Shown: piece by piece, positions 1 through 64,000 of the stretch | Position numbering within the stretch: the first letter of the stretch is position 1 | Layout of the letters: each line of letters opens with the position of its first letter | NCBI RefSeq assembly: GCF_000001735.4 | Contig: NC_003070.9 | Coordinates: forward strand, 8,556,001-8,620,000 | Length of the DNA stretch: 64,000 nt | Direction: 5' to 3' | Source of the DNA: Arabidopsis thaliana | Lineage: Eukaryota > Streptophyta > Magnoliopsida > Brassicales > Brassicaceae | Notes under the pieces: model-generated | The model's input: only the letters and a program-made list of their open reading frames with translations | The model's database searches: none | Told to the model about the DNA's origin: nothing | Made by a program: the position numbers and the translations under genes

Positions 1-1450
1 ACTTAAAAAATGAAGAAGCTTTCAAATAATTGAAGAAACAAAAAGAAAGACCAAATCTTCCATCAATGATTGAAAAGTACCAAACTTCACTTAGAAGGAG
101 AGAGAGAATCTAAGAGAAAAGTGAAATAATGATCCAAACCTTACCAGAAAAGTGAAGATAACCCACAAACCAAAATTGTTGTTAAATTCCCAATGATGAT
201 CCACCTTTTTCAAGCTCTTGTAGTTGCTGCTTCTAGTGGACACACAGAGAAAAAGTTCTCTATAGTAAAAAAAAGTTGAAGACTTTGAACAAAAAAGAGA
301 AGACTTGTCAAAAGAATAACAATTATTAAATAGTTTTGGTTCACTCAGCTGAAGAAAGACTCTTAAATGCAGATTTAACAAGGGTGAGAGAGAGAGAGAT
401 GAACACAAAAGCAAGAGGAAGAAGAAGAGATTAGATCCGACTCAGATCGGAAATGAAGACAAGAGTCGGTGGGACCATTTAGTAGTCTAGTAGTAATATG
501 CAAGTGATAACTTCGAAGCAATCAAAGAGAGAGATCAAGAGACAAATAACACTGTTAAGTACTACTTCACGAGCTTCTTTATGAGTAAAATATTTGATTA
601 GAAAACACTAATTTTAGTAAATATAAAATTGGTGTAATAAATGTTATGCCTCCTCTTCTCAGGACACCTGTGTGGATGTCAGGGTCCCCATAGATTCTTC
701 TTCTCAGCGGTGAAACTCAACTACACACGAAAAATAGTTATGAACCAATGGTCTTTGAATCTGACCCGATTTTTGATTAGCCATAACAAAAACGTAAATG
801 GGCTTTAATACAGCCCATTAGTAGTTTTCAAATGACGGTGTTTTGTCATGTAACTGTTTTGTAACCAAAACATTTATGATCTTTCTTGACCAGGTTTAAT
901 AACATTGCGAGAAGACTTGGAACTTGGAAGAGATAAATGAACAACTATAATTGCTTCTCCAATACCAAAGCTTAGATTCCCAATGAGTCAAAAGCCATCA
1001 ATGTCATCACAAACCTTGTCACATTGATCATAATCTTTTTAGCCATTTTTAAGACATGTACACATTCTAGACTACTTGAATGGTCTGAATGAAAAGTATC
1101 TCAAAAGAACATGACTTAGGCTCTGATAGAGATTGATAGAGTTCGTTGTGAATATTTCTACGGATTAATTCAAAATGAGAAAACAGAGTATGTACTAGAT
1201 TAAACACTATCAAATTGGCACTTCAAGATGAGTTTTATTAAGAAGAAAAGATTGAAACACAAGAGCGCCAGAATGACAAAAGAATTCTCAACAAAAAGGA
1301 TCATCAATGGCTTTTCCACAGCCTAATATATATCTTCCCTCTCTAAAATAGATTTGTACAACAGAAAATCAAAGAATCACTCACCTGAACAATGATATTT
1401 CATCTGTAATACAACAGAAGATATTGAAAAAGAATGTAACTTTAAAACTC
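1..1450. other. Left-edge non-coding stretch, possible leader of an off-window gene
   Basis: No convincing coding region was found. Read on the minus strand, roughly 560 down to 1 is pyrimidine-rich, with CT runs near 90-110 and 385-400 and TTC runs near 415-430. This resembles a plant 5' leader, so a minus-strand gene probably starts near 550 and continues off the left edge. The 107-codon open frame at 91-414 is low-complexity Ser/Leu/Phe and looks like a by-product of this composition. Positions 560-1450 hold the spacer and the 3' flank of the GATL8 gene. Confidence 0.35.
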
Positions 1451-2632
1451 TCACAAGAAGCTTGAATCATCAGTCAACTCCGACAGAGAAGCAAACCCAA
1501 GCAGAGACTGATCTTTAGCTCTCTCAATCTTATGCTTATACAAATCATATGGCTCCCAAAGATGATCCAACGGACAAGGCCTCTTCTCATCAAGTCTAAC
1601 CCATGGCTTACCTTTACCACTCCAATGCAACAAGCTCACAGGACCAGGATGCAATGACCGACAACTTCCTCGTATATTGTCTCCTCCTAAACCATGTTGG
1701 TTCCATCTATGATCAATAGCTTCAACATTACCCGCAAACACCAAAAGAAACGGTGGTAATGATCCAAGATCGTAGATTCTCATCTTCTTCTGCAATTGCA
1801 TCCATTGCTCTAACTTCTCTCTGTAATTCCCTTCTCTCCATCTAACAAGATCCATCACCATCACTCCTGTGTTGAAATAGCAAGGCTTTTGACCCGAGAT
1901 TAGACCCGGTAAAGCCGGGTCTGACCAGAACCCGGAAGTGAAATACTGAGTGAAGTTCGCGTGACAATACTCCGGAGCTCCGATGACTCGTGACCCGGTC
2001 AAAACCGTGTTCCAAAGCTTTGTGATATCATCCACAGTTATAACATCCGAGTCAAGATAAATGACTCGTTCAACACTTCGATCAAGAATATCTCCGAGAT
2101 AGTTCCGAGCATAGTTCAACGGATTCTCCAAAGCTAGTCTAATCGAAGAAGATATGAGATTGATCACCGTATCTTCCCTAAAAATGTAGACTTTAAAGTT
2201 CAACGAAGGAAAAGTCGACCTCACGAGTTGACTCAGAACACGAGGACTCGCAGAGTCAAACTCAGCAGCGATGAAATGGAAGAAGACGTTCTCTGGACAA
2301 GACGCGTGGCGAAGAACAGAATGAACGGCTGCGATTGATCCACGGAGATACTCTGAGTCCAAAGTCATAGCGATGTGAACAAGCGAAGGATCATTAGAAC
2401 TAGAAGAAGACGACACGAAGTTCTCTCTGTTCACTGATGAAGATACACACTCCTTGCCGTTTCTATACTCCGGAGCTTCCATAAACGGACCAAGTTTACT
2501 AAACCCATTATTACCTCCTCCGCCGCCGCCATCACCGACACTCGTGATCCTCGCCGGAATCAACCGTATACCAACAACAAACGGTAACAGAGCAATCAAA
2601 CACACCACCGTCAAAGAAAAACGCGACGACAT
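1451..2632 (-). CDS. GATL8: Galacturonosyltransferase-like protein (GT8 family), GATL8
   Basis: An intronless 393-residue protein of the plant GATL clade of glycosyltransferase family 8. These are Golgi enzymes linked to pectin and xylan synthesis; the exact acceptor of this member is not known to me. Residues 1-22 form a hydrophobic signal anchor ([14 protein letters not shown]), followed by a Gly-rich linker. The GT8 fold shows the metal/nucleotide-sugar DxD motif in [11 protein letters not shown] (about residues 192-202), the [11 protein letters not shown] segment (near 250) and the C-terminal HWSGKGKPW motif (near 338). No intron and a length near 390 residues are typical of GATL genes. 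The ATG at 2632 is the first one compatible with the signal anchor. Assignment to GATL8 rests on the match to remembered At1g24170 and on gene order. Confidence 0.93.
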
Positions 2633-2784
2633 TACTAAACAAAAACGCGTTTGAATGAATCAAAGATTAAGACTTTATCAACGGCTAATGATTTAGCATT
2701 GTGAAAGATTAAGTAAAGAACTGAAAGAATGTTCCTTTTTGGAAGTTTTGTGTCTCTCCACAGAGATGGAGAGATAAGGAAAGA

Positions 2785-2812
2785 GGAAGAAGAAGAAGAA
2801 GAAGAAGAAGAA
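2785..2812. repeat. GAA/TTC trinucleotide microsatellite in the GATL8 5' region
   Basis: About nine GAA units on the plus strand, read as CTT/TTC on the transcribed strand, lie 150-180 bases upstream of the GATL8 start codon. CT-rich tracts at this place are common in Arabidopsis leaders. The run also creates a poly-Ser spurious open frame (2635-2850). Confidence 0.8.
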
Positions 2813-2850
2813 AGATTGGTTATGAAAGAGTCATTTTTGCTCATTGTCAT

Positions 2851-4776
2851 TGCCTTTAACTTTTGATGATTTTGTTTTCCTAAATTAGGAGAATACGAAT
2901 CACGCGCGTATTAAAAAAACGCGTGAGACGTCATTAAGGCTTAGTCGTTAAGGGAAAGTGTTGAAGAAACAAATCCCTAAGACTGTAATTAACGAAAAGG
3001 TTAATTACTACAAGATTTAGGTGAGTTTTAAGGTCTTGGCCCATTAAGGCGGTGCCAGCTGTGTAGGTCGAGGGAAACAGCTGGATGATTCGCTTTTTGG
3101 TAATTGGACGGTTGAGATTAAACGATGAGAACTCAACTTGTCACGTGCGCTGCACACCTATTTGCTTGTAATGTAGTAATGGCATTGGAAAAATGTTTGC
3201 TAATAAATGTTTGTTTGCCAGTGGAAAAATGTTTTATTTTTTGTGATTTTCGTACTGGCAAGCATAATAAGCAATAATTACCCTAGACAATATTTCCCCA
3301 GGAATGTTTTTGGAAAATAAATAAAAATAATACTATCCTTTTTTGCCTTTAATTTTATAGATATCAGATTTTTGACAGACAAGCAAGGTATATGTTCATA
3401 AAGAGTATATATTTTTCCTAAAGAATGTTAAGGAAAATTGAATAATTTCCTTTTACATAACAAAACGGTAGAGAAAAGCACTGGATTTTGTACAACCAAA
3501 CAAGGAAACTATAGATTCACTCACATGTCTCAATCATTTAACAATGATTTACTGTTATAAAAGTTAATGCAATTTCACAATTTGTAGAAACTAGTACAAG
3601 AATTTTAAGAGAAATCAATATCAAATGTTAGGATAGTTTTTTAAACTATGGTTTCACCGACGAATAAGACTCGTGACTATCATTCATAATTTGTTTTCTC
3701 AGAAATTTCATTAGAAAATATATATGTTTTTGTTGTCGGCACATTTTATTGGGATATTAAAGTTGAAGTTTTGTTCTCTTCTTAGTGTTAGTATATATAT
3801 TATTGGGCTGTTGGTAGCGACTACCAAGCCAATTAAATCCGAATATTCCCGTTGGGTAGTGCAGCTCATGGTCAGACGTAACATCTTATTATATGAATAA
3901 CATTTTCAATAATACCATTCATGTATCACTTTCTCGAGTTTTTCTTAAGGACTTTTTCTCGGATATGAGAAGAGAACACGATGAAGATTCCGTTGAACAT
4001 ATTTGATTTGATGATATAGAGAGAATATTCTTGAATAAGTTAAAACACTGAACACTATATAATATATAAACTTGTTACTTGTCAAACTAATTATTTACCG
4101 AGTAAAAAACTAAGCAAAGGTTTGTTTGGTTTCTATTGGCTTACAGAGAGAACCAAATGCTTGGTTAACAAAGGAAAAAGCAATCAATCATCAATGTTCT
4201 TTTGTAGTGATTAGTTGTTGCAAGAAATCTAATCTAATTTAAGTATTAAGAAAGAGAGTGAGTGGCGTCATAGAGTTTACCTATTCAATAAGATTTGGTG
4301 TTGATGTGGGGGATGATGAGAAAGGGACTTGTAGAGTAGAAGCAAAGATTATTCAAGTTAGGTGGTGGAGACATAACTATTCATGTGGTTTTATTGGTAC
4401 CGACGCAGAAGTTGGTTTTGCCTTTTTATTTTTATATATATTAGATAACGAATTTAACACGGGGTCTTGATGATTTTGTAATCACATGTCGACATTTTTC
4501 TACTTGAGACAAAGAAGCTGATGATCTTTCTCTTAACTACTCTCTGCTTATTTCTCTAACTTTATCTCACAGAGTGATATCCGAAGCTTCTTTTGCTTGG
4601 TGTCAAATTGAAGTGTGGGAAACAAAAGTTGGCAAACTGGTGAAGCAATGGCTTTACACTTGAAATGAAAATACAAAAAAAAAAAACCAGAAATATTTTT
4701 GGTAGCAAGTTAAAAAGATTTGTGTAGCCTTGCCTTCTGATTTATTGAACCAATCATCTCCTTGGGAAGCAAGATT
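2851..4776. other. Intergenic spacer between IAR4 and GATL8
   Basis: This stretch holds the GATL8 promoter side (about 2850-3300) and, nearer 4780, the IAR4 3' UTR read on the minus strand. No coding region with codon structure, no repeat and no RNA gene was recognised. The 70-codon frame at 4258-4470 has no recognisable domain. Confidence 0.6.
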
Positions 4777-7382
4777 CTATGGAAGTGTTACTTTGAGTTC
4801 TTTTCTGTCTGCTCCAAACGACTGCAAATTTCAATGGAGGAAAATGCGTAAATCTCTAGATTCATATGCCAACAACTACCAACGCCACAGGGTTACAAAA
4901 GAAATAAATAGATGTGAAAGAGTGGGATGTGATAGTACCTCAACTCCGCAGTCTTTCACGTACATGTTTGTGAATAGCTCAGATGCATCTGGTATCGGGC
5001 TCTCCTGAAACAAGTTAAACAGCAAGGAATTAGTTCGTGTTTTGATAAATAACAAGGACAAAGATAGAAACAATTAAGATTATTACCTTGGCCTGAGCTA
5101 CGGCGTCATCTACTTCTTTCCTTATCTCTTTCTCCATGTCCTTTAATGTCAAAAGAATTTTGTCATTTCCATAGTCAAGTTTGATGGTTGTATGTATAAT
5201 TTTTTTCAAGCTTTTTGTCTGGAATGGGAAGGTGGTGAACAGGGTACCTTAAGCTCTTTTTCGGTAGCTATGTCATGAGTTAAGAGCAACTTTCGCACCC
5301 TTTCAATTGGATCACGCACCTAAAGGTAACACCGATGAAAACTTTACAGATTAAAAAGTTTCAAATTGCATATGGTTGGAGCAGTAGTCTTACAAATGAA
5401 CAAAGAACTAACCTGTCTCACGCCAGAGATTTCATCACGAGTACGGTAAGTGCTTCCTGGGTCAGACATAGAGTGACCGTGGTATCTGTAAGTGTCCATC
5501 TCAAGGATCTGCGCAAATAATGGCAATGGTATGTTGGTCATAATCACTAGGTAGAGAATGGATTATAAAAATACGATAAATGTCAACGCTATGTGATTGA
5601 ATTCACAAGATCCAAAATGCTTGTCCCATTTGTGTTGGTGACAAAATGCAAAAAAGGAAAATTGGTTGGAAGCTGAAGTCAACATGGTATAATTTCACTT
5701 CATAAGTAGGTACACACCAAAAACTCCAAGAGATATTAGTGATATCTACTTATCTAGTACTTTTAATAGAAATCCTAGGAGCTTGTCAATCACGCCTGTC
5801 ACACTCTCCCGGAAACAGCAAACAAATTAACAACATAGGTACTTAAGAAGTCTTGTTTTCTCCAAATAAACCTCGTTCAATCCAAATCTAGGCTAGGTAG
5901 AAGTTACCAGCTAACCATTCTCCCCAACCAAAGTAGCATCACACATGCAAGTAATAAATGATTCTACGAATTCTTAATTTGCATAAAATGCTAAGAGTCA
6001 TATTGATTAGGTATCGATTTCATAAAACCAACAGGAGCAGCTGTAATACTTACAATAGGACCATTCTTGAGAGCATGCTCCTTGGCAAACTTGCACGCCT
6101 GTTTCACAGCCAGTGCATCCATACCATCCACCTAGAAAACAAAGCAAAAGATAATCATTCGTTAGCTTTAAGTTCACACTCTCACCAATCAGAAAAACAA
6201 CGGATACAATTCTATTGGGTAAAGTAATAAAAAACTGAAGCAACTTCTGTAAAACAACAAAGATAGAGACTTTGGAGACAATTCCTTTTGGTAGTTCTCA
6301 CAAAGTTACACTTGATCCGAACACACAACTGTGAAGGTTTGTCCTTTCTCATTCAATTTGTGTCTAAAACCCTATCCTCACTACCTAGCTGTTCCATAGT
6401 CGACCCAGTGGTCTAAAACACACAAGGAAACCCTGTATCAACTAAAAGCGTGCTATAGACAACTCAGTCTCATCAAAGCAAAAGCATTGTAAAGCTCAAG
6501 ATCATGCCAAAAGACAACTCAGTCTCACCTTCAAGCCAGGAACATAATCTCCACGCTTGAAATAAGCCGGAGACTTAGCCGACCTCCATGTAGCCGTTCC
6601 CATTCCATCTAAACATCAAACAATCCAAATCAACACAAAAGTCTCAACAATTCCACCAAACAAATTACAATTAACCAAAAAATAAACTCACAATGGTTAT
6701 TCTCGCAAACAAGAATCGCAGGCAAATCCCACAAAGCCGAAATGTTCAAGGCCTCAAACAACTGTCCCTGATTCGCAGCACCATCACCATACAAAGCAAA
6801 AGTCACAGCCTCATCCTTATTATACTTCTGAGCAAAAGCCAAACCACATCCCAATGGAATCTGAGCACCAACAATCCCATGTCCACCATAAAAGGAAGCA
6901 TCTTTCTTATAGAAATGCATAGATCCTCCTTTACCATGAGAACAACCAGTTTTTCTCCCCATAAGCTCAGAGAAAGCATCAACAAGCTTCCCACCACGAC
7001 CAATGAAAGTACAGTGATCACGATACGATGTGATAATCGCATCTTTTTTGGTAATCGCCGCTTCCATTCCCACCGCTAAAGCCTCTTGACCATCGTACAA
7101 ATGACAGAACCCACGGATCAGCTTCGCCTTGTAAAGAGAATCTGCTGCGATCTCCATCCTCCTCATCCGAGCCATGTCACGGAAAAAGGCTAAGATCTCC
7201 TCCGATGAAGTCTCGACGGAGCGTGACGGTGATTCACATAGATGCGATGTGAAAGGGACGGCGGTTTCGATTGTGATCGGTGATGAGTCTGTGGAAACAT
7301 GACGGCGGATGGAGGAGGGCAAGGCGGTAATCGCCGGCTTTAGGAAAGTGTTGGATCGTGAAGAAAGTCGTGATAACGCCAT
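4777..7382 (-). CDS. IAR4: Pyruvate dehydrogenase E1 component alpha subunit, mitochondrial (IAR4)
   Basis: Eight exons (minus strand): 7382-6692, 6608-6529, 6131-6054, 5508-5413, 5319-5248, 5140-5087, 5004-4939, 4821-4777; all junctions are GT-AG and give 393 residues. The protein is the alpha chain of thiamine-diphosphate-dependent E1, which decarboxylates pyruvate and passes the acetyl group to E2 in the mitochondrial matrix. The N-terminus ([16 protein letters not shown], Arg/Ser-rich, no acidic residue) is a mitochondrial presequence. The ThDP/Mg site is visible as GDGAANQGQ with a following CENNH, about residues 205-231. The segment [16 protein letters not shown] is the E1 phosphorylation loop, and the chain ends [11 protein letters not shown]4 mutants were first found as IAA-alanine-resistant plants. 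A paralogue exists elsewhere in Arabidopsis; gene order points to IAR4. Confidence 0.96.
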
Positions 7383-7857
7383 CGCCGAAGCTCTCCGATT
7401 TGCTTTTAGAAATTCTCTTTTTTGCAGTCAAAAATCGAATCTTTTTAAAGTGAGGGAAAGAGTTAGGAGAGGGCGAAGCGTCGTTTATGGAAAAGGTCAA
7501 ACCTTTTATGGTCATTTGACTCATTTCTATATAACATACCATAACAAAATGAAATTTTTGATAAATGTTACAACAACATACAAAACTTTACAACAAGAGA
7601 GTGAATAAAGACAAACTTTACATATGTAACATCATTTTTGTGAGTGATTGTTTTCTTTTTCAGTCACAGACAACAAAAAGCCAAATCCTTTGTTGCTTCT
7701 TCTTCTTATGAAGATAGAGAATGCAGTTTGGCTCTATCCGGTGAAGTCAACAATGGAGAATTGCCACTTTTGTTTTTGTTTTGTCTCTGTTAAGTTGGAG
7801 AGTGAATGAACAAGTTGAGTTGATTTGGTATCCTTCTTCCAGATTGTTACAGGCTGG
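7383..7857. other. Compact IAR4 promoter / SNL3 3' flank
   Basis: Only 475 bases separate the SNL3 stop codon from the IAR4 start codon, and both genes are on the minus strand. The SNL3 3' UTR and the IAR4 promoter and leader must share this space. No other feature was seen. Confidence 0.6.
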
Positions 7858-10800
7858 TCACAAGAAGTTATTTTTGTAATATTGTAACCTCATTTGCCTT
7901 ACCCAAGAATCCTGATTGTGGCACAAAGTTTTTCTTCTCTTTTTAACTCGCACCAACAAATCTTCTGTTTCTAGTACATAGGAGACCTGCAAGAGATTTT
8001 CAAGAACGTGCTTTCAAGTGCTGGTCTCTCATGGATATACTCATAAGCGGTAAGCGTGATATAGGGAAGAAGATAAAAGTGTTACCTTTGAAGAACCGCA
8101 AGCTATCTTACACTCCAAACCATTTTTGATCTTAACTTCATCTGTGCTGTATAACTGTTCATCTTCACGACAAACTTTGCGCTTGTTCCTGGAGAAAACG
8201 AAAAATGGCATTGGCTTTGATGAGTGACCCACTAGGTTTCAGAGATCAAGGGACAGTCATTTGTTCATGTTTTACATTTACCTATTTAAATAGATTCTGC
8301 GATCCTCCCTTGCATTTGGTTGTATGGAGAGGAAGTCATTGTGGAGATAAGCTGCAAAGGTCGGGTCAATGGATACAGATGTCACATCGGGCTTATCAAG
8401 ACCGTTGCACATAAGCTGAATAGAGAGTTTCGCTGGGGTTGATAATCTCTGCATACACATGAGGTTTTGGAGTCCAAAAGCATGATCAGCAGTGCATCGA
8501 CAGAATATAAGTAGCTAATGTAAGATGCAGCAAAAACTTACACATTCAATACGGTAAATATTCTCATCAGGGAGGAGGACACGGGTATTATCGTAATACA
8601 CAGCATCAAAAATCGTTTCAGGCCTTCTGGATTTCTCATAAAAATAAAGCTGAAGAAGCTTGTTGTCCATCTCATCAGCTACTACTACTTGTAGCTGAAG
8701 AATGACCACACGTATGTTAGTAAAAAGCAAGTAAAGATAGAGAGGTGAATACATAGAGAAAACATCAAAGAGCAAAAATACTCACATGCTTGATGAATTT
8801 ATGGATCAGTTTGTCCAATGTGAAGAGAATATAAGACTGAGTCCCGATTATCGCTCGGCAGTCATCTTCAAACTTGGCATTATCAGATGTACCATCAAGT
8901 AAGTTGTAGAGTGCAGTCATGAATCTGTTCCACATTAATTAAAGTTATAAGTATGGAGCACATATGAATCCCAGAAACACACACAATCTCTGCAATAAAA
9001 AGCAAATTTCACCTAGCATAGGAATCAGTAGGATTTTTGGTATTTGAGGTCCTCCACTTTCCTTCCGGGGATGATGAGTTAACTTTTGCTGATAGTATTC
9101 TCTCATACAATATCTGTCAAGAGTAATAGCGTAAAGTTAGCTAGTGAAAACTCTTTGTACTTTAGATTATACTGTTTATAATTTTTTCAAACTGTATATG
9201 ATCTTTAGCTCTTACCCGGTGCAGCCTGAAAAGCACGTAAAACGAATCATTTCCATAGAAAACTTGGGAGTTCTTCAGAGAGTCTTTGTCCTTGTCATGC
9301 AAAGCTATAGCTGAAGGAACATACTTTACTAAGGGCTTTACATGCAGCAAGAATCGTGCTGAAACGGGTAAGGCAGACCCATTTTCTTCAGCATCATGTG
9401 CATCAGCCATACATTCAGCCTCACCTTCGCTTTCTCCTTTGTTATTGTTATCCAAATCATCCTCCGGATCTTCACCACCACCAGATTCCGTTCCAGAAAC
9501 ATCACCGTTCTCATATTCATTTCTGCTGTCCTCTGATGATCTTGCGGCGTTTTCGTCACCTTCAGCGTCATTCTCAGCCCTTGTCTCCAGACAAGATGGT
9601 TCCCCTTCTCTACTTCTATCTCCGCTAATGTTATTTCCAGTACTATCATTCGCTTTGCTGAAGGTCTCAAAATCAGTTTTTGCATAAACTGCAAAATTAT
9701 CTTCCTCAAAGTCTCCATTTGGAGAAAGTTCACCTTCTTCTCTTTCAACTTTGGATGTTCCTGCCATCTCTTGGTCACTTGTTATTTCTACCGCGATCCC
9801 ATTTGTCAATAACTTCTTGTTACCAACCTGTGAGACAAAGTTTATCAGTACCACCTCTTGGTTAACACAGAACTAAGGGTGTGTAACTTCAAATTTTAAA
9901 ACTATCTAAGTTCCATATGAAGGACCTAAGCACCAAGTGCAAACAATGGGAGATATTGTTCCATATCAACAAAATTCGGTCCTTCATTTGAAATGAGTCA
10001 TCTATATAGAAAGTATCAGATCAAAATATAAGATGATGGGACTAAAACGTGCTTCACTGAAACTATACCTCTAATTTTGGCCCATTACCATCATTCATTT
10101 TCAACTCCAACTCTGTTCCACAGGTCACAGGCTTCAGATTATTATTGCAATGTCCTGACCAAGTAAAGAGGAAACTATTCATTAACTGTACAAAGAAAAT
10201 GAAAAATTCCAAGAGAACTAACTTCTAAGCAAGATTTTGAGGTGTTACCGGTCATGTGTACTATACTGCTTCCTCCATTACTTTGATCTAATAATCCATC
10301 CACAGCGAGAGCAGTTGAATCGTGTGCACGCTCAATAGAAACAGCTTGCTTGCTTTCAGGCTTTTCATCAGACGTAACTACATTCTTCAGCATTTTCTCA
10401 TGCTGAGCAGTCTCACATAAGGCATCTGATGTCCTACCAGCGGCGCCATCCCTCTCCGAATTACTAGTTTGCCCCAACTGACTATGTTCATTAGCTTTTC
10501 GAGATGACTTTGAGCGTCTAGAGTCGGCAACACTAGCGTAATTGTGAGGACTTCCCTCACTCTCGCCAGCACTTGAACTACCGCTCTTTACATTCTGGTT
10601 CATGGACTTGACAACGTCTTCTTGGTCTTCAGCACCTTGAGGGCGAGAAGGAACACCAAATATTTGTTCCACGAAAGTTGTCCAAATCTTCATTACCTTA
10701 TCTAACTGTTCGGTAGAGCACATTTCTGCACACGAATATTTGATCAGCTGGTAAAGATCTTCATGAAGGTCATGATCCGGATAATCAAACTCCAAATCTG

Positions 10801-13800
10801 GGGAAATGGATAGTCTATTTCCGGCTGCAAATGCAAGAAGTGAATCATCCTCTCGCTTCTTTTCAGTAATCTCTTTTATCTCTGCCAACAATGCTACAGA
10901 AAAAATATAGTACATAAAGTCACTTGCTTGATATAATAGAATAATGTGTGTAATAGGTTACGGACAAACCTTTCATGCTCAGCTTCTTTGAATCCTGCTG
11001 TTTGAAGTAGAAACTTCGATGATCAAGCGACTTGTAGTAATTCTTAGCATATATCTCAGCCCAGACTTTGTCAAAATCAGAACGACACCTTGCCCACTCT
11101 TCTTGCTTCTGTTTCAAACGTGTTAGGATAACAGGTAAAGCAAGAGACACGTTCTTCTTCAGCACATCCATCACATCGAGCCCGTGATCACCATACAACC
11201 GTTCTATGCATCTTAAGTTTAGAGCTACAAAGACAGTAACAAAGCAATCCATTAAAAAAAAAAAAAAATTTAAAGAGCTCAGCTGCTAGTGATTTAACAT
11301 CCATGCTGCTTATTGTTTTACACCAGCTTATGTTACCTGTGAGGTGATCCTCGACACGGATGGGACTGTTGGTTTTCAGTTCATTACTGTTAATTTTTGT
11401 CAATAATTCTTCCACATGCTTTGTCGTTGAATTTACAGACTCTAATAGCATGTCCAGCTCAAACCTATAGCATAAAGAGAGGAATAATGGCTCACAATTT
11501 GACACAGAAAATGGCTCACAATAACAGGTCAGTAACCAATTTTTTTTTTTAAAGTATGGAATATAGGTTTCCAGTCCACCATTAGAAGTTGATTAACCAA
11601 CCTGTCATCCTCACATTTGAAGAGGCTCTCTTCATACTGGTTCTTACGCATGTGGCTAAATGAATAATCTTCACTTCCTGATGTGACGGAGACCCAGTGA
11701 TCATTAAGAACCAGTTTACCGATCTCTGTCTTCTGGCTTGCAATAGAAATTGGGTACTGCAAAAAGTATAATGTCTTACATTAGACTAATGAAACAAAAG
11801 ATGAACTCAAGAATAGTAGATCCACATATAAAAGGCTGCAGCCACATACATTCTTTGGAAGTAACCGATAACTAGGAGTGCATTGTTCACAGTTCGAGAG
11901 ATCTAGTTCACTGATTGGCTTTGCCCATTTCAGATTTGCAGCTGCTTTTTCAAGCCTTTCCTTTTCATGATCTCTATCTCTAAGCCCGTCATCTCTCTTA
12001 TGTTCCTGGTCTCTATCATTGTCCAGTGACGGTTGAGGATATTTGCCTTCACTCCACAAGGATTCTGCAGTATAGTTTAGAATGGATTTGTTTTCTTTTC
12101 AGAACTAGAAATGGATATATCTGGAAAGAAGATCAAATTTCATAGTGGAGTTGTGTAGTTTCACTACTCGTGAATACTTCAAATATATCTCAGCATCAGA
12201 TTCATGTACCCTTGCAAAAGATAAGTAGACTTACTCTTAGTCAGAATACCAGAGAGCAGTCCTTCTGCAAGAAGATTCAAAAGGTTACAAATCTGTCTTT
12301 TTTCTGAAATCAATGAATGTAGGAAGAGAGAAACATAGATTTGCCTCGTTACCATTCTTTTCACATTGCACCAAAAACTCTATAAAGGAATCCATGAGGT
12401 CAGGATATACTCCGATTAAATTCCCTACCTGATACAAGCACAAATGTTCATGAATCATTGCAAACAAATGCCACAGTGAAAATTTAAGCATTTTATTTAT
12501 TCATACCAAAGATTGCAGTTCTGGTCGGCTGATTATCTCTTTTGAAAAGAGATTAAGACAACGTAAAAACTCCTGGTACTCTGAGGCGTTAAGCTTTTCC
12601 TTTACTCTATCGACAATAGCTAGATCTTGACTGTAACCTGACATCACATCAAACAAATATAAGTACACATGGAATAGCGAACGACAAACTCACTCCTTAT
12701 CTTTCAAATTAGTTGTCATAAAACGAGAACTCACTTTTCATGGCACCTTTTTCATCATAAGTAGATGAACTAGGAACCGCTCCAGAAAGTTTACTTTGAT
12801 TGGAAATTTCAGCAGGATCATCGCCTCTAATATGTAGTTTCTGCTTCTTGTTGAGAAATTGCTCTTTTTTGCTATGTGGTTCGAAATCTCTGGCATCCCT
12901 ATGCTCATTTTCTTTGTTAGTACCTCTCATGTGTTCTTTATTTTCTTTCTTAATAGGTCTCTCCCGGTCCTGGTCAATATGTTCAGTACCATAGTCATGG
13001 TCAGGATGTGGAGTAATGATCCGGTCCTTCTGCAACAATTTCCAATCAAATGATGTTCAATAAAAGATTAGACATATAGAACATTGTATTTCTAGGAAAA
13101 TAAAAGTCTGAGAAGAACCTTATCAGCCAGAGAAACCCCTCTCTCACGAACTGAAGTTTTAACAGATGGAATAGAGGCCGTTGCTGAAGTATCAGGTAGA
13201 AAGTGAGTAAACTCCACGAGCAGATCTGAATGATCCCGAAATAGGATCGCAACCTGAGATAGACATGTAAAACCTAAGTACAGAATAGCAACAAAAAAAA
13301 GATACACATAACAGCATCAATGAGCCTACCTCCTGGTAGACCTCAGTGATGGACTTGCTATCCCTTCTGTACATGTTTAAAATGTCTAAAAATGATTTGT
13401 ATACACGATCATCTCCCTGAAACCTTGTCTGCAAATCAATGAATATCGAAGAGAGTAAGAAAGGGAAAAGCAGTAATTTCCTTGAGACAGTTTAGCACAT
13501 AAACATATATATACCTTAATCTTGTTAACAAAGCTAATAGCTTCCTCAAACTCAACACGTTTCTTCAGTGGAGGTTGTCCATCCTCAGGTTGAAGTGTGA
13601 TCTCAAAACCCTTAGGCAAGAAAGTATTAAACCCCAAAATCAACTCTTGGTGTCCTTTGAAAAGTTCTTTTACCCTAGTTATCACACCAGCTGTATCAAC
13701 TCTACAATGAAAAACACAATTAAGCAATCAGTTCTCAGATACCAAGTTTTTAACCTAAACATAACAAGGAGAAGAAAAAAACTATACCTTTGAGATTTAA

Positions 13801-13927
13801 AATTCTTCATAACCTCGAGAAACTCGTCATATTTTCCACGTTGATCCTGAAATTTGTCCTTCACGGCTTTAAGATATGCAAGAGCGTCGTTTGTAGTTAG
13901 CTTCTGAGCACTTCCTCCTCCAACCAT
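7858..13927 (-). CDS. SNL3: SIN3-like transcriptional co-repressor scaffold, SNL3
   Basis: Twenty-one coding exons, in order: 13927-13788, 13701-13515, 13428-13330, 13253-13119, 13029-12735, 12637-12507, 12428-12353, 12264-12235, 12064-11850, 11756-11602, 11464-11337, 11224-10970, 10893-10249, 10154-10069, 9827-9216, 9113-9013, 8924-8786, 8694-8542, 8448-8282, 8188-8086, 7986-7858. They total 3981 bases (1326 residues) with no frame conflict. SIN3 proteins bind transcription factors through paired amphipathic helices (PAH) and recruit histone deacetylase. PAH1 spans about residues 8-78, PAH2 about 95-165 and PAH3 about 285-350. The HDAC-interaction domain starts near [19 protein letters not shown] (about 415-435). 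An acidic region follows (about 930-1010), then the SIN3 C-terminal domain. This is the parent of the small PAH genes that follow it. The start codon sits in CAACCATGGT (plus strand), a context repeated in most of the copies. Confidence 0.95.
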
Positions 13928-14600
13928 GGTGTTTGAAGTTGAACAGAGCTTCATTACCATTAAAAAAAACAGATCATTTAGAAAGCTATTCAACATCTCA
14001 TAAGACCAAAGAACGTTTCTTTAGAGAATTCAAGTAAAATTTGGGATTCAGCAAAAGAACAAAAGCTGAAAACAACTTTCTTCATGTTCATCTACAAATC
14101 AAAACCTAGTAAAACTCAAAATCAATCACATAAACAAGGAAAATTCAAAGAACCGAACTTGAATTTCATCCCAATAAGCAACACCTGTAGATCTAGCAGC
14201 TACAGAAACAATTTATGAAGAAAAAACAAAAGGAGACGGACCAGAAAAAATCGATCTTAACTTAATCCTCAGATTATTTCACATTCAGTTCACGATTAAA
14301 ATTGTAATACCCAAAAATCAAACAGAAAGGATAAAAAACGAAAGAAGATCATCATCGTTTATGTGTTAGAGAGTTTACCGAAGAAATTCAGAGAAGACGA
14401 AGAAGAAGAAGAAGAAGAAGTCTAGAAGAAGAAGCTTCCTCCGACGAAACAGCTGAGAAGACAAAAACTATTCAACAATTTTCAGACAGAAAGAAAAGAC
14501 TCACTGAGCAAACGAGAGTTTTATGTTTTTATGAAGAAAGGATTGAGATTTCTCTCAAAGGAGTTTTACGTCTTCTTAAGTAAATTAAAATCTACATATT
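13928..14600 (-). promoter_or_regulatory. SNL3 5' leader with probable leader intron
   Basis: On the minus strand a good splice donor (TTCG|GTAAAC, near 14380) follows a GAA/TTC-rich leader (14398-14420). The sequence between it and the start codon is AT-rich and intron-like. Recognisable versions of this leader plus donor lie upstream of copies B, D, E and F and, more diverged, A and G, so the 5' region was duplicated with the exons. The acceptor next to the start codon was not fixed. Confidence 0.5.
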
Positions 14601-15522
14601 TAATACACTTTCTCGTTCGCTAAATTTTTCGTTTACTTACTTATTTCATTTTTCTGTTGACAAAAAATAAAATAAAAATCAAAGTTGTATTTTCTTGTTT
14701 TTATTACTTCCTTTTGTTGGTTGTATCATTTTAGGAGACTTATAATTTATCTTCTTCTTTTATTATTTTTAACATTTTTTTTCTTTTGGAAGTTTTTATC
14801 TCCTTTGGTATGTGAGAGAGACATACTTAATTTTGAAAATTTTTGATATAAAATAAATTATTCATTTTTTTTGGAAATAATTTTGTAATTAAAAAGTTTT
14901 AGATGATTAATCATATTATTAATAGATGTTTTTTTTCTCTTTATTTTGGTCAACATAGATGTTTTTTCTTAAAATTTCTAAGTTAATTACTTAATGCAAA
15001 ACCTATCAAAATTATTAATGGGGAAAAAATGTTCTAAAATCATTGATGTAAATGGAATCTATATTACATTACACGGTTAGATTTTGCTTAAATCTAAAAA
15101 ATAATATTTGGCTAACATTAATAGAAGAATAATTTAACTCTAACTTGATTAAAACCATAAAAACGGAACATATTATTCGCCTTTTAAATTCATTTTTTTT
15201 TTATCGGCATTACTATCTTTCCGGTAGACCGAAAACTTTGTCACCTTGTTCGTAGAATAATTCCGATAACCCTTATCCTCATGTTACACATAGTAAACTC
15301 ATAGGTAAGCATTGAAATAACTAGGTAAAAAAAAAAGCATTGAATAACTATAGATGATGGTAATTTTGAATTTTGATAGTGGCTATAATTTATAGGGAAA
15401 AGAAAGCTATTAATCATGCATATTAAAAAGAAAAAACCTCTACTATTATCTCTGACTTGTAACTTTAAAAAAAAAAAACTACTTATATGTGAAGCGATTG
15501 AAGTAACATAGCAATCCTTTCG
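14601..15522. other. AT-rich spacer between SNL3 and the first PAH copy
   Basis: Poly-T and poly-A rich sequence with no open frame of note and no recognised element. The part nearest 15480-15522 is the 3' flank of the first small PAH gene. Confidence 0.5.
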
Positions 15523-16377
15523 TCACAAAAAACTCTGAGAAATAGTTGGCAGAAAGCAATCCAACTCTTCAAGCAAATCAGGATGATCTATGCAAAACTG
15601 TGAATGCAACAAGGCTGTTGCTGGAGTAGCTGGAGTAGCAGGCAGAAAGTGAGTAAACTCCACAAGCAAATTGTTATGATCTAGAAATAGGATGGCAACC
15701 TGATAAGATAAACGTGTGAAACTAAGTAAAATATTAGCAATAAAAAAAAAAAAACTTAGTATGAATCAATGAGCCTACCTCCCGGTAGACCGCGGTGATG
15801 GGCTTCCTATCCTTTCTGTACATGTTTAAAATGTCTAAAACTGATTTGTATACACGATCATCGCCCTGAAACCTTGTCTGCAAATGAATGAATAACTAAG
15901 AGAGTAGGAAAGGGAAAAGCAGTAATTTCCTTGGACAGTTTATAACACATAAACATATATACCTTAATCTTGTTAATAAAACTAATTGCTTCCCCTAACT
16001 CGACAGGTTTCTTCTGTGAAGGTTGTTCATGATGTGTGATCATATAACCATTTGGTAAGAAGGCATTGAAACCCAAAAGTAATCCTTGTTGTTCTTTCAA
16101 GAGTTCTTTCATCCTTATTATAACACCAGATATATCAATTCTATACAACACAATAGTCGGTAATCAGTTCTCAGAAACCATGGAGTTTTACCTAAACCAA
16201 GACCAAATGCAAACATAAAAGTAGAAAGAACTTTAACCTCTGAGTTTTATAATCTATCATGATCTGAAGAAACTCGTCATATTTTTCACGTTGACCTTGA
16301 AATTTAGCCTTCACGGCTCTAAGGTATTTAAGCGCGTCATTTGTAGTAGGCTTGTGTGCGCCTCCTTCTCCAACCAT
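15523..16377 (-). CDS. Small PAH1-PAH2 protein (SNL3-derived copy A)
   Basis: Four exons: 16377-16238, 16140-15963, 15877-15779, 15699-15523, giving 197 residues. They correspond one to one to SNL3 exons 1-4: the 140-base first exon and the 99-base third exon are the same length as in SNL3, and splice phases agree. PAH1 covers about residues 8-75 ([14 protein letters not shown], then [10 protein letters not shown]), and PAH2 runs from about 92 to 160 ([20 protein letters not shown]). The copy ends where SNL3 would splice to exon 5, so PAH3 and the HDAC-interaction region are absent. The last exon shows a local duplication of the final PAH helix ([14 protein letters not shown], then [14 protein letters not shown]). 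Probably At1g24200. It may be expressed as a competitor of SNL proteins; this is inference. Confidence 0.85.
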
Positions 16378-17769
16378 GGTTTGAAGTTTAGGAAAGCTTT
16401 ATTGTTCAAAGAGAGGCAGCCAAAAAAAAAGGTGAAACATTATTAGAATCAAAAGATGGTGCAAGGTTTCTTCAAAAAATATTGGATCCTTGAACAACCC
16501 CAAAGTCTTAACAACAAAACAATTCATTCCTCAAGGTGATCCATTATTAGTTATCACACGTAACCTACACATGTGAAGTAGTCAATTCAAACACAGGGCA
16601 AACCAGTCAAGTATTGGATTTAGATATGTCCTACTCTCATTCTTAACCAAAGATACCCCAATTCAGAGATTGCCATAGTATTAAGTCTGACGGGATTAGA
16701 TTAACACTTTTTATTGGGGACAAAACAAAACTCATATCTAGTTTTGAGACTTCAAGTTGATTAAACTTCATCAGTCGGATTTGATATCTTATCACATATT
16801 ACGAAAAATATATTCAAGGAACTCGATATCATCCCACGAATACAAATTACAACAAGCAACAGATCTAGCAACTACAAAGGCAATGAACAAAGAAAATAAA
16901 ACTTGTAGTGGACGTAACGAAGATCACACAAAAAAGAAGAAGAACACATGTGTATAGGTACCAAAGACGAATGAAGAAGGCTTCACGATCACGAGCACGA
17001 AGCAGGGGAGACGAGTTTCTAGTCTCGGTAGGGTTTTGTTTATGTATTATGATTCCAAGGTTATGTAAGATTTTCTATTTATTTTAATGATTTTTTTTTA
17101 TTATTTGGTGTATTTTAATTAATTATGTACTTTTTTTAAAAGGGTTAAATCATCCATTTTTGTAACTTTACCCTCCACCTCCAATATATGCAGATTAATC
17201 TTATAAAGTTTAAAATAATACGCAATATGACATTTATACGTATATTGTAAACGTTTTTACGATGATATACATTAGAATTTTAAAATTTTGAAGGCAGAGT
17301 TGAACTCTTCATCGTGAGGGTTTAGATTTAATATATTACATGTCAATATTTTACAAAATTAATAGTAAAGAAAAAAACAAAGAAGGGTTACAATGCGTAT
17401 TATTTTAGACTTCATAGGATTAATCTCAATATGTTGGAGGTGAAGGATAAAATTGTAAAAATGGATGAGTTCGAAGTGTTTTTTTACACAAAACCCTTTT
17501 TTTAACAACCATTAATTAAGTACATAACAAAACTAAGAAATGAGTTTTAAAAAAATGTTTGATCTTTCATAGGTTTTTCATCAGTAAAATTCAACATAAA
17601 CAAAATAAGGTTATGAGAAGTATTTTTGAGTTTTGTGACACTTTGAGTTTCAATCATCTGAGTATATCAAATTCAAATCTCATCCTCTTCATGGTGAAAA
17701 GCAAAGATTTAAAACCTCTACAAAAGAAACTATACACTCCATTCTCATTCATAAAAAATACATCACTCG
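16378..17769. other. Spacer between PAH copies A and B
   Basis: Positions 16378 to about 17040 are the duplicated PAH 5' leader of copy A. Positions 17041-17560 are AT-rich and hold the foldback element listed separately. Positions 17600-17769 are the 3' flank of copy B, with the shared text TCAAATCTCATCC...AAACTATACACTCCATTCTC also seen after other copies. Confidence 0.6.
17151..17467. repeat. MITE-like foldback element with ~75-base inverted arms
   Basis: The left arm (17151-17225, starting CATCCATTTTTGTAACTTTA) is an imperfect inverted copy of the right arm (17395-17467, ending TAAAATTGTAAAAATGGATG). Matching text includes GGAGGTGAAGG against CCCTCCACCTCC and GGATTAATCTCAATATGTTGG against its inverse. 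The two arms flank about 170 AT-rich bases with no coding potential. This is the shape of a non-autonomous DNA transposon. Flanks with AAGGGTT and TTAATTA(A/T)GTAC on both sides suggest the true ends lie slightly outside, but the target-site duplication was not settled. Confidence 0.7.
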
Positions 17770-18527
17770 TTATAATTGTAGTAGTAGTGATGCTGTTGAT
17801 ACAGGGTTCTTTGTGAAAAATCTGAGAAAGTCTTCAATCAAATCTTCATGATAGAAGAGAACATCAATGACCTGCAAGATAATATTATTTCTAACCAAAT
17901 CAAACAAAGAGAACCAAAAAAAAAAAAAAAAAACACAAGTACACAAAATAGCCCACCAAGAACAAACATTACCTCCTCTTGCACCTCCTTTACCGACATC
18001 TTTCCCTCTTTAAACATCTTCATTAACCCGCGAATTGCCCCCACTACATGAGTATCAAGGCTCTGAAACCGTGTCTGCAGATGGACAAATTTGCTCTAGT
18101 TAGTAAAAGAGGAATCAAAAAAGGATTTTGGTGTTTCTCTCCAAGGATTATTTGTCATTTTAGCATGTGTTTACCTTGAGCTTGTTTATAAAATCCTCTA
18201 CAGAAACAGGTGGAAGGAAGACACTGAAACCAAGAAGAAGATCCTGATGATCTTTCATCAGTTCCTCCACCCTTGCAATGACACTATATTTATCGACTCT
18301 GCAAAAAGAGACTAGTAACATCAGAATCAATTCACAGTTGAAAGTAAAGACCAAACCAAATATAACAGGGAAGAAAAGAATACATACCTATGATCACAAA
18401 CACCATTCAAGAGCTTGATAAACTCTTGATATTTCGTAGGTTCATCATGAAATGTTTCCTTCACAGCAATGATGTATGAATGCGCATCATCCTTAGTTAG
18501 AGCAGGTGATACTCGTCTTCCAACCAT
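17770..18527 (-). CDS. Small PAH1-PAH2 protein (SNL3-derived copy B)
   Basis: Four exons: 18527-18388 (140 bases), 18298-18175, 18074-17973, 17871-17770, giving 155 residues. PAH1 helices are seen in [20 protein letters not shown] and in [20 protein letters not shown]. Exon 2 is shorter than in SNL3 because the loop between PAH1 and PAH2 is cut down to [16 protein letters not shown]2 follows ([14 protein letters not shown], then [19 protein letters not shown]). A new stop follows a short tail, and nothing after PAH2 is kept. The second exon pair is more diverged than in copy A. Probably At1g24210. All splice sites are GT-AG. Confidence 0.85.
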
Positions 18528-19875
18528 GGTTTGAATCTAGCCTTTTGTTATCAAAAGAAAGAGAAGATTTTTGTTCAGTAAAACAGATCACATCATTGAA
18601 TTTAACCTAGAAGCTATTATTACCACTTGAAGAAACAGAACCTAGAGTGCAGAAATCTTAATAACATTACTTAAATCTATGATTTGCCTCAACACTGAAA
18701 TTGAACAAGACATAAAGCTGCAATAAGCTAAATTTCTCAAAATCCAAATAATTGTCAAAACCAAAATCAACAACAACTAATTCATTCCCATCAGAACCAA
18801 CGTGAGAACTTGTGTAAAGTGGCCAATATCAACACAGAGCAAACCAACCAAACACTTAGAAGTCTTAAAATCTCAGTCTTAACAAAAACAATAAGAAGTT
18901 AATTCGCTAATTTGAGGGTTTAAATCGGATTTGATGAAATTCAGGTAAAATTGATCACACAGGTACGAAATTAAATTCGAAGAACCCAATTCGAAATCAT
19001 CCCAGAAACTACAAAATCATTCAATGACAATAAGAGAAGAAGATCATCGTATAGTTACCGAAATTCGAAGACAAAAAGGGCTTCCCTAGCTTACGAGTTA
19101 CGACACACGATCTCGAAGAAGCAGGAGACTAGAACTAGAAGAAGAGATTTCTCTAGGGTTTAGTTTCCGACACTTAACGTTGGATTATATAATTAAGGAT
19201 TACATCAAAAGTACGGTTTAAAAAAGGAAAAAGGCAAATCTTCTTCTTTTTTTTAATTAATTAATTAAAACTTTTTAATTGAGAAAAGTAAAAAAAGTAA
19301 AAAATGTGAAATGCTAATTTTAGTATAGGGATGATCTAATCGAAAATAGAGATTAATGTTTAGACTAAAGAGATAATTTCCCCAAAACATATATTTCTTA
19401 GTTTGACTTTGACATAACATTACATACATATATGTGTTAAATTAATTTGATATGGTTAATGTTTAGGAACTACAGTATTTTCTAATACAACATCACATTC
19501 AACAACTCTAATTAATAGTCAATAGCAACACCTAGTATACATTCCTAGTATAAATTTGATAACAACACCTAGTATACTTTGCTTTTTATACTATGTGTTA
19601 ATGTGAAGTTCTAGCGTTTTAAGATATTTTGAATAATAAGAGTAACGAGTTGAAAAAAGATTAATATTATGAAGTTAATTGAAAGCAACAAAGATCATAC
19701 AGCCTTATTTATAAAACACAATGGCTAAATTCATAACATAATTCCTAAATAAATAAATAAAAGAACGAATCACAAATAAATTATTCAATTTAATACAAAT
19801 CTAAACCGAACTTGGTTTAGACGAACGAAGAAATCCCACAACATCACCTACCCATCTCATGCCCCAATCTAATAA
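18528..19875. other. Spacer between PAH copies B and C
   Basis: The first ~600 bases are the copy B leader: donor TTCG|GTAACT on the minus strand near 19060, and a GAAG-rich leader to about 19150. The rest is AT-rich with no open frame or recognised element; a TTAATTAATTAATTAA run lies near 19253. Confidence 0.55.
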
Positions 19876-20245
19876 TTAGATCTCCAACCAATCTGGTAAA
19901 AATACATTGAAACCAGAAACCAAGTCTTGGTCTCCGTTAAGCAGTTCCTTCACCGCTGTTATGCAATCAGCCCTACTAATTCTGCAATGAAGTTATAAAA
20001 TCAAAATTAATTACTTCTTCAACACGAAAAAATTGAACCGAACATTTTTAGTCATATTTTCCAAAAACTATGTATATCACATACTTGCGAACTTTAAAAT
20101 CTTTCATAATCGCAAGAAAGTCTTCATATTTTTTTCTATCATTATGAAAATGATCCTTCACAGCCTTAATATATGCCTTTGCATCAATTTTGGTTGGCTT
20201 CGGCTTGTCTCCTTTATACACAAATATACTGTCTCCTTCCGACAT
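19876..20245 (-). CDS. Truncated PAH1-only protein (SNL3-derived copy C)
   Basis: Two exons: 20245-20085 and 19981-19876, giving 88 residues. Exon 1 (MSEGDSIFVYKGDKPKPTKI, then DAKAYIKAVKDHFHNDRKKY) and exon 2 (ADCITAVKELLNGDQDLVSG, then FNVFLPDWLEI) make one PAH fold equivalent to PAH1 of SNL3. A stop then falls at the position matching GFEI of SNL3, so PAH2 is gone. The splice phase (2) is conserved and the frame is open, so it could still be made. It lacks the MVG start peptide of its sisters. It may be an intact single-PAH mini-gene or a decaying copy. Confidence 0.6.
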
Positions 20246-22657
20246 GGTTTTCAATTGATCGAGCTGTATTTTCCAAACAAAGAGAATGATTTTTTATTAT
20301 TATTTGTTTTCACTGAAGAAATTAATTATTTAATTTTGATTTCTATCTTCTCAAACACATTACCTCTTTTCTTTAAAAGTAACTTAAAATCGTTGGAAAA
20401 AAGAACAGGAATTTGCATCAGAGATCTTAATTAACAATTACTCGGATTTTTTAACAGTACATGCAATAAACATGACAATAACCAACTTTAGATCGGTAAA
20501 GTCAAAGAAGAATTGTAAAAATACTTCAGAGTAACAAACCATAAAAGTAAAAAAGTTCAAGGAAAAGCAAACCAGAAATTTACTACGGGTAGAAGCTTCA
20601 CCACTAGGACATGAATCGTTTTGAGTTGTATGGGGTGTCTTTATATATCAAAAACCTTGCAGAAATCAGTCCATTTGCTATTAATATCTTTGTAGCAATG
20701 AGATATAATTGTATTGTAATATTAAATGAAATAAACACATGTCAGTTTGTAAATAAAATTTGACATTTATTAAAATTTACAGATTTTTAATGTAAATTTA
20801 GTAAATAACAAATTAAATTGTAAATTTTTATAAGCATATCTGTCAAAGCTTTATTTTATTACTTCAACTTTTTCGAGATTTTAAAATCACTTTTGTTACA
20901 ATGTAGGATTTACTATTACAATTTTTTATATATATTATAATATTACAATGTAGCATTTAGTATTAAAATTATATATTTAGTTGATATTAAAAAATAGACT
21001 ACATGTCAAAACTCAAAAGAATTGATGCCATAGATCTGAAAATAACTTAGTAAATTTACTTTCGTAGTTTTTCAAATCAAAGCCGACTAGCTGTAACTTA
21101 GTTTCTGTATGATTCGTGACGTGATTCAAGAACAGAACAAATTAAAGAACGATTTATCTTTATTATAACTAGATGAACACCCATGTTACGCATGGGTTTT
21201 TGTTTTTAAAATTGTTGGAAAATATGATTATGGTTTTTTGTTGATTTTGATGTTCATTTTGATAAATTTATCTATTTAATATAATTATTATTTTTTATGA
21301 TTAGATTCATCTATAACTCGAAATATCAATTCTACTACAATATGTATATTTATATATTTATTATTCTAATATTTCACTATCATGATCACATACTACAACA
21401 ATATATGATATACTGATACAATGTACAGTATGTAGTTATATTACTTATGTGTTTTGAAACTTGTCTAACTTAATTGTAACAAACGATTATTTATTCCATA
21501 TACTCTCTCGTCATCTAGTACACAATCACATCATGATATGCTAGTAATTTAAGTCAACACTGTAATTTTCATCCCTACCATAAAGTCATATAGAGTCTCA
21601 TTTTTTTTTTTGTATGTCTAATGTCTTGGATGACTATTACGTGAAATGTACATAAAGAAGGTCATATGATAAATCAAATTCACAAAACATAATAATAAAA
21701 AAATATCCAACTAAAATTACTAAATTAATATGAGGTTAGGTAGCAAACATCTAAACTCCAACACAAGTAAAATTTTAGCCATTATGGGTTAATAACTATT
21801 GATAAAAAAATTAATAAAATAAGTAGAAAAGAATGAAAGTAGTGCTTGATACATTATTATGATTTTTTATTTATTGATTATTCTTAGAAAATTCATTTAA
21901 GAGTGATATTAATGGAGAATTTAACACAACAAAAGACTTTTGATTTTTTCTCAATTATTTTTGCTAGTTTTTTTAATTTAACTAATGTATAATAACACAT
22001 GTCATTTTCTTGTATGATAATGTGTCACTCATATGGAGAGTATTGGCCAACTTTCATATATATGATTTAGAAACTCACTCAAAACTAAATCTCTCTAGGT
22101 CTTTAGAACAACTCTCTAAAGCCTCTTAATCTCTCTCTTGTGTCTTATGGAACATCTCTCCATAAGCGCTTATTTATAGTTATTAAACTACTCCTAATCT
22201 TATAATGAATAGAAAAACTTACGAACTTATCCAACTTGACTTTTATTTGTATTTTCTATTTTCTTATTATCTCTTCTAAAATCTTCTAGAGAGATTACTT
22301 GCTGCTCAAGTAATTGGAATTATCCAACAGTTTTTTTTCAAAAATTTATTCTTTTTTTTGGTCAACAAATACTAGTAAATTTACTTTATAATGTTTCGTA
22401 ATAAATTAAAATACACACCATCTTATGGTTTAAGTTTTAGATATTTAAGGTGTAACTTTAATATTATTTTAAGCCTTTTGCAAAAAAAAAAAAAAACTTT
22501 TATTTTCTTTTGTGTTACGAATTTAGGATGATCTCAGCTTGGGCCGAGGTGCATATGTGCATTTGATGATGTTGTGTTCTCTCCTTAGACTAAGAATCAA
22601 ACTAAACTCAAATGTCTTACAAAAGAAAACTATAACACTCTCTTCTCGTTAGAAGCT
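20246..22657. other. Long AT-rich spacer with Helitron-like end
   Basis: Beyond the leader of copy C (to about 20640) the sequence is very AT-rich and holds no credible coding region. It includes the Helitron-like terminus at 21169. From about 22560 it is the shared 3' flank of the PAH genes (AAGAATCAAACTAAACTCAA then CTATAACACTCTCTTCTCGT). Confidence 0.55.
21169..21200 (-). mobile_element. Helitron-like 3' terminus
   Basis: On the minus strand the sequence reads ACCCATG-cgtaa-CATGGGT-gttcat-CTAG followed by T. That is a 7-bp perfect hairpin, a 6-base spacer, CTAG, and an insertion site after which T follows. Plant Helitrons end in a short hairpin followed by CTRR and insert between A and T. 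The element body would extend to the right on the plus strand, into the AT-rich spacer. The other end (5' TC next to A) was not identified, so its length is unknown. Confidence 0.55.
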
Positions 22658-23761
22658 CTACTCTTTTCCATCTCTTAAGAACCTATTATAGGCAGAGATT
22701 CCACTGAAATAGTCGCCAAACTCCATGACTAAATCTACATGATTCTGAAGAAGTGAAACGACCTGCAAAGTTAACAAATCAAATCAAACCAAAGAACTAA
22801 GAGAGTGAAACATACAACACAAATTGTCCCACCAAGAACACTACCTCCTGATACGCCTCATCTTTGGACTTGTTTCCCTCACTGTACATTTTCAATATCT
22901 GGAGAACTGAGTTAACTACATGACTACCATAGCCCTGAAACCTTGCCTGCACATGGACAATTTTGTTACTTAAACCGCAAGTTAACATATACTAAACATC
23001 AAAATGTTGTTTCCATTAGTTTACCATTTCAGCAATCTATACCTCAAGATTCTCCATAAAATTGGCGGAACGTTTTTTTTGTTTTTATTAGACTCAGCTG
23101 GAGGGATGGTTCTCTTAGCCTTTGGAATGAAGAAGGCTAAATGATCCACAGGACGGGTGGTTCTCTTATCCTCTGGATGGATGGTTTTCTTCGCTTCAGA
23201 AGGCATGATTCTGTTTCTATTAGCCTCTCGAGGGATAGTTCTCTTAGCCTCTCGAGGGAAGGTTTTCTTCGACTTGGGAGGGATGGTTCTGTTAGCCTTG
23301 GGAGAAATGGTTCTGCTAGACTTGGGAGGTATGGTTGCCTTTGGAGGGATGGTTCTACTAGCCTCGGAGGAGATGGATCTGGCAGCCTCTTCGTATTGCT
23401 TAGACTTGGGAAAGAAGACACTTAAAACAAGAAGCAGCCTCGGGTGCCCTTTAATGATTTCAGCCATCCTTGCACTGCCATTAGCTTCTTCGATTCTACA
23501 AAACATCAGAAAAAAATTCACAAGGTGTGTGTTTGTCACAGTTGAAAAACTTGGTAACTAAGAACCAAACCAAACGTAAAAAAATTCATACTTATGATCA
23601 CAAACATCATTCATGAGCCTAAGAAACTCGTGAAACTTTGCAGGTTCGTCAAGAAATGCTTCCTTCACATCAGCGATGTATGTAACTGTTTCACGTATAG
23701 TAGAAGCGATCTCTAAACGATAATCATCATCCATAGTTAGCTTCAGTGATACTCTGTTCAT
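22658..23761 (-). pseudogene. PAH gene copy D with repeat insertion and apparent frameshift
   Basis: Four SNL3-like exons can be drawn: 23761-23592, 23495-23043, 22946-22845, 22762-22658. Exon 1 has a PAH1 first half (ETVTYIADVKEAFLDEPAKF). Exon 2 has the second half, then about 100 residues of imperfect (R)TIPPKA-type repeats, then the usual PAH-linking helix. That helix (RSANFMENLE) is in a different frame from the rest of exon 2: one more base would be needed in an 8-A run (T run at 23073-23080). As read, splicing into exon 3 (ARFQGYGSHVVNSVLQILKM) gives a stop after about 9 codons, so PAH2 is lost. The start ATG in the MNRVSLK context differs from the MVG of its sisters. It could be a pseudogene, a truncated PAH1 protein of about 217 residues, or a sequence error in a homopolymer. 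Confidence 0.6.
23098..23400. repeat. Imperfect GGGATGGTTCT minisatellite in copy D exon 2
   Basis: Plus-strand units of about 21-24 bases contain GGGATGGTTCT(G/A)TTAGCCT(C/T) or close variants and recur about ten times. On the coding strand each encodes a variant of (A/K)xRTIPPKA. Frame is kept through nearly all units, as expected for in-frame expansion. The same motif occurs in copy E. Confidence 0.75.
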
Positions 23762-24565
23762 TAGAAACAGAGCAGATCATCATCATTCGATCTCTACATG
23801 ACAAATCAAGATTACATTCTAAAACTAATCAAAAACCAAATCAAACAAATCATTGGCTTCAACACATCAATGTCACGAACTCTTACGCTTATTCTCTAGT
23901 ACCATTCATATAAGTTTCATCTTCTAGACTAAAGATTCATGTAAAATTTCATCGATCAGTATCTTTAGAACTTAGAAGAGAATCAAATGAGAAATCGATA
24001 AGAGTATTTGAGACAAACGAACCAGAAAACTCGATCTATTAACCTAATCGTCAGATGATTTCACGTGAACGAAGAAGAATAAGGTCGTGTAGTTACCGAA
24101 CGAGCAAGAAGCTTCCTCTTCACAGTGTAAACGACTTCAAAGATTTCAAGAAACAAATGCACTGAGACTGTTTTGACGTATTGAGTTATATTATGTATTT
24201 ATACTTTTACAATATGGACCATTAACTCGCATTTATATATCTCAGAAGAATTTGATATTCCATATTAACGACCTTTCTTTTAATCAAACAGAGAAATTAC
24301 TAATTCAAATTGTTTAATAATTAGTTGGATTGGATAGTTTTGATTAGGAGGTATTTGAGTCTATTATCGTAGTAATTCAAATAAGGTTCTTTAGAGTAGG
24401 AATAAAACTAAACTCAAATCTCTCCAAAAAGAAACTGTACATTCTCTTCTCATCGTTTTATAGACAAAAACATGATAGAGAATGGTGTTCTCTAACTATC
24501 GTTATGTTCTGTTCTACACATCATAGAAGGGGACACTGAATGATGAAACTATACTCTCAAACTAT
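23762..24565. other. Spacer between PAH copies D and E
   Basis: Positions 23762 to about 24190 are the copy D leader (minus-strand donor TTCG|GTAACT near 24097). From about 24380 it is the shared PAH 3' flank upstream of the copy E stop. No other gene was seen. Confidence 0.55.
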
Positions 24566-26413
24566 CTACTGAAATAGTATACTAGTAGAGATGTTGATGC
24601 GAAAGGATCCAAGTTTAGGAAAGATTCTGGTGAAATCCGCTCTCAAATCTTCATGGTAATAGAGAAGATCACAGACCTGCAAGATGTATTATATAACCAA
24701 ATTAAACCAAGTACTAAAGAAAGAAATGCAAACACAAAATAGCCCACCAAGAACCTACCTCCTCGTGCACCTCTTTCCGTGACTTCTTTCCTTCCTTATA
24801 CATTGTCATTATCGAGTGAAATGACCCAACTACATGAGTATCGATTCTCTGAAACCTTGTCTGCAGATCCGAAAATTTTGTTATATAAACTCACAAGTTA
24901 GCAAAGGAGGTAAGTAATATCAGACATGGTACCATCATTTTATATACCTTAAGCTTGTTCATAAAGTTCAATTCATCAGTGTGTGTAGGTTTCTCAGCCT
25001 CGGAAGGGATGGTTCTTCTAGCCTTTGTTGGAAGCTTGTTCATAAAGTTCAATTCATCAGTGTGTGTAGGTTTCTCAGCCTCGGAAGGGATGGTTCTTCT
25101 ACGCTTTGTTGGAAGCTTGTTCATAAAGTTCAATTCATCAGTGTGTGTCGGTTTCTCAGCCTCGGAAGGGATGGTTCTTCTACGCTTTGGTGGAAGCTTG
25201 TTCATAAAGTTCAATTCATCAGTGTGTGTAGGTTTGTCAGCCTCGGAAGGGATGGTTCTTCTAGCCTTTGGTGGAATAATGGTTATCTTAAGCTTCACAG
25301 GGATGGTTCTGCTAGCCTCGGGACGGGCGGTTCTTTTACCCTTAGCCTTGTGAGGAATTGTTGATTTAGCCGCAGGCAGGAGGATGGCCCTTAAACCAAG
25401 AAGCAGATTCCGGTGATCTTTCGTGAGTTCGTCCACTCTTGCAATGACACTATCGGCATCGAGTCTACAAAGAAATTAGTAACATCAGAATCAGTTCACA
25501 TGTGTGTTTGTTGTGTAGATTGAGACATGAAATTAAGAGAAAATCAAATGTACATGGAGAAAATAATCCATACCTACGAGCTTTATAATCATTCAAGAGC
25601 TTGAGAAACTCGGCATATTTTGCAGGCTCATCATGAAATGCTTCCTTCACAGAATCTATGTATGAACGTGCATCATCGAGAGTTTTCTCTAGTGGTACAC
25701 TTTTTCCAAACATGGTTCGAGATTTCCTTAACTCTTTGTTCGCATCAGGAGGGATGGTTCTATCAACCTTGGATAAGACGAGAAACTTCTTGTGCACCTT
25801 CTTTACCGACTTCTTCCCCTCATCAATCTTTTTCGTCATTGGGGGAAATACAAGACTATCAAGGCACTGCAGATATATATAGATTTGCTTAATACAAAAC
25901 ACAAGCTAGGAAAAGAGGAAATGTCAAAATGATATTTCCATAGGAGTATTCATCATCTTTAGCGATTCTATACCTTAAGCTTCTTCTTCCTATGATTCTC
26001 ACGATTAGCACGTTTCTTTTTGGCATCAACAGACTCATGGCGTTGCTCAACCTTGGGAGGGATGGTTATCTCAGCCTCGGGAAAGAAGACTTTTGAACCA
26101 AGATGCAGCTTGGGGTTCCCACTAATAAGTTCGTTGATTCTTGCAGTGATCCTATCTTTCTCAACTCTACAAAGAGAACTAACAACATCAGAAAAAAATT
26201 CGACAAGATGCTTGTTTTGTTGTGTAGACTCGCAGTTGAATTTAAGACCAAAACCAAACATAACAATACATACCTATCATCACGAACTTCATTCAAGCGC
26301 ATTCTAAACTCGTCAAATTTTGCAGGTTCATCATGAAATTCTTCCTTCACAGATTCAATGTATGAAACAGCATCAGCCATAGTAGGCTCCTGTGATACAC
26401 TTCTTCCAACCAT
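24566..26413 (-). CDS. Multi-PAH fusion protein with 27-residue tandem repeats (copy E)
   Basis: Six exons: 26413-26274 (140 bases), 26166-25974, 25866-25574, 25464-24948, 24860-24759, 24676-24566. They join without frame conflict to 451 residues. Exons 1-2 encode one PAH1 (DAVSYIESVKEEFHDEPAKF) ending in a Lys/Arg-rich stretch. Exon 3 starts with the remnant of a PAH2 exon (KKIDEGKKSVKKVHKK), then RTIPPDA, then a second PAH1 first half preceded by MFGKSVPLEKT. Exon 4 holds its second half and four 27-residue repeats with RRTIPSEAEKPTHTDELNFM. Exons 5-6 give PAH2 (TRFQRIDTHVVGSFHSIMTM). It is thus two or three PAH units fused in one reading frame; no HDAC-interaction region is present. An internal ATG at 25713 could start a shorter product of the second half. 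Two adjacent genes are the alternative, but the matching splice phases favour one. Confidence 0.75.
24952..25275. repeat. Four tandem 81-bp repeats inside copy E exon 4
   Basis: The plus-strand text AGCTTGTTCATAAAGTTCAA starts at 24952, 25033, 25114 and 25195, exactly 81 bases apart, and the copies are nearly identical. Since 81 is 27 codons, the array keeps frame. Each unit contains a copy of the helix that normally joins PAH1 to PAH2 (NFMNKLP) plus one RTIPSEA motif. Confidence 0.95.
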
Positions 26414-28038
26414 GGCTAAACCCTCCAAGAAAAAAAAAGAATTTGTGTTCAGTAAAACAGATCAAATCATTGAATCTAAACCTATTAATACTTTTTCTTT
26501 ACTATAAAGTCTCATTACTCAACAATTGCATGTATTTGTCAAAACCCTAATCAAATACAACATTGGATTCGAAGCGTCAATGTCACTCTCAACGATATAT
26601 AAGTCAAAAAATTAAGCGAACGTCAGGGGAATTTCATATACAGCAGCAACGAGCCAAGAACTCGATAGTAACTAAACCCTAATCGTCCGGTGAATACAGA
26701 ATTCAATTGAACGAAAATCGAAAGAGGAACCAAGTATAATTACCGAATTTGGCAAATTAGCAAGGAGGTTCTTCTTCGTTAGAGTAATGGAGCTTTAAGG
26801 TTTCTTCCAGAAGCAAATCCACAGAGACTGATTTGTTTTTGTTTTTTTTTGGTCAAAAGAGTTTTTATCTGCTTTTTATACAAATCTAGAGAACCTTGAA
26901 GATCAAGTAATTGAGAAAACTAATGGAGGATATGTTCAAGTAAAATAAATTATTTTAATTTTAGTTTAAATCCAATGGAGGATATTAATGTACATATTTT
27001 TAGGGATATCAATGTACATATTTTTAGGGATATTTTTAGTAATTTTTAGTAGATAATTTACAAAACAAGTTTGAATTAGATATTTAAAATATTTTCAATA
27101 AAAAGTGTGAATAATTAAAAACATATTTCATAAAAATCATATTTGAACAAAATCATAACAAATTTTACTTGAATTATCCAATTGACTACTAATTATTTGA
27201 AAATTTGTTGTTATTAGACTTACTTGATTTTTGTTTAAAACCAATGGAGGATATTAATGTAAATTTTTTTAGGGATATATTCCAAAACTATTTTTTCGTG
27301 GATAATTTACAAAAGAAGTTTGAATTAGATATTTAAAATATTTTCAATAAAAAGTGTGAATGATTAAAATCATATTTGAACAAAATCATAATAAATTTTA
27401 CTTGAATTATCCGATTGACTACTCAAATAAAATAATTTCTTTTAATTTTAGTTTAAAACCAATGGAGGATATTATTGTAAATATTTTTACGGATATATTC
27501 CAAAACTAATTTTTCGTGGATAATTTACAAAAGAAGTTTGAATTAGATGTTTAAAATATTTTCAATAAAAAGTGTGAATGATTAAAATCATATTTGAACG
27601 AAATCATGATAAAATTTACTTGAATTATCCGATTGACTTCTAATTATTTGATTTGTTGTGATTAGATTTACTTGATTTTTGTTTGCTCTGTAATTTTTGG
27701 CCATATATATAGGTTTGAGTAAAGGCTCTGTTCCTCTCTCTTTTTGTTTCTACATTAGACTAAGATGACCCCAAAATCTCATGTCTTCTTGGTAAGATTT
27801 AACAAACGAAATCATACACTCTCGTTTTAGTCTCTTATATTTACCCAAACCATTATGCATCTCATTGATCTCAAATATAGAAGCATATGAGTAAGAATCA
27901 AACTAATCTCAAATGTCTACAAATGATAACTATACACTCACTTCTCGTTAGAAAGAAGTACTCTTTTTGTCTCTTGTACCCCAAACATTATATTCCAAGC
28001 ATCCTAAAATAAAGCAGAGACAGTCTTCTATAATGTAC
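26414..28038. other. Spacer between PAH copies E and F
   Basis: Positions 26414 to about 26870 are the copy E leader (minus-strand donor near 26744). Positions 26937-27695 are the AT-rich tandem repeat. Positions 27700-28038 hold two versions of the shared PAH 3' flank (about 27775-27830 and 27890-27960), although only one gene follows. Confidence 0.6.
26937..27695. repeat. Three AT-rich tandem copies of a ~220-270 base unit
   Basis: Each unit contains CCAATGGAGGATATTA(A/T)TGTA (26972, 27241 and 27460, approximately), then ATAATTTACAAAA(C/G)AAGTT, then TTTAAAATATTTTCAATAAA and TTTACTTGAATTATCC. Spacing is about 270 and 220 bases. There is no coding potential. A shorter related fragment occurs near 34260-34300, next to another PAH copy. 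Confidence 0.85.
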
Positions 28039-29135
28039 TCATCTATCTCTAGCAGATTTTGACCCTGATGGACCAGTGGTTCTCTTGAAAACGTTTGAAA
28101 ACTCCATGACTAAATCTTCATGACCCTGAAGAAGTGCAACAACCTGCAAGCAAAGATAACAAAGCTAATCAAACCAAAGAGCTAAGAAGTGCAACACACA
28201 AAATGTCCCACCAAGAACCCTACCTCCTGGTACAAGTCATTTACGGATTTGTTTCCTTGTTGGTACATTGTCAATATCTCGAGAAATGACTCATATACAT
28301 GGCCATCATTCCCCTGGAACCTTGCCTGTACATCGATGAATTTGTTATCTTAAATCACAAGTTAGCGTAGAGGAAACACCAAAAATAGATTAGTTTACCC
28401 ATTTAGCATCCTGTATATACCTTAAGCTTGCTGATAAAATTTGCTACACGTATTCTTTTGTTATTATCAGGCTCAGCTTCGAGAGGGGTGGTTTTTGTAT
28501 CTCCAGTTGAGAGCAAGACACTGAAACCAAGAACCAGATTCCGGTGGTCTTTCATGAGTTCCGTCATCCTTGCAACGGCACTAGGAGCATCGACTCTACA
28601 AAGAGAGACTTAGTAACATCAGAATCAGTTCAGTTCACATGTGTGTGTTGTTTTGTAAGCAGAAATTAGGAGAAAATCAAATATAACATGGAGAAAATAA
28701 TTCATACCTACGGGCGCTATAATCATTCAAGATCTCGAGAAACTGAGCATATTTTGCAGGTTCATCACGAAATGATTCCTTCAAAGAATAGATGTATGAA
28801 CGTACATCATGAAATGTTTCCTTAGCCTCAGCTGGAAGGAAGGCATTGAAACGAAGTAGCAGATTCACGTGATCTTTCAAGAGTTCCCGCATCCTTGGAA
28901 CGACGGTAGCTAAATCGACTCTACAAAGAGAAAAATAACATGAGAATCAATCTCTCACATGTGTAGACTGTTTAAGAGCAAACCAAACATACCTATTAGC
29001 TCTTAAATCCAGCATGATGTCGAGAAACTCTCGATATTTTGCAGGTTGATCAGCCCCAAATGCTTCCTTCACAGCATTGATGTATGACGTCGCTTCATCA
29101 ATAGTAAACGCCGGTGATAAGCTTCCTCCAACCAT
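28039..29135 (-). CDS. PAH protein with duplicated PAH1 exon (SNL3-derived copy F)
   Basis: Five exons: 29135-28993, 28920-28708, 28595-28421, 28325-28224, 28143-28039, giving 245 residues with consistent phases. Exon 1 is a PAH1 first half (EATSYINAVKEAFGADQPAK). Exon 2 combines the PAH1 second half (VVPRMRELLKDHVNLLLRFN) with a second first half (VRSYIYSLKESFRDEPAKYA), as if the intron and exon 1 start of a neighbouring copy had been fused in. Exon 3 gives another second half ending in the VANFISKLK helix. Exons 4-5 give PAH2 (ARFQGNDGHVYESFLEILTM) and a basic tail. The HDAC-interaction region is absent. Length and position fit remembered At1g24230. Confidence 0.83.
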
Positions 29136-30430
29136 GGTCTAAAATTGGCCTAATCCATAAAGATTGAAGAGGTCTCAACTCATTGAAGAAACAGAAAATA
29201 GAGTGCATAAATACAAATCTTATTCCTCAAGAAACTTAATCCACCAAACAACACAATAGCCGAATTAGAAGAATCATGTCAAATTCATCGCAACAGGATC
29301 CTTAAGAAGATCCAGAATCAATCTCGAGTAGAAAGAAAAGAAAACAAAACCAAGAAGGATGAGCAAGAAACTAGAAAATTGCTCGAGCGCCTTTTAACCT
29401 AATCGTATCTGATGATGGAAGGAGAAGATGATCGTAACCCTAATCTTCCGGTGAGCGAAACTATGTTCAATCGAATGAGGAAGCAAGTATGTTACCGATA
29501 TATAAGCAGACCAAAGACGACAATGAACAAGAAGCAGCTTCGTCTTCGTCTTCTTCGCAGAGTAAGGGAGTTCAAGATTTCTAGAAGCAAAGTAAAACTT
29601 CAGAGACTTTTTTTAGAGTTTTTGTTCACGAGTCTATATTTATACTAGGGATTATCATATATTCATACTTGACTTCAATTTTTGTTGTAGTTGTAAAACT
29701 ATAATTTGTAAGAGAAAATTGAAACATAAATTTATAAAGATTTCTATATATCAAAGACGATGATGATGTGATATTTGTATTAATTTTAATCCTTGGTAAA
29801 TTCTTATATAAATTCGTAATTTATATAATTTAGGAAACATATTTGTTGTCATTAGATTTACTTGATCTTTATTTGGTTTGCTCTGTTTCTCTCTGTTTTC
29901 GTCTATACGTTGAACTCTGCTTTGACTTTTGAGTGCTTACACTCTCGCCTCTCGGTTTCTAACAAATATGACCCCAAACCAAAAATCATATATGTACATG
30001 CCAGAAGAAGAATCGACCTGAATTCAAATCTCTATAATATATGAAACAATACAATCACTTTTCACCTCAATGTTTTTTTTTTGTTAACATTGAGGTTTTC
30101 ATATGAGGTCATATCGATTTTGTTTTGAATTATTTTAGATTATGATTTCTACATGGATAGACAAGAGTTTTATTGTAAGTGCATGTATGTAATGATGTTC
30201 TGTTCTCTATACAATAAGCATCACACTAAACTCTTTCTAGCAAGAAGATGTCAAAGAAAAAAGAAAGGATGTATTTGATAAAAGCAAAAAATATCAGGGG
30301 TATATATGCAAATTACCAAAACAAAAATAAAGAAACCTGAAGGAGCAATGACAAGGGATTTGTTTTTCTCAAAATCTCTGAAAGCTTTTGGATATTTGTG
30401 ATCGCATAGATCGATTCCTTTTGCGGAGAA
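29136..30430. other. Spacer between copy F and the L19 gene
   Basis: Positions 29136 to about 29640 are the copy F leader (minus-strand donor near 29495). Another gene-less piece of the PAH 3' flank lies near 30010-30060 (GAATTCAAATCTCTATAATA). The L19 gene promoter must lie in the last few hundred bases, back-to-back with the PAH copies. Confidence 0.5.
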
Positions 30431-31970
30431 ATGCAATTGATTCGTGGCAGTACAAGGTTGCTTCAGAGGCATCGTTTCTCCATCTCCAACACTCTTCCTT
30501 TCACTTCTTCTTCTTGTGGAAGCTGGTCTGCTAATGAATCGAGGAAGCTAGGCTTTGATTCTTTCCCTAGTACTAGAGCTGCGACATATCTCATTAGCTC
30601 GTTGAAAAATGCCGGCTTTTCCTCTTTGGCAGTAGTACCTGTAAGCCATTGTCCTTCTCTGTCTTTGGTTTAAGATTGTTTTTTACTTCGTGTGGATTTG
30701 TAGAAATGTAGACGAGGTTTTGGTTGGTAATAGAGATCTTATGTCTAAATTGGTTTGAAAATTGCTAGGAATGTAAGAAAAACGAAAACTTTGATCTTGG
30801 GTTGGTCTCGCTGATTACTGATGAGTGTAGTCACTCTCCTAGCTTCAGATTCCACTGAATTCATCTTCCAAAAGCTCAGAGATCACTAAATAGAAAATGA
30901 ACTTAATCAATGATCTAAAGCTTTGTTGCTTGTTTTTCTTTTTAAGCTCTTTGTTGTTTTACTTGCAAGAGATGTAGATATAAAGGAACCAACTTCGTGC
31001 TCTTGTTACTTATTTTTCAGCTTTGACACTTAAGTTTTATGATTTCACATGTTGTTGTTCTACTTTATATGTTTTCTCTATGTTTTGGTCACCGTGATAT
31101 TTGGATTAGGCTTCTATGGGTTTAAGATGTTCTTGGGAATATTTTTTTGGCAGAAACAAAACTTTTCGTCGAGGTGTTTTTCCACCACTGGAGATTCTGT
31201 TCAAGGATCCCCTGAGTCAGATTGTGTTGTGCCTCAGAGAATCAAGTTTAAGCGGCTTGATAAAACCGCTAAGCATATTATGCAGGTACTACAACTCGAA
31301 CTTGACACTTGTATTTAGATATATCATGTAGACAAGGAAGCACCGATGTCACAATCCTCTGCAGATTGTAGACAAGGAAGCAGTTGAGGAAGTGAGAACT
31401 CTTAGAGAGATTCCAGAGATAAAGCCTGGTTACATTGTGCAGCTAAAAGTGGTAACTACTGTTGGCCTAGGTTGTAATTTCTTTTTCTTGGGTGAGTAAG
31501 ATCAAACTATCTTTCATCTTCTAAGTGAAACCTTTCATTTACTTTGTTTGAACAGGAAGTGCCTGAGAACAAGAGGCGTGTATCAATCGTAAAAGGCGTC
31601 GTCATAGCAAGGCGTAATGCTGGTCTCAACTCAACATTTAGAATTAGAAGGCTTGTTGCTGGAGTGGGCGTCGAATCCATGTTCCCCTTGTAAGTAACTT
31701 CAAGCTTCAAGCTTGTGCAGCCACTTTAATCTTTTTCTCTCAGACTTTTGTATATGACCATTAAGAGCCATTATTATAATCAAGAGCCACCATGTTTTGT
31801 ATGTTCTCTTTGTTTGCCTTGGTCATGGAAAATACTGATGTAAGTGGAGGTGTTTTGGTGACAGGTATTCCCCAAACCTGAGGGTGATTAAGGTGGTGGA
31901 CAAGAAGAAAGTAAGAAGAGCCAAGCTTTATTACCTCAGGGAAAAGGTCAATGCTCTCAAGAAGCATTAA
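30431..31970 (+). CDS. Ribosomal protein bL19 family, probably mitochondrial
   Basis: Five exons: 30431-30640, 31154-31285, 31365-31451, 31556-31689, 31865-31970, giving 222 residues. The bL19 core is clear: [40 protein letters not shown], then [31 protein letters not shown] and a basic end [16 protein letters not shown]. bL19 sits at the interface of the large and small subunits of bacterial-type ribosomes. The N-terminus ([20 protein letters not shown]) is rich in Arg and Ser with no acidic residue, typical of a mitochondrial presequence; a plastid target is less likely. This gene interrupts the PAH cluster and is on the opposite strand. Parts of intron 4 and the 3' end are duplicated near 37.0 kb. 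Probably At1g24240. Confidence 0.9.
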
Positions 31971-32441
31971 CAGCCTTAATAAGAATTAGCAGTCTACTCT
32001 TGTCTTTAAGAATTGAATTTGTGTAATCGTGAATCTCTTCAATTCTCTTGATAAGCCAATCATCACAAGCAGGTTAAATTGATCTTTCATGAGTTCACCT
32101 CTCTGTTTTTGTTTCTACGTTGAACTCTGTTTTTTGAGTGTTTCCCTTCTCAGTTTCTTATAAAAAGATTACCCTGAAAATAGCATATTGAACACCTCAA
32201 CATAAAAGAAACCTCAACAAAGAAACTATACACTCTCTTTTAGTCTCTTATACACCAATTCATTGTACACCTCAACATAGAAGCATAGCATATTTTTGAA
32301 TGTCATGTTAATCAAACAAAACTCTAATGTTTGCAAAAGAAAACTAAAAACACTCTCTTTTCGTGAGAAGCTCTACTTTCTTTTTCGTCTCTTATGGTAT
32401 ATTACAGTCTTCCAGTACTCTCCTTAGCTATCTGGCTATCT
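31971..32441. other. L19 3' flank meeting PAH copy G 3' flank
   Basis: The L19 gene and copy G converge here. Two copies of the PAH 3' flank text are present (about 32180-32250 and 32310-32400), one more than the number of genes. No other feature was seen. Confidence 0.55.
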
Positions 32442-33546
32442 CTAGACTCCAGTAGGTGGATCAGTCAAAATTTGTGAAAGCTCCATGACTAAATCGTCAT
32501 GACCCTGAACAAGTGCAACGACCTGCAAAAGATAACAAAGCAAATCAAACCAAAGAACTAAGAAAGTGCAACACACAACACAAAGTATCCTACCAAGAAG
32601 CCTACCTCCTGATACGCATCATGTTTGGACTTGTTTCCCTCACCGTACATTCTCATTATCTGAAGAACTGAGTCAACTACTTGACTACCATCGCCCTGAA
32701 ACCTTGCCTGCACATGGACAATTTTGTTACTTAAACCACAAGTTAACATATAGGAAACATCAAATGGTAACTATAAGCACTCTATACCTTAAGCTTCGTG
32801 GTAAAACTCGTTGTAGCTGAAAGGAAGACACAGAAACCAAAAAGCAGATTCAAGTGATCTTTCATGAGTTCCTCCACCCTAGCAATGACACAAGCGGCAT
32901 CGACTCTACAAAGAGACTTAGTAACATCAGAATCAATTCACATAATGTGTTTGTTCTGTAGACTGAAAAAATCAAACATAACATGGAGAAAAGAACTAAT
33001 ACATACCTGCGAGCTTTAAAATCTTTCAAGAGCTTAAGCATTTCCCCATATTTTGCAGGTTCATCATGAAAGGCTTCCTTCACAGCAATAAGGTATGAAG
33101 TCGCATCATCTATGGTAGGCTCCGGACGTGGTAGACTTCTTCCAACCACCTTTGGTGGTACTGGTACGCTTCTTCCAACCACCTTATGAAACTCTTCGCT
33201 AGCCTCGGGAGGTATGGTTAACTGATACTCAGGTGGAAGTAAGACATTTAAACCAAGACACAGACTCGGGTGATCTTTCAAGAGGTCCTGCATGCGTGCA
33301 CTGAAAGTAGGCATACCGATCCTACAAAGAGAAAAATAACATCAGAATCAATTCTCACATGTGTCATTGTTCTTTAGACTGTTTAAGAGCAAACCAAACA
33401 CACCTAGGAGCTGTAAAACCACGAAAGAGTCTTACAAACATTCCAAATCTTGCAGGTTCCATTTCCTGCAATGCGACCTCCACAGCATTGACGTATGCCT
33501 TTACATCTTCCAAAGATGACGCCGGTGATAAACTTCCTCCAGCCAT
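32442..33546 (-). CDS. PAH protein with duplicated PAH1 exon (SNL3-derived copy G)
   Basis: Five exons: 33546-33404, 33321-33007, 32905-32788, 32707-32606, 32522-32442, giving 252 residues with consistent phases. The layout is that of copy F: exon 1 is a PAH1 first half (DVKAYVNAVEVALQEMEPAR), and exon 2 fuses a second half (FSARMQDLLKDHPSLCLGLN) to another first half (TSYLIAVKEAFHDEPAKYGE). Exon 3 is a second half and exons 4-5 are PAH2. The linker in exon 2 contains TIPPEA plus two VVGRS units, recalling the MVGRS start of other copies. It ends without any HDAC-interaction region. Length and position fit remembered At1g24250. Confidence 0.85.
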
Positions 33547-36077
33547 GGTGTGAAATTGACCTTATCCATGGTTCAAAGATAAAGATTTGTGTTCATCAAA
33601 ACAGATCAGATTGATCATTGAAGCCTTTCTTGTATCTCAAGAAACTTAATCCATAACAACAAGAAGATCAGACCAGTTCGTCGATATGGATGATTCATGC
33701 AAAGTTCATCGAACAAGATCCTTAAGAACATCTAGAATCAGTCTCGATTGAAAGAAAACAACAAGATGTGCTGATCAAGAAACTAGAAGATAATCATATA
33801 CGAAATTAAGAAATTCGATCGTTAACCTAATCGTCACGTCACATGATTTCACATTTCAGATGAACGAAAAAGGAATTGAAAAGAAGAAGAAGAAGAAGAT
33901 AATCACCTTACGAGTAAGCTTCGTCTTCGCAAGTGAGAGGCTTGAAGATTCCCAGAAACAAACGCACTCTGTTTTGAGCTCTTCGGTTTTTCTTTTCCAG
34001 CAAAACCTCAGAGACTGATTCGAGTATTATTCACGAGTCTATATTTATAGTAGGAATCTATCATATTTGACTTCATTTTATTATTGTCAACTTTTGTTTG
34101 CATTGATCACATAATTAGCATAAGCTTATAAAACTATAATTGGTAAAATCTGTGAAACTGAAATTTTAAAAACTTTCTATATATCAAAGATGATGAGAAT
34201 TTTTTTTTTGTGATGATTGGAATACAGATATTTCTATTTATTTTAGTCCAGACATATATAAATTAGATATTTAAAATATTTTCATTAACTTCGTAAGATA
34301 ATTCCAAGATAAAGTAATTAAAATAAATCGTAAATAATTCATATAACATTTACATAAATTATAAAGCATATTTGTGGTTGAGAAAAATAATAATTATAAA
34401 GCATATTTGTAAATGGATTTACTTGATTTTGGTTTGGTTTGCTCTGCTTTTTTTGGGCCCAATTATAGGGATGAGTTTGGGCTCTGTTCCTCGTTTATTG
34501 TTTCTGGTGTGAAGTGTGAATTTTTTTTCCGGTGTTTTCTGGGAAACTACATGGCCCAAATCTGTATTCTAGAAGATGAACTAATTAACAAGGACAAATA
34601 TTTTACCAAGTACAATAATCTCTGAACTGAACTTAAACCTCTCCACAAAAGGAACTATACACTATATAGCCAATTAGTGTAATTGTTAAAAATATATGTT
34701 CATATATTGATGAATCTTTATGATATATTTAAAAAATGATCAATTGTACAAAAGTTATTTAGTTTTTTTTTTTATAAATATAGTTGACATATTACTATTA
34801 TTTTGAAAAACAATCCGAATAACCCTAGTTACTAAAACAAACAAGAAACAAAATATATGATCAATGAGTATGAGAAGGTAGTACCTTCCTCTTGGAACTC
34901 TACAAACTCGTTCATAATCATTAATATTCATATTCACGGGATGGTGACAATGTTCTTGTGCATTGTTAGCACATGCATATAGCCGACACTGTTGATTAAC
35001 TGTTGAAATGGCGTTAGAGGATATTTGTCATATGGTATCTCGTCCCTTTGTTCACTGTTGGCAACCTAAACTCAAATAATAAAAAAGGGTTGTTCTTCAG
35101 ACAAGAATTACGATCTCTTAGTTACTTGACGGAAATTTTCTCCCGGCTTTTCTTGCATAGAAACTTCGTAAGTCATAGAATATGCAATACAAACTTATAT
35201 AATTTGTCAACATATACATCAAGACTTACATCAAAAAGATCACAACTCACATCTTTAAGTAAAAACTTGTCTGCTAACTTCACAGTGTGACTTTCATTAT
35301 AGCCTACTGTGGTTCCCTGCATAATATACAGTTTTACCTGAAACTCCTTAACAATATCTGTGTTGAAAAAAATGGCTCCAAAAAGAACCAAAACTGGTAA
35401 CAAGTTCCCCACATTTTTTATTCGAATATTTTTATATGTTTAACAAAGCCATGAGTTTTTGGTTTGTTCGGCGCATGTGGTTATGCATGCTTTGGTTTGT
35501 TCTATAGTTCATGGGTTCAAATCCACCCTTCAACATTATTATTATTCTTATTTTTAAAATGCTTAAAACAACATAGTTTTGATAATTTGACTTATACTGT
35601 TTCTAAAATCTATACACGAATAAAGGTTATACGGGTTACTTTTGATATTGCGGTATTGAATTGCATTTATTTAAAATGAAAGGTTAATTTGTTTGTTTTT
35701 TTTGCACAAAACCCAAGTTATAATTATATGTATAGCTTTTATTAATGGTGCTTTAAATTTTGAAGTGAGGAACAATGTTATAAACAGTTACCAAATTTTG
35801 CAATGGCATTAACAAAAAACACTTTAAATCTATTGTAACTAAAGAAAGATGAAAAAAAAAAGTTGATAAAATACTAGGACTCATGCATAAGGCTGATTCA
35901 AGAAACTGTAGGCCCATTAAACGCAAGCCCATTATAAACATTAGGCCGATCCTTATCTCATTGTTTACGGCCATGTCCCTCTCTTTTTCTCTGAAGTGGA
36001 TGATTTAACCTGTGTCAATCTATCTTTTCGAATGCTTTATCTGATGTTTGATTTCCGTTATAGATTAAAAGGAGAAG
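33547..36077. other. Spacer with PAH leader and flank remnants
   Basis: Positions 33547 to about 34080 are the copy G leader. Around 34260-34300 is a fragment of the AT-rich repeat unit, and 34615-34665 carries a PAH 3' flank (AAACCTCTCCACAAAAGGAA then CTATACACTATATAG) with no gene attached, probably the trace of a deleted copy. The rest is AT-rich. A 79-codon minus-strand frame at 35173-35412 has no domain I can name. Confidence 0.5.
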
Positions 36078-36989
36078 ATGATGATGAAGGCAACGCGGCA
36101 GCAAGCTAAGGCCGTAACATCGGTCTTCTGGGATATCAAGACGTGTCCGGTTCCCTCTGAGTATGATGCTCGTCTAGTTGGTCCGTGTATCAAACGACAT
36201 TTAAAGAATTTAGGCTACTCCGGTCCTCTCACTATCTCTGCCATTGGCCTATTATAAACGACGTCCTGCGAGCCGTCTCTTCTACTAGAATCGTTCTCAA
36301 TCACTCCTACTTCCGTTAATATTTGTTGTCATCTTTATATAATGGATATTATTTTCCTTGAGTCTCAAGTCTTTTAAGTCTTTTTCTGAAACAGGTCCCA
36401 CAGGCGTTTTGCAAAGGCTTTGAAAATTTCACTACCCATCTCTCTAGTCAAAAACATGAACAGATGGTAATTCAGCATCATCCTAGTTAGCCATTTTTTG
36501 AGTCAAACAAGCTCTTACCACAACTAGTTTCCCTTTGGGCTACCCAGTTGGACAAGGATGATGTGGCTGTAACAACAGTCTTTTGGGATATCAATAGGTG
36601 TCCTATTCCCCTTGACTGTGATCCTTGTCGGGTCGGTCCGGCTTTTAGACAGTATTTAGAGGATTTACGCTACTCTGGTCCGCTCACCATCTATGCCATT
36701 GGCCGACTAACAGACATCTCTGATGACATCCTGCAAGCGGTAATTATGCTTCCGGATGGACTTTTTGTATCAATACTTTTTTTCATTGTCTGATCTGGTT
36801 TTGAGTCAAAACATTACATCTTACCACTTGTAGTTTCCCTTTCTCACTTGTAGTTTTGTTTGCCTTAATTTGAACCTCTGTTATCTTTTTCCACTGCATG
36901 AGCATTTGGTTTTCAAGTAGATGAAGCCCTATATTGGGAGCGATGAGGATGAGGAAGACGAAGACACTAATGAGGAAGACGAGGAGTAA
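36078..36989 (+). pseudogene. Two tandem NYN-domain gene fragments
   Basis: Copy 1 (36078-36257) reads AKAVTSVFWDIKTCPVPSEY then GYSGPLTISAIG, the start of the plant NYN/LOTUS-type endonuclease domain. A stop follows, and the expected continuation INDVLRAVSSTRIVLNH is in another frame from 36254, which shows a frameshift. Copy 2 (about 36548-36739) reads VAVTTVFWDINRCPIPLDCD then YSGPLTIYAIGRLTDISDDI. It has no ATG in frame and ends at a splice-donor-like GCG|GTAATT. A short acidic open piece (36921-36989, MKPYIGSDEDEEDED) could be a final exon. NYN domains are RNases of the PIN-like fold (MARF1-type). Neither copy is complete, so both are called relics. Confidence 0.7.
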
Positions 36990-37180
36990 GTAACTTCAAG
37001 CTTGTGCAACGACATTAATCTTTTTTTCTCTGTATATGACCATTAAGAGCCATTACTATACATCAAGAGGCACCATGTTTTTGTTTGTTCTCTTGGCCTT
37101 GGTCATGGAATATAAGCATTAACAACCTTAGTAATAGAAAAGCATTCTACTCTTGATCAAACAAACTCAAAATTCAAGAA
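36982..37180 (+). pseudogene. Relic of L19 gene intron 4 and 3' end
   Basis: From GTAAGTAACTTCAAGC (36986) the sequence follows intron 4 of the L19 gene (from 31690), including TATATGACCATTAAGAGCCA and CTTGGTCATGGAA. It then jumps to AAGCATTAACA, the L19 stop region, and its 3' flank (CTACTCTTG). The last exon itself is mostly deleted. The join to the acidic NYN-side sequence falls exactly at the splice donor. Confidence 0.8.
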
Positions 37181-37189
37181 ACGCTTCCT

Positions 37190-37308
37190 TAGATCGTAAC
37201 TCTAATCGTCGGGTGAATTCACATTTCAATTGAGATCTTAAACCTATGTTTAAGGTATCTGATAAACTTGTCTATCAAATCTTCATGATAATTGAGAATA
37301 TCAACTAC
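37190..37308 (-). pseudogene. Relic of a PAH gene: leader fragment plus terminal exon
   Basis: Positions 37219-37308 on the minus strand read VVDILNYHEDLIDKFIRYLK and a stop after a good acceptor (CTTGCAG). This is the last exon of a PAH copy, closest in form to copy B. Immediately on its lower-coordinate side, 37190-37236 carries PAH leader text (CTAATCGTCGGGTGAATTC). No other PAH exon is present here. The order (leader, then last exon) is that of a junction between two adjacent tandem copies. Confidence 0.75.
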
Positions 37309-37310
37309 CT

Positions 37311-37789
37311 GCAAGATATATTAGAACCAAATTTATCTTCTTCTCTATAGTAATACTCCCTCTACAAAAGTATAGATATAGCCAAAATGATATAGGTGGG
37401 GCCTACAGATACATAAGCAGTGGCCAGTGAGTTGCTCTTTAACAAGAGAGATAAACAAGCGGTCCCTTCTCAAGACTCAAACAAAAAAACACCAAATAGA
37501 TAGTGTGAGACTGTGAGTTATATCGTACCATAAATCATAGTTAAGAGAATTGGTTAGATAACATGCATAAAATGGGAGTTATTTTAAAAGAAACTGGATC
37601 AGGAAGTTTAGGAGTAATGGGTAAAAATAGGAAGCAAAATTGTCGAAAAAATTATTGAATAATAGAAGGGCATAAACATTACACACACACATGCACACAA
37701 GACAGAAAACATGAGAGAGGTAATAAAATAGAAACATCATCTTAAAAATGTCAAAAAAAAAAGAGAGGGATTGATTAAGTGAGAAAGAT
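37311..37789. other. SEP3 3' flank
   Basis: This stretch contains the SEP3 3' UTR, read on the minus strand, and a short CA-rich run near 37680-37700. No coding region was seen. Confidence 0.5.
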
Positions 37790-39862
37790 TCAAATAGAGT
37801 TGGTGTCATAAGGTAACCAACCCAACATGTAATTATTCACACTTGGTCCTGCTCCCATTCCATCTTGTTGCCCCTGATACCTGCTCCATAAAATTTAGTA
37901 GTTTGAGATACTTTCTTAAGAAAAGCTTATAATAGAACTCAAATCAAATTGGTTATACTAGTCTAAAGTTACCCGATCTGAAGAATGGGTTCACATTCCA
38001 AAGGCTGGAAGAAAGCTTGGGAGTGTTGTTGTTGTTGATGATGATGACGACCGTAGTGATCAACCTCTTCTTGGTTAGGGTTCAGCTGGAGTGGCATCTG
38101 ATACCCATCAGCTAACTGTCACATATGTATATACACACACACATTATAACCAAATTTAGTGATGCATTAATTTGGTGATATGAGAATGTATATTAATTAC
38201 CCTTAGTCTTAGAGTTTTATTTGTCTCAGTCAGCATGCGTTCCTGCTCCAAATATTTGTGTTTTCTTGGTTACATTACTTTTAGATGAGGAATTTAGAGA
38301 GGAGAATGAGTGTTTCTTTATTTACCTTACTCTGAAGATCGTTGAGCTGGTCAAGCATAAACTGTGTCTGCAGAATTAAACACCAAATTTAATCTTACTA
38401 TGGAAATAGATCAGTGTATAAAGATATTGATGAACAAAGTAGTACCCTGAGAGCTCTGATCTGCTTCAAGGAAGAATCAAGCTGTCTCTCAAGTGACTCA
38501 AGCTCCTTTGTACTTAGAGGTCCAAGATCTTCTCCCAACAGATTCCTATTTCAACATCAAAACCATCAAAAAAATCTACTAAAAAAACAAACACTCTCTG
38601 AAGGTAGCTGAAGAAGCTAATTAGTTTACCTTTGGGTTCTCTGTAAGGCGTCATAACGCTCCTTAAGCTTGAGATACTCCTGCTGGCTACTAAGTTCCTG
38701 AAGTATATGACAAATTATAACATTAATCATTTGACTCTAAAAATCAAAGTAAAAATTGAGAGTAATTAATTAAGGTAATTAGAAGAAAGAGAAGAGAATT
38801 GGGTACAACTGCTAAGGCCTCTCTTGAAGGCACATTGGGTTCTGGTGCTCCATAGTTACACTTTTGGTACCTCTCCAGTGTCCGAAGCATGCTTCACACC
38901 ACACAAAAACATCATTTCTTCCATTAATCTTACTCATCAAGTTCAAAACATGTTTTTAAAAATGGGATTTTTAACTGTTTCCTAGGGTTTACAACAAAAT
39001 CTGTTAGTCTTTTAAGAGAAGATCTAAAGAACCCAGAAAAAAGGATGAATCCCATCCCCAAGTATACATATCCAACGGACTTTAGATGAATTTGACATTA
39101 GCGTCAATTCAAAACCCAAAATTGGAAACCCCTAAGGGTTACTAAAATGGATTGTCGTGGAAACAATATCCCCCTATGAACTTATATCAATCTGACAACA
39201 AAATTGAGTGATTTGATCGAATTGGACGACCCCCAGAATCAAAAGGTGGAAACTTTAAGCTTATGTGAATTAAAGAGTACTCACAAGAGAAATTAACCCT
39301 AATTTCATATCAGATAGATTGTTCTTCTCTCAGATAATGTGAATTAAGTAGACAAACAAATAAGCAATAAAATATAAGAAAAAAAACTTTGATAGATGTA
39401 AAGAGAAATAGAAAAAAAATCAAAAACAAAAATGGAAATCAAAGAGAAACACAAAAGAACATCAAAAAAGCAAACTTGTTATAAAATGATACAGATTTGG
39501 GGTATCCCAAATTTTTTTTCCTCTTTGCTTCTTTTAAAAGGATATGATAGAACACGTACGTACGACACAACAACACATCACAGAGAGACCCATACATACA
39601 AGACATTTTTGTGTTACTTAATATGTATATAAAATGTTTATGTTATAAGTAATATATATACAAAAGTAGATATATACCTCGAACTACTGCAAAACTCGTA
39701 CAGCTTTCCTCTATTTGAGAAGATGATGAGAGCAACTTCTGCATCACATAGAACTGAAAGCTCGTATGCTTTCTTCAAAAGACCATTCCTTCTCTTTGCA
39801 AACGTCACTTGCCTATTGATCTTGTTCTCTATCCTCTTCAATTCTACTCTCCCTCTTCCCAT
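37790..39862 (-). CDS. SEP3: MADS-box transcription factor SEPALLATA3 (AGL9)
   Basis: Eight exons: 39862-39678, 38891-38807, 38697-38630, 38545-38446, 38367-38326, 38242-38201, 38115-37973, 37880-37790. They give 251 residues, the known SEP3 length. The MADS domain is residues 1-60 ([20 protein letters not shown], then [20 protein letters not shown]). The K-box coiled coil is about residues 90-170 ([20 protein letters not shown]). The C-terminal part has a His/Gln run and the SEP motif end [13 protein letters not shown]3 binds CArG boxes and bridges floral homeotic proteins in tetramers that specify petals, stamens and carpels. Intron 1 (786 bases) is the longest, as usual for regulatory first introns of MADS genes. 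Exon 6 (38242-38201, 42 bases) is the exon reported to form a circular RNA that affects its own splicing. Confidence 0.98.
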
Positions 39863-39899
39863 TTTCTTTTTCTTTCTCCTCTCCCAAAAGATATCTCAA

Positions 39900-39946
39900 T
39901 CTCTCTCTCTCTCTTTCCTTGCAAGCAATTCTATATATATATGAGC

Positions 39947-39976
<30 letters not shown>
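39900..39976. repeat. CT dinucleotide and CTTT microsatellites in the SEP3 leader
   Basis: A (CT)n run at about 39900-39916 and a (CTTT)n run at about 39953-39976 lie within 120 bases upstream of the SEP3 start codon on the plus strand (GA-rich on the transcribed strand). GA/CT repeats near MADS gene starts can bind BPC-type GAGA factors; that link is family knowledge, not shown here. Confidence 0.75.
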
Positions 39977-39977
<1 letters not shown>

Positions 39978-42400
39978 TTTCTTTATATTTTTTTTATCTA
40001 TCTTATATTGCTTTTTAAAGTGTACATATACATTTGTACAAATCTCACAACACTTCTCTCAAAGTACATATAAACATGTCAGCTTCATTACTTGAAATAT
40101 TCTCTTTCTAATATACTCTCAGACTCAACTATATACCCTCCAATTATTGTGTACCAAAGACCCTCATAGGATTTATTCAAATATTGCAAAATTGAAAGAA
40201 AAAATGTTAATTACCCTATCCATGCTTAGATATTTTCAAACCTAAAAATTTGGTGCATTTTTGTGTTTATACATAATTAGTAAAGGAGAGAAATTAGAGT
40301 TCCACTCTCACCAACACTTTATTCTAGCTAGTGGTTTAATTTTTCAATTTCAGTCCATATTTAGTTTAGAGAAAAATGTGATTCTGCCAAGAAAGTTTGA
40401 TGCTTTTTTACTTAGTTCATCGAATTATAGAGATTAATAATTGAAAATCCTACAAAAAACCCTAACATTTAAAACCATTTTTATTTAATACGTTGAGAGA
40501 GACAGAGATATTAAAATCGTATGATTCGTAAGAGTGTGATGTTGAAAATGAGAGATTAATAATGGAAGGTGGAGATGGCGCGTGTGCGATGAGTGATTGC
40601 AACCCTAAACAGAAAATAGTAGGGCAATGAATGAGTTTGGACACGTGTCGACATCTCGATGGTAGGGTCTGATAAATCCACCTGATTTTTTTATATAAAA
40701 AATTTTGATTTTATAAATTTTTCTTTTTTACTTATAAAATCGAGTTCAGGGAATCATGTGACCTAACCTTAACTAGGTGAAGCCTCGTACGATTTTCCCA
40801 ACTTACGGAACTACCCTTGTGATTGGTTAAAAATGTAAAGTAAAACACTACTCGTTTGTGATGTTTTCATGATATCTAAAACTCTTACTGCTAGTTTTGA
40901 TAAATCTTACTGCTAGATTTGCTTTTCCTTTTCCAATCTATAGTACTGCTAAGATTATTTTTGTTAGTGAAATTAACAGAAATGTCTTTTGTATTAGTCT
41001 ACTTTATAAACCACCATTTTGATGTGGCCAAAAAAAAAACCATGTTGATAAATTCAGTTTGGTAAGAGAGTCTGATGAGACACAAAAAAAATTATGGGAA
41101 AGAAAGAAAACATAAATGGATAAAATAAACAGAGATTTGAATATAAGATATAGTTTATTTTGGTTATCTTAGGGTTCGTCCGATGTTAGAGATCATGTCT
41201 GACCGAAAGTCTTAGTGCTTTTTGGTTGCAGACGTAATTGCTTTATTCTGACCGGTAAGTAGGTGATGGACACAAAGGTATGATTCAATTAGAAAAACTA
41301 AACATAGCATTATTATTCTGTTTGGTTATATTTAAACCCATTAGCTTCTTTTCTCTTTTGATTTGCACATTGAATCGCTTATTAATCTCACTTGGTCATG
41401 GTCTCATAGAAGCATTTTAAGCAAATTTGCACGAGTTTTATATATTGTCTTCATGTGGGACTCAAGATTTATGATATTTTAATTTGCTTCAATTGGTTTT
41501 AGATAAAATAAAATTAAATATGGTTATATAATTATAAGTTACAATCAAAATTAGTTAGAAGGACGTATGAGAAGAAAGGGAAGGGCAAGTACGAATTCAC
41601 TTGTTATCAGATCTGGTCGTATAATTCAATGTAAGATGATGACAATTGATCGAGATGATGTGCATTAAACCAAAAGAGAAACTAAAGTACATTCAACTAT
41701 TTATTTATTGATGTCATACCAATGAAGTTAAAAACATATATCTTCTATCTTTTCCTTCTCTTTTTGTACTCTTTCCTTCGTTTTGTGATCCCCCAAAAAT
41801 TTTCAAATCTTCCCCATTGATAATATATGTGGTGAATTACAAGGTATGAGACCAACAATGATATATACTATATTTAGTTTTTAAACGGTTTCAAGTGTCA
41901 AACATTTCAAGAAAATAAAAAAAAAACATTCTTCAAGTCTCTTTAAGAATTTTCCCAAAAAACAATCTGTAAAACATATACCATTAGAGAAATAAAAAAA
42001 ACTTAGAAATATAACAATGATGTGATATAAATATTTTTGGGATAATTTTACTTTCCACTTAATTGTTACGTAAAGCGTGAATGTTTTTCCGTATTTATCT
42101 GTACCATATAATTTTAAAATTAATAAAGGTTTTATTCAGTTTAATTTCTACGGTTCTACCTAATTGTGTACATATAACACGTAATTTTGTTTACCTATTT
42201 AGCCATCTATATTATACTACTTGATAACAACACATCGCATCATTATCACATTATCATTTACTTAATTGCAGTCTATGCCAATGTTATATACACCGAATTA
42301 ACTCAAAAAAATCTAGATCTTGTAAGAAGTATATTCGTAAAAGTGGATATGGCCGAATAAATTTCTTAGTCTAAAGCATAAGAAAAAAAAAGGTTAGTAA

Positions 42401-42425
42401 GAAAGAAAGAAAGAAAGAAAGAAAG
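42401..42425. repeat. GAAA tetranucleotide microsatellite
   Basis: Six perfect GAAA units at the left edge of the GC-richer island upstream of SEP3. Confidence 0.9.
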
Positions 42426-43254
42426 CACTTGGAAATACTCTTTTGGCTTTGGGATCATATGCCCTGGATGGAGCACACACAGGTCCCATTTGGATGGATG
42501 GATCAACCAACGATGAGAGATCCAACGGTTCTAAAGAAATTCTCAAAATCAAAAATGCTATTACACGTAGGAAAGAAAGAAGAATCTCGATGTGAAGCTA
42601 AAGAGACGACGGTGATCGATAGGGGACCATATCAACTTGCAATGTTTGCACTACAAACTAGAACAAATAAATGCCACGTGAAATCCTACACGACAGCTAA
42701 GTTGCGGAGTACTGGTGATATATGTGGTCCATTGGGCGTGAGATGAGAATCGGACGGCTTTGAGGCAATGTCGTGAAGGGTCGAAGAAAGAATAAGAACC
42801 GTTGGATTAATCTGCTAAAAATAGACGGACAGGGTCCACGTCAAGACGTAATGGGAAGGGGACCTCGTTACCCAAAATAGAAAGATGGAGTTATCGTCAA
42901 ACAAGTCACGTCTGGGTTTATTGAGTGGGGTTAAGTTTTTGGACCAGTCTCTCTACTTTTTTTTTCACCCCTCCTCTAATATATAGTAAGTTACTGTTGT
43001 CATAGACTCTTAGTCATTATGCATTTTAAAGGTTTTCACTTTTCAGCGTGCAATGAAAAATTTGGTTCATACCTTATGCCGTAAACTACTATAATGGATT
43101 ATTATGTTATTTAAAAACTCATGTAGATGTTATTTAAGTGTTGTATCACTTATGTACACACTAATAAATTTCAGATTCATAACTAATATATAAGCACTCA
43201 AACTAGTTAACATTTTGTCATTTGATTAAGATAGTGACTGGGAGTAAATAACTT

Positions 43255-43713
43255 TCATCCTTGTAAGTTGTAAAACCTCATGACACCATTAAAACCATAG
43301 TTTAGATGCCTAATCCAAGATAAGGATAGCATCAGAAGAGAATATATAGTCCATCGAACTAGATTTGGAGGAGTGTTGAAGCTAGTCCATCGAACTAGAC
43401 TTTTGACAGTTTGATCCACTTTTTTAAAGATTTGAGATAGTAGAACATCGTAGTTGAGAGTGAATCTTGTTAATCTTGTCACCGTTTCACGCCAAAGTTC
43501 GTAGATTGATGAATGCCAAAGCAGGTTGAGGATATAGCACCTGGCCTTAGGTATGTTTTGGGCCGGGGCGAGATAACCAAGTACAAATGTACAATCATCC
43601 TCTTGACAAGAAATTTTGCTTAGATTTTTACATATATAGGCTGTTAGAAAAGAGAATGGAATAGGAAACCAACTCTTATAGTCAAGTAATGATATAGTAA
43701 GAAAAACAAACAT
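43255..43713 (-). mobile_element. LINE reverse-transcriptase C-terminal fragment
   Basis: A 152-codon minus-strand frame contains ARCYILNLLWHSSIYELWRE, followed by an Arg-rich stretch and IFKKVDQTVKSLVRW. This is the pattern at the end of plant LINE ORF2 proteins after the zf-RVT region (hydrophobic run, xxYxxWRERN-like motif, then IxxxVxxRL). The N-terminal part (CQEDDCTFVLGYL) is less clear. No catalytic reverse-transcriptase motif, poly-A tail or target duplication was found, so it would be a dead fragment. Confidence 0.5.
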
Positions 43714-44612
43714 ACAAACATATGGGCCTCAATCACTACTCATAAATCCTTAAAAAAATGTGTAATTATACACTAGTGAATGAAGCTTTAATAGAAGTGG
43801 TCAGTGGTCTTCATTTTCATTTTAACACGTAGAGGCGTAAGGCAGTTGCTGCACTTGGCTTCCTTTAGAACCGGCCATGTTAACATAGCATTGTTATGAT
43901 TATGGGAACCATATGTTTAGAAGTAAGTAAGAGGATTTGAGATTATATGGATTAAAAAAATGAGACATATTTGGGCTCTATGCTACATGTTGAATTACTT
44001 CCATTTTCAACTTTTTTTTTTGAACATGTGAGGGTGAGATCTTTTATCTTCCCACTTTCACTACAAATAAGTTTAATTAAATTGCTGGAAATTGATTGAA
44101 TAATCCCTTAGCTAGTGTGCCTCTCCAATATCAATTGACACATTTCAATACTTTTTGAGACATAAGATATGACAGTGGACTTCACTTTGTTGTTGCTCAA
44201 GTATGTCTTAGGTGAATGAATCGTCCAAATTTGAGAAAACTTGGGCATTTGAATCATCCCCAAATGCCCAAGTGATTTTAATAATGGACCAATTTGTCTG
44301 TCTCTATTATGAATTTATGATCCGTCCGGTTATTGCCTCCTAGGTTTTAAAACGAACCTAATCGTGATTTAGACCGAATCAGACCGGACATTTCGGTTCG
44401 GGTTTTAGAAGCAACTCTGTTTTGTTGCCTCAACAAGCGAACAATATAGTCGCACGTCGTATCTCTCTCGCTGCCTCACTTCATCGTCCCAAAAAACGCC
44501 TCTGTTTCACCGGTACGTTCCTGCAGCTCTCTCTTACCAATACTCTCTTAGATATTCTCACGCGGATTCGTTTGCCATCTTAGTTCTTCGCCGTATAAGC
44601 TCGTCTCTAGCC
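43714..44612. other. Spacer and 5' leader of the plus-strand DUF1664 gene
   Basis: Sequence up to about 44400 is AT-rich and featureless. From about 44430 the composition turns CT-rich (CGTATCTCTCTCGCTGCCTC) and resembles the leader of the gene starting at 44613. No other feature was seen. Confidence 0.5.
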
Positions 44613-47600
44613 ATGGCTCTTCCGCTCGGGAAGCTCACCATCCTCATCGGTGCAGGTCGGTACTTTTATAGGGTATTTCTTGTAGTGACTGTGCTCTAGT
44701 TCTCCATTGCTTTTTTATTGGTTTCGTCTATGGGTAATCGCAATTAGAGGATAAGAAGTTAGTGTTTTTCATAAACCCTTTGATCAGTGTACTTGACTGG
44801 CTCAAAGTTTAAGACTTTATTGGAGTATAGCTATTCTCTGAATACATCTGAGGAGAAGTTTATGTTTAGTTTCTCTGTGAATGCACCTACTAGTACAATT
44901 ATTGTGAACTTGCTGAGTCGATTGATTTCGTGTACATGCTTAATGTTCGTCCAAGTTACTGCAATTACTAACTATACTGTGATTTTTGCAAATGTTACTT
45001 TAAGGTCTTATTGGATCAGCATTTTCTAAAGAAGGGGGCTTACCAGATGTCTCCAATTTGGTTTCTGGTGCTTTTAAGGTATTCTAATTTCTATATTGTG
45101 CAAAAGCTTTGGCGACTTCACATGTGTATGATGCGGTTTGGCAAAATGAGGCAATGGGTTTTGTTTATGTGGACAGATGGTATTCAGGCAACTGAAACAA
45201 GACGAACCTAGCAAATCAGCTAGCAAACCCCACGATGATGTACTTGTGGCCCAGGTAAGTTTCACATTAATCTATTGGCGATGATAAGCTATCGGATGGA
45301 GCTGGATAATATAGACTTGCTGAGGACATAGATTTATCGTGAATCAATAGTTTCTTGCCTGAGCTCTATTTATTTTTGTAGGTTAACAGTCTTAGGCATG
45401 AGATACAGTTGCTGGGGTCAAACAGACCTATCACCATTGTTTCACCTTCAGGATCAGGTCCTCTGGAGTTTTTATATTTTTTTATATTGAAGTTTTGTTT
45501 TCTGTTCTGCACTAGAAATGTCAAAATTGGTTTGATATGAAACTTGAATAAAGGATTTGCACACTTAGATTTCTAGACATTGTATTTTGAAATTATATTT
45601 CAGGTTTTATTCTCTTTTGCTACTTTTCTCGCATCAAACAAGACATACTTTGTTCTGATAAGTGGCTTTTCTTTGTAGCATTTAGGAAGGCATTACATTA
45701 GAGACTTAGAGTAACACCATTCTTTGTTTACTGTTGATCTAAATTCGGAAGAAAACAGTTAACACTTTCCTTCAATGTACAGGTGGTAGAAACTATGGTT
45801 TGATCATTATCGTTGGGGTGATAGGCTACGGATATGTGTGGTGGAAGGTAATTATACTTCACCATACCCAAGCTACTGAAATTAGTTACTTCCTCATTTG
45901 AAGCGCTGTTGGCTAGTCAAGATTTTGTGTGTTTGGGAAACATTTCATGCTGTTCTCCTTGTTAATGAATTTGACTTGGTTTATTTATTTGTAGTTTCTC
46001 TCTTTTTGGAGACTTACTGCGCACTAATTTATTCTGCAACATTATCAGGGCTGGAAACTTCCAGATTTTATGTTTGCAACAAGGCGTAGCTTATCAGATG
46101 CATGTAATAATGTTGGCAACCAGATCGATGGTTTTTACTCATCACTCAAGGCAAGCTCTCGAGCACTCTTATTCACTGTTCGCTTACTTATTTGTCTTCA
46201 TTTGACCACTGAACTCTATTCTTTTCAGTTATGATGGTTTCTTTCGTGAGCGAATCCATCCAAATGATCTAGTACAATTAAGTATAATTCAAGTGCATAA
46301 GATCAATATTTTGTCTCATTTTGTTTCTGTTAGCATTTCATGACAGGGTACAAAACGAGAGTTAAGTTCAGAAATTGATATGATGGGTCGTCGTTTGGAT
46401 GCAAATACAGAAGTAATTCAAGAAACAATACAAGAGGTATGTAGATTGAATGTTGACAAAAACTTCTGTTTCACTGCAGTGTCAAGACTTTCTGATGATG
46501 ATTCTAACTGTTTTCTTTATAATATATCATAATGTTTAGGTGGCTAAGCTACAGGATGGTACATCATTTATAAAGGATGACGTTAAGGCTGTTTTCGATG
46601 CTTTTGAAAATCTGGTGAGAAAATTCATTGATTGCATATGTTCACCAGTTTGTTCTCCCTACAAAAATCCAAAAAAAACAAAACAGAGAAGTGATCTTGT
46701 GATCTTCATAATTTTCAGGCAAGCAAAGTGTGTCGTATAGAGGGAAATCAGGTAACAGTTGTAGTTGGAATTTTGTTTTGCTCATTAGGCAGTTGATTTA
46801 ATTTAAATTTCTTGGCCATCCATAAAGGATATCACACTTAGAGGAGTTGGGGCTCTGCATGCTCAGTGTCAGGAGAACCAAAGAATTCAAGAGTCCAATA
46901 AGGCATGACCCTTCTCCATTGTGCAGTTTATTTTAAAGAAAATTGCTACATATACATGTTCATCTTATTTACCCAGACTTCTTTTATAATTAGGCTTTGC
47001 CATCAACTTCATCACTGCCAGCCCTTGAGGCAGCTCCTATGGCACCCTCTTCAAAGGTAAATGACTTCAGTCTTTTATCTGGTGTCATAGAGAATTTTAA
47101 CTGTTCATCATGCTATCGGGATCATTACCGATCTTGTTCTGTTCTATTACTTACTTGTTCTGGTGTTTTGATGTAAGCAGACTCTGTCTTTACCTCCTGC
47201 TTCTCCCGATGAATCCCAGTCCCCGTCAACCCCTAATGTAGCTCAAAAGGTTTGTTCTCTCTCAAACCAGAGGTTGTTGATTAGAAACAAAATTTCGTTA
47301 TACAGAGTTCTGACATTTGTTTTGGACAGTCACGGGGCCTACTTCAGCACACTCAATCTATGTCTGGTTTGAAGGTAAAGATTTTTTTATCTCTTCCATA
47401 TCCCTTAAGTTTTGAGCATCAATATGCGTCAAACTTAACCTAATACAATTGTCTATTCATTCGGTTCTTAGGACATAAATGAAAGCTCTAGTAGCCACAA
47501 CACGTCTTCAAATGGAATATATTTTGGGGGAAACGGTGCATCAGGATCGAGTTCGGGCGTGCTTGGTAGGTTCTCAATAGCAAGAATAATGAGGACTCGT

Positions 47601-47630
47601 ACTGTGGTCAACACAGTGTCTACTAACTGA
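44613..47630 (+). CDS. DUF1664 family membrane protein (plus-strand copy)
   Basis: Fourteen exons: 44613-44655, 45005-45078, 45177-45254, 45382-45457, 45783-45847, 46049-46150, 46347-46436, 46540-46614, 46719-46751, 46828-46902, 46994-47056, 47181-47249, 47330-47374, 47472-47630, giving 348 residues. The family is plant-specific and of unknown biochemical function. The N-terminus is hydrophobic (MALPLGKLTILIGAGLIGSA). A membrane segment lies at about residues 90-108 (YGLIIIVGVIGYGYVWWK). Next comes the DUF1664 core with coiled-coil character (GTKRELSSEIDMMGRRLDAN, then VAKLQDG) to about residue 237. The tail is Ser/Pro-rich and low in complexity, ending in a basic stretch (GRFSIARIMRTRTVVN). 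Introns after exons 6 and 10 start with GC instead of GT. Probably At1g24265. Confidence 0.88.
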
Positions 47631-48450
47631 AGAGAGAGTTTGTTTTATCTAATTATTAGGATTAACAAAGAAGGGGGCATGTTGTATCTAGTAGAGTATT
47701 TGAATAGATTTTGCTTCTTATTTTTTTTTTTGACAATGCTATAAATGGTGCATAATTTTTTTAAGAATGCAGCTTATATTTGAATGGGTTTATAGGTCAC
47801 AATTAGCAGTTTGTTACTGTTTTTTTCGAATACAAGAGGTCGACGATAGTTTCTTTGATTAGGTATGTTCTGTTGAAGGAGCTTTTGGATAATGAGAAGA
47901 GGTTAAAAGTTAACTTGCAGGAACATGAGCCCAAAATCTTGCTGGAAACAACTTTCAACATGTCTAATGGCTACTATATCTCTTGCTACTATAATGGTCT
48001 TGTATCGTCCCAGTTACTTTGCTTGTTTTAAAGCATAATCACATCATAACTCTCACATTTAACTTAATAAAAGATGAGATGATGTTTCTAAAAAAAAAAA
48101 AGAAAAGAAGATGAGATGATAATGTCATAGCCAAATGGACCAGCCTTTTATTCAATACAAAAAAAAGAAGGAAAAGTAGAGACGGCCATACAAAACCATC
48201 GTCGACCTCTCTGTATAAACTGAATTACGAAAGGGCAGAGCAACATACTGATTAATTGTGACATATAATCCAATTAAATATAAGCTGCATCCCTACAAAA
48301 ATTATGCACCATTTATCACATTGTCTACACTAAGCAAGGGATCAAGCATAGACGCAGCATGATCTATTCAAATCCTCTACTAGCACTTAACCATCTCTGG
48401 CTTGCTGATCATTTGAATGATCAAACTCTCTCTTCAGTATTGACAGACGA
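47631..48450. other. Convergent 3' flanks of the DUF1664 pair
   Basis: Both transcripts end here, facing each other. The outer parts are inverted copies of one another; the middle ~300 bases are unique. The 79-codon plus-strand frame at 48359-48598 is antisense to the last exon of the minus-strand copy and was not called. Confidence 0.6.
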
Positions 48451-51241
48451 CTATTGGGGTCCAATGGAGTTAGTAGGCACTGTGTTGACCACACTTCGAG
48501 TCCTCCCTATTCTTGGTATTGAGAAAATACTAAACAGGCCAGAACTCGTGTTTCCCGTAGTTTCTCCAGAATGTGTTCCATTTTCGCTTATCTCCTGAGA
48601 CCCAAGTTTATAAAAGATAGTTTCAGGTTAGGTTTGACCCATACTGATGTTTGAGACTTGAGGGAAAGGGAAGAGGGAAATAATATTTACCTTCAAACCA
48701 GACATAGATTGAGTGTGCTGAAGTGGACCACGTGACTGCCCAAATGTAATGTCAGTATTCACTCAAACCAAGTTCAGTTTCTAATCCAAAACTCTAGTTT
48801 GAGATAGAACAAACCTGTTGAGCTCCATTAGAAGTTGAAGGCGACTGAGATTCACGGGGAGAAGCAGGAGGCAAAGACAAAGTCTGCTAACATTAAAACA
48901 CCACAGAGGAATAAGCAATAGAACGGAACAAGAGGTAACAATCCCAATAACGTGATAAACAGTTGAAAATCATTGTGAGACCAGTTTAGTCATTTACCCT
49001 TGACGATGGTGTCATAGGAGCTGCCTCAAGGGCTGGCACTGCTGAAGTTGATGGTAAAGCCTATACACAATAGAAGTTGGGGTAAATAAGATAAAATTGT
49101 AGATTATGTAGCCAATTTCCTAAAATGCACTGCACAATGGAGAAGCATCATGCCTTATTGGACTCTTGAATTCTTTTGTTCTCCCGAACCTGAGCATGCA
49201 GCGCCCCGACTCCTTTAAGTGTAATATCCTTTATGAATGGCCAAAAAATCAATTTCGATCAACAAATGCCTAATGAGGAATAATTTCCAACAACAGCTGT
49301 GAAGTTTTGTACCTGATTTCCCTCAATACGATAGACTTTGCTTGCCTGGAAAACAAAGATCACCAGGTCATCATCTCTCTTTATTTTTTTTAGGGAGAAC
49401 AAACAGGTGAATGTATATGCAGTTTACTCAATTTTCTTACCAGATTTTCAACAGCATCGAAAACAAACTTAACGTCATCCTTAATATTTTCCGTACCTCT
49501 TTGTAGTTCCATCACCTAAACAATTAAATAAATTATCAAGATAACATTTAGAATTATCAGAAAGCCCTTGACAACGCAGTGAAACACAAGTGTTTGTGCA
49601 CATTCATCTAACATACCTCTCGTCCTGTATCTTGAATAATTTCTGTATTAGCATCCAAACTACGACCCATCCCGTCAATTTTTGAACTTAACTCTTTTTT
49701 GGTACCCTGTCATGAAATGTTAACAGCAACAAAATGAGACAAAATACTGATGTTCTGCAACTAAATTAAATACAGGTACTTTATCATTTGGATGAATTAG
49801 GCTCACAAAAGGAACTATCATAACTAATATGGGAAGTAAGAACTTGCCGAGAGTGATGTGTAAAAACCATCGATCTGGCTGCCAACACTATTACATGCAT
49901 CTGATAAGCTGCGCCTTGTTGCAAACATAAGATCCGGAAGTTTCCAGCCCTGAGAATGTTGCAGAATAAACCAGTTCCCAGTAAGGTTTTTTAAAAAGGG
50001 AAAATAACTACAAACAAATAAACCAGGTCTAACTTACAAACAAACAAGCCAGGTCAAATTAATTGGCAAGGAAAACAGTTAAATTGTTTTCCAAAATACA
50101 AAATCTAGACTAGCCAATAGCACTCTAATCGAGTAAGTAAGAAGCTCAAGCATGGTGAAATATTATTACCTTCCACCATACATATCCGTAGCCTATCACC
50201 CCAATTATAATGATGTAACCATACTTTTTACCACCTGGAAAATTGTAAGGAAATTGTTAAAATGGAGCAGAAAGGAATACAAAACTTCCAACATTAAATC
50301 TCTAGAGGACCTGATCCTGCTGTGGTAACAATAGTGATAGGTCTGTTTGAAGAAAGCAAGCTCAATTCATGCCTAAGACTGTTAACCTACAAGAAAAAAT
50401 AGAGATAAGACAAGTAAATCTAAGTCCAAGTCCTCCACAAATGTATCTTATCCAGCTAAATTTAATAACCTATCCACATAAATAAGTAGCTTAATATCAA
50501 TCAAAACCTGGGCCATTAGTGTATCATTGCGGGGCTTGCTGGCTGATTTGGCAGGTTCTTCTTGCTTCAGCTGCCTAAATACCATCTATCAAGAGAAATA
50601 AACCATTACTCCATTTATAAATAAACATCATAAATACAAGCTTTTGCACAACATAGAACTTAGAATACCTTAAGAGCACCGGAGACAAAACTCGAGACAT
50701 CTGGTAAACTCCCTTCTTTAGCAAGTACTGACCCAACAAGACCTAACGTAAAAGCAAGTGAATTGAACATTAAGCATATGTACTAAAATTAATCGAAACA
50801 GTAAGACATTAAAGGGTAAATTCATCATCTTTGGTGCATTCACAACGAAATTAAACATAAACTAGTCTCCAATAACGCTGAATAATCTCCCCTAACACAT
50901 ACAAGAGAGTAAAAACTGTTCCTTTGTTCAATTTCTGATTGGTCGAAGAAACAGATGAAAACCAAAAGTGAAGCACACTAAAAAAATATCAAAAGACTTG
51001 AAATTTGAGCTGAAGAAGATTCGATGATTGAAAGACAGTGAAGCAACAGTGATCATTATAAAAGGGTTTATCAAAAACCCTAATTTCTCATCCTCTAAAT
51101 GCAATTCCCCATCTACGAAACAAATGAGAACCCGAGAGAGGAGTACGAGCACCGATCAATTAATCACTAAAAAAGAAAACCCCCACAAGAGTACTGACCT
51201 GCACCGATGAGGATGGTGAGCTTCCCGAGAGGAATAGCCAT
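48451..51241 (-). CDS. DUF1664 family membrane protein (minus-strand copy)
   Basis: Fourteen exons: 51241-51199, 50742-50669, 50585-50508, 50386-50311, 50234-50170, 49949-49848, 49706-49617, 49515-49441, 49345-49313, 49228-49154, 49060-48998, 48883-48815, 48735-48691, 48594-48451, giving 343 residues. Exons 1-13 match the plus-strand copy in length and phase. The same parts are seen: hydrophobic start (MAIPLGKLTILIGAGLVGSV), membrane segment (YGYIIIIGVIGYGYVWWK), coiled-coil core and Ser/Pro tail. Changes concentrate in the last exon, which is five codons shorter in total and ends PTNSIGPQ. The GC splice donors after exons 6 (TCG|GCAAGT) and 10 (AAG|GCATGA) are kept. Both copies are open and look functional. 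Probably At1g24267. Confidence 0.88.
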
Positions 51242-52122
51242 GGAAGACGAAAACTCAATCCGGCGAGCTTGTACGACGAAGGATTAAGATATAAGAAGAA
51301 GACGCATGAGAAGATCTAAGAGAGAATTGGTAGAAGAGAGCAGCGGGAAGGTGCCGGCGTTAAAGATGATGCACTCTTGCGACGACGGAGATAGAGAGAG
51401 AGAGAAAGAGAGGCGGAGAGGAGAGAGAATAGAGAATAGAGAGACTCAAAATTGTTTTGTCGAAGGGACAGTGTTGTGTTCCTCAAGTGACTTGACATAC
51501 AATACTTTTATTTTATTAATTTTCTTATTGGGCCTAGAAAAAGGCCTTAGAATATGCTCTAAGAAGATGCCCATGAGGCATAAGGTTATTGAGATTTGAG
51601 ACTTTGACCAATTCGAGATAACAAAACAACTTGAGAGGCTGAGAGCAGACCACACATGACATTACAAAGGCGTTTTTGCTAGAGTTATAAGCTTCAAGAA
51701 GTTGTCCTAGTAATTAATAGTTTGTTTCATCTATTCCACATACATATGATAGGTCGCAAATGTATTATTAACCGTCGACGTCCTGTGCCTATCTACCTCA
51801 TAAGATGCTCGAGTTTCGATAGATCTTCTTCATTTTTATACCACCAAAAGGACCAAATCTTCACCGGAAAAAAAGCAATACAAGTCCGAAATAGAGTAAC
51901 ATGAATACATGATAGGAAAAGTGTTTCCTTCCCCAAAATATCTAAACGAGACTCTCTTTGGACTTTTTCGAAGTGCCTAATCAAACAAAGACACATCTCT
52001 TTTGGCCCACCTTCCGAAACTAAGACATATTCAAACATACACTCTTCTTTTGAGGTTGTTACCACCAACCCAAAAGAAGAAAGAATATGCAAAACCTGAT
52101 GCAAAATAGCACAGTTTTTCAA
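51242..52122. other. Leader of the minus-strand DUF1664 gene and spacer
   Basis: A GA-rich leader (51380-51450, GAGAGAGAGAGAAAGAGAGG) upstream of the DUF1664 start would be CT-rich in the transcript. The remainder to 52122 includes the 3' flank of the small gene at 52123. Open frames here are short and without domains. Confidence 0.5.
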
Positions 52123-52581
52123 CTAGCTAACCAATAACCATATACTCTTATTTTGAGGTTGTTCTTCCGATATCTCTATCTTCTTAGCTCTCTTCTTGTT
52201 TTTCTTGGAAGTGTGGGAAGCAGAGATCTCGTCCCTGGTGAGATGATCTTCAAAGGCTTCTATGATCTGGTTGATGAGCTCACGGTTAGACGAAGAATCC
52301 CATTTAGACCAGTAACTTGTGTAGCAATCAAAACATTGACAGTCAAGCAGAGGAGCTTTATGGCTTCTCTTCTTCTTGCAAGATACGACGTTAGTGGTGT
52401 TGAGTGACCTGGTGATTAAGTAAGCAAGAACTTCCAGATCTTCGGCGGAGAGAACCGAGACTAGAACTAGAATCGCACTCTGGAGAAGCTTAAAGACAGA
52501 AAGAGAGTCATCTCCATTCGAAGAAGAAGAAGATGGAAGAGGAGGAGATGGGTGCACTTTACCTTTCTTCATTACTTTCAT
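52123..52581 (-). CDS. Small plant protein with Cys-rich CxCxxCYTSYW motif
   Basis: An intronless frame of 152 residues from the ATG at 52581. The same frame stays open up to 52743, but the extra 54 codons are low-complexity and the MKVMKKGKVHPSPPLP start is a better beginning. After a Ser-rich linker comes a hydrophobic stretch (LLQSAILVLVSVLSAEDLEV, about residues 31-50). Then follow a basic CKKKRSHK segment, the motif DCQCFDCYTSYWSKWD (about 79-95) and ELINQIIEAFEDHL. The C-terminus is Lys-rich. The paired Cys residues suggest metal binding, but I do not know a function. Probably At1g24270, which I recall as hypothetical. Confidence 0.75.
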   Translation of the reverse strand: MKVMKKGKVHPSPPLPSSSSSNGDDSLSVFKLLQSAILVLVSVLSAEDLEVLAYLITRSLNTTNVVSCKKKRSHKAPLLDCQCFDCYTSYWSKWDSSSNRELINQIIEAFEDHLTRDEISASHTSKKNKKRAKKIEISEEQPQNKSIWLLVS

Positions 52582-53494
52582 GGCTGATTTTGAGGAATCT
52601 TTCTTTTCTAGATAGAGAGAGAGAGAGAAGCAGAGGAGAGAGTTTTCTTTGCTGCGATTATTGTTTCTTTCCTTAATGGCTTTCGCAGATAAGAGGAAAC
52701 AGAGTATAGAGCCTTTTTTCATGTTTATGTATTTCACCCTCATTAATCATTATTATGTCTCTCGCTCATCATATACATGCATGATTTTTTTTTTTTTTTT
52801 AACAAATTCAATCAATTCACAAATGAGCTAAATCACAATAGCTCCAGCGAAAATGCATGATTTTTAAAATGCTTCTTTCAATGATATAGTTTTATTGTAA
52901 TGGAAAAATATTTAGCAAATAGATTATAAACTTACATGAGACAAGTATAAATAATTATTATAAACTTATTAAGTTTAAGATCAAGGCTTTTGTGCAATGT
53001 ATCAATGAATGTTAGATGTGATATGATGAAAGCAATGTTTTAAACACATACATAGTCATTGATCGGAATGTGTGTTATTAGAAATGCATGCCTAAGCCGA
53101 TAGGGTTATCTATGTTTGGTCTTGGACATTATAGCCAAATTTCGAATCTAATTCTTCCAATATATATTTTTTTTTTTTTGCTTAGGGCCACTACTAGTAT
53201 TGCTTATCAATTTTAAGAGCTCATGAAAATGCAACAATATAGTAGTTGCAAATCCTTGTTTCAAGAGAAATCAAAGGGCCACTTGTGAATTGAATAATAA
53301 TAATATTTGCAAATAACCTTTCACTAAACCATACCAACAAAACCACACAGATTTGGCAAAGACATAACCTTTGGGAGACGTGAAAAGGCTCAAAATTTGA
53401 CAATTGTCCTTACAAATTCGCTCATTAGTGCAATTGTGAGATTTGTTTGCATCCAAATCCAATTCATAACTCACACTCGTCTCAAATTCGAAAA
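52582..53494. other. Spacer between the small Cys-rich gene and G6PD3
   Basis: The two genes diverge, so both promoters lie here. A poly-T run is at about 52782-52800 and another at about 53169-53180. No coding region or RNA gene was seen. Confidence 0.5.
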
Positions 53495-56383
53495 ATGTCG
53501 TCTCTCTCCTGCCCTACCTACCGCTCCCGCACTTCGTCTTCGTCTCCTTTCTTGTCGAATCATCATCATTCTTCGCTGATCAATGTTGTTGACCCACGCC
53601 GCTCACTCTCCTTCCACTACGCTTCTCCTCAGGGGCTTAATCTAGCTGAGCTCTGTGTTGTTAGATCGCAGAGGAGGTCCGTTCAGAGTTCTGTTGTCGT
53701 GCAAGATGGTAACTTTAATTGGATTCTCAATTGGGTTTTCTTCTTTATGCCTTGCTTTGCCGGTAACTTGAAAGCTTGTATATATAGGATTGAATCCTGT
53801 AGTTCAGCTTGGTTTTAGATAGATTTTCTTATAGAAAGTATCCGACTTTAGACAAAACATTGCATGTAATGAATGTTCTCTAATGCGCTTACAATTGTGT
53901 GTTTAGGATCAGTAGCCACCGAGTCAAGCTCGTCCGAGGAGGCGAAAGATGTAGGGGTGTTAACGATTCCTTCACTTGAAGCTGACAAGGTTGTAGCAGA
54001 GTCTGATGGCGGTGAACAACTTTCAACAGTTAGTATCACGGTGGTGGGAGCTTCTGGTGATCTTGCCAAGAAGAAAATATTCCCAGCTCTTTTCGCACTT
54101 TACTATGAAGGCTGTCTTCCTGAGGTATAAATAACTTCTTCTATCTTTCTCTCTTTCTGATGATTGATTGTTATATTGATTGATGTGGTAAGCTGTTTTT
54201 GGTCGCAGCATTTTACCATTTTTGGCTATGCAAGGAGTAAGATGACAGATGCTGAACTTAGAGTTATGGTCAGCAAAACATTGACATGTAGAATTGATAA
54301 GAGGTGAATAATTATTGTAGCTTTTAAAACCACCAAGACATTAGTCCTTATGGTTTCTTTCCCTTGGTACTTTGTCAGAGATGGGTTGTTTAACATTTAA
54401 CTGTGATGGTTCAGGGCAAACTGCGGTGAAAAGATGGAAGAGTTTCTCAAGAGATGTTTTTACCATTCGGGTCAGTATGATTCTCAGGAACATTTTGTTG
54501 CATTGGACGAGAAGCTCAAGGAGCATGAGGTATTGATGTTTTCCTCAGCTTATTGTTTTTTTCTGCATTCCTCATGAATTCCTTGCAACCACATTGCATC
54601 ATTGCCTCATTTTTCTGAAGGCTAATTGAGGTCATGAGTTACCTTGGTAGGTGTAAGGTGATATGCTGTAGATTATGGCCTGAATACAGAATTAGGAAAA
54701 CTATTGTTGTTTCTGAAAAATTAGTAAAAACTAGAAAACTTTGGTCTTCTTACATTTTTTCTTTCTTATTTGCCCTTATCCATCACATAACTATTTGCAG
54801 GGTGGAAGACTTTCGAACCGTCTTTTCTATCTTTCAATCCCTCCAAATATCTTTGTTGACGCGGTGAAATGTGCAAGCTCATCTGCTTCATCTGTCAATG
54901 GATGGACTAGGGTCATTGTCGAGAAACCTTTTGGCCGGGACTCCAAAACCTCGGCTGCATTAACAAAGTCTCTTAAGCAGTACCTGGAGGAAGACCAAAT
55001 ATTTAGGTGGAGAGATCGTGTTTATGTTATTGTAAATTTTAGTGATGATGGTTTAAGATACCTTGCTGATACGAAAAGTTGATTTTTACAGGATAGACCA
55101 TTACTTAGGGAAGGAGCTGGTTGAGAACTTGTCGGTTCTTCGATTCTCAAATCTTATATTTGAACCGCTATGGTCAAGGCAGTATATAAGGAACGTGCAA
55201 TTCATTTTTTCTGAGGATTTCGGCACTGAAGGACGCGGAGGGTAATCCTTGTTGTCCTCTGTCTAATATTTTATTTCTCATGTGTGTTGAAGCCTATGTT
55301 TTGACACTTTTCTACTCTTCAAATCCAGGTACTTCGACAATTACGGAATAATAAGAGATATAATGCAGAATCATCTGCTTCAGATATTAGCTCTTTTCGC
55401 CATGGAAACACCTGTGAGTTTGGATGCAGAGGATATCAGAAATGAAAAGGTCTCCTATTGTTCCCTTTCTTATAATTTTGTTGATTTCAAGGCAGTATTT
55501 TGAGGTCCTCGCATTAATTCAGGTAAAGGTACTACGTTCAATGAGACCAATAAAACTTGAAGATGTGGTGATAGGACAGTACAAGAGCCACAGCATAGGA
55601 GGAGTCACTTATCCAAGCTATACTGATGATAAAACTGTGCCAAAAGGTAGTCTGACCCCGACATTTGCAGCTGCTGCACTCTTCATCGACAATGCAAGAT
55701 GGGATGGTGTACCTTTTCTAATGAAAGCTGGGAAAGCACTAAACACCCGAAGGTACCAAACTTTGGAATTTTTTTTGCAAATTTTCTGGTTTGCTTGTAA
55801 TAATATAAATATATCTATTGAAACAGTGCGGAGATAAGAGTCCAGTTCAGGCATGTGCCTGGAAATTTATATAACCGGAATTCTGGTACTGATCGTGATC
55901 AGACCACAAATGAGCTTGTCATCCGCGTCCAACCTGATGAAGCTATCTATTTGAAAATCAACAACAAGGTCCCTGGTTTAGGAATGAGATTAGATCAGAG
56001 TAACTTAAATCTTCTCTATTCAGCAAGGTAAGCTAAGAAATAATAAAGACAAGCTGTGGTGTTGTTTTGTATATGTAATCCTTATGTTCTTTTTTGCTTA
56101 TATCTAGTTTCACATAACTTTTTTCTGTTGAAGGTATTCAAAGGAGATTCCAGATGCATATGAGAGGCTTTTGTTAGATGCGATCGAAGGTGAACGCAGA
56201 TTGTTCATAAGAAGCGATGAACTTGACGCTGCTTGGGCGCTTTTCACTCCATTGCTCAAAGAGATAGAAGAAAAGAAGACAACCCCAGAATTCTATCCTT
56301 ACGGCAGTCGTGGTCCAGTCGGTGCCCATTATCTAGCCGCAAAACACAAGGTCCAATGGGGAGACCTAAGTCTTGATCAGTGA
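53495..56383 (+). CDS. G6PD3: Glucose-6-phosphate 1-dehydrogenase, plastidic (G6PD3)
   Basis: Ten exons: 53495-53708, 53907-54124, 54209-54303, 54415-54529, 54801-55006, 55092-55241, 55329-55449, 55523-55752, 55827-56027, 56134-56383, giving 599 residues, the known G6PD3 length. It catalyses the first step of the oxidative pentose phosphate pathway, making NADPH and 6-phosphogluconolactone. Residues 1 to about 70 are a Ser-rich plastid transit peptide ([20 protein letters not shown]). The NADP-binding motif is [10 protein letters not shown] (near 120), the substrate/active site is RIDHYLGKE in exons 5-6, and the EKPFG motif precedes it. The redox pair of plastid isoforms is present as CRIDKRANC at the exon 3-4 junction, so thioredoxin control is expected. 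It ends SLDQ with no peroxisomal signal. Assignment among P2-type isoforms rests on length and gene order. Confidence 0.96.
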
Positions 56384-56649
56384 AAGAGTGGAAGAACATT
56401 TTTTGTTCATAGATTCACGTCTTAGAATTTTCATTATTTGTGTGGTTTATGGAAACTTTCTTTCGCTTTCAGAGATAGGAGTGAGTTTTGTTCGATTTTG
56501 TATCTGGAATAATAAGTAAGAACTACCCTATTCTTGCCACCCTTTTTGCTTTCAATAAAGGAAACACAAATTTAAGTGTAGCCTCTGCAAAGACTTGAAC
56601 AACATGATCCTCTATACATCACATACCAAAAAGAGAGAAAAAATACTGG

Positions 56650-58227
56650 TTAGAGCCTGTGTTCTTGATCTTGGAAATCGCCTGAAGCCCCTTCTGGCCA
56701 TTCCAGGAACTTATGATGCAGAAGAGACGGAGGTAGATATGTCTGACCTGCAGCAGAAGAAGGATCACTGGGAGGATATATATACTCTTTTCCATAGCCA
56801 AGTTCCTTCATTAACTTGGTTGGAGCGTTCCTCAGGTGTAGAGGCACCCCTTCATTCTGTCCAACCGAGTCTTTCACAACCTTCTGTGCAGCTCCGATTG
56901 CTCGGTAAACTGCAATGGATTTAGGAGCCAGTGCCAAGTAAGCAGTGCATTGGGCGAGAATGACATTGCATTCAGGCATACCCAAGAAATGTGAAGCTTG
57001 ATAGCACGCAACTGCCTGAGTAAGAGCTGAAGGGTCAGCAAGTCCAATGTCCTCGCTTGCAAACCTTATAAGTCTCCTTGCAATGTAAAGCGGCTCTTCA
57101 CCACCCTCGAGCATTCTAGCCAACCAGTAGATTGCAGCATTAGCATCTCCGCCTCGCATAGACTTGTGAAGTGCGCTTATGAGGTTGTAATGTTGTTCCC
57201 CTGCCTTGTCATATGCCAAATGTTTGCACTGAAGAGCCTCCTTCGCATCATCAATAGACACAACAGCATCAGTTCCGGCTCGAGTGGTAGCCATGGTAGC
57301 TGAGATTTCCAAAGCATTCAACGCGACGCGAGCATCACCATCGCAGTTATTAGCCAAGAACTCTATGACAGAATCATCAACCTCAACGCTATTGGGGAGT
57401 CCTCTCTCGGAATCATCTACAGCTCGTCTAAGAAGGGTCTCAACATGATTGGGTTTCAAGGGATTAAGAGTTAGAACTCTACAACGTGAGAGCAAAGGAG
57501 TGATCAAATGGAAAGAAGGGTTCTCAGTGGTGGCTCCAATGAAGAGGATACTACCATCTTCAATAACAGGCAAGAATGTATCTTGCTGTGACTTGTTAAA
57601 CCTATGAACCTCATCCATAAACAACACAGTCCTCTTTCTACCTTCAAGATTAAGCCTTTTGGCACTCTCAACGGCGTCTCTAACATCTTTAACTCCGCTC
57701 GTAACAGCAGACAAGGAAACGAAGCGATACAGAGACGGGTCCTTAGAGGAATTGATGAGAGACTTTGCGATTGAGGTCTTTCCAGTGCCAGGAGGACCCC
57801 AGAAGACAATGGAAGGGAGGCGATTGGATTCGACGGCGGAACGGAGGAGAGAGCTGGGAGAGAGGAGATGGTCTTGACCTACAACGTCATCTAGAGTGCG
57901 AGGACGCATACGCTCCGACAATGGCTGGTGTTGGCGGTGGCTGGATGATGAGAGCTTGTGACGCTTGTTGGAATCATCAGCCGCGACGTGGATTTGGGTT
58001 TTGGGATTGGGGCGCTTGCTGGAATCGTCACCCATGGCGGGGGCTAGGGCTTTGGGATGGAGACGGAGGAAGCGGTCGAGTTTGGGCTGTAACGTGGCCG
58101 TGGATTGAGGGGAAGAACGGTGGGAGAGAATCCAGTCGGTGGCTTTCTGGATGGAATCTCCGCCGGTGGCCGTTAAAGCCTCGGCGGCCAAATCGCTGGA
58201 GAAACCCATGCTCACTAGCTGCTCCAT
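56650..58227 (-). CDS. AAA+ ATPase of the RarA/MgsA/WRNIP1 family
   Basis: An intronless protein of 525 residues. Residues 1-36 form a UBA-like domain (MEQLVSMGFSSDLAAEALTA), followed by a linker with basic segments. The AAA+ core has Walker A GPPGTGKTS at about 144-152, Walker B LFMDEVHRFNKSQQD, sensor 1 FIGATTENPSF and an arginine finger region LLSRCRVL. The C-terminal MgsA-type tetramerisation part follows (LISALHKSMRGGDANAAIYW, then GLADPSALTQAVACYQASHF). Bacterial RarA and human WRNIP1 act at stalled replication forks. WRNIP1 has a ubiquitin-binding zinc finger at its N-terminus, and here a UBA-like domain takes that place. The gene converges on G6PD3; only 266 bases separate the stop codons. 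Probably At1g24290. Confidence 0.93.
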   Translation of the reverse strand: MEQLVSMGFSSDLAAEALTATGGDSIQKATDWILSHRSSPQSTATLQPKLDRFLRLHPKALAPAMGDDSSKRPNPKTQIHVAADDSNKRHKLSSSSHRQHQPLSERMRPRTLDDVVGQDHLLSPSSLLRSAVESNRLPSIVFWGPPGTGKTSIAKSLINSSKDPSLYRFVSLSAVTSGVKDVRDAVESAKRLNLEGRKRTVLFMDEVHRFNKSQQDTFLPVIEDGSILFIGATTENPSFHLITPLLSRCRVLTLNPLKPNHVETLLRRAVDDSERGLPNSVEVDDSVIEFLANNCDGDARVALNALEISATMATTRAGTDAVVSIDDAKEALQCKHLAYDKAGEQHYNLISALHKSMRGGDANAAIYWLARMLEGGEEPLYIARRLIRFASEDIGLADPSALTQAVACYQASHFLGMPECNVILAQCTAYLALAPKSIAVYRAIGAAQKVVKDSVGQNEGVPLHLRNAPTKLMKELGYGKEYIYPPSDPSSAAGQTYLPPSLLHHKFLEWPEGASGDFQDQEHRL

Positions 58228-58514
58228 CTTCTACTTCTACTGTGAAAAACACCAAAGCTGTCTTAGTTAGCAATAGCATGCTCCATTGACTAAACTTTGT
58301 TTTGTCATCTTAAAGATAAAACCTTCAAGTAATAAGAAAAAATGTAACATTACGAACTAGACCATTTCTGAGCTAAAAAACCAATTTCATTTTATTTCTG
58401 TGTTCCGATGTGATGGAAGATATGTATAATCTTCTGTCTGTAAAAAACCTATACGCCTAAGCTTGAGAAGCTAATCTTTACATGTAAAGATTTTGTACAA
58501 AAAGAAAAAAAGAG

Positions 58515-61500
58515 TTAAAAATCATCAGCACGGTGGATCTCGCCCATAATGCGATTGCTAGTGACTTTGAAACCAAGAAGAGCTGGATCGATCTGCCTCC
58601 CTTTCTTCCCTTTCTTCTTCCCGCCACCACCTTTGCTTCCTTCTGTTACATCATTTGACTCTGCCGCCACCTTCTTCATGCTATTACTCTTCTTCAACAT
58701 CTCACTGAACGATGTCGCCTCTGACGTTGACCCTTTGTTTCCCGCTGCTCCTGATTCCCGTCTCACACCGCCTGATAATATATTTGCTTACAGACTTGAG
58801 TCACATTTTCCATCGATAATGCCCAAAAATACAAAACGATCCTTGAGATAGATATATACCTTCAATTCCACTATACGAACTTGCTGCTGTCCTGCTAGCT
58901 GTGTCAGAGATACGCTCTATCAATCCTTCATGCGATGATGAAGAATGGGATGAGGGAGGCCTTTTTAACAATACTGAATTCTGTCCATGTGATGGAACTA
59001 CCAACCTACAAACAACCACGCAAAATTTAATCGGCAGGAATATAGAGGTATGCGAGTTCAAGGTGTTTTGTATATCTAATCTACTGGTGCTTAACGTAGC
59101 AGAATACAAACTTACCTATCCTTCCTTCTATCTTCTCCAACCAAGTTGTCACTGTATTGGTCTGCAGCAAGACAATATCAGGATAAGCCTTCATAGTAAC
59201 AAAGCAAAAATCAACCTTCCAAACCATGAATTCCCGGAAAAAGCAAAATCTTAAAAGATGCAATTACTCTGAAAGATACATACCAGAGATATTTAAAGAA
59301 GACTGTTGGCCAGGCGTAACAACAGGAAGCTCCCCATGAACCAGTGAGTCTAATACTGCTTGCTTGCCCATTCTATCTTGGGCTTCAAATGACATCATCC
59401 TTCCCATTCCCTCATTTTTAGGCGGCACATTGTTCCAAGTTTTGATGTCATTCGCGTCTTTGTTCATAGCATACATATTACTGAAGGCTTGAGTTTCATT
59501 CTGAGTTGACCGCCCACCATCAATAATTCCAGAAAGCAAGGAATTATTACGGTGCAATGATCCCATATTGTTCCTATCTCCGGATGATCTGTTGATCTGT
59601 TCATCAGAAAATGCTCGAGCACCAAAAGTTGAAGGAGCGTTATGACTACCACCATGATCTGAATAGCCGCCAAGTGTTTGAATCCCTGGGGTAAGGCCAG
59701 AAGGAGCCATCCTGTCAAAGGATTGCCCACGGTTCATGCTTGGTGATTCAGCAGATTGATGGCCGGGTCTCTGGTGGAGCAACTCCATAAATAGCTGTTT
59801 TGACCTGTCTTCTGTAGTCCCACCTAACATCCATGAGTTGGAATCTTCACCCATTCTCCTACTTTCTGACCTCATTTTATGATGTTCAGCATCAATATTT
59901 GATCTATGAAGTTGAGATTCGGCCCAGTCACCAACAACCTGTGTGTCAGCTCCAGACCAACGTCCTTCCATTGATTCCAACTGTGAAAAATGAGGTTCAC
60001 CTATTGGTATACGGGGATTCTGATGATTAAAACCCAGAGTAGAATTCCCAATCTGCATGTGGGTAGTAGCATCCCGCAACTCCAGACCTTGAGAGAGTCC
60101 AAGACCATTTACTGGATCCAGATTCATCCCCGATACACTTACAGGTAAGGATGCTGATCGCTCAAATGGCAGACCCTGCTCGAATAATTCTTGTCGAAGC
60201 TGTTGCTGATATAAAAGGTTCCGCTCAAGTTGACCAAACTGATCCTCGAAGGGTGGCCTCTGCTGCTGTTGATGAAAGTCTAGTTGTCTAAATCCTGTAG
60301 AGGATCGCGAACGTTGGATCCCAGGATGACTTCTTAGAAGCTGATCATTATGGTCAGATGGCCACAGAGGGTCAATATGTCTCTGTTCCTCCAATAGTGT
60401 ATTGTGCCTCACTCCGTTTGCCAATTGCATCAGCTGCTCTTGCTGCAGCAGTTGGTACTCCAAAGACCGAGTTGGTTCAGATTGCAGTTGTCCGTATGGA
60501 GATTGCATTGGTCCATATTGAGATTGCATTTTTGTTGAAAGTAGCTGTTCAAGTAGTTCCCTCTGATGGCCTTCATGTGGCAATTGACCAAAATTTCCAG
60601 CGGCAAGTTGCTCAATGTATGGTGCAAAATTTTGTGACGGATGGCCAGAACTTTTCTGCAGTTCATTCATTAGCTGGTGTTCTAACAACATCTGATCAAC
60701 ATTGTTGGATCGAGGGAAGTCATGTGACTGCCCAAACCTTGAATCAGGAGTCTGTCCTTGTAGAATCTGTTGATAATGTAATTGCCGAGCATGGGACTGT
60801 TGTTGCTCCTGTAAGAGCTTCTGATGTAACTGATGCTCTTGTTCTAGTTGATGCTGTTGCAGCTGCATCTTCTGCTGCTGTTGCAACTGAATCTTCTGCT
60901 GCTGCTGCAATTGAATCTTCTGCTGCTGTTGCAACTGAATCTTTTGTTGCTGCTGCAACTGGAGAGTTATTAAATAATCCAGATCCTGAGCTTGATCACC
61001 TATATGTGAATGCGACAGCATATCCCGGTTTTGGAATTGCTGTTGGTTATGTTGATTTGATGAAAGTTGATCCCCAAGGTTAAAGCGGTTGGAAAGATGT
61101 TCAAACTGCGACATCCGGTTAGAAGCCAGACCATCAAGGGACATGTTGGGATCAACTTGTGTATTTCTTCGGGAATCAATGGGCCGATTGTCTATTGCAC
61201 CAGTAGGCTCCCCCATTGCATCATAGGACCTGTTTGGTAACAGGTTAACTGGTACGTTACTGCTCTCTAGCTCAGACCACAACACACCAAACGGATGCAG
61301 CTTATTCTCATGCTGCTTTTGAGTAGCAGCCTTAGTGGATTCAACAGGAATAGCAGACTGGCCAGAAACTTCCATAAAAGCATCATGCATACTTGTAGAG
61401 GATTTTACTGACGCATAACCAGAAACTCCAGCTCTTCCTGGGAATACAATTTCTGATTTAGAAAAAAAAGTACAAATAAGGTTGTTTAGTTATGATGAAC

Positions 61501-64000
61501 ACAGAAGAGATTAATATGAACTTGAAAGCTTCTATACATGTATATAGAACCCCAAAGAAAGACAAGTGTTCTCCCACACAAATGCACACGAAATAAGAAA
61601 AGGTCAAAGAACAAACCTTCATCCTGAGTAGAGAAGTCCAAGAAACTTCGGTCCTCAGTATGTGGTGGTGTCGCATAAAATTCTGACTCAGACTTTCTTT
61701 GAAAATTATCCTGAGCTGAGGGGTTGTTATACACTGAAAACGAACGAGACGTGCCATTCATAGAGGATGAATCATTAGATTCTGCTACTGGTGCAATTGA
61801 TAAACCAGTGTCTGAATTTGCTTTTAACCTAGTCTCTTCTAGCTCACTCTCTTGGTTACTGATATGGGCATGGGCGCTTTCTGTCTTTAAATATGACATG
61901 ACCCTGCCTAGATCTTGAAAAGGAGTTCCTTCTGGAGCATTTGCCAAGCGCACCTGTAGGTCTGTCCCAAAAAACCCTTGTTCAAACCATGAAATAATGT
62001 CAGAACCAATGAATGGTCCCTGAATTACTCCTTGAGGATCAATATACAAGAATAAGAAATCCTCAGGTGGCATAGCCGCTTCTGACTGATCCACTTCAAC
62101 ATCTGGTTGCTGCAGCTTGCCCATATAATCTTGCTCGAACGACCCAACAACAGATTCGCTCCCATCCAACACAGGGGACTTAGTAAAAACTGATCTAACT
62201 GCTTCAGGACTTCCATGAGAAACTTGATAACCAGCTCCAAAAGATCCATAACTTTCAGAAGCCACTGAATTCAATCTTGGGACGCTAGAAGCTGCCCCCA
62301 GACCTCCATTATGACTACCAAGTAATCCTACAACAATAGTTGTTGGACTTTTAGACAGAATATATAGGACATAAAAGTGCACGTAAACTGATAAGAATGG
62401 ACGTTATCTAATAAATACATGATACTTAAGACCAAGACCCGGTTAACACCCATCATGCACATACCGGAATCATTATTTTTCATGGAGCCATTGTCACCAT
62501 TCATAAACCCTAGCAAAGCACCATCCACTTTTGTCTCACCTGACTCAGGTATGCGGCATTTCACTGCAGTACATACAAAAGACTAAGGTCAGAGAGGCAT
62601 TCGTCATATCATGCTAGGTGGAAAGATAAGAGGCCAAGTAACTAGAGACAAGATAACATACACAGACTGTTTTCACCTAAGGACTCTTCCCCAGATGAAG
62701 TGTAAACTTCACTACTAATGATCCTTCCCTTCCATATGCCGTTAATGCTTGCCTAATAGAAAATATTAAGATACCCGCCAAGAAACACAGGAAAACTCAG
62801 TTACAATCAAGAAACAGAAAAATTGATGCACACCTATGAAAAAGGGAAATGGAAACAAGTTATCAGTGGGGACCACACCTCTTCTTCGGTATCAGGTGCG
62901 ATAAAAGCAAGAGGTTCGATCAGAGCCACTTGCGTTATGGAGGCAACTTCATCCATTTCAGTCGGTATCCTACCTAGGGAAGGATCAGGCTTCTGTTTTC
63001 TATACATATCAAGCAACTTACCCCTTGGATACCGAAACACAGGGGCTGAAGCACTACCAGCACCAATTAAGGAAGTTGAAGAACCCCTCCCAATAGTAGA
63101 TGCCCTTCCTCGGCCAACAGTGAACCCTAAATTTGGGCCCTCAGCTCGTCCTCTATCAAGTCCAAACCCAGGTGCAGTACGATAAGAAGTAGGCACACCA
63201 GACTGCGATTCCATCCTATGACGTGGCCTCCATTTGTCACGAGGGTCAGAGTCCCGTTCAGAAGTTGCACGGACATTGCTAACAACAGATTGACTTTCAC
63301 TCTGAGGCTCTTCCTTGTCCTTGTTAATCTCTACCTTCTCACAACGGGCTTCTTTCTCTTTGTCATCAGGACCCCACCGAGATGACCATTTGTTGTCGCG
63401 ACGGGGTTCATGTACAGCAGCACGAGAATTAACATCATTCCACCTATCAGAAGCAGCAGTAGTTTTAACTTCACCAGTTTCTCTGCTTGAGACATTGTCA
63501 ATGCGACGCTCTGTTTTTCGTCGATCAACTTTCCTAGCACCGAGTAAACCAGTTTCTCTTTCCTCTTCACGCCATCTGCGATTAGTTTCATTCTCAGACA
63601 CAATTTTCTTCCAGTCTTTTTTGTCTTCGGGTGCATCCAAGCGCCATGCATCCTTCAGATTTGGGTCACTTGGATTTCCCATGGGCATAGGAGTAGGAGA
63701 TCGAACATCCTACAAGATAGCAAGAACATCAGAAGAAGAATTAAAAGTAAAAAGTTTAAGAACTTGACACTTTCTAGATGCGAAGAACAGACATAGCATC
63801 ATCTGATACAATAAGGTGAAAAAAAGACAAGAAACGTATATCATCATTCTAGATGAAGTATTACCATCTTGCTCTCGCTTGATTTCGTGTAAAGCCACTG
63901 CGGAGACAACGGAATGCTGTTATCTGAGGCCAATTCTGCAGAATAGCATAAACAAGGTAGTCAATAGGTGAAGGAAATCAGAGATATCAAACAGATACAA
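58515..64000 (-). CDS. GYF-domain protein (partial, 5' end off the right edge)
   Basis: Nine exons are in the window: 63935-63865, 63709-62879, 62752-62662, 62563-62465, 62327-61617, 61452-59284, 59161-59116, 59005-58860, 58771-58515. They make about 1473 residues, and only the first coding exon(s) are missing. GYF domains bind proline-rich peptides; the family includes GIGYF/4EHP partners in animals and EXA1/PSIG1 in Arabidopsis, which act in translational repression. The GYF domain is in exon 61617-62327 (FLFLYIDPQGVIQGPFIGSD, then ISWFEQGFFGTDLQVRLA). The second exon is Arg/Glu/Asp-rich and carries a motif fitting the eIF4E-binding pattern YxxxxL(hydrophobic): YPRGKLL. The largest exon (2169 bases) is Gln-rich with tandem repeats. 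The C-terminus ends DPALLGFKVTSNRIMGEIHR then ADDF, a conserved tail. Probably At1g24300. Confidence 0.93.
60867..60962. repeat. 24-bp tandem repeat encoding polyglutamine
   Basis: Four 24-base units (plus strand ATCTTCTGCTGCTG(T/C)TGCAA then (C/T)TGA or similar) encode KIQLQQQQ repeats in the long exon of the GYF gene. The array is in frame. It also produces a spurious Ala-rich plus-strand frame (60358-61083). Confidence 0.9.

Follow-up and report, generated by a model that had tools for sequence, protein, structure and literature searches.

The closest described relatives of the genes analyzed here are the SNL1-SNL6 scaffolds of Arabidopsis, which resemble them in PAH1, PAH2, exon structure, splice phases, and sequence. 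MicroProteins, which are short proteins reduced to the interaction domain of a larger regulator, offer a second comparison. PAH domains bind partner helices and are not known to dimerise. A PAH-only product of a SIN3 gene without the HDAC-interaction domain is also known in mouse, where Sin3b-202 arises by alternative splicing of one gene (PMC4914931), whereas the genes described below are separate duplicates; the part of that paper accessible to us does not mention positive selection on Sin3b-202. Outside the SNL genes, lists of NLR-integrated domains include PAH (PMC4759884, PMC6709784), and the NLR WRKY19 likewise contains a PAH1, which goes unmentioned in the WRKY19 nematode paper (PMC7020509). 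AT1G23810 already appears in PMC2869330 as a paired-amphipathic-helix gene that was transposed. Among the matches listed from the open-licence literature (no preprints), we recognised no study of these PAH genes as a family, which is weak evidence of absence, no microProtein work on PAH, and no link to pollen or endosperm. The same literature yielded no plant effector-SIN3 link and, for a sister PAH cluster at 9.46 Mb, nothing beyond PMC2869330.

The analyzed window spans 64,000 nucleotides of Arabidopsis thaliana chromosome 1 (NC_003070.9, positions 8,556,001 to 8,620,000). In the interval upstream of SNL3, seven genes built from the SNL3-type 5' part lie in tandem, all on the minus strand, as SNL3 does (Table 1). 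Self-BLAST and exon mapping confirmed the arrangement given in the initial annotation, with the correction that the seven genes hold ten PAH1 units, two each in A5, A7, and A8. The lowest E value among the cluster matches was 7e-150, for SNL3 versus A1, and chance is therefore excluded as the source of the similarity. The second PAH1 unit is joined through a fused e2.e1 exon in A7 and A8 and through an e3-like.e1 exon in A5. Exon 1 measures 140 nt in three of the seven copies (A1, A2, and A5), 143 nt in two (A7 and A8), 161 nt in A3, and 170 nt in A4, and it ends in phase 2 in every copy. The PAH2 exon is 99 nt long in A1 and 102 nt in A2, A4, A5, A7, and A8, and is missing from A3; that of A4 is in frame only with a start 5 nt downstream, which reduces it to 97 nt. 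The linker between PAH1 and PAH2 of A4 consists of basic RTIPPKA-type repeats, and the A5 linker contains four 81-bp in-frame repeats (~24951-25276). A1 is presumably AT1G24200, judging from gene order. A weak PAH-like fragment at ~37.2 kb lies outside the cluster interval.

Table 1. Positions in the window, exon composition, and products of SNL3 exons 1-4 and the seven cluster genes
Feature	Position	Strand	Exons	Product and remarks
SNL3 exons 1-4	13119..13927	-	e1 13927-13788, e2 13701-13515, e3 13428-13330, e4 13253-13119	PAH1 + PAH2
A1	15523..16377	-	e1-e2-e3-e4	197 aa, PAH1 + PAH2; copy most like SNL3
A2	17770..18527	-	e1-e2-e3-e4	155 aa, PAH1 + PAH2; clade v
A3	19876..20245	-	e1-e2 only	88 aa, one PAH1; clades with B1 and B3 of the 9.46-Mb cluster
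A4	22658..23761	-	e1-e2-e3-e4	~274 aa; in frame only via acceptor at 22941
A5	24566..26413	-	e1-e2-(e3-like.e1 fused)-e2-e3-e4	451 aa, two PAH1 units
A7	28039..29135	-	e1-(e2.e1 fused)-e2-e3-e4	245 aa, PAH1a-PAH1b-PAH2
A8	32442..33546	-	e1-(e2.e1 fused)-e2-e3-e4	252 aa, PAH1a-PAH1b-PAH2; first PAH under diversifying selection
A8 exon 1	33404..33546	-		H1 + H2 helices of PAH1a; omega ~2.7 over five genes

All seven window proteins scored above the Pfam gathering threshold for PAH (PF02671; E 9.6e-15 to 9.7e-46). Seven tblastn probes covering SNL3 beyond PAH2 (E ≤0.01, fetched regions) matched SNL genes only, with no match at 14-34 kb, and a repeat search with PAH3 (two pieces) and HID probes (E ≤1) gave nothing at 14-34 kb beyond one chance-level match of 9 residues (18431-18405, E 0.60) inside A2 exon 1. 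These searches agree with the original statement that each copy ends before PAH3 and the HDAC-interaction region, and, together with the ATG-to-stop frames described below, they uphold the picture of open, tandem, PAH-only genes. The cluster genes differ from the SNL/SIN3 scaffolds, in that PAH3, the HDAC-interaction region, and the C-terminal part were not detected and omega ranges from 0.6 to >2 instead of 0.09. Like microProteins, their products comprise the interaction domain alone of a larger regulator; the difference is that PAH binds helices and that competition is only putative here. Pfam found no NLR parts in the window proteins, only PAH families and weak unrelated matches, so they are not NLR integrated decoys. 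The PAH of WRKY19, in contrast, is fused to an immune receptor and belongs to a different SNL branch (with SNL5/6 in the PAH1 tree, 85/94).

Descent of all seven copies directly from SNL3, the single parent proposed at first, was rejected by the PAH trees. Six copies fall into two further clades, both shared with the sister cluster at 9.46 Mb, which lies ~0.9 Mb from the window cluster and whose PAH genes we take to be AT1G27220-27280. The older of these, clade v, comprises A2, A4, A5, A7, and A8. Only A1 looks SNL3-derived, and its two trees disagree: it groups with SNL3 for PAH2 (86.8/83), partly over a likely conversion tract, and lies outside all SNLs for PAH1. SNL2 and SNL4 likewise have truncated 5' copies upstream in the same orientation (C1-C3 and D1, respectively); C1 and C2 group with SNL1/2 (86.2/84; SNL1+SNL2, 85.5/95). 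A tandem duplication with its inner breakpoint inside an SNL gene would produce a 5' partial copy that ends up upstream of its parent, on the same strand and with its own start, and this expected arrangement is the one seen at SNL3, SNL2, and SNL4. Such a copy would lack everything after PAH2 and would encode a PAH adapter devoid of HDAC-interaction parts. T1, presumably AT1G23810, together with B4 and B5 has the PAH1a-PAH1b-PAH2 architecture of A7 and A8 and belongs to the same family at other loci. T1 is nearer to A8 (87.5% over 2.1 kb) than to the 9.47-Mb gene (82%), whereas a table in PMC2869330 gives AT1G27270 as its best hit.

The PAH1 tree and the branch model were based on 30 units, leaving out C3 (exon 1 not established), a broken unit near C1:8.419 Mb, the first unit of B6, units near 8.510 and 8.515 Mb, and a fragment at 24.328 Mb. 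In the branch model, omega was 0.09 for the SNL/backbone branches, 0.62 for A1/C1/C2/D1/WRKY19, 0.71 for A3/B1/B3 and 1.23 for clade v other than A8a/T1a/B5a (both indistinguishable from neutral), and 2.62 for A8a/T1a/B5a (p=0.004 against 1). Pairwise dN/dS between A1 and SNL3 was 0.42. Neutral dN/dS, named in the initial annotation as one sign of a pseudogene cluster, does not hold throughout: in the double-PAH1 genes, the value for exon 1 lies above 1.

Selection was examined in five double-PAH1 genes (A8, T1, B5, B4, and A7) from one reference genome, with exon 1 picked after the identities had been seen; A5 and B6 were left out because of different or broken architecture. Introns are better conserved than exon 1 in A7, A8, and the three relatives elsewhere. 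Exon 1 dN exceeded intron divergence in all ten pairs and exon 1 dS in nine; taken singly, eight pairs reached p<0.05 for replacement over introns and two for replacement over silent changes. A joint model with introns gave an exon 1 omega of 2.74 (LRT 47.3), a signal matched by none of 60 null simulations, and with its own branch lengths exon 1 had an omega of 2.40 (p=0.004). Exon 1 omega was 2.43-3.84 in three runs that omitted B4 (which has no ATG at the usual place), B4 and A7, or A8 and B4. Localisation to exon 1 is weaker because, under separate branch lengths, e2 (2.27, p=0.05), e4 (3.58, p=0.03), and all non-e1 exons jointly (1.39, p=0.05) also exceeded 1; the fused e2e1 exon stood at 1.13 (not significant). 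By domain, omega was 2.75 for H1-H2 of PAH1a, not clearly above the 2.27 of H3-H4, and 1.24 (not significant) for the twin PAH1b, and it exceeded 1 for PAH2 only in some subsets (1.67, p=0.005, without B4; 1.66, p=0.007, without A8 and B4). Against the local neutral reference, omega above 1 was therefore clearest for PAH1a; elsewhere in these genes the signal was weaker and depended on the subset. On these comparisons, PAH1a amino acids change faster than the adjoining non-coding DNA, a pattern that signals evolutionary conflict or adaptive change.

The clefts of PAH1, PAH2, and PAH3 sit mainly between H1 and H2 (PMC7948954), and the Sin3A substitutions A126V and K155E reduce partner binding (PMC13068551). 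Chain 2rmr (71 aa) was matched to SNL3 8-78; if it starts at 119, Sin3A A126 and K155 correspond to SNL3 A15 and K44. These two residues do not vary among SNL1-6, and A15 is kept in seven and K44 in six of seven conserved minis; both are altered in A8a, T1a, and B5a. Equivalence at M40 was taken from PMC7948954 with our own register. A1 keeps A15, L16, L19, L37, M40, and K44, A3 has changes at L16 and L19, and A2, A4, A5, A7, and A8 have changes at several of these six cleft residues. L16, L19, and L37 are presumed to be SNL-type cleft residues. L16, conserved in six of six SNLs, is replaced in all eight clade-v PAH1 units and M40 in six of them. On our best reading, the copies other than A1 would have left the SNL-type cleft.

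The initial annotation had suggested that the PAH-only proteins could compete with SNL proteins. In its simplest, microProtein-like form, all seven would bind the repressors of SNL3 and titrate them from HDAC complexes, which we consider unlikely. The PAH region alone suffices for SNL partner binding, as reported for VAL1 with SNL3 aa 1-390 (PMC9266683) and for HDIP1 with the PAH domains of SNL5/6 (PMC12170880), and A1 fits best, with its dN/dS of 0.42 against SNL3 and its six retained cleft residues. However, L16, and often M40 and K44 too, is lost in the five clade-v genes, for which competition is unlikely, and a mimic of a conserved partner would not be expected to show a PAH1a omega well above 1. 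HDIP1 also binds HDA19 (PMC12170880), so having PAH domains alone does not imply being without HDAC, and in mouse, knockdown of the short Sin3b isoform did not raise the reporter, whereas knockdown of the long isoform did (PMC4914931). What is left of the suggestion is that A1 may compete with SNL3; A1, and perhaps A3, would retain so much of the SNL-type cleft that they could vie with SNL proteins for binding repressor helices.

Quite improbable is the view that the cluster consists of unexpressed, truncated duplicates whose frames are open by chance in this reference genome. The truncation itself, the dependence of A4 on a shifted acceptor, an omega near 1 across much of clade v, and decayed relatives (B4 without ATG, B6 with first exon and last acceptor broken, and the broken unit near 8.419 Mb) would fit it, yet all seven copies have ATG-to-stop frames with GT-AG splices, that of A4 by using the acceptor 5 nt downstream. 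In addition, each of the nine gap runs found in e1, e2e1, e2, and e3 across the five double-PAH1 genes has a length divisible by 3, as against 9 of 23 in introns; those in e4 are 1, 3, 4, 19, and 35 nt long. A pure pseudogene cluster was rejected on the open frames and this gap pattern. Under neutrality, the five terminal branches would have stayed free of stops with a probability of ~3.5e-4, for genes chosen partly for intactness, and a PAH1a omega of 2.4-2.7 cannot come from neutrality. Transcript changes have been reported for AT1G24200, the presumed A1 (PMC4357605, PMC5099669); among the window copies, the printed expression data consulted concern this locus only.

It is very improbable that the exon 1 excess reflects not selection but a hotspot of local mutation, or sequence brought in from a divergent donor by conversion or recombination: conversion is probable in the cluster, given an SNL3/A1 tract of 93% over intron 2-exon 3 (~68-69% in introns 1 and 3) and the mosaic structure of A4, whose 3' part resembles A8, but the neutral tree length of exon 1 is 0.43, no different from the 0.43 of the remaining exons combined (singly 0.17-0.61), and so gives no sign of a local mutation excess, the A8-T1 exon 1 changes, nearly all replacements, fall on both lineages (12 A8, 9 T1, 2 unclear), and none of the 29 units compared is closer as a donor to either, so that both causes were rejected. 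A divergent 5' region, hinted at by comparison of the upstream 200 bp, was dropped because the low figure came partly from gaps; in a multiple alignment of 300 bp upstream, A8, T1, and B5 are close by eye.

Our best reading, to which we give about an even chance, is a birth-and-death cluster of SNL-derived PAH adapters without HDAC parts in which PAH1a is diversifying. It builds on the anatomy, the open frames, the outline phylogeny, and the graded omega values, and it presumes clade-v expression, folding, binding, competition, and the nature of the target. In the older clade the cleft would have changed, three members would have gained a second PAH1, and PAH1a would have been driven to change in the PAH1a-PAH1b-PAH2 genes. 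Since PAH1b has no clear excess and PAH2 has one only in subsets, PAH1a most likely follows a moving target; candidates are a pathogen effector, a selfish or reproductive factor, and a fast-evolving repressor. A more specific version, which we regard as rather doubtful, makes PAH1a a free-standing decoy or sensor that tracks a fast-evolving foreign or selfish protein with a SIN3-interaction helix, PAH1b and PAH2 keeping the house function. If this were true, the cluster would amount to a soluble equivalent of the PAH that WRKY19, an immune receptor, acquired separately. SNL PAH1 is strongly conserved. A gene family with one PAH that evolves faster than its own introns is unexpected. For the question of what determines PAH specificity, this family offers cleft variants made by nature, and it suggests that conflict may take place at SIN3-type recruitment.

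Seven genes related to SNL3 (A1 to A5, A7, and A8) lie upstream of it, all on the minus strand, as mapped with SNL3 exon probes and explicit gene models in the window, which spans C1:8556001-8620000 on Arabidopsis thaliana chromosome 1. A1 is presumably AT1G24200, and the locus names of the other window copies are likewise presumed from gene order. SNL3 is At1g24190 (PMC9266683). Its exon 1 (e1) encodes helices H1 and H2 of PAH1, e2 encodes H3, H4, and a linker, and e3 and e4 encode PAH2. Every window copy has an ATG, a stop codon, and GT-AG introns at SNL phases, with the exception of A4, in which the exon 2 donor is phase-shifted and an acceptor 5 nt downstream is required. All seven proteins exceeded the Pfam PAH cut-off, and no PAH3, HDAC-interaction region (HID), or C-terminal SNL homology was found in window 14-34 kb with SNL3 probes. 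The window proteins are PAH modules without PAH3 or HID, as the initial annotation had proposed.

Positions and structure of features in the window and at related loci
Feature	Position	Strand	Description
A1, A2, A4		minus	e1-e4 kept (SNL3 exon probes, gene models)
A3		minus	e1-e2 only (SNL3 exon probes, gene models)
A7, A8		minus	e1, fused e2.e1 exon, e2-e3-e4, giving PAH1a-PAH1b-PAH2 (gene models)
A5		minus	e1, e2, fused e3-like.e1 exon, repeat-bearing e2, e3, e4 (gene models)
A5 linker	24951-25276		In-frame 81-bp unit, ~4 repeats; degenerate RTIPPKA-type repeat at the matching place in A4
SNL3-A1 tract	13316-13484 and 15765-15933		Intron 2-exon 3, 93% identical
Tandem array	26936-27684		Between A5 and A7; ~218-249-bp units
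Direct repeat	36110-36249		77% match to part of the NYN-like ORF
NYN-like ORF	36491-36793		Sub-threshold NYN-domain match, E 0.003
PAH-like fragment	37225-37318		Weak; 82% over 62 bp with region at start of A2 last exon; beyond the initially annotated interval (13788..33546)
MADS-box ORF	39638-39895		SEP3
Inverted duplication	44611-51243		Large; the two arms, at about 44.6-47.8 kb and 48.2-51.2 kb, match piecewise at ~74-85% identity
T1	C1:8414001-8422000, region positions 2721-5234		Closest to A8 (87.5% over 2.1 kb); 9.47-Mb gene 82%; A8 upstream sequence on either side
WRKY19	C4:7199001-7209000, region positions 3691-4036		PAH1 exons e1 and e2; clusters with SNL5/SNL6

The copies had been read as offshoots of SNL3. 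Unrooted trees of PAH units from genome-wide PAH searches show that they and their relatives comprise several lineages. In the PAH1 tree, a clade designated v (A2, A4, A5, A7, A8, T1, and B2 and B4-B6 of a second cluster, B1-B6, at C1:9.463-9.475 Mb) was set apart from all else (91.1/97). A3 grouped with B1 and B3 (87.6/91), C1 and C2, which together with C3 adjoin SNL2, with SNL1/2 (86.2/84), and the WRKY19 PAH with SNL5/6 (85/94). D1, upstream of SNL4 on the same strand, had a tree position without support; the PAH2 tree (18 units) split A1, D1, and the SNLs from the remainder (99.3/98). A1 fell outside all SNLs in the PAH1 tree (87.5/92) and joined SNL3 in the PAH2 tree (86.8/83), the latter result coming from exons partly covered by a likely conversion tract. 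Silent divergence outside this tract favors an origin of A1 from SNL3: dS in exons 1 and 2 was 0.61 and 0.51 for A1-SNL3 and 0.88 and 0.88 for SNL3-SNL4, and identity in introns 1 and 3 was 69% and 68%, versus 60% and 57%. Truncated copies lie upstream of SNL2, SNL3, and SNL4 (no ATG was seen in the C1 exon, and the C3 first exon was not established), and tandem duplication ending inside an SNL gene could have generated them.

The SNL3-A1 tract is likely a gene conversion that reached the conserved scaffold gene SNL3, with intron 2 more similar between the two genes than introns 1 and 3 (~68-69%; Fisher p=0.0003). The 3' part of A4 is 89.6% identical to that of A8. Together, these segments indicate that sequence exchange among copies continues. 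For AT1G23810, presumably T1, the best match in a published table is AT1G27270 (PMC2869330).

Constraint differed among lineages. Pairwise dN/dS was 0.10-0.20 among SNLs, 0.42 for SNL3-A1, 0.34 for SNL4-D1, 0.29 for C1-C2, 0.39 for B1-B3, 0.61 for A3-B1, 0.66 for A3-B3, 0.49 for A2-A1, 0.71 for A2-B2, 0.87 for A2-A4, and 1.14 for B6-A7. On the 30-unit PAH1 tree, omega was 0.09 for SNL/backbone branches, 0.62 for A1, C, D1, and WRKY19 (p=0.051 versus 1), 0.71 for A3/B1/B3 (p=0.20), 2.62 for the first PAH1 units (PAH1a) of A8, T1, and B5 (p=0.004), and 1.23 for other clade v branches (p=0.15).

The strongest selection test covered five double-PAH1 genes (A8, A7, T1, B5, and B4) from one reference genome. 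Total dN/dS exceeded 1 in 8 of 10 pairs; exon-1 dN exceeded intron divergence in all 10 and exon-1 dS in 9, the exception being T1-B5. Over all exons of single pairs, replacement change exceeded silent change at p<0.05 in 2/10 and exceeded introns in 8/10. A8 and T1 differ at 12/346 intron bases and 23/143 exon 1 bases, with exon-1 changes on both lineages; no other unit, out of 27 compared, lay closer to A8 or T1. A joint codon and intron model gave omega 2.74 for exon 1, which was picked out only after identities were seen, and 1.47 for the remainder (LRT 47.3; matched by 0/60 omega-1 simulations, maximum 6.9). A single omega over all exons was 1.69 (LRT 29.3; 0/60 simulations). A second topology or omission of introns gave the same picture (exon 1 omega 2.53-2.94). 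With its own branch lengths, exon 1 had omega 2.40 (p=0.004; neutral tree length 0.43); e2 (2.27, p=0.05) and e4 (3.58, p=0.03) were likewise above 1, e2e1 (1.13) and e3 (1.05) did not exceed 1 by test, and the non-e1 exons pooled gave 1.39 (p=0.05; neutral tree lengths 0.43 pooled, 0.17-0.61 singly).

With one set of neutral branch lengths for every domain, omega was 2.75 for PAH1a H1-H2 (p=5e-12), 2.27 for PAH1a H3-H4 (p=2e-5), 1.93 for the linker (p=0.003), 1.24 for H1-H2 of the second PAH1 unit, PAH1b (p=0.27), 1.21 for the second e2 (p=0.30), and 1.29 for PAH2 (p=0.10). PAH1b, an internal control in the same gene and tree, ranged from 1.06 to 1.53 over four runs (p 0.06-0.87). The excess is greatest in PAH1a and may extend beyond it, because PAH2 exceeded 1 in some subsets only: 1.67 without B4 (p=0.005), 1.66 without A8 and B4 (p=0.007), and 1.22 (ns) for A8/T1/B5 alone. 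The neutral probability of all five genes staying stop-free was 3.5e-4, a value biased by choosing genes partly as intact; the open frames of all seven window copies are free of this bias.

The clefts of PAH domains are situated chiefly between helices H1 and H2 (PMC7948954, PMC13068551), both encoded by exon 1. PAH1 has Met where Sin3A PAH2 has L332 (PMC7948954), a position that in our alignment register corresponds to SNL3 M40. Met occupies it in 6/6 SNLs and 6/7 conserved truncated copies (A1, A3, B1, B3, C1, and D1; Leu in C2), and Leu in 6/7 PAH1b units; PAH1a of A8, T1, B5, B4, and A7 has F, F, F, L, and M. Patient variants at Sin3A A126 and K155 weaken binding to Tet1 and SAP25 (PMC13068551). 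These would be SNL3 A15 and K44, provided that 2rmr begins at residue 119, an equivalence taken from two matched stretches that are each 71 residues long rather than residue by residue. The same five PAH1a units have V, G, G, A, and A at the A15 position and T, I, T, R, and R at K44.

AT1G24200 is reported as up in gcr1-5 (log2FC 5.47), next to LBD27 in the list (PMC4357605), and as an Al-induced gene whose expression under Al stress surpassed the Col-0 level in a transgenic line (PMC5099669). No published expression of window clade v genes was found in the literature searched. A phosphosite is listed for the PAH2-superfamily protein AT5G15030 (PMC13054138), whose locus number is near that of SNL2; it falls at residue 171 or 207, and the C1-C3 models (<90 aa) are too short to include it.

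The window proteins could act as soluble adapters that bind helices. A1, and perhaps A3, might compete with SNLs, as the initial annotation suggested for the copies in general; this is supported by the sufficiency of SNL3 aa 1-390 for VAL1 binding (PMC9266683) and by a PAH-only Sin3b isoform in mouse (PMC4914931). Counting against it, HDIP1 binds both SNL5/6 PAH domains and HDA19 (PMC12170880), and a PAH-only protein therefore need not be HDAC-free. An immune role would lean on PAH as an NLR-integrated domain (PMC4759884, PMC6709784); that PAH stems from another SNL branch, which counts against such a role, and no tie of any window gene to immunity was found in the analyses and literature examined. 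As for the sequence change in PAH1a, this unit may be tracking a changing partner.
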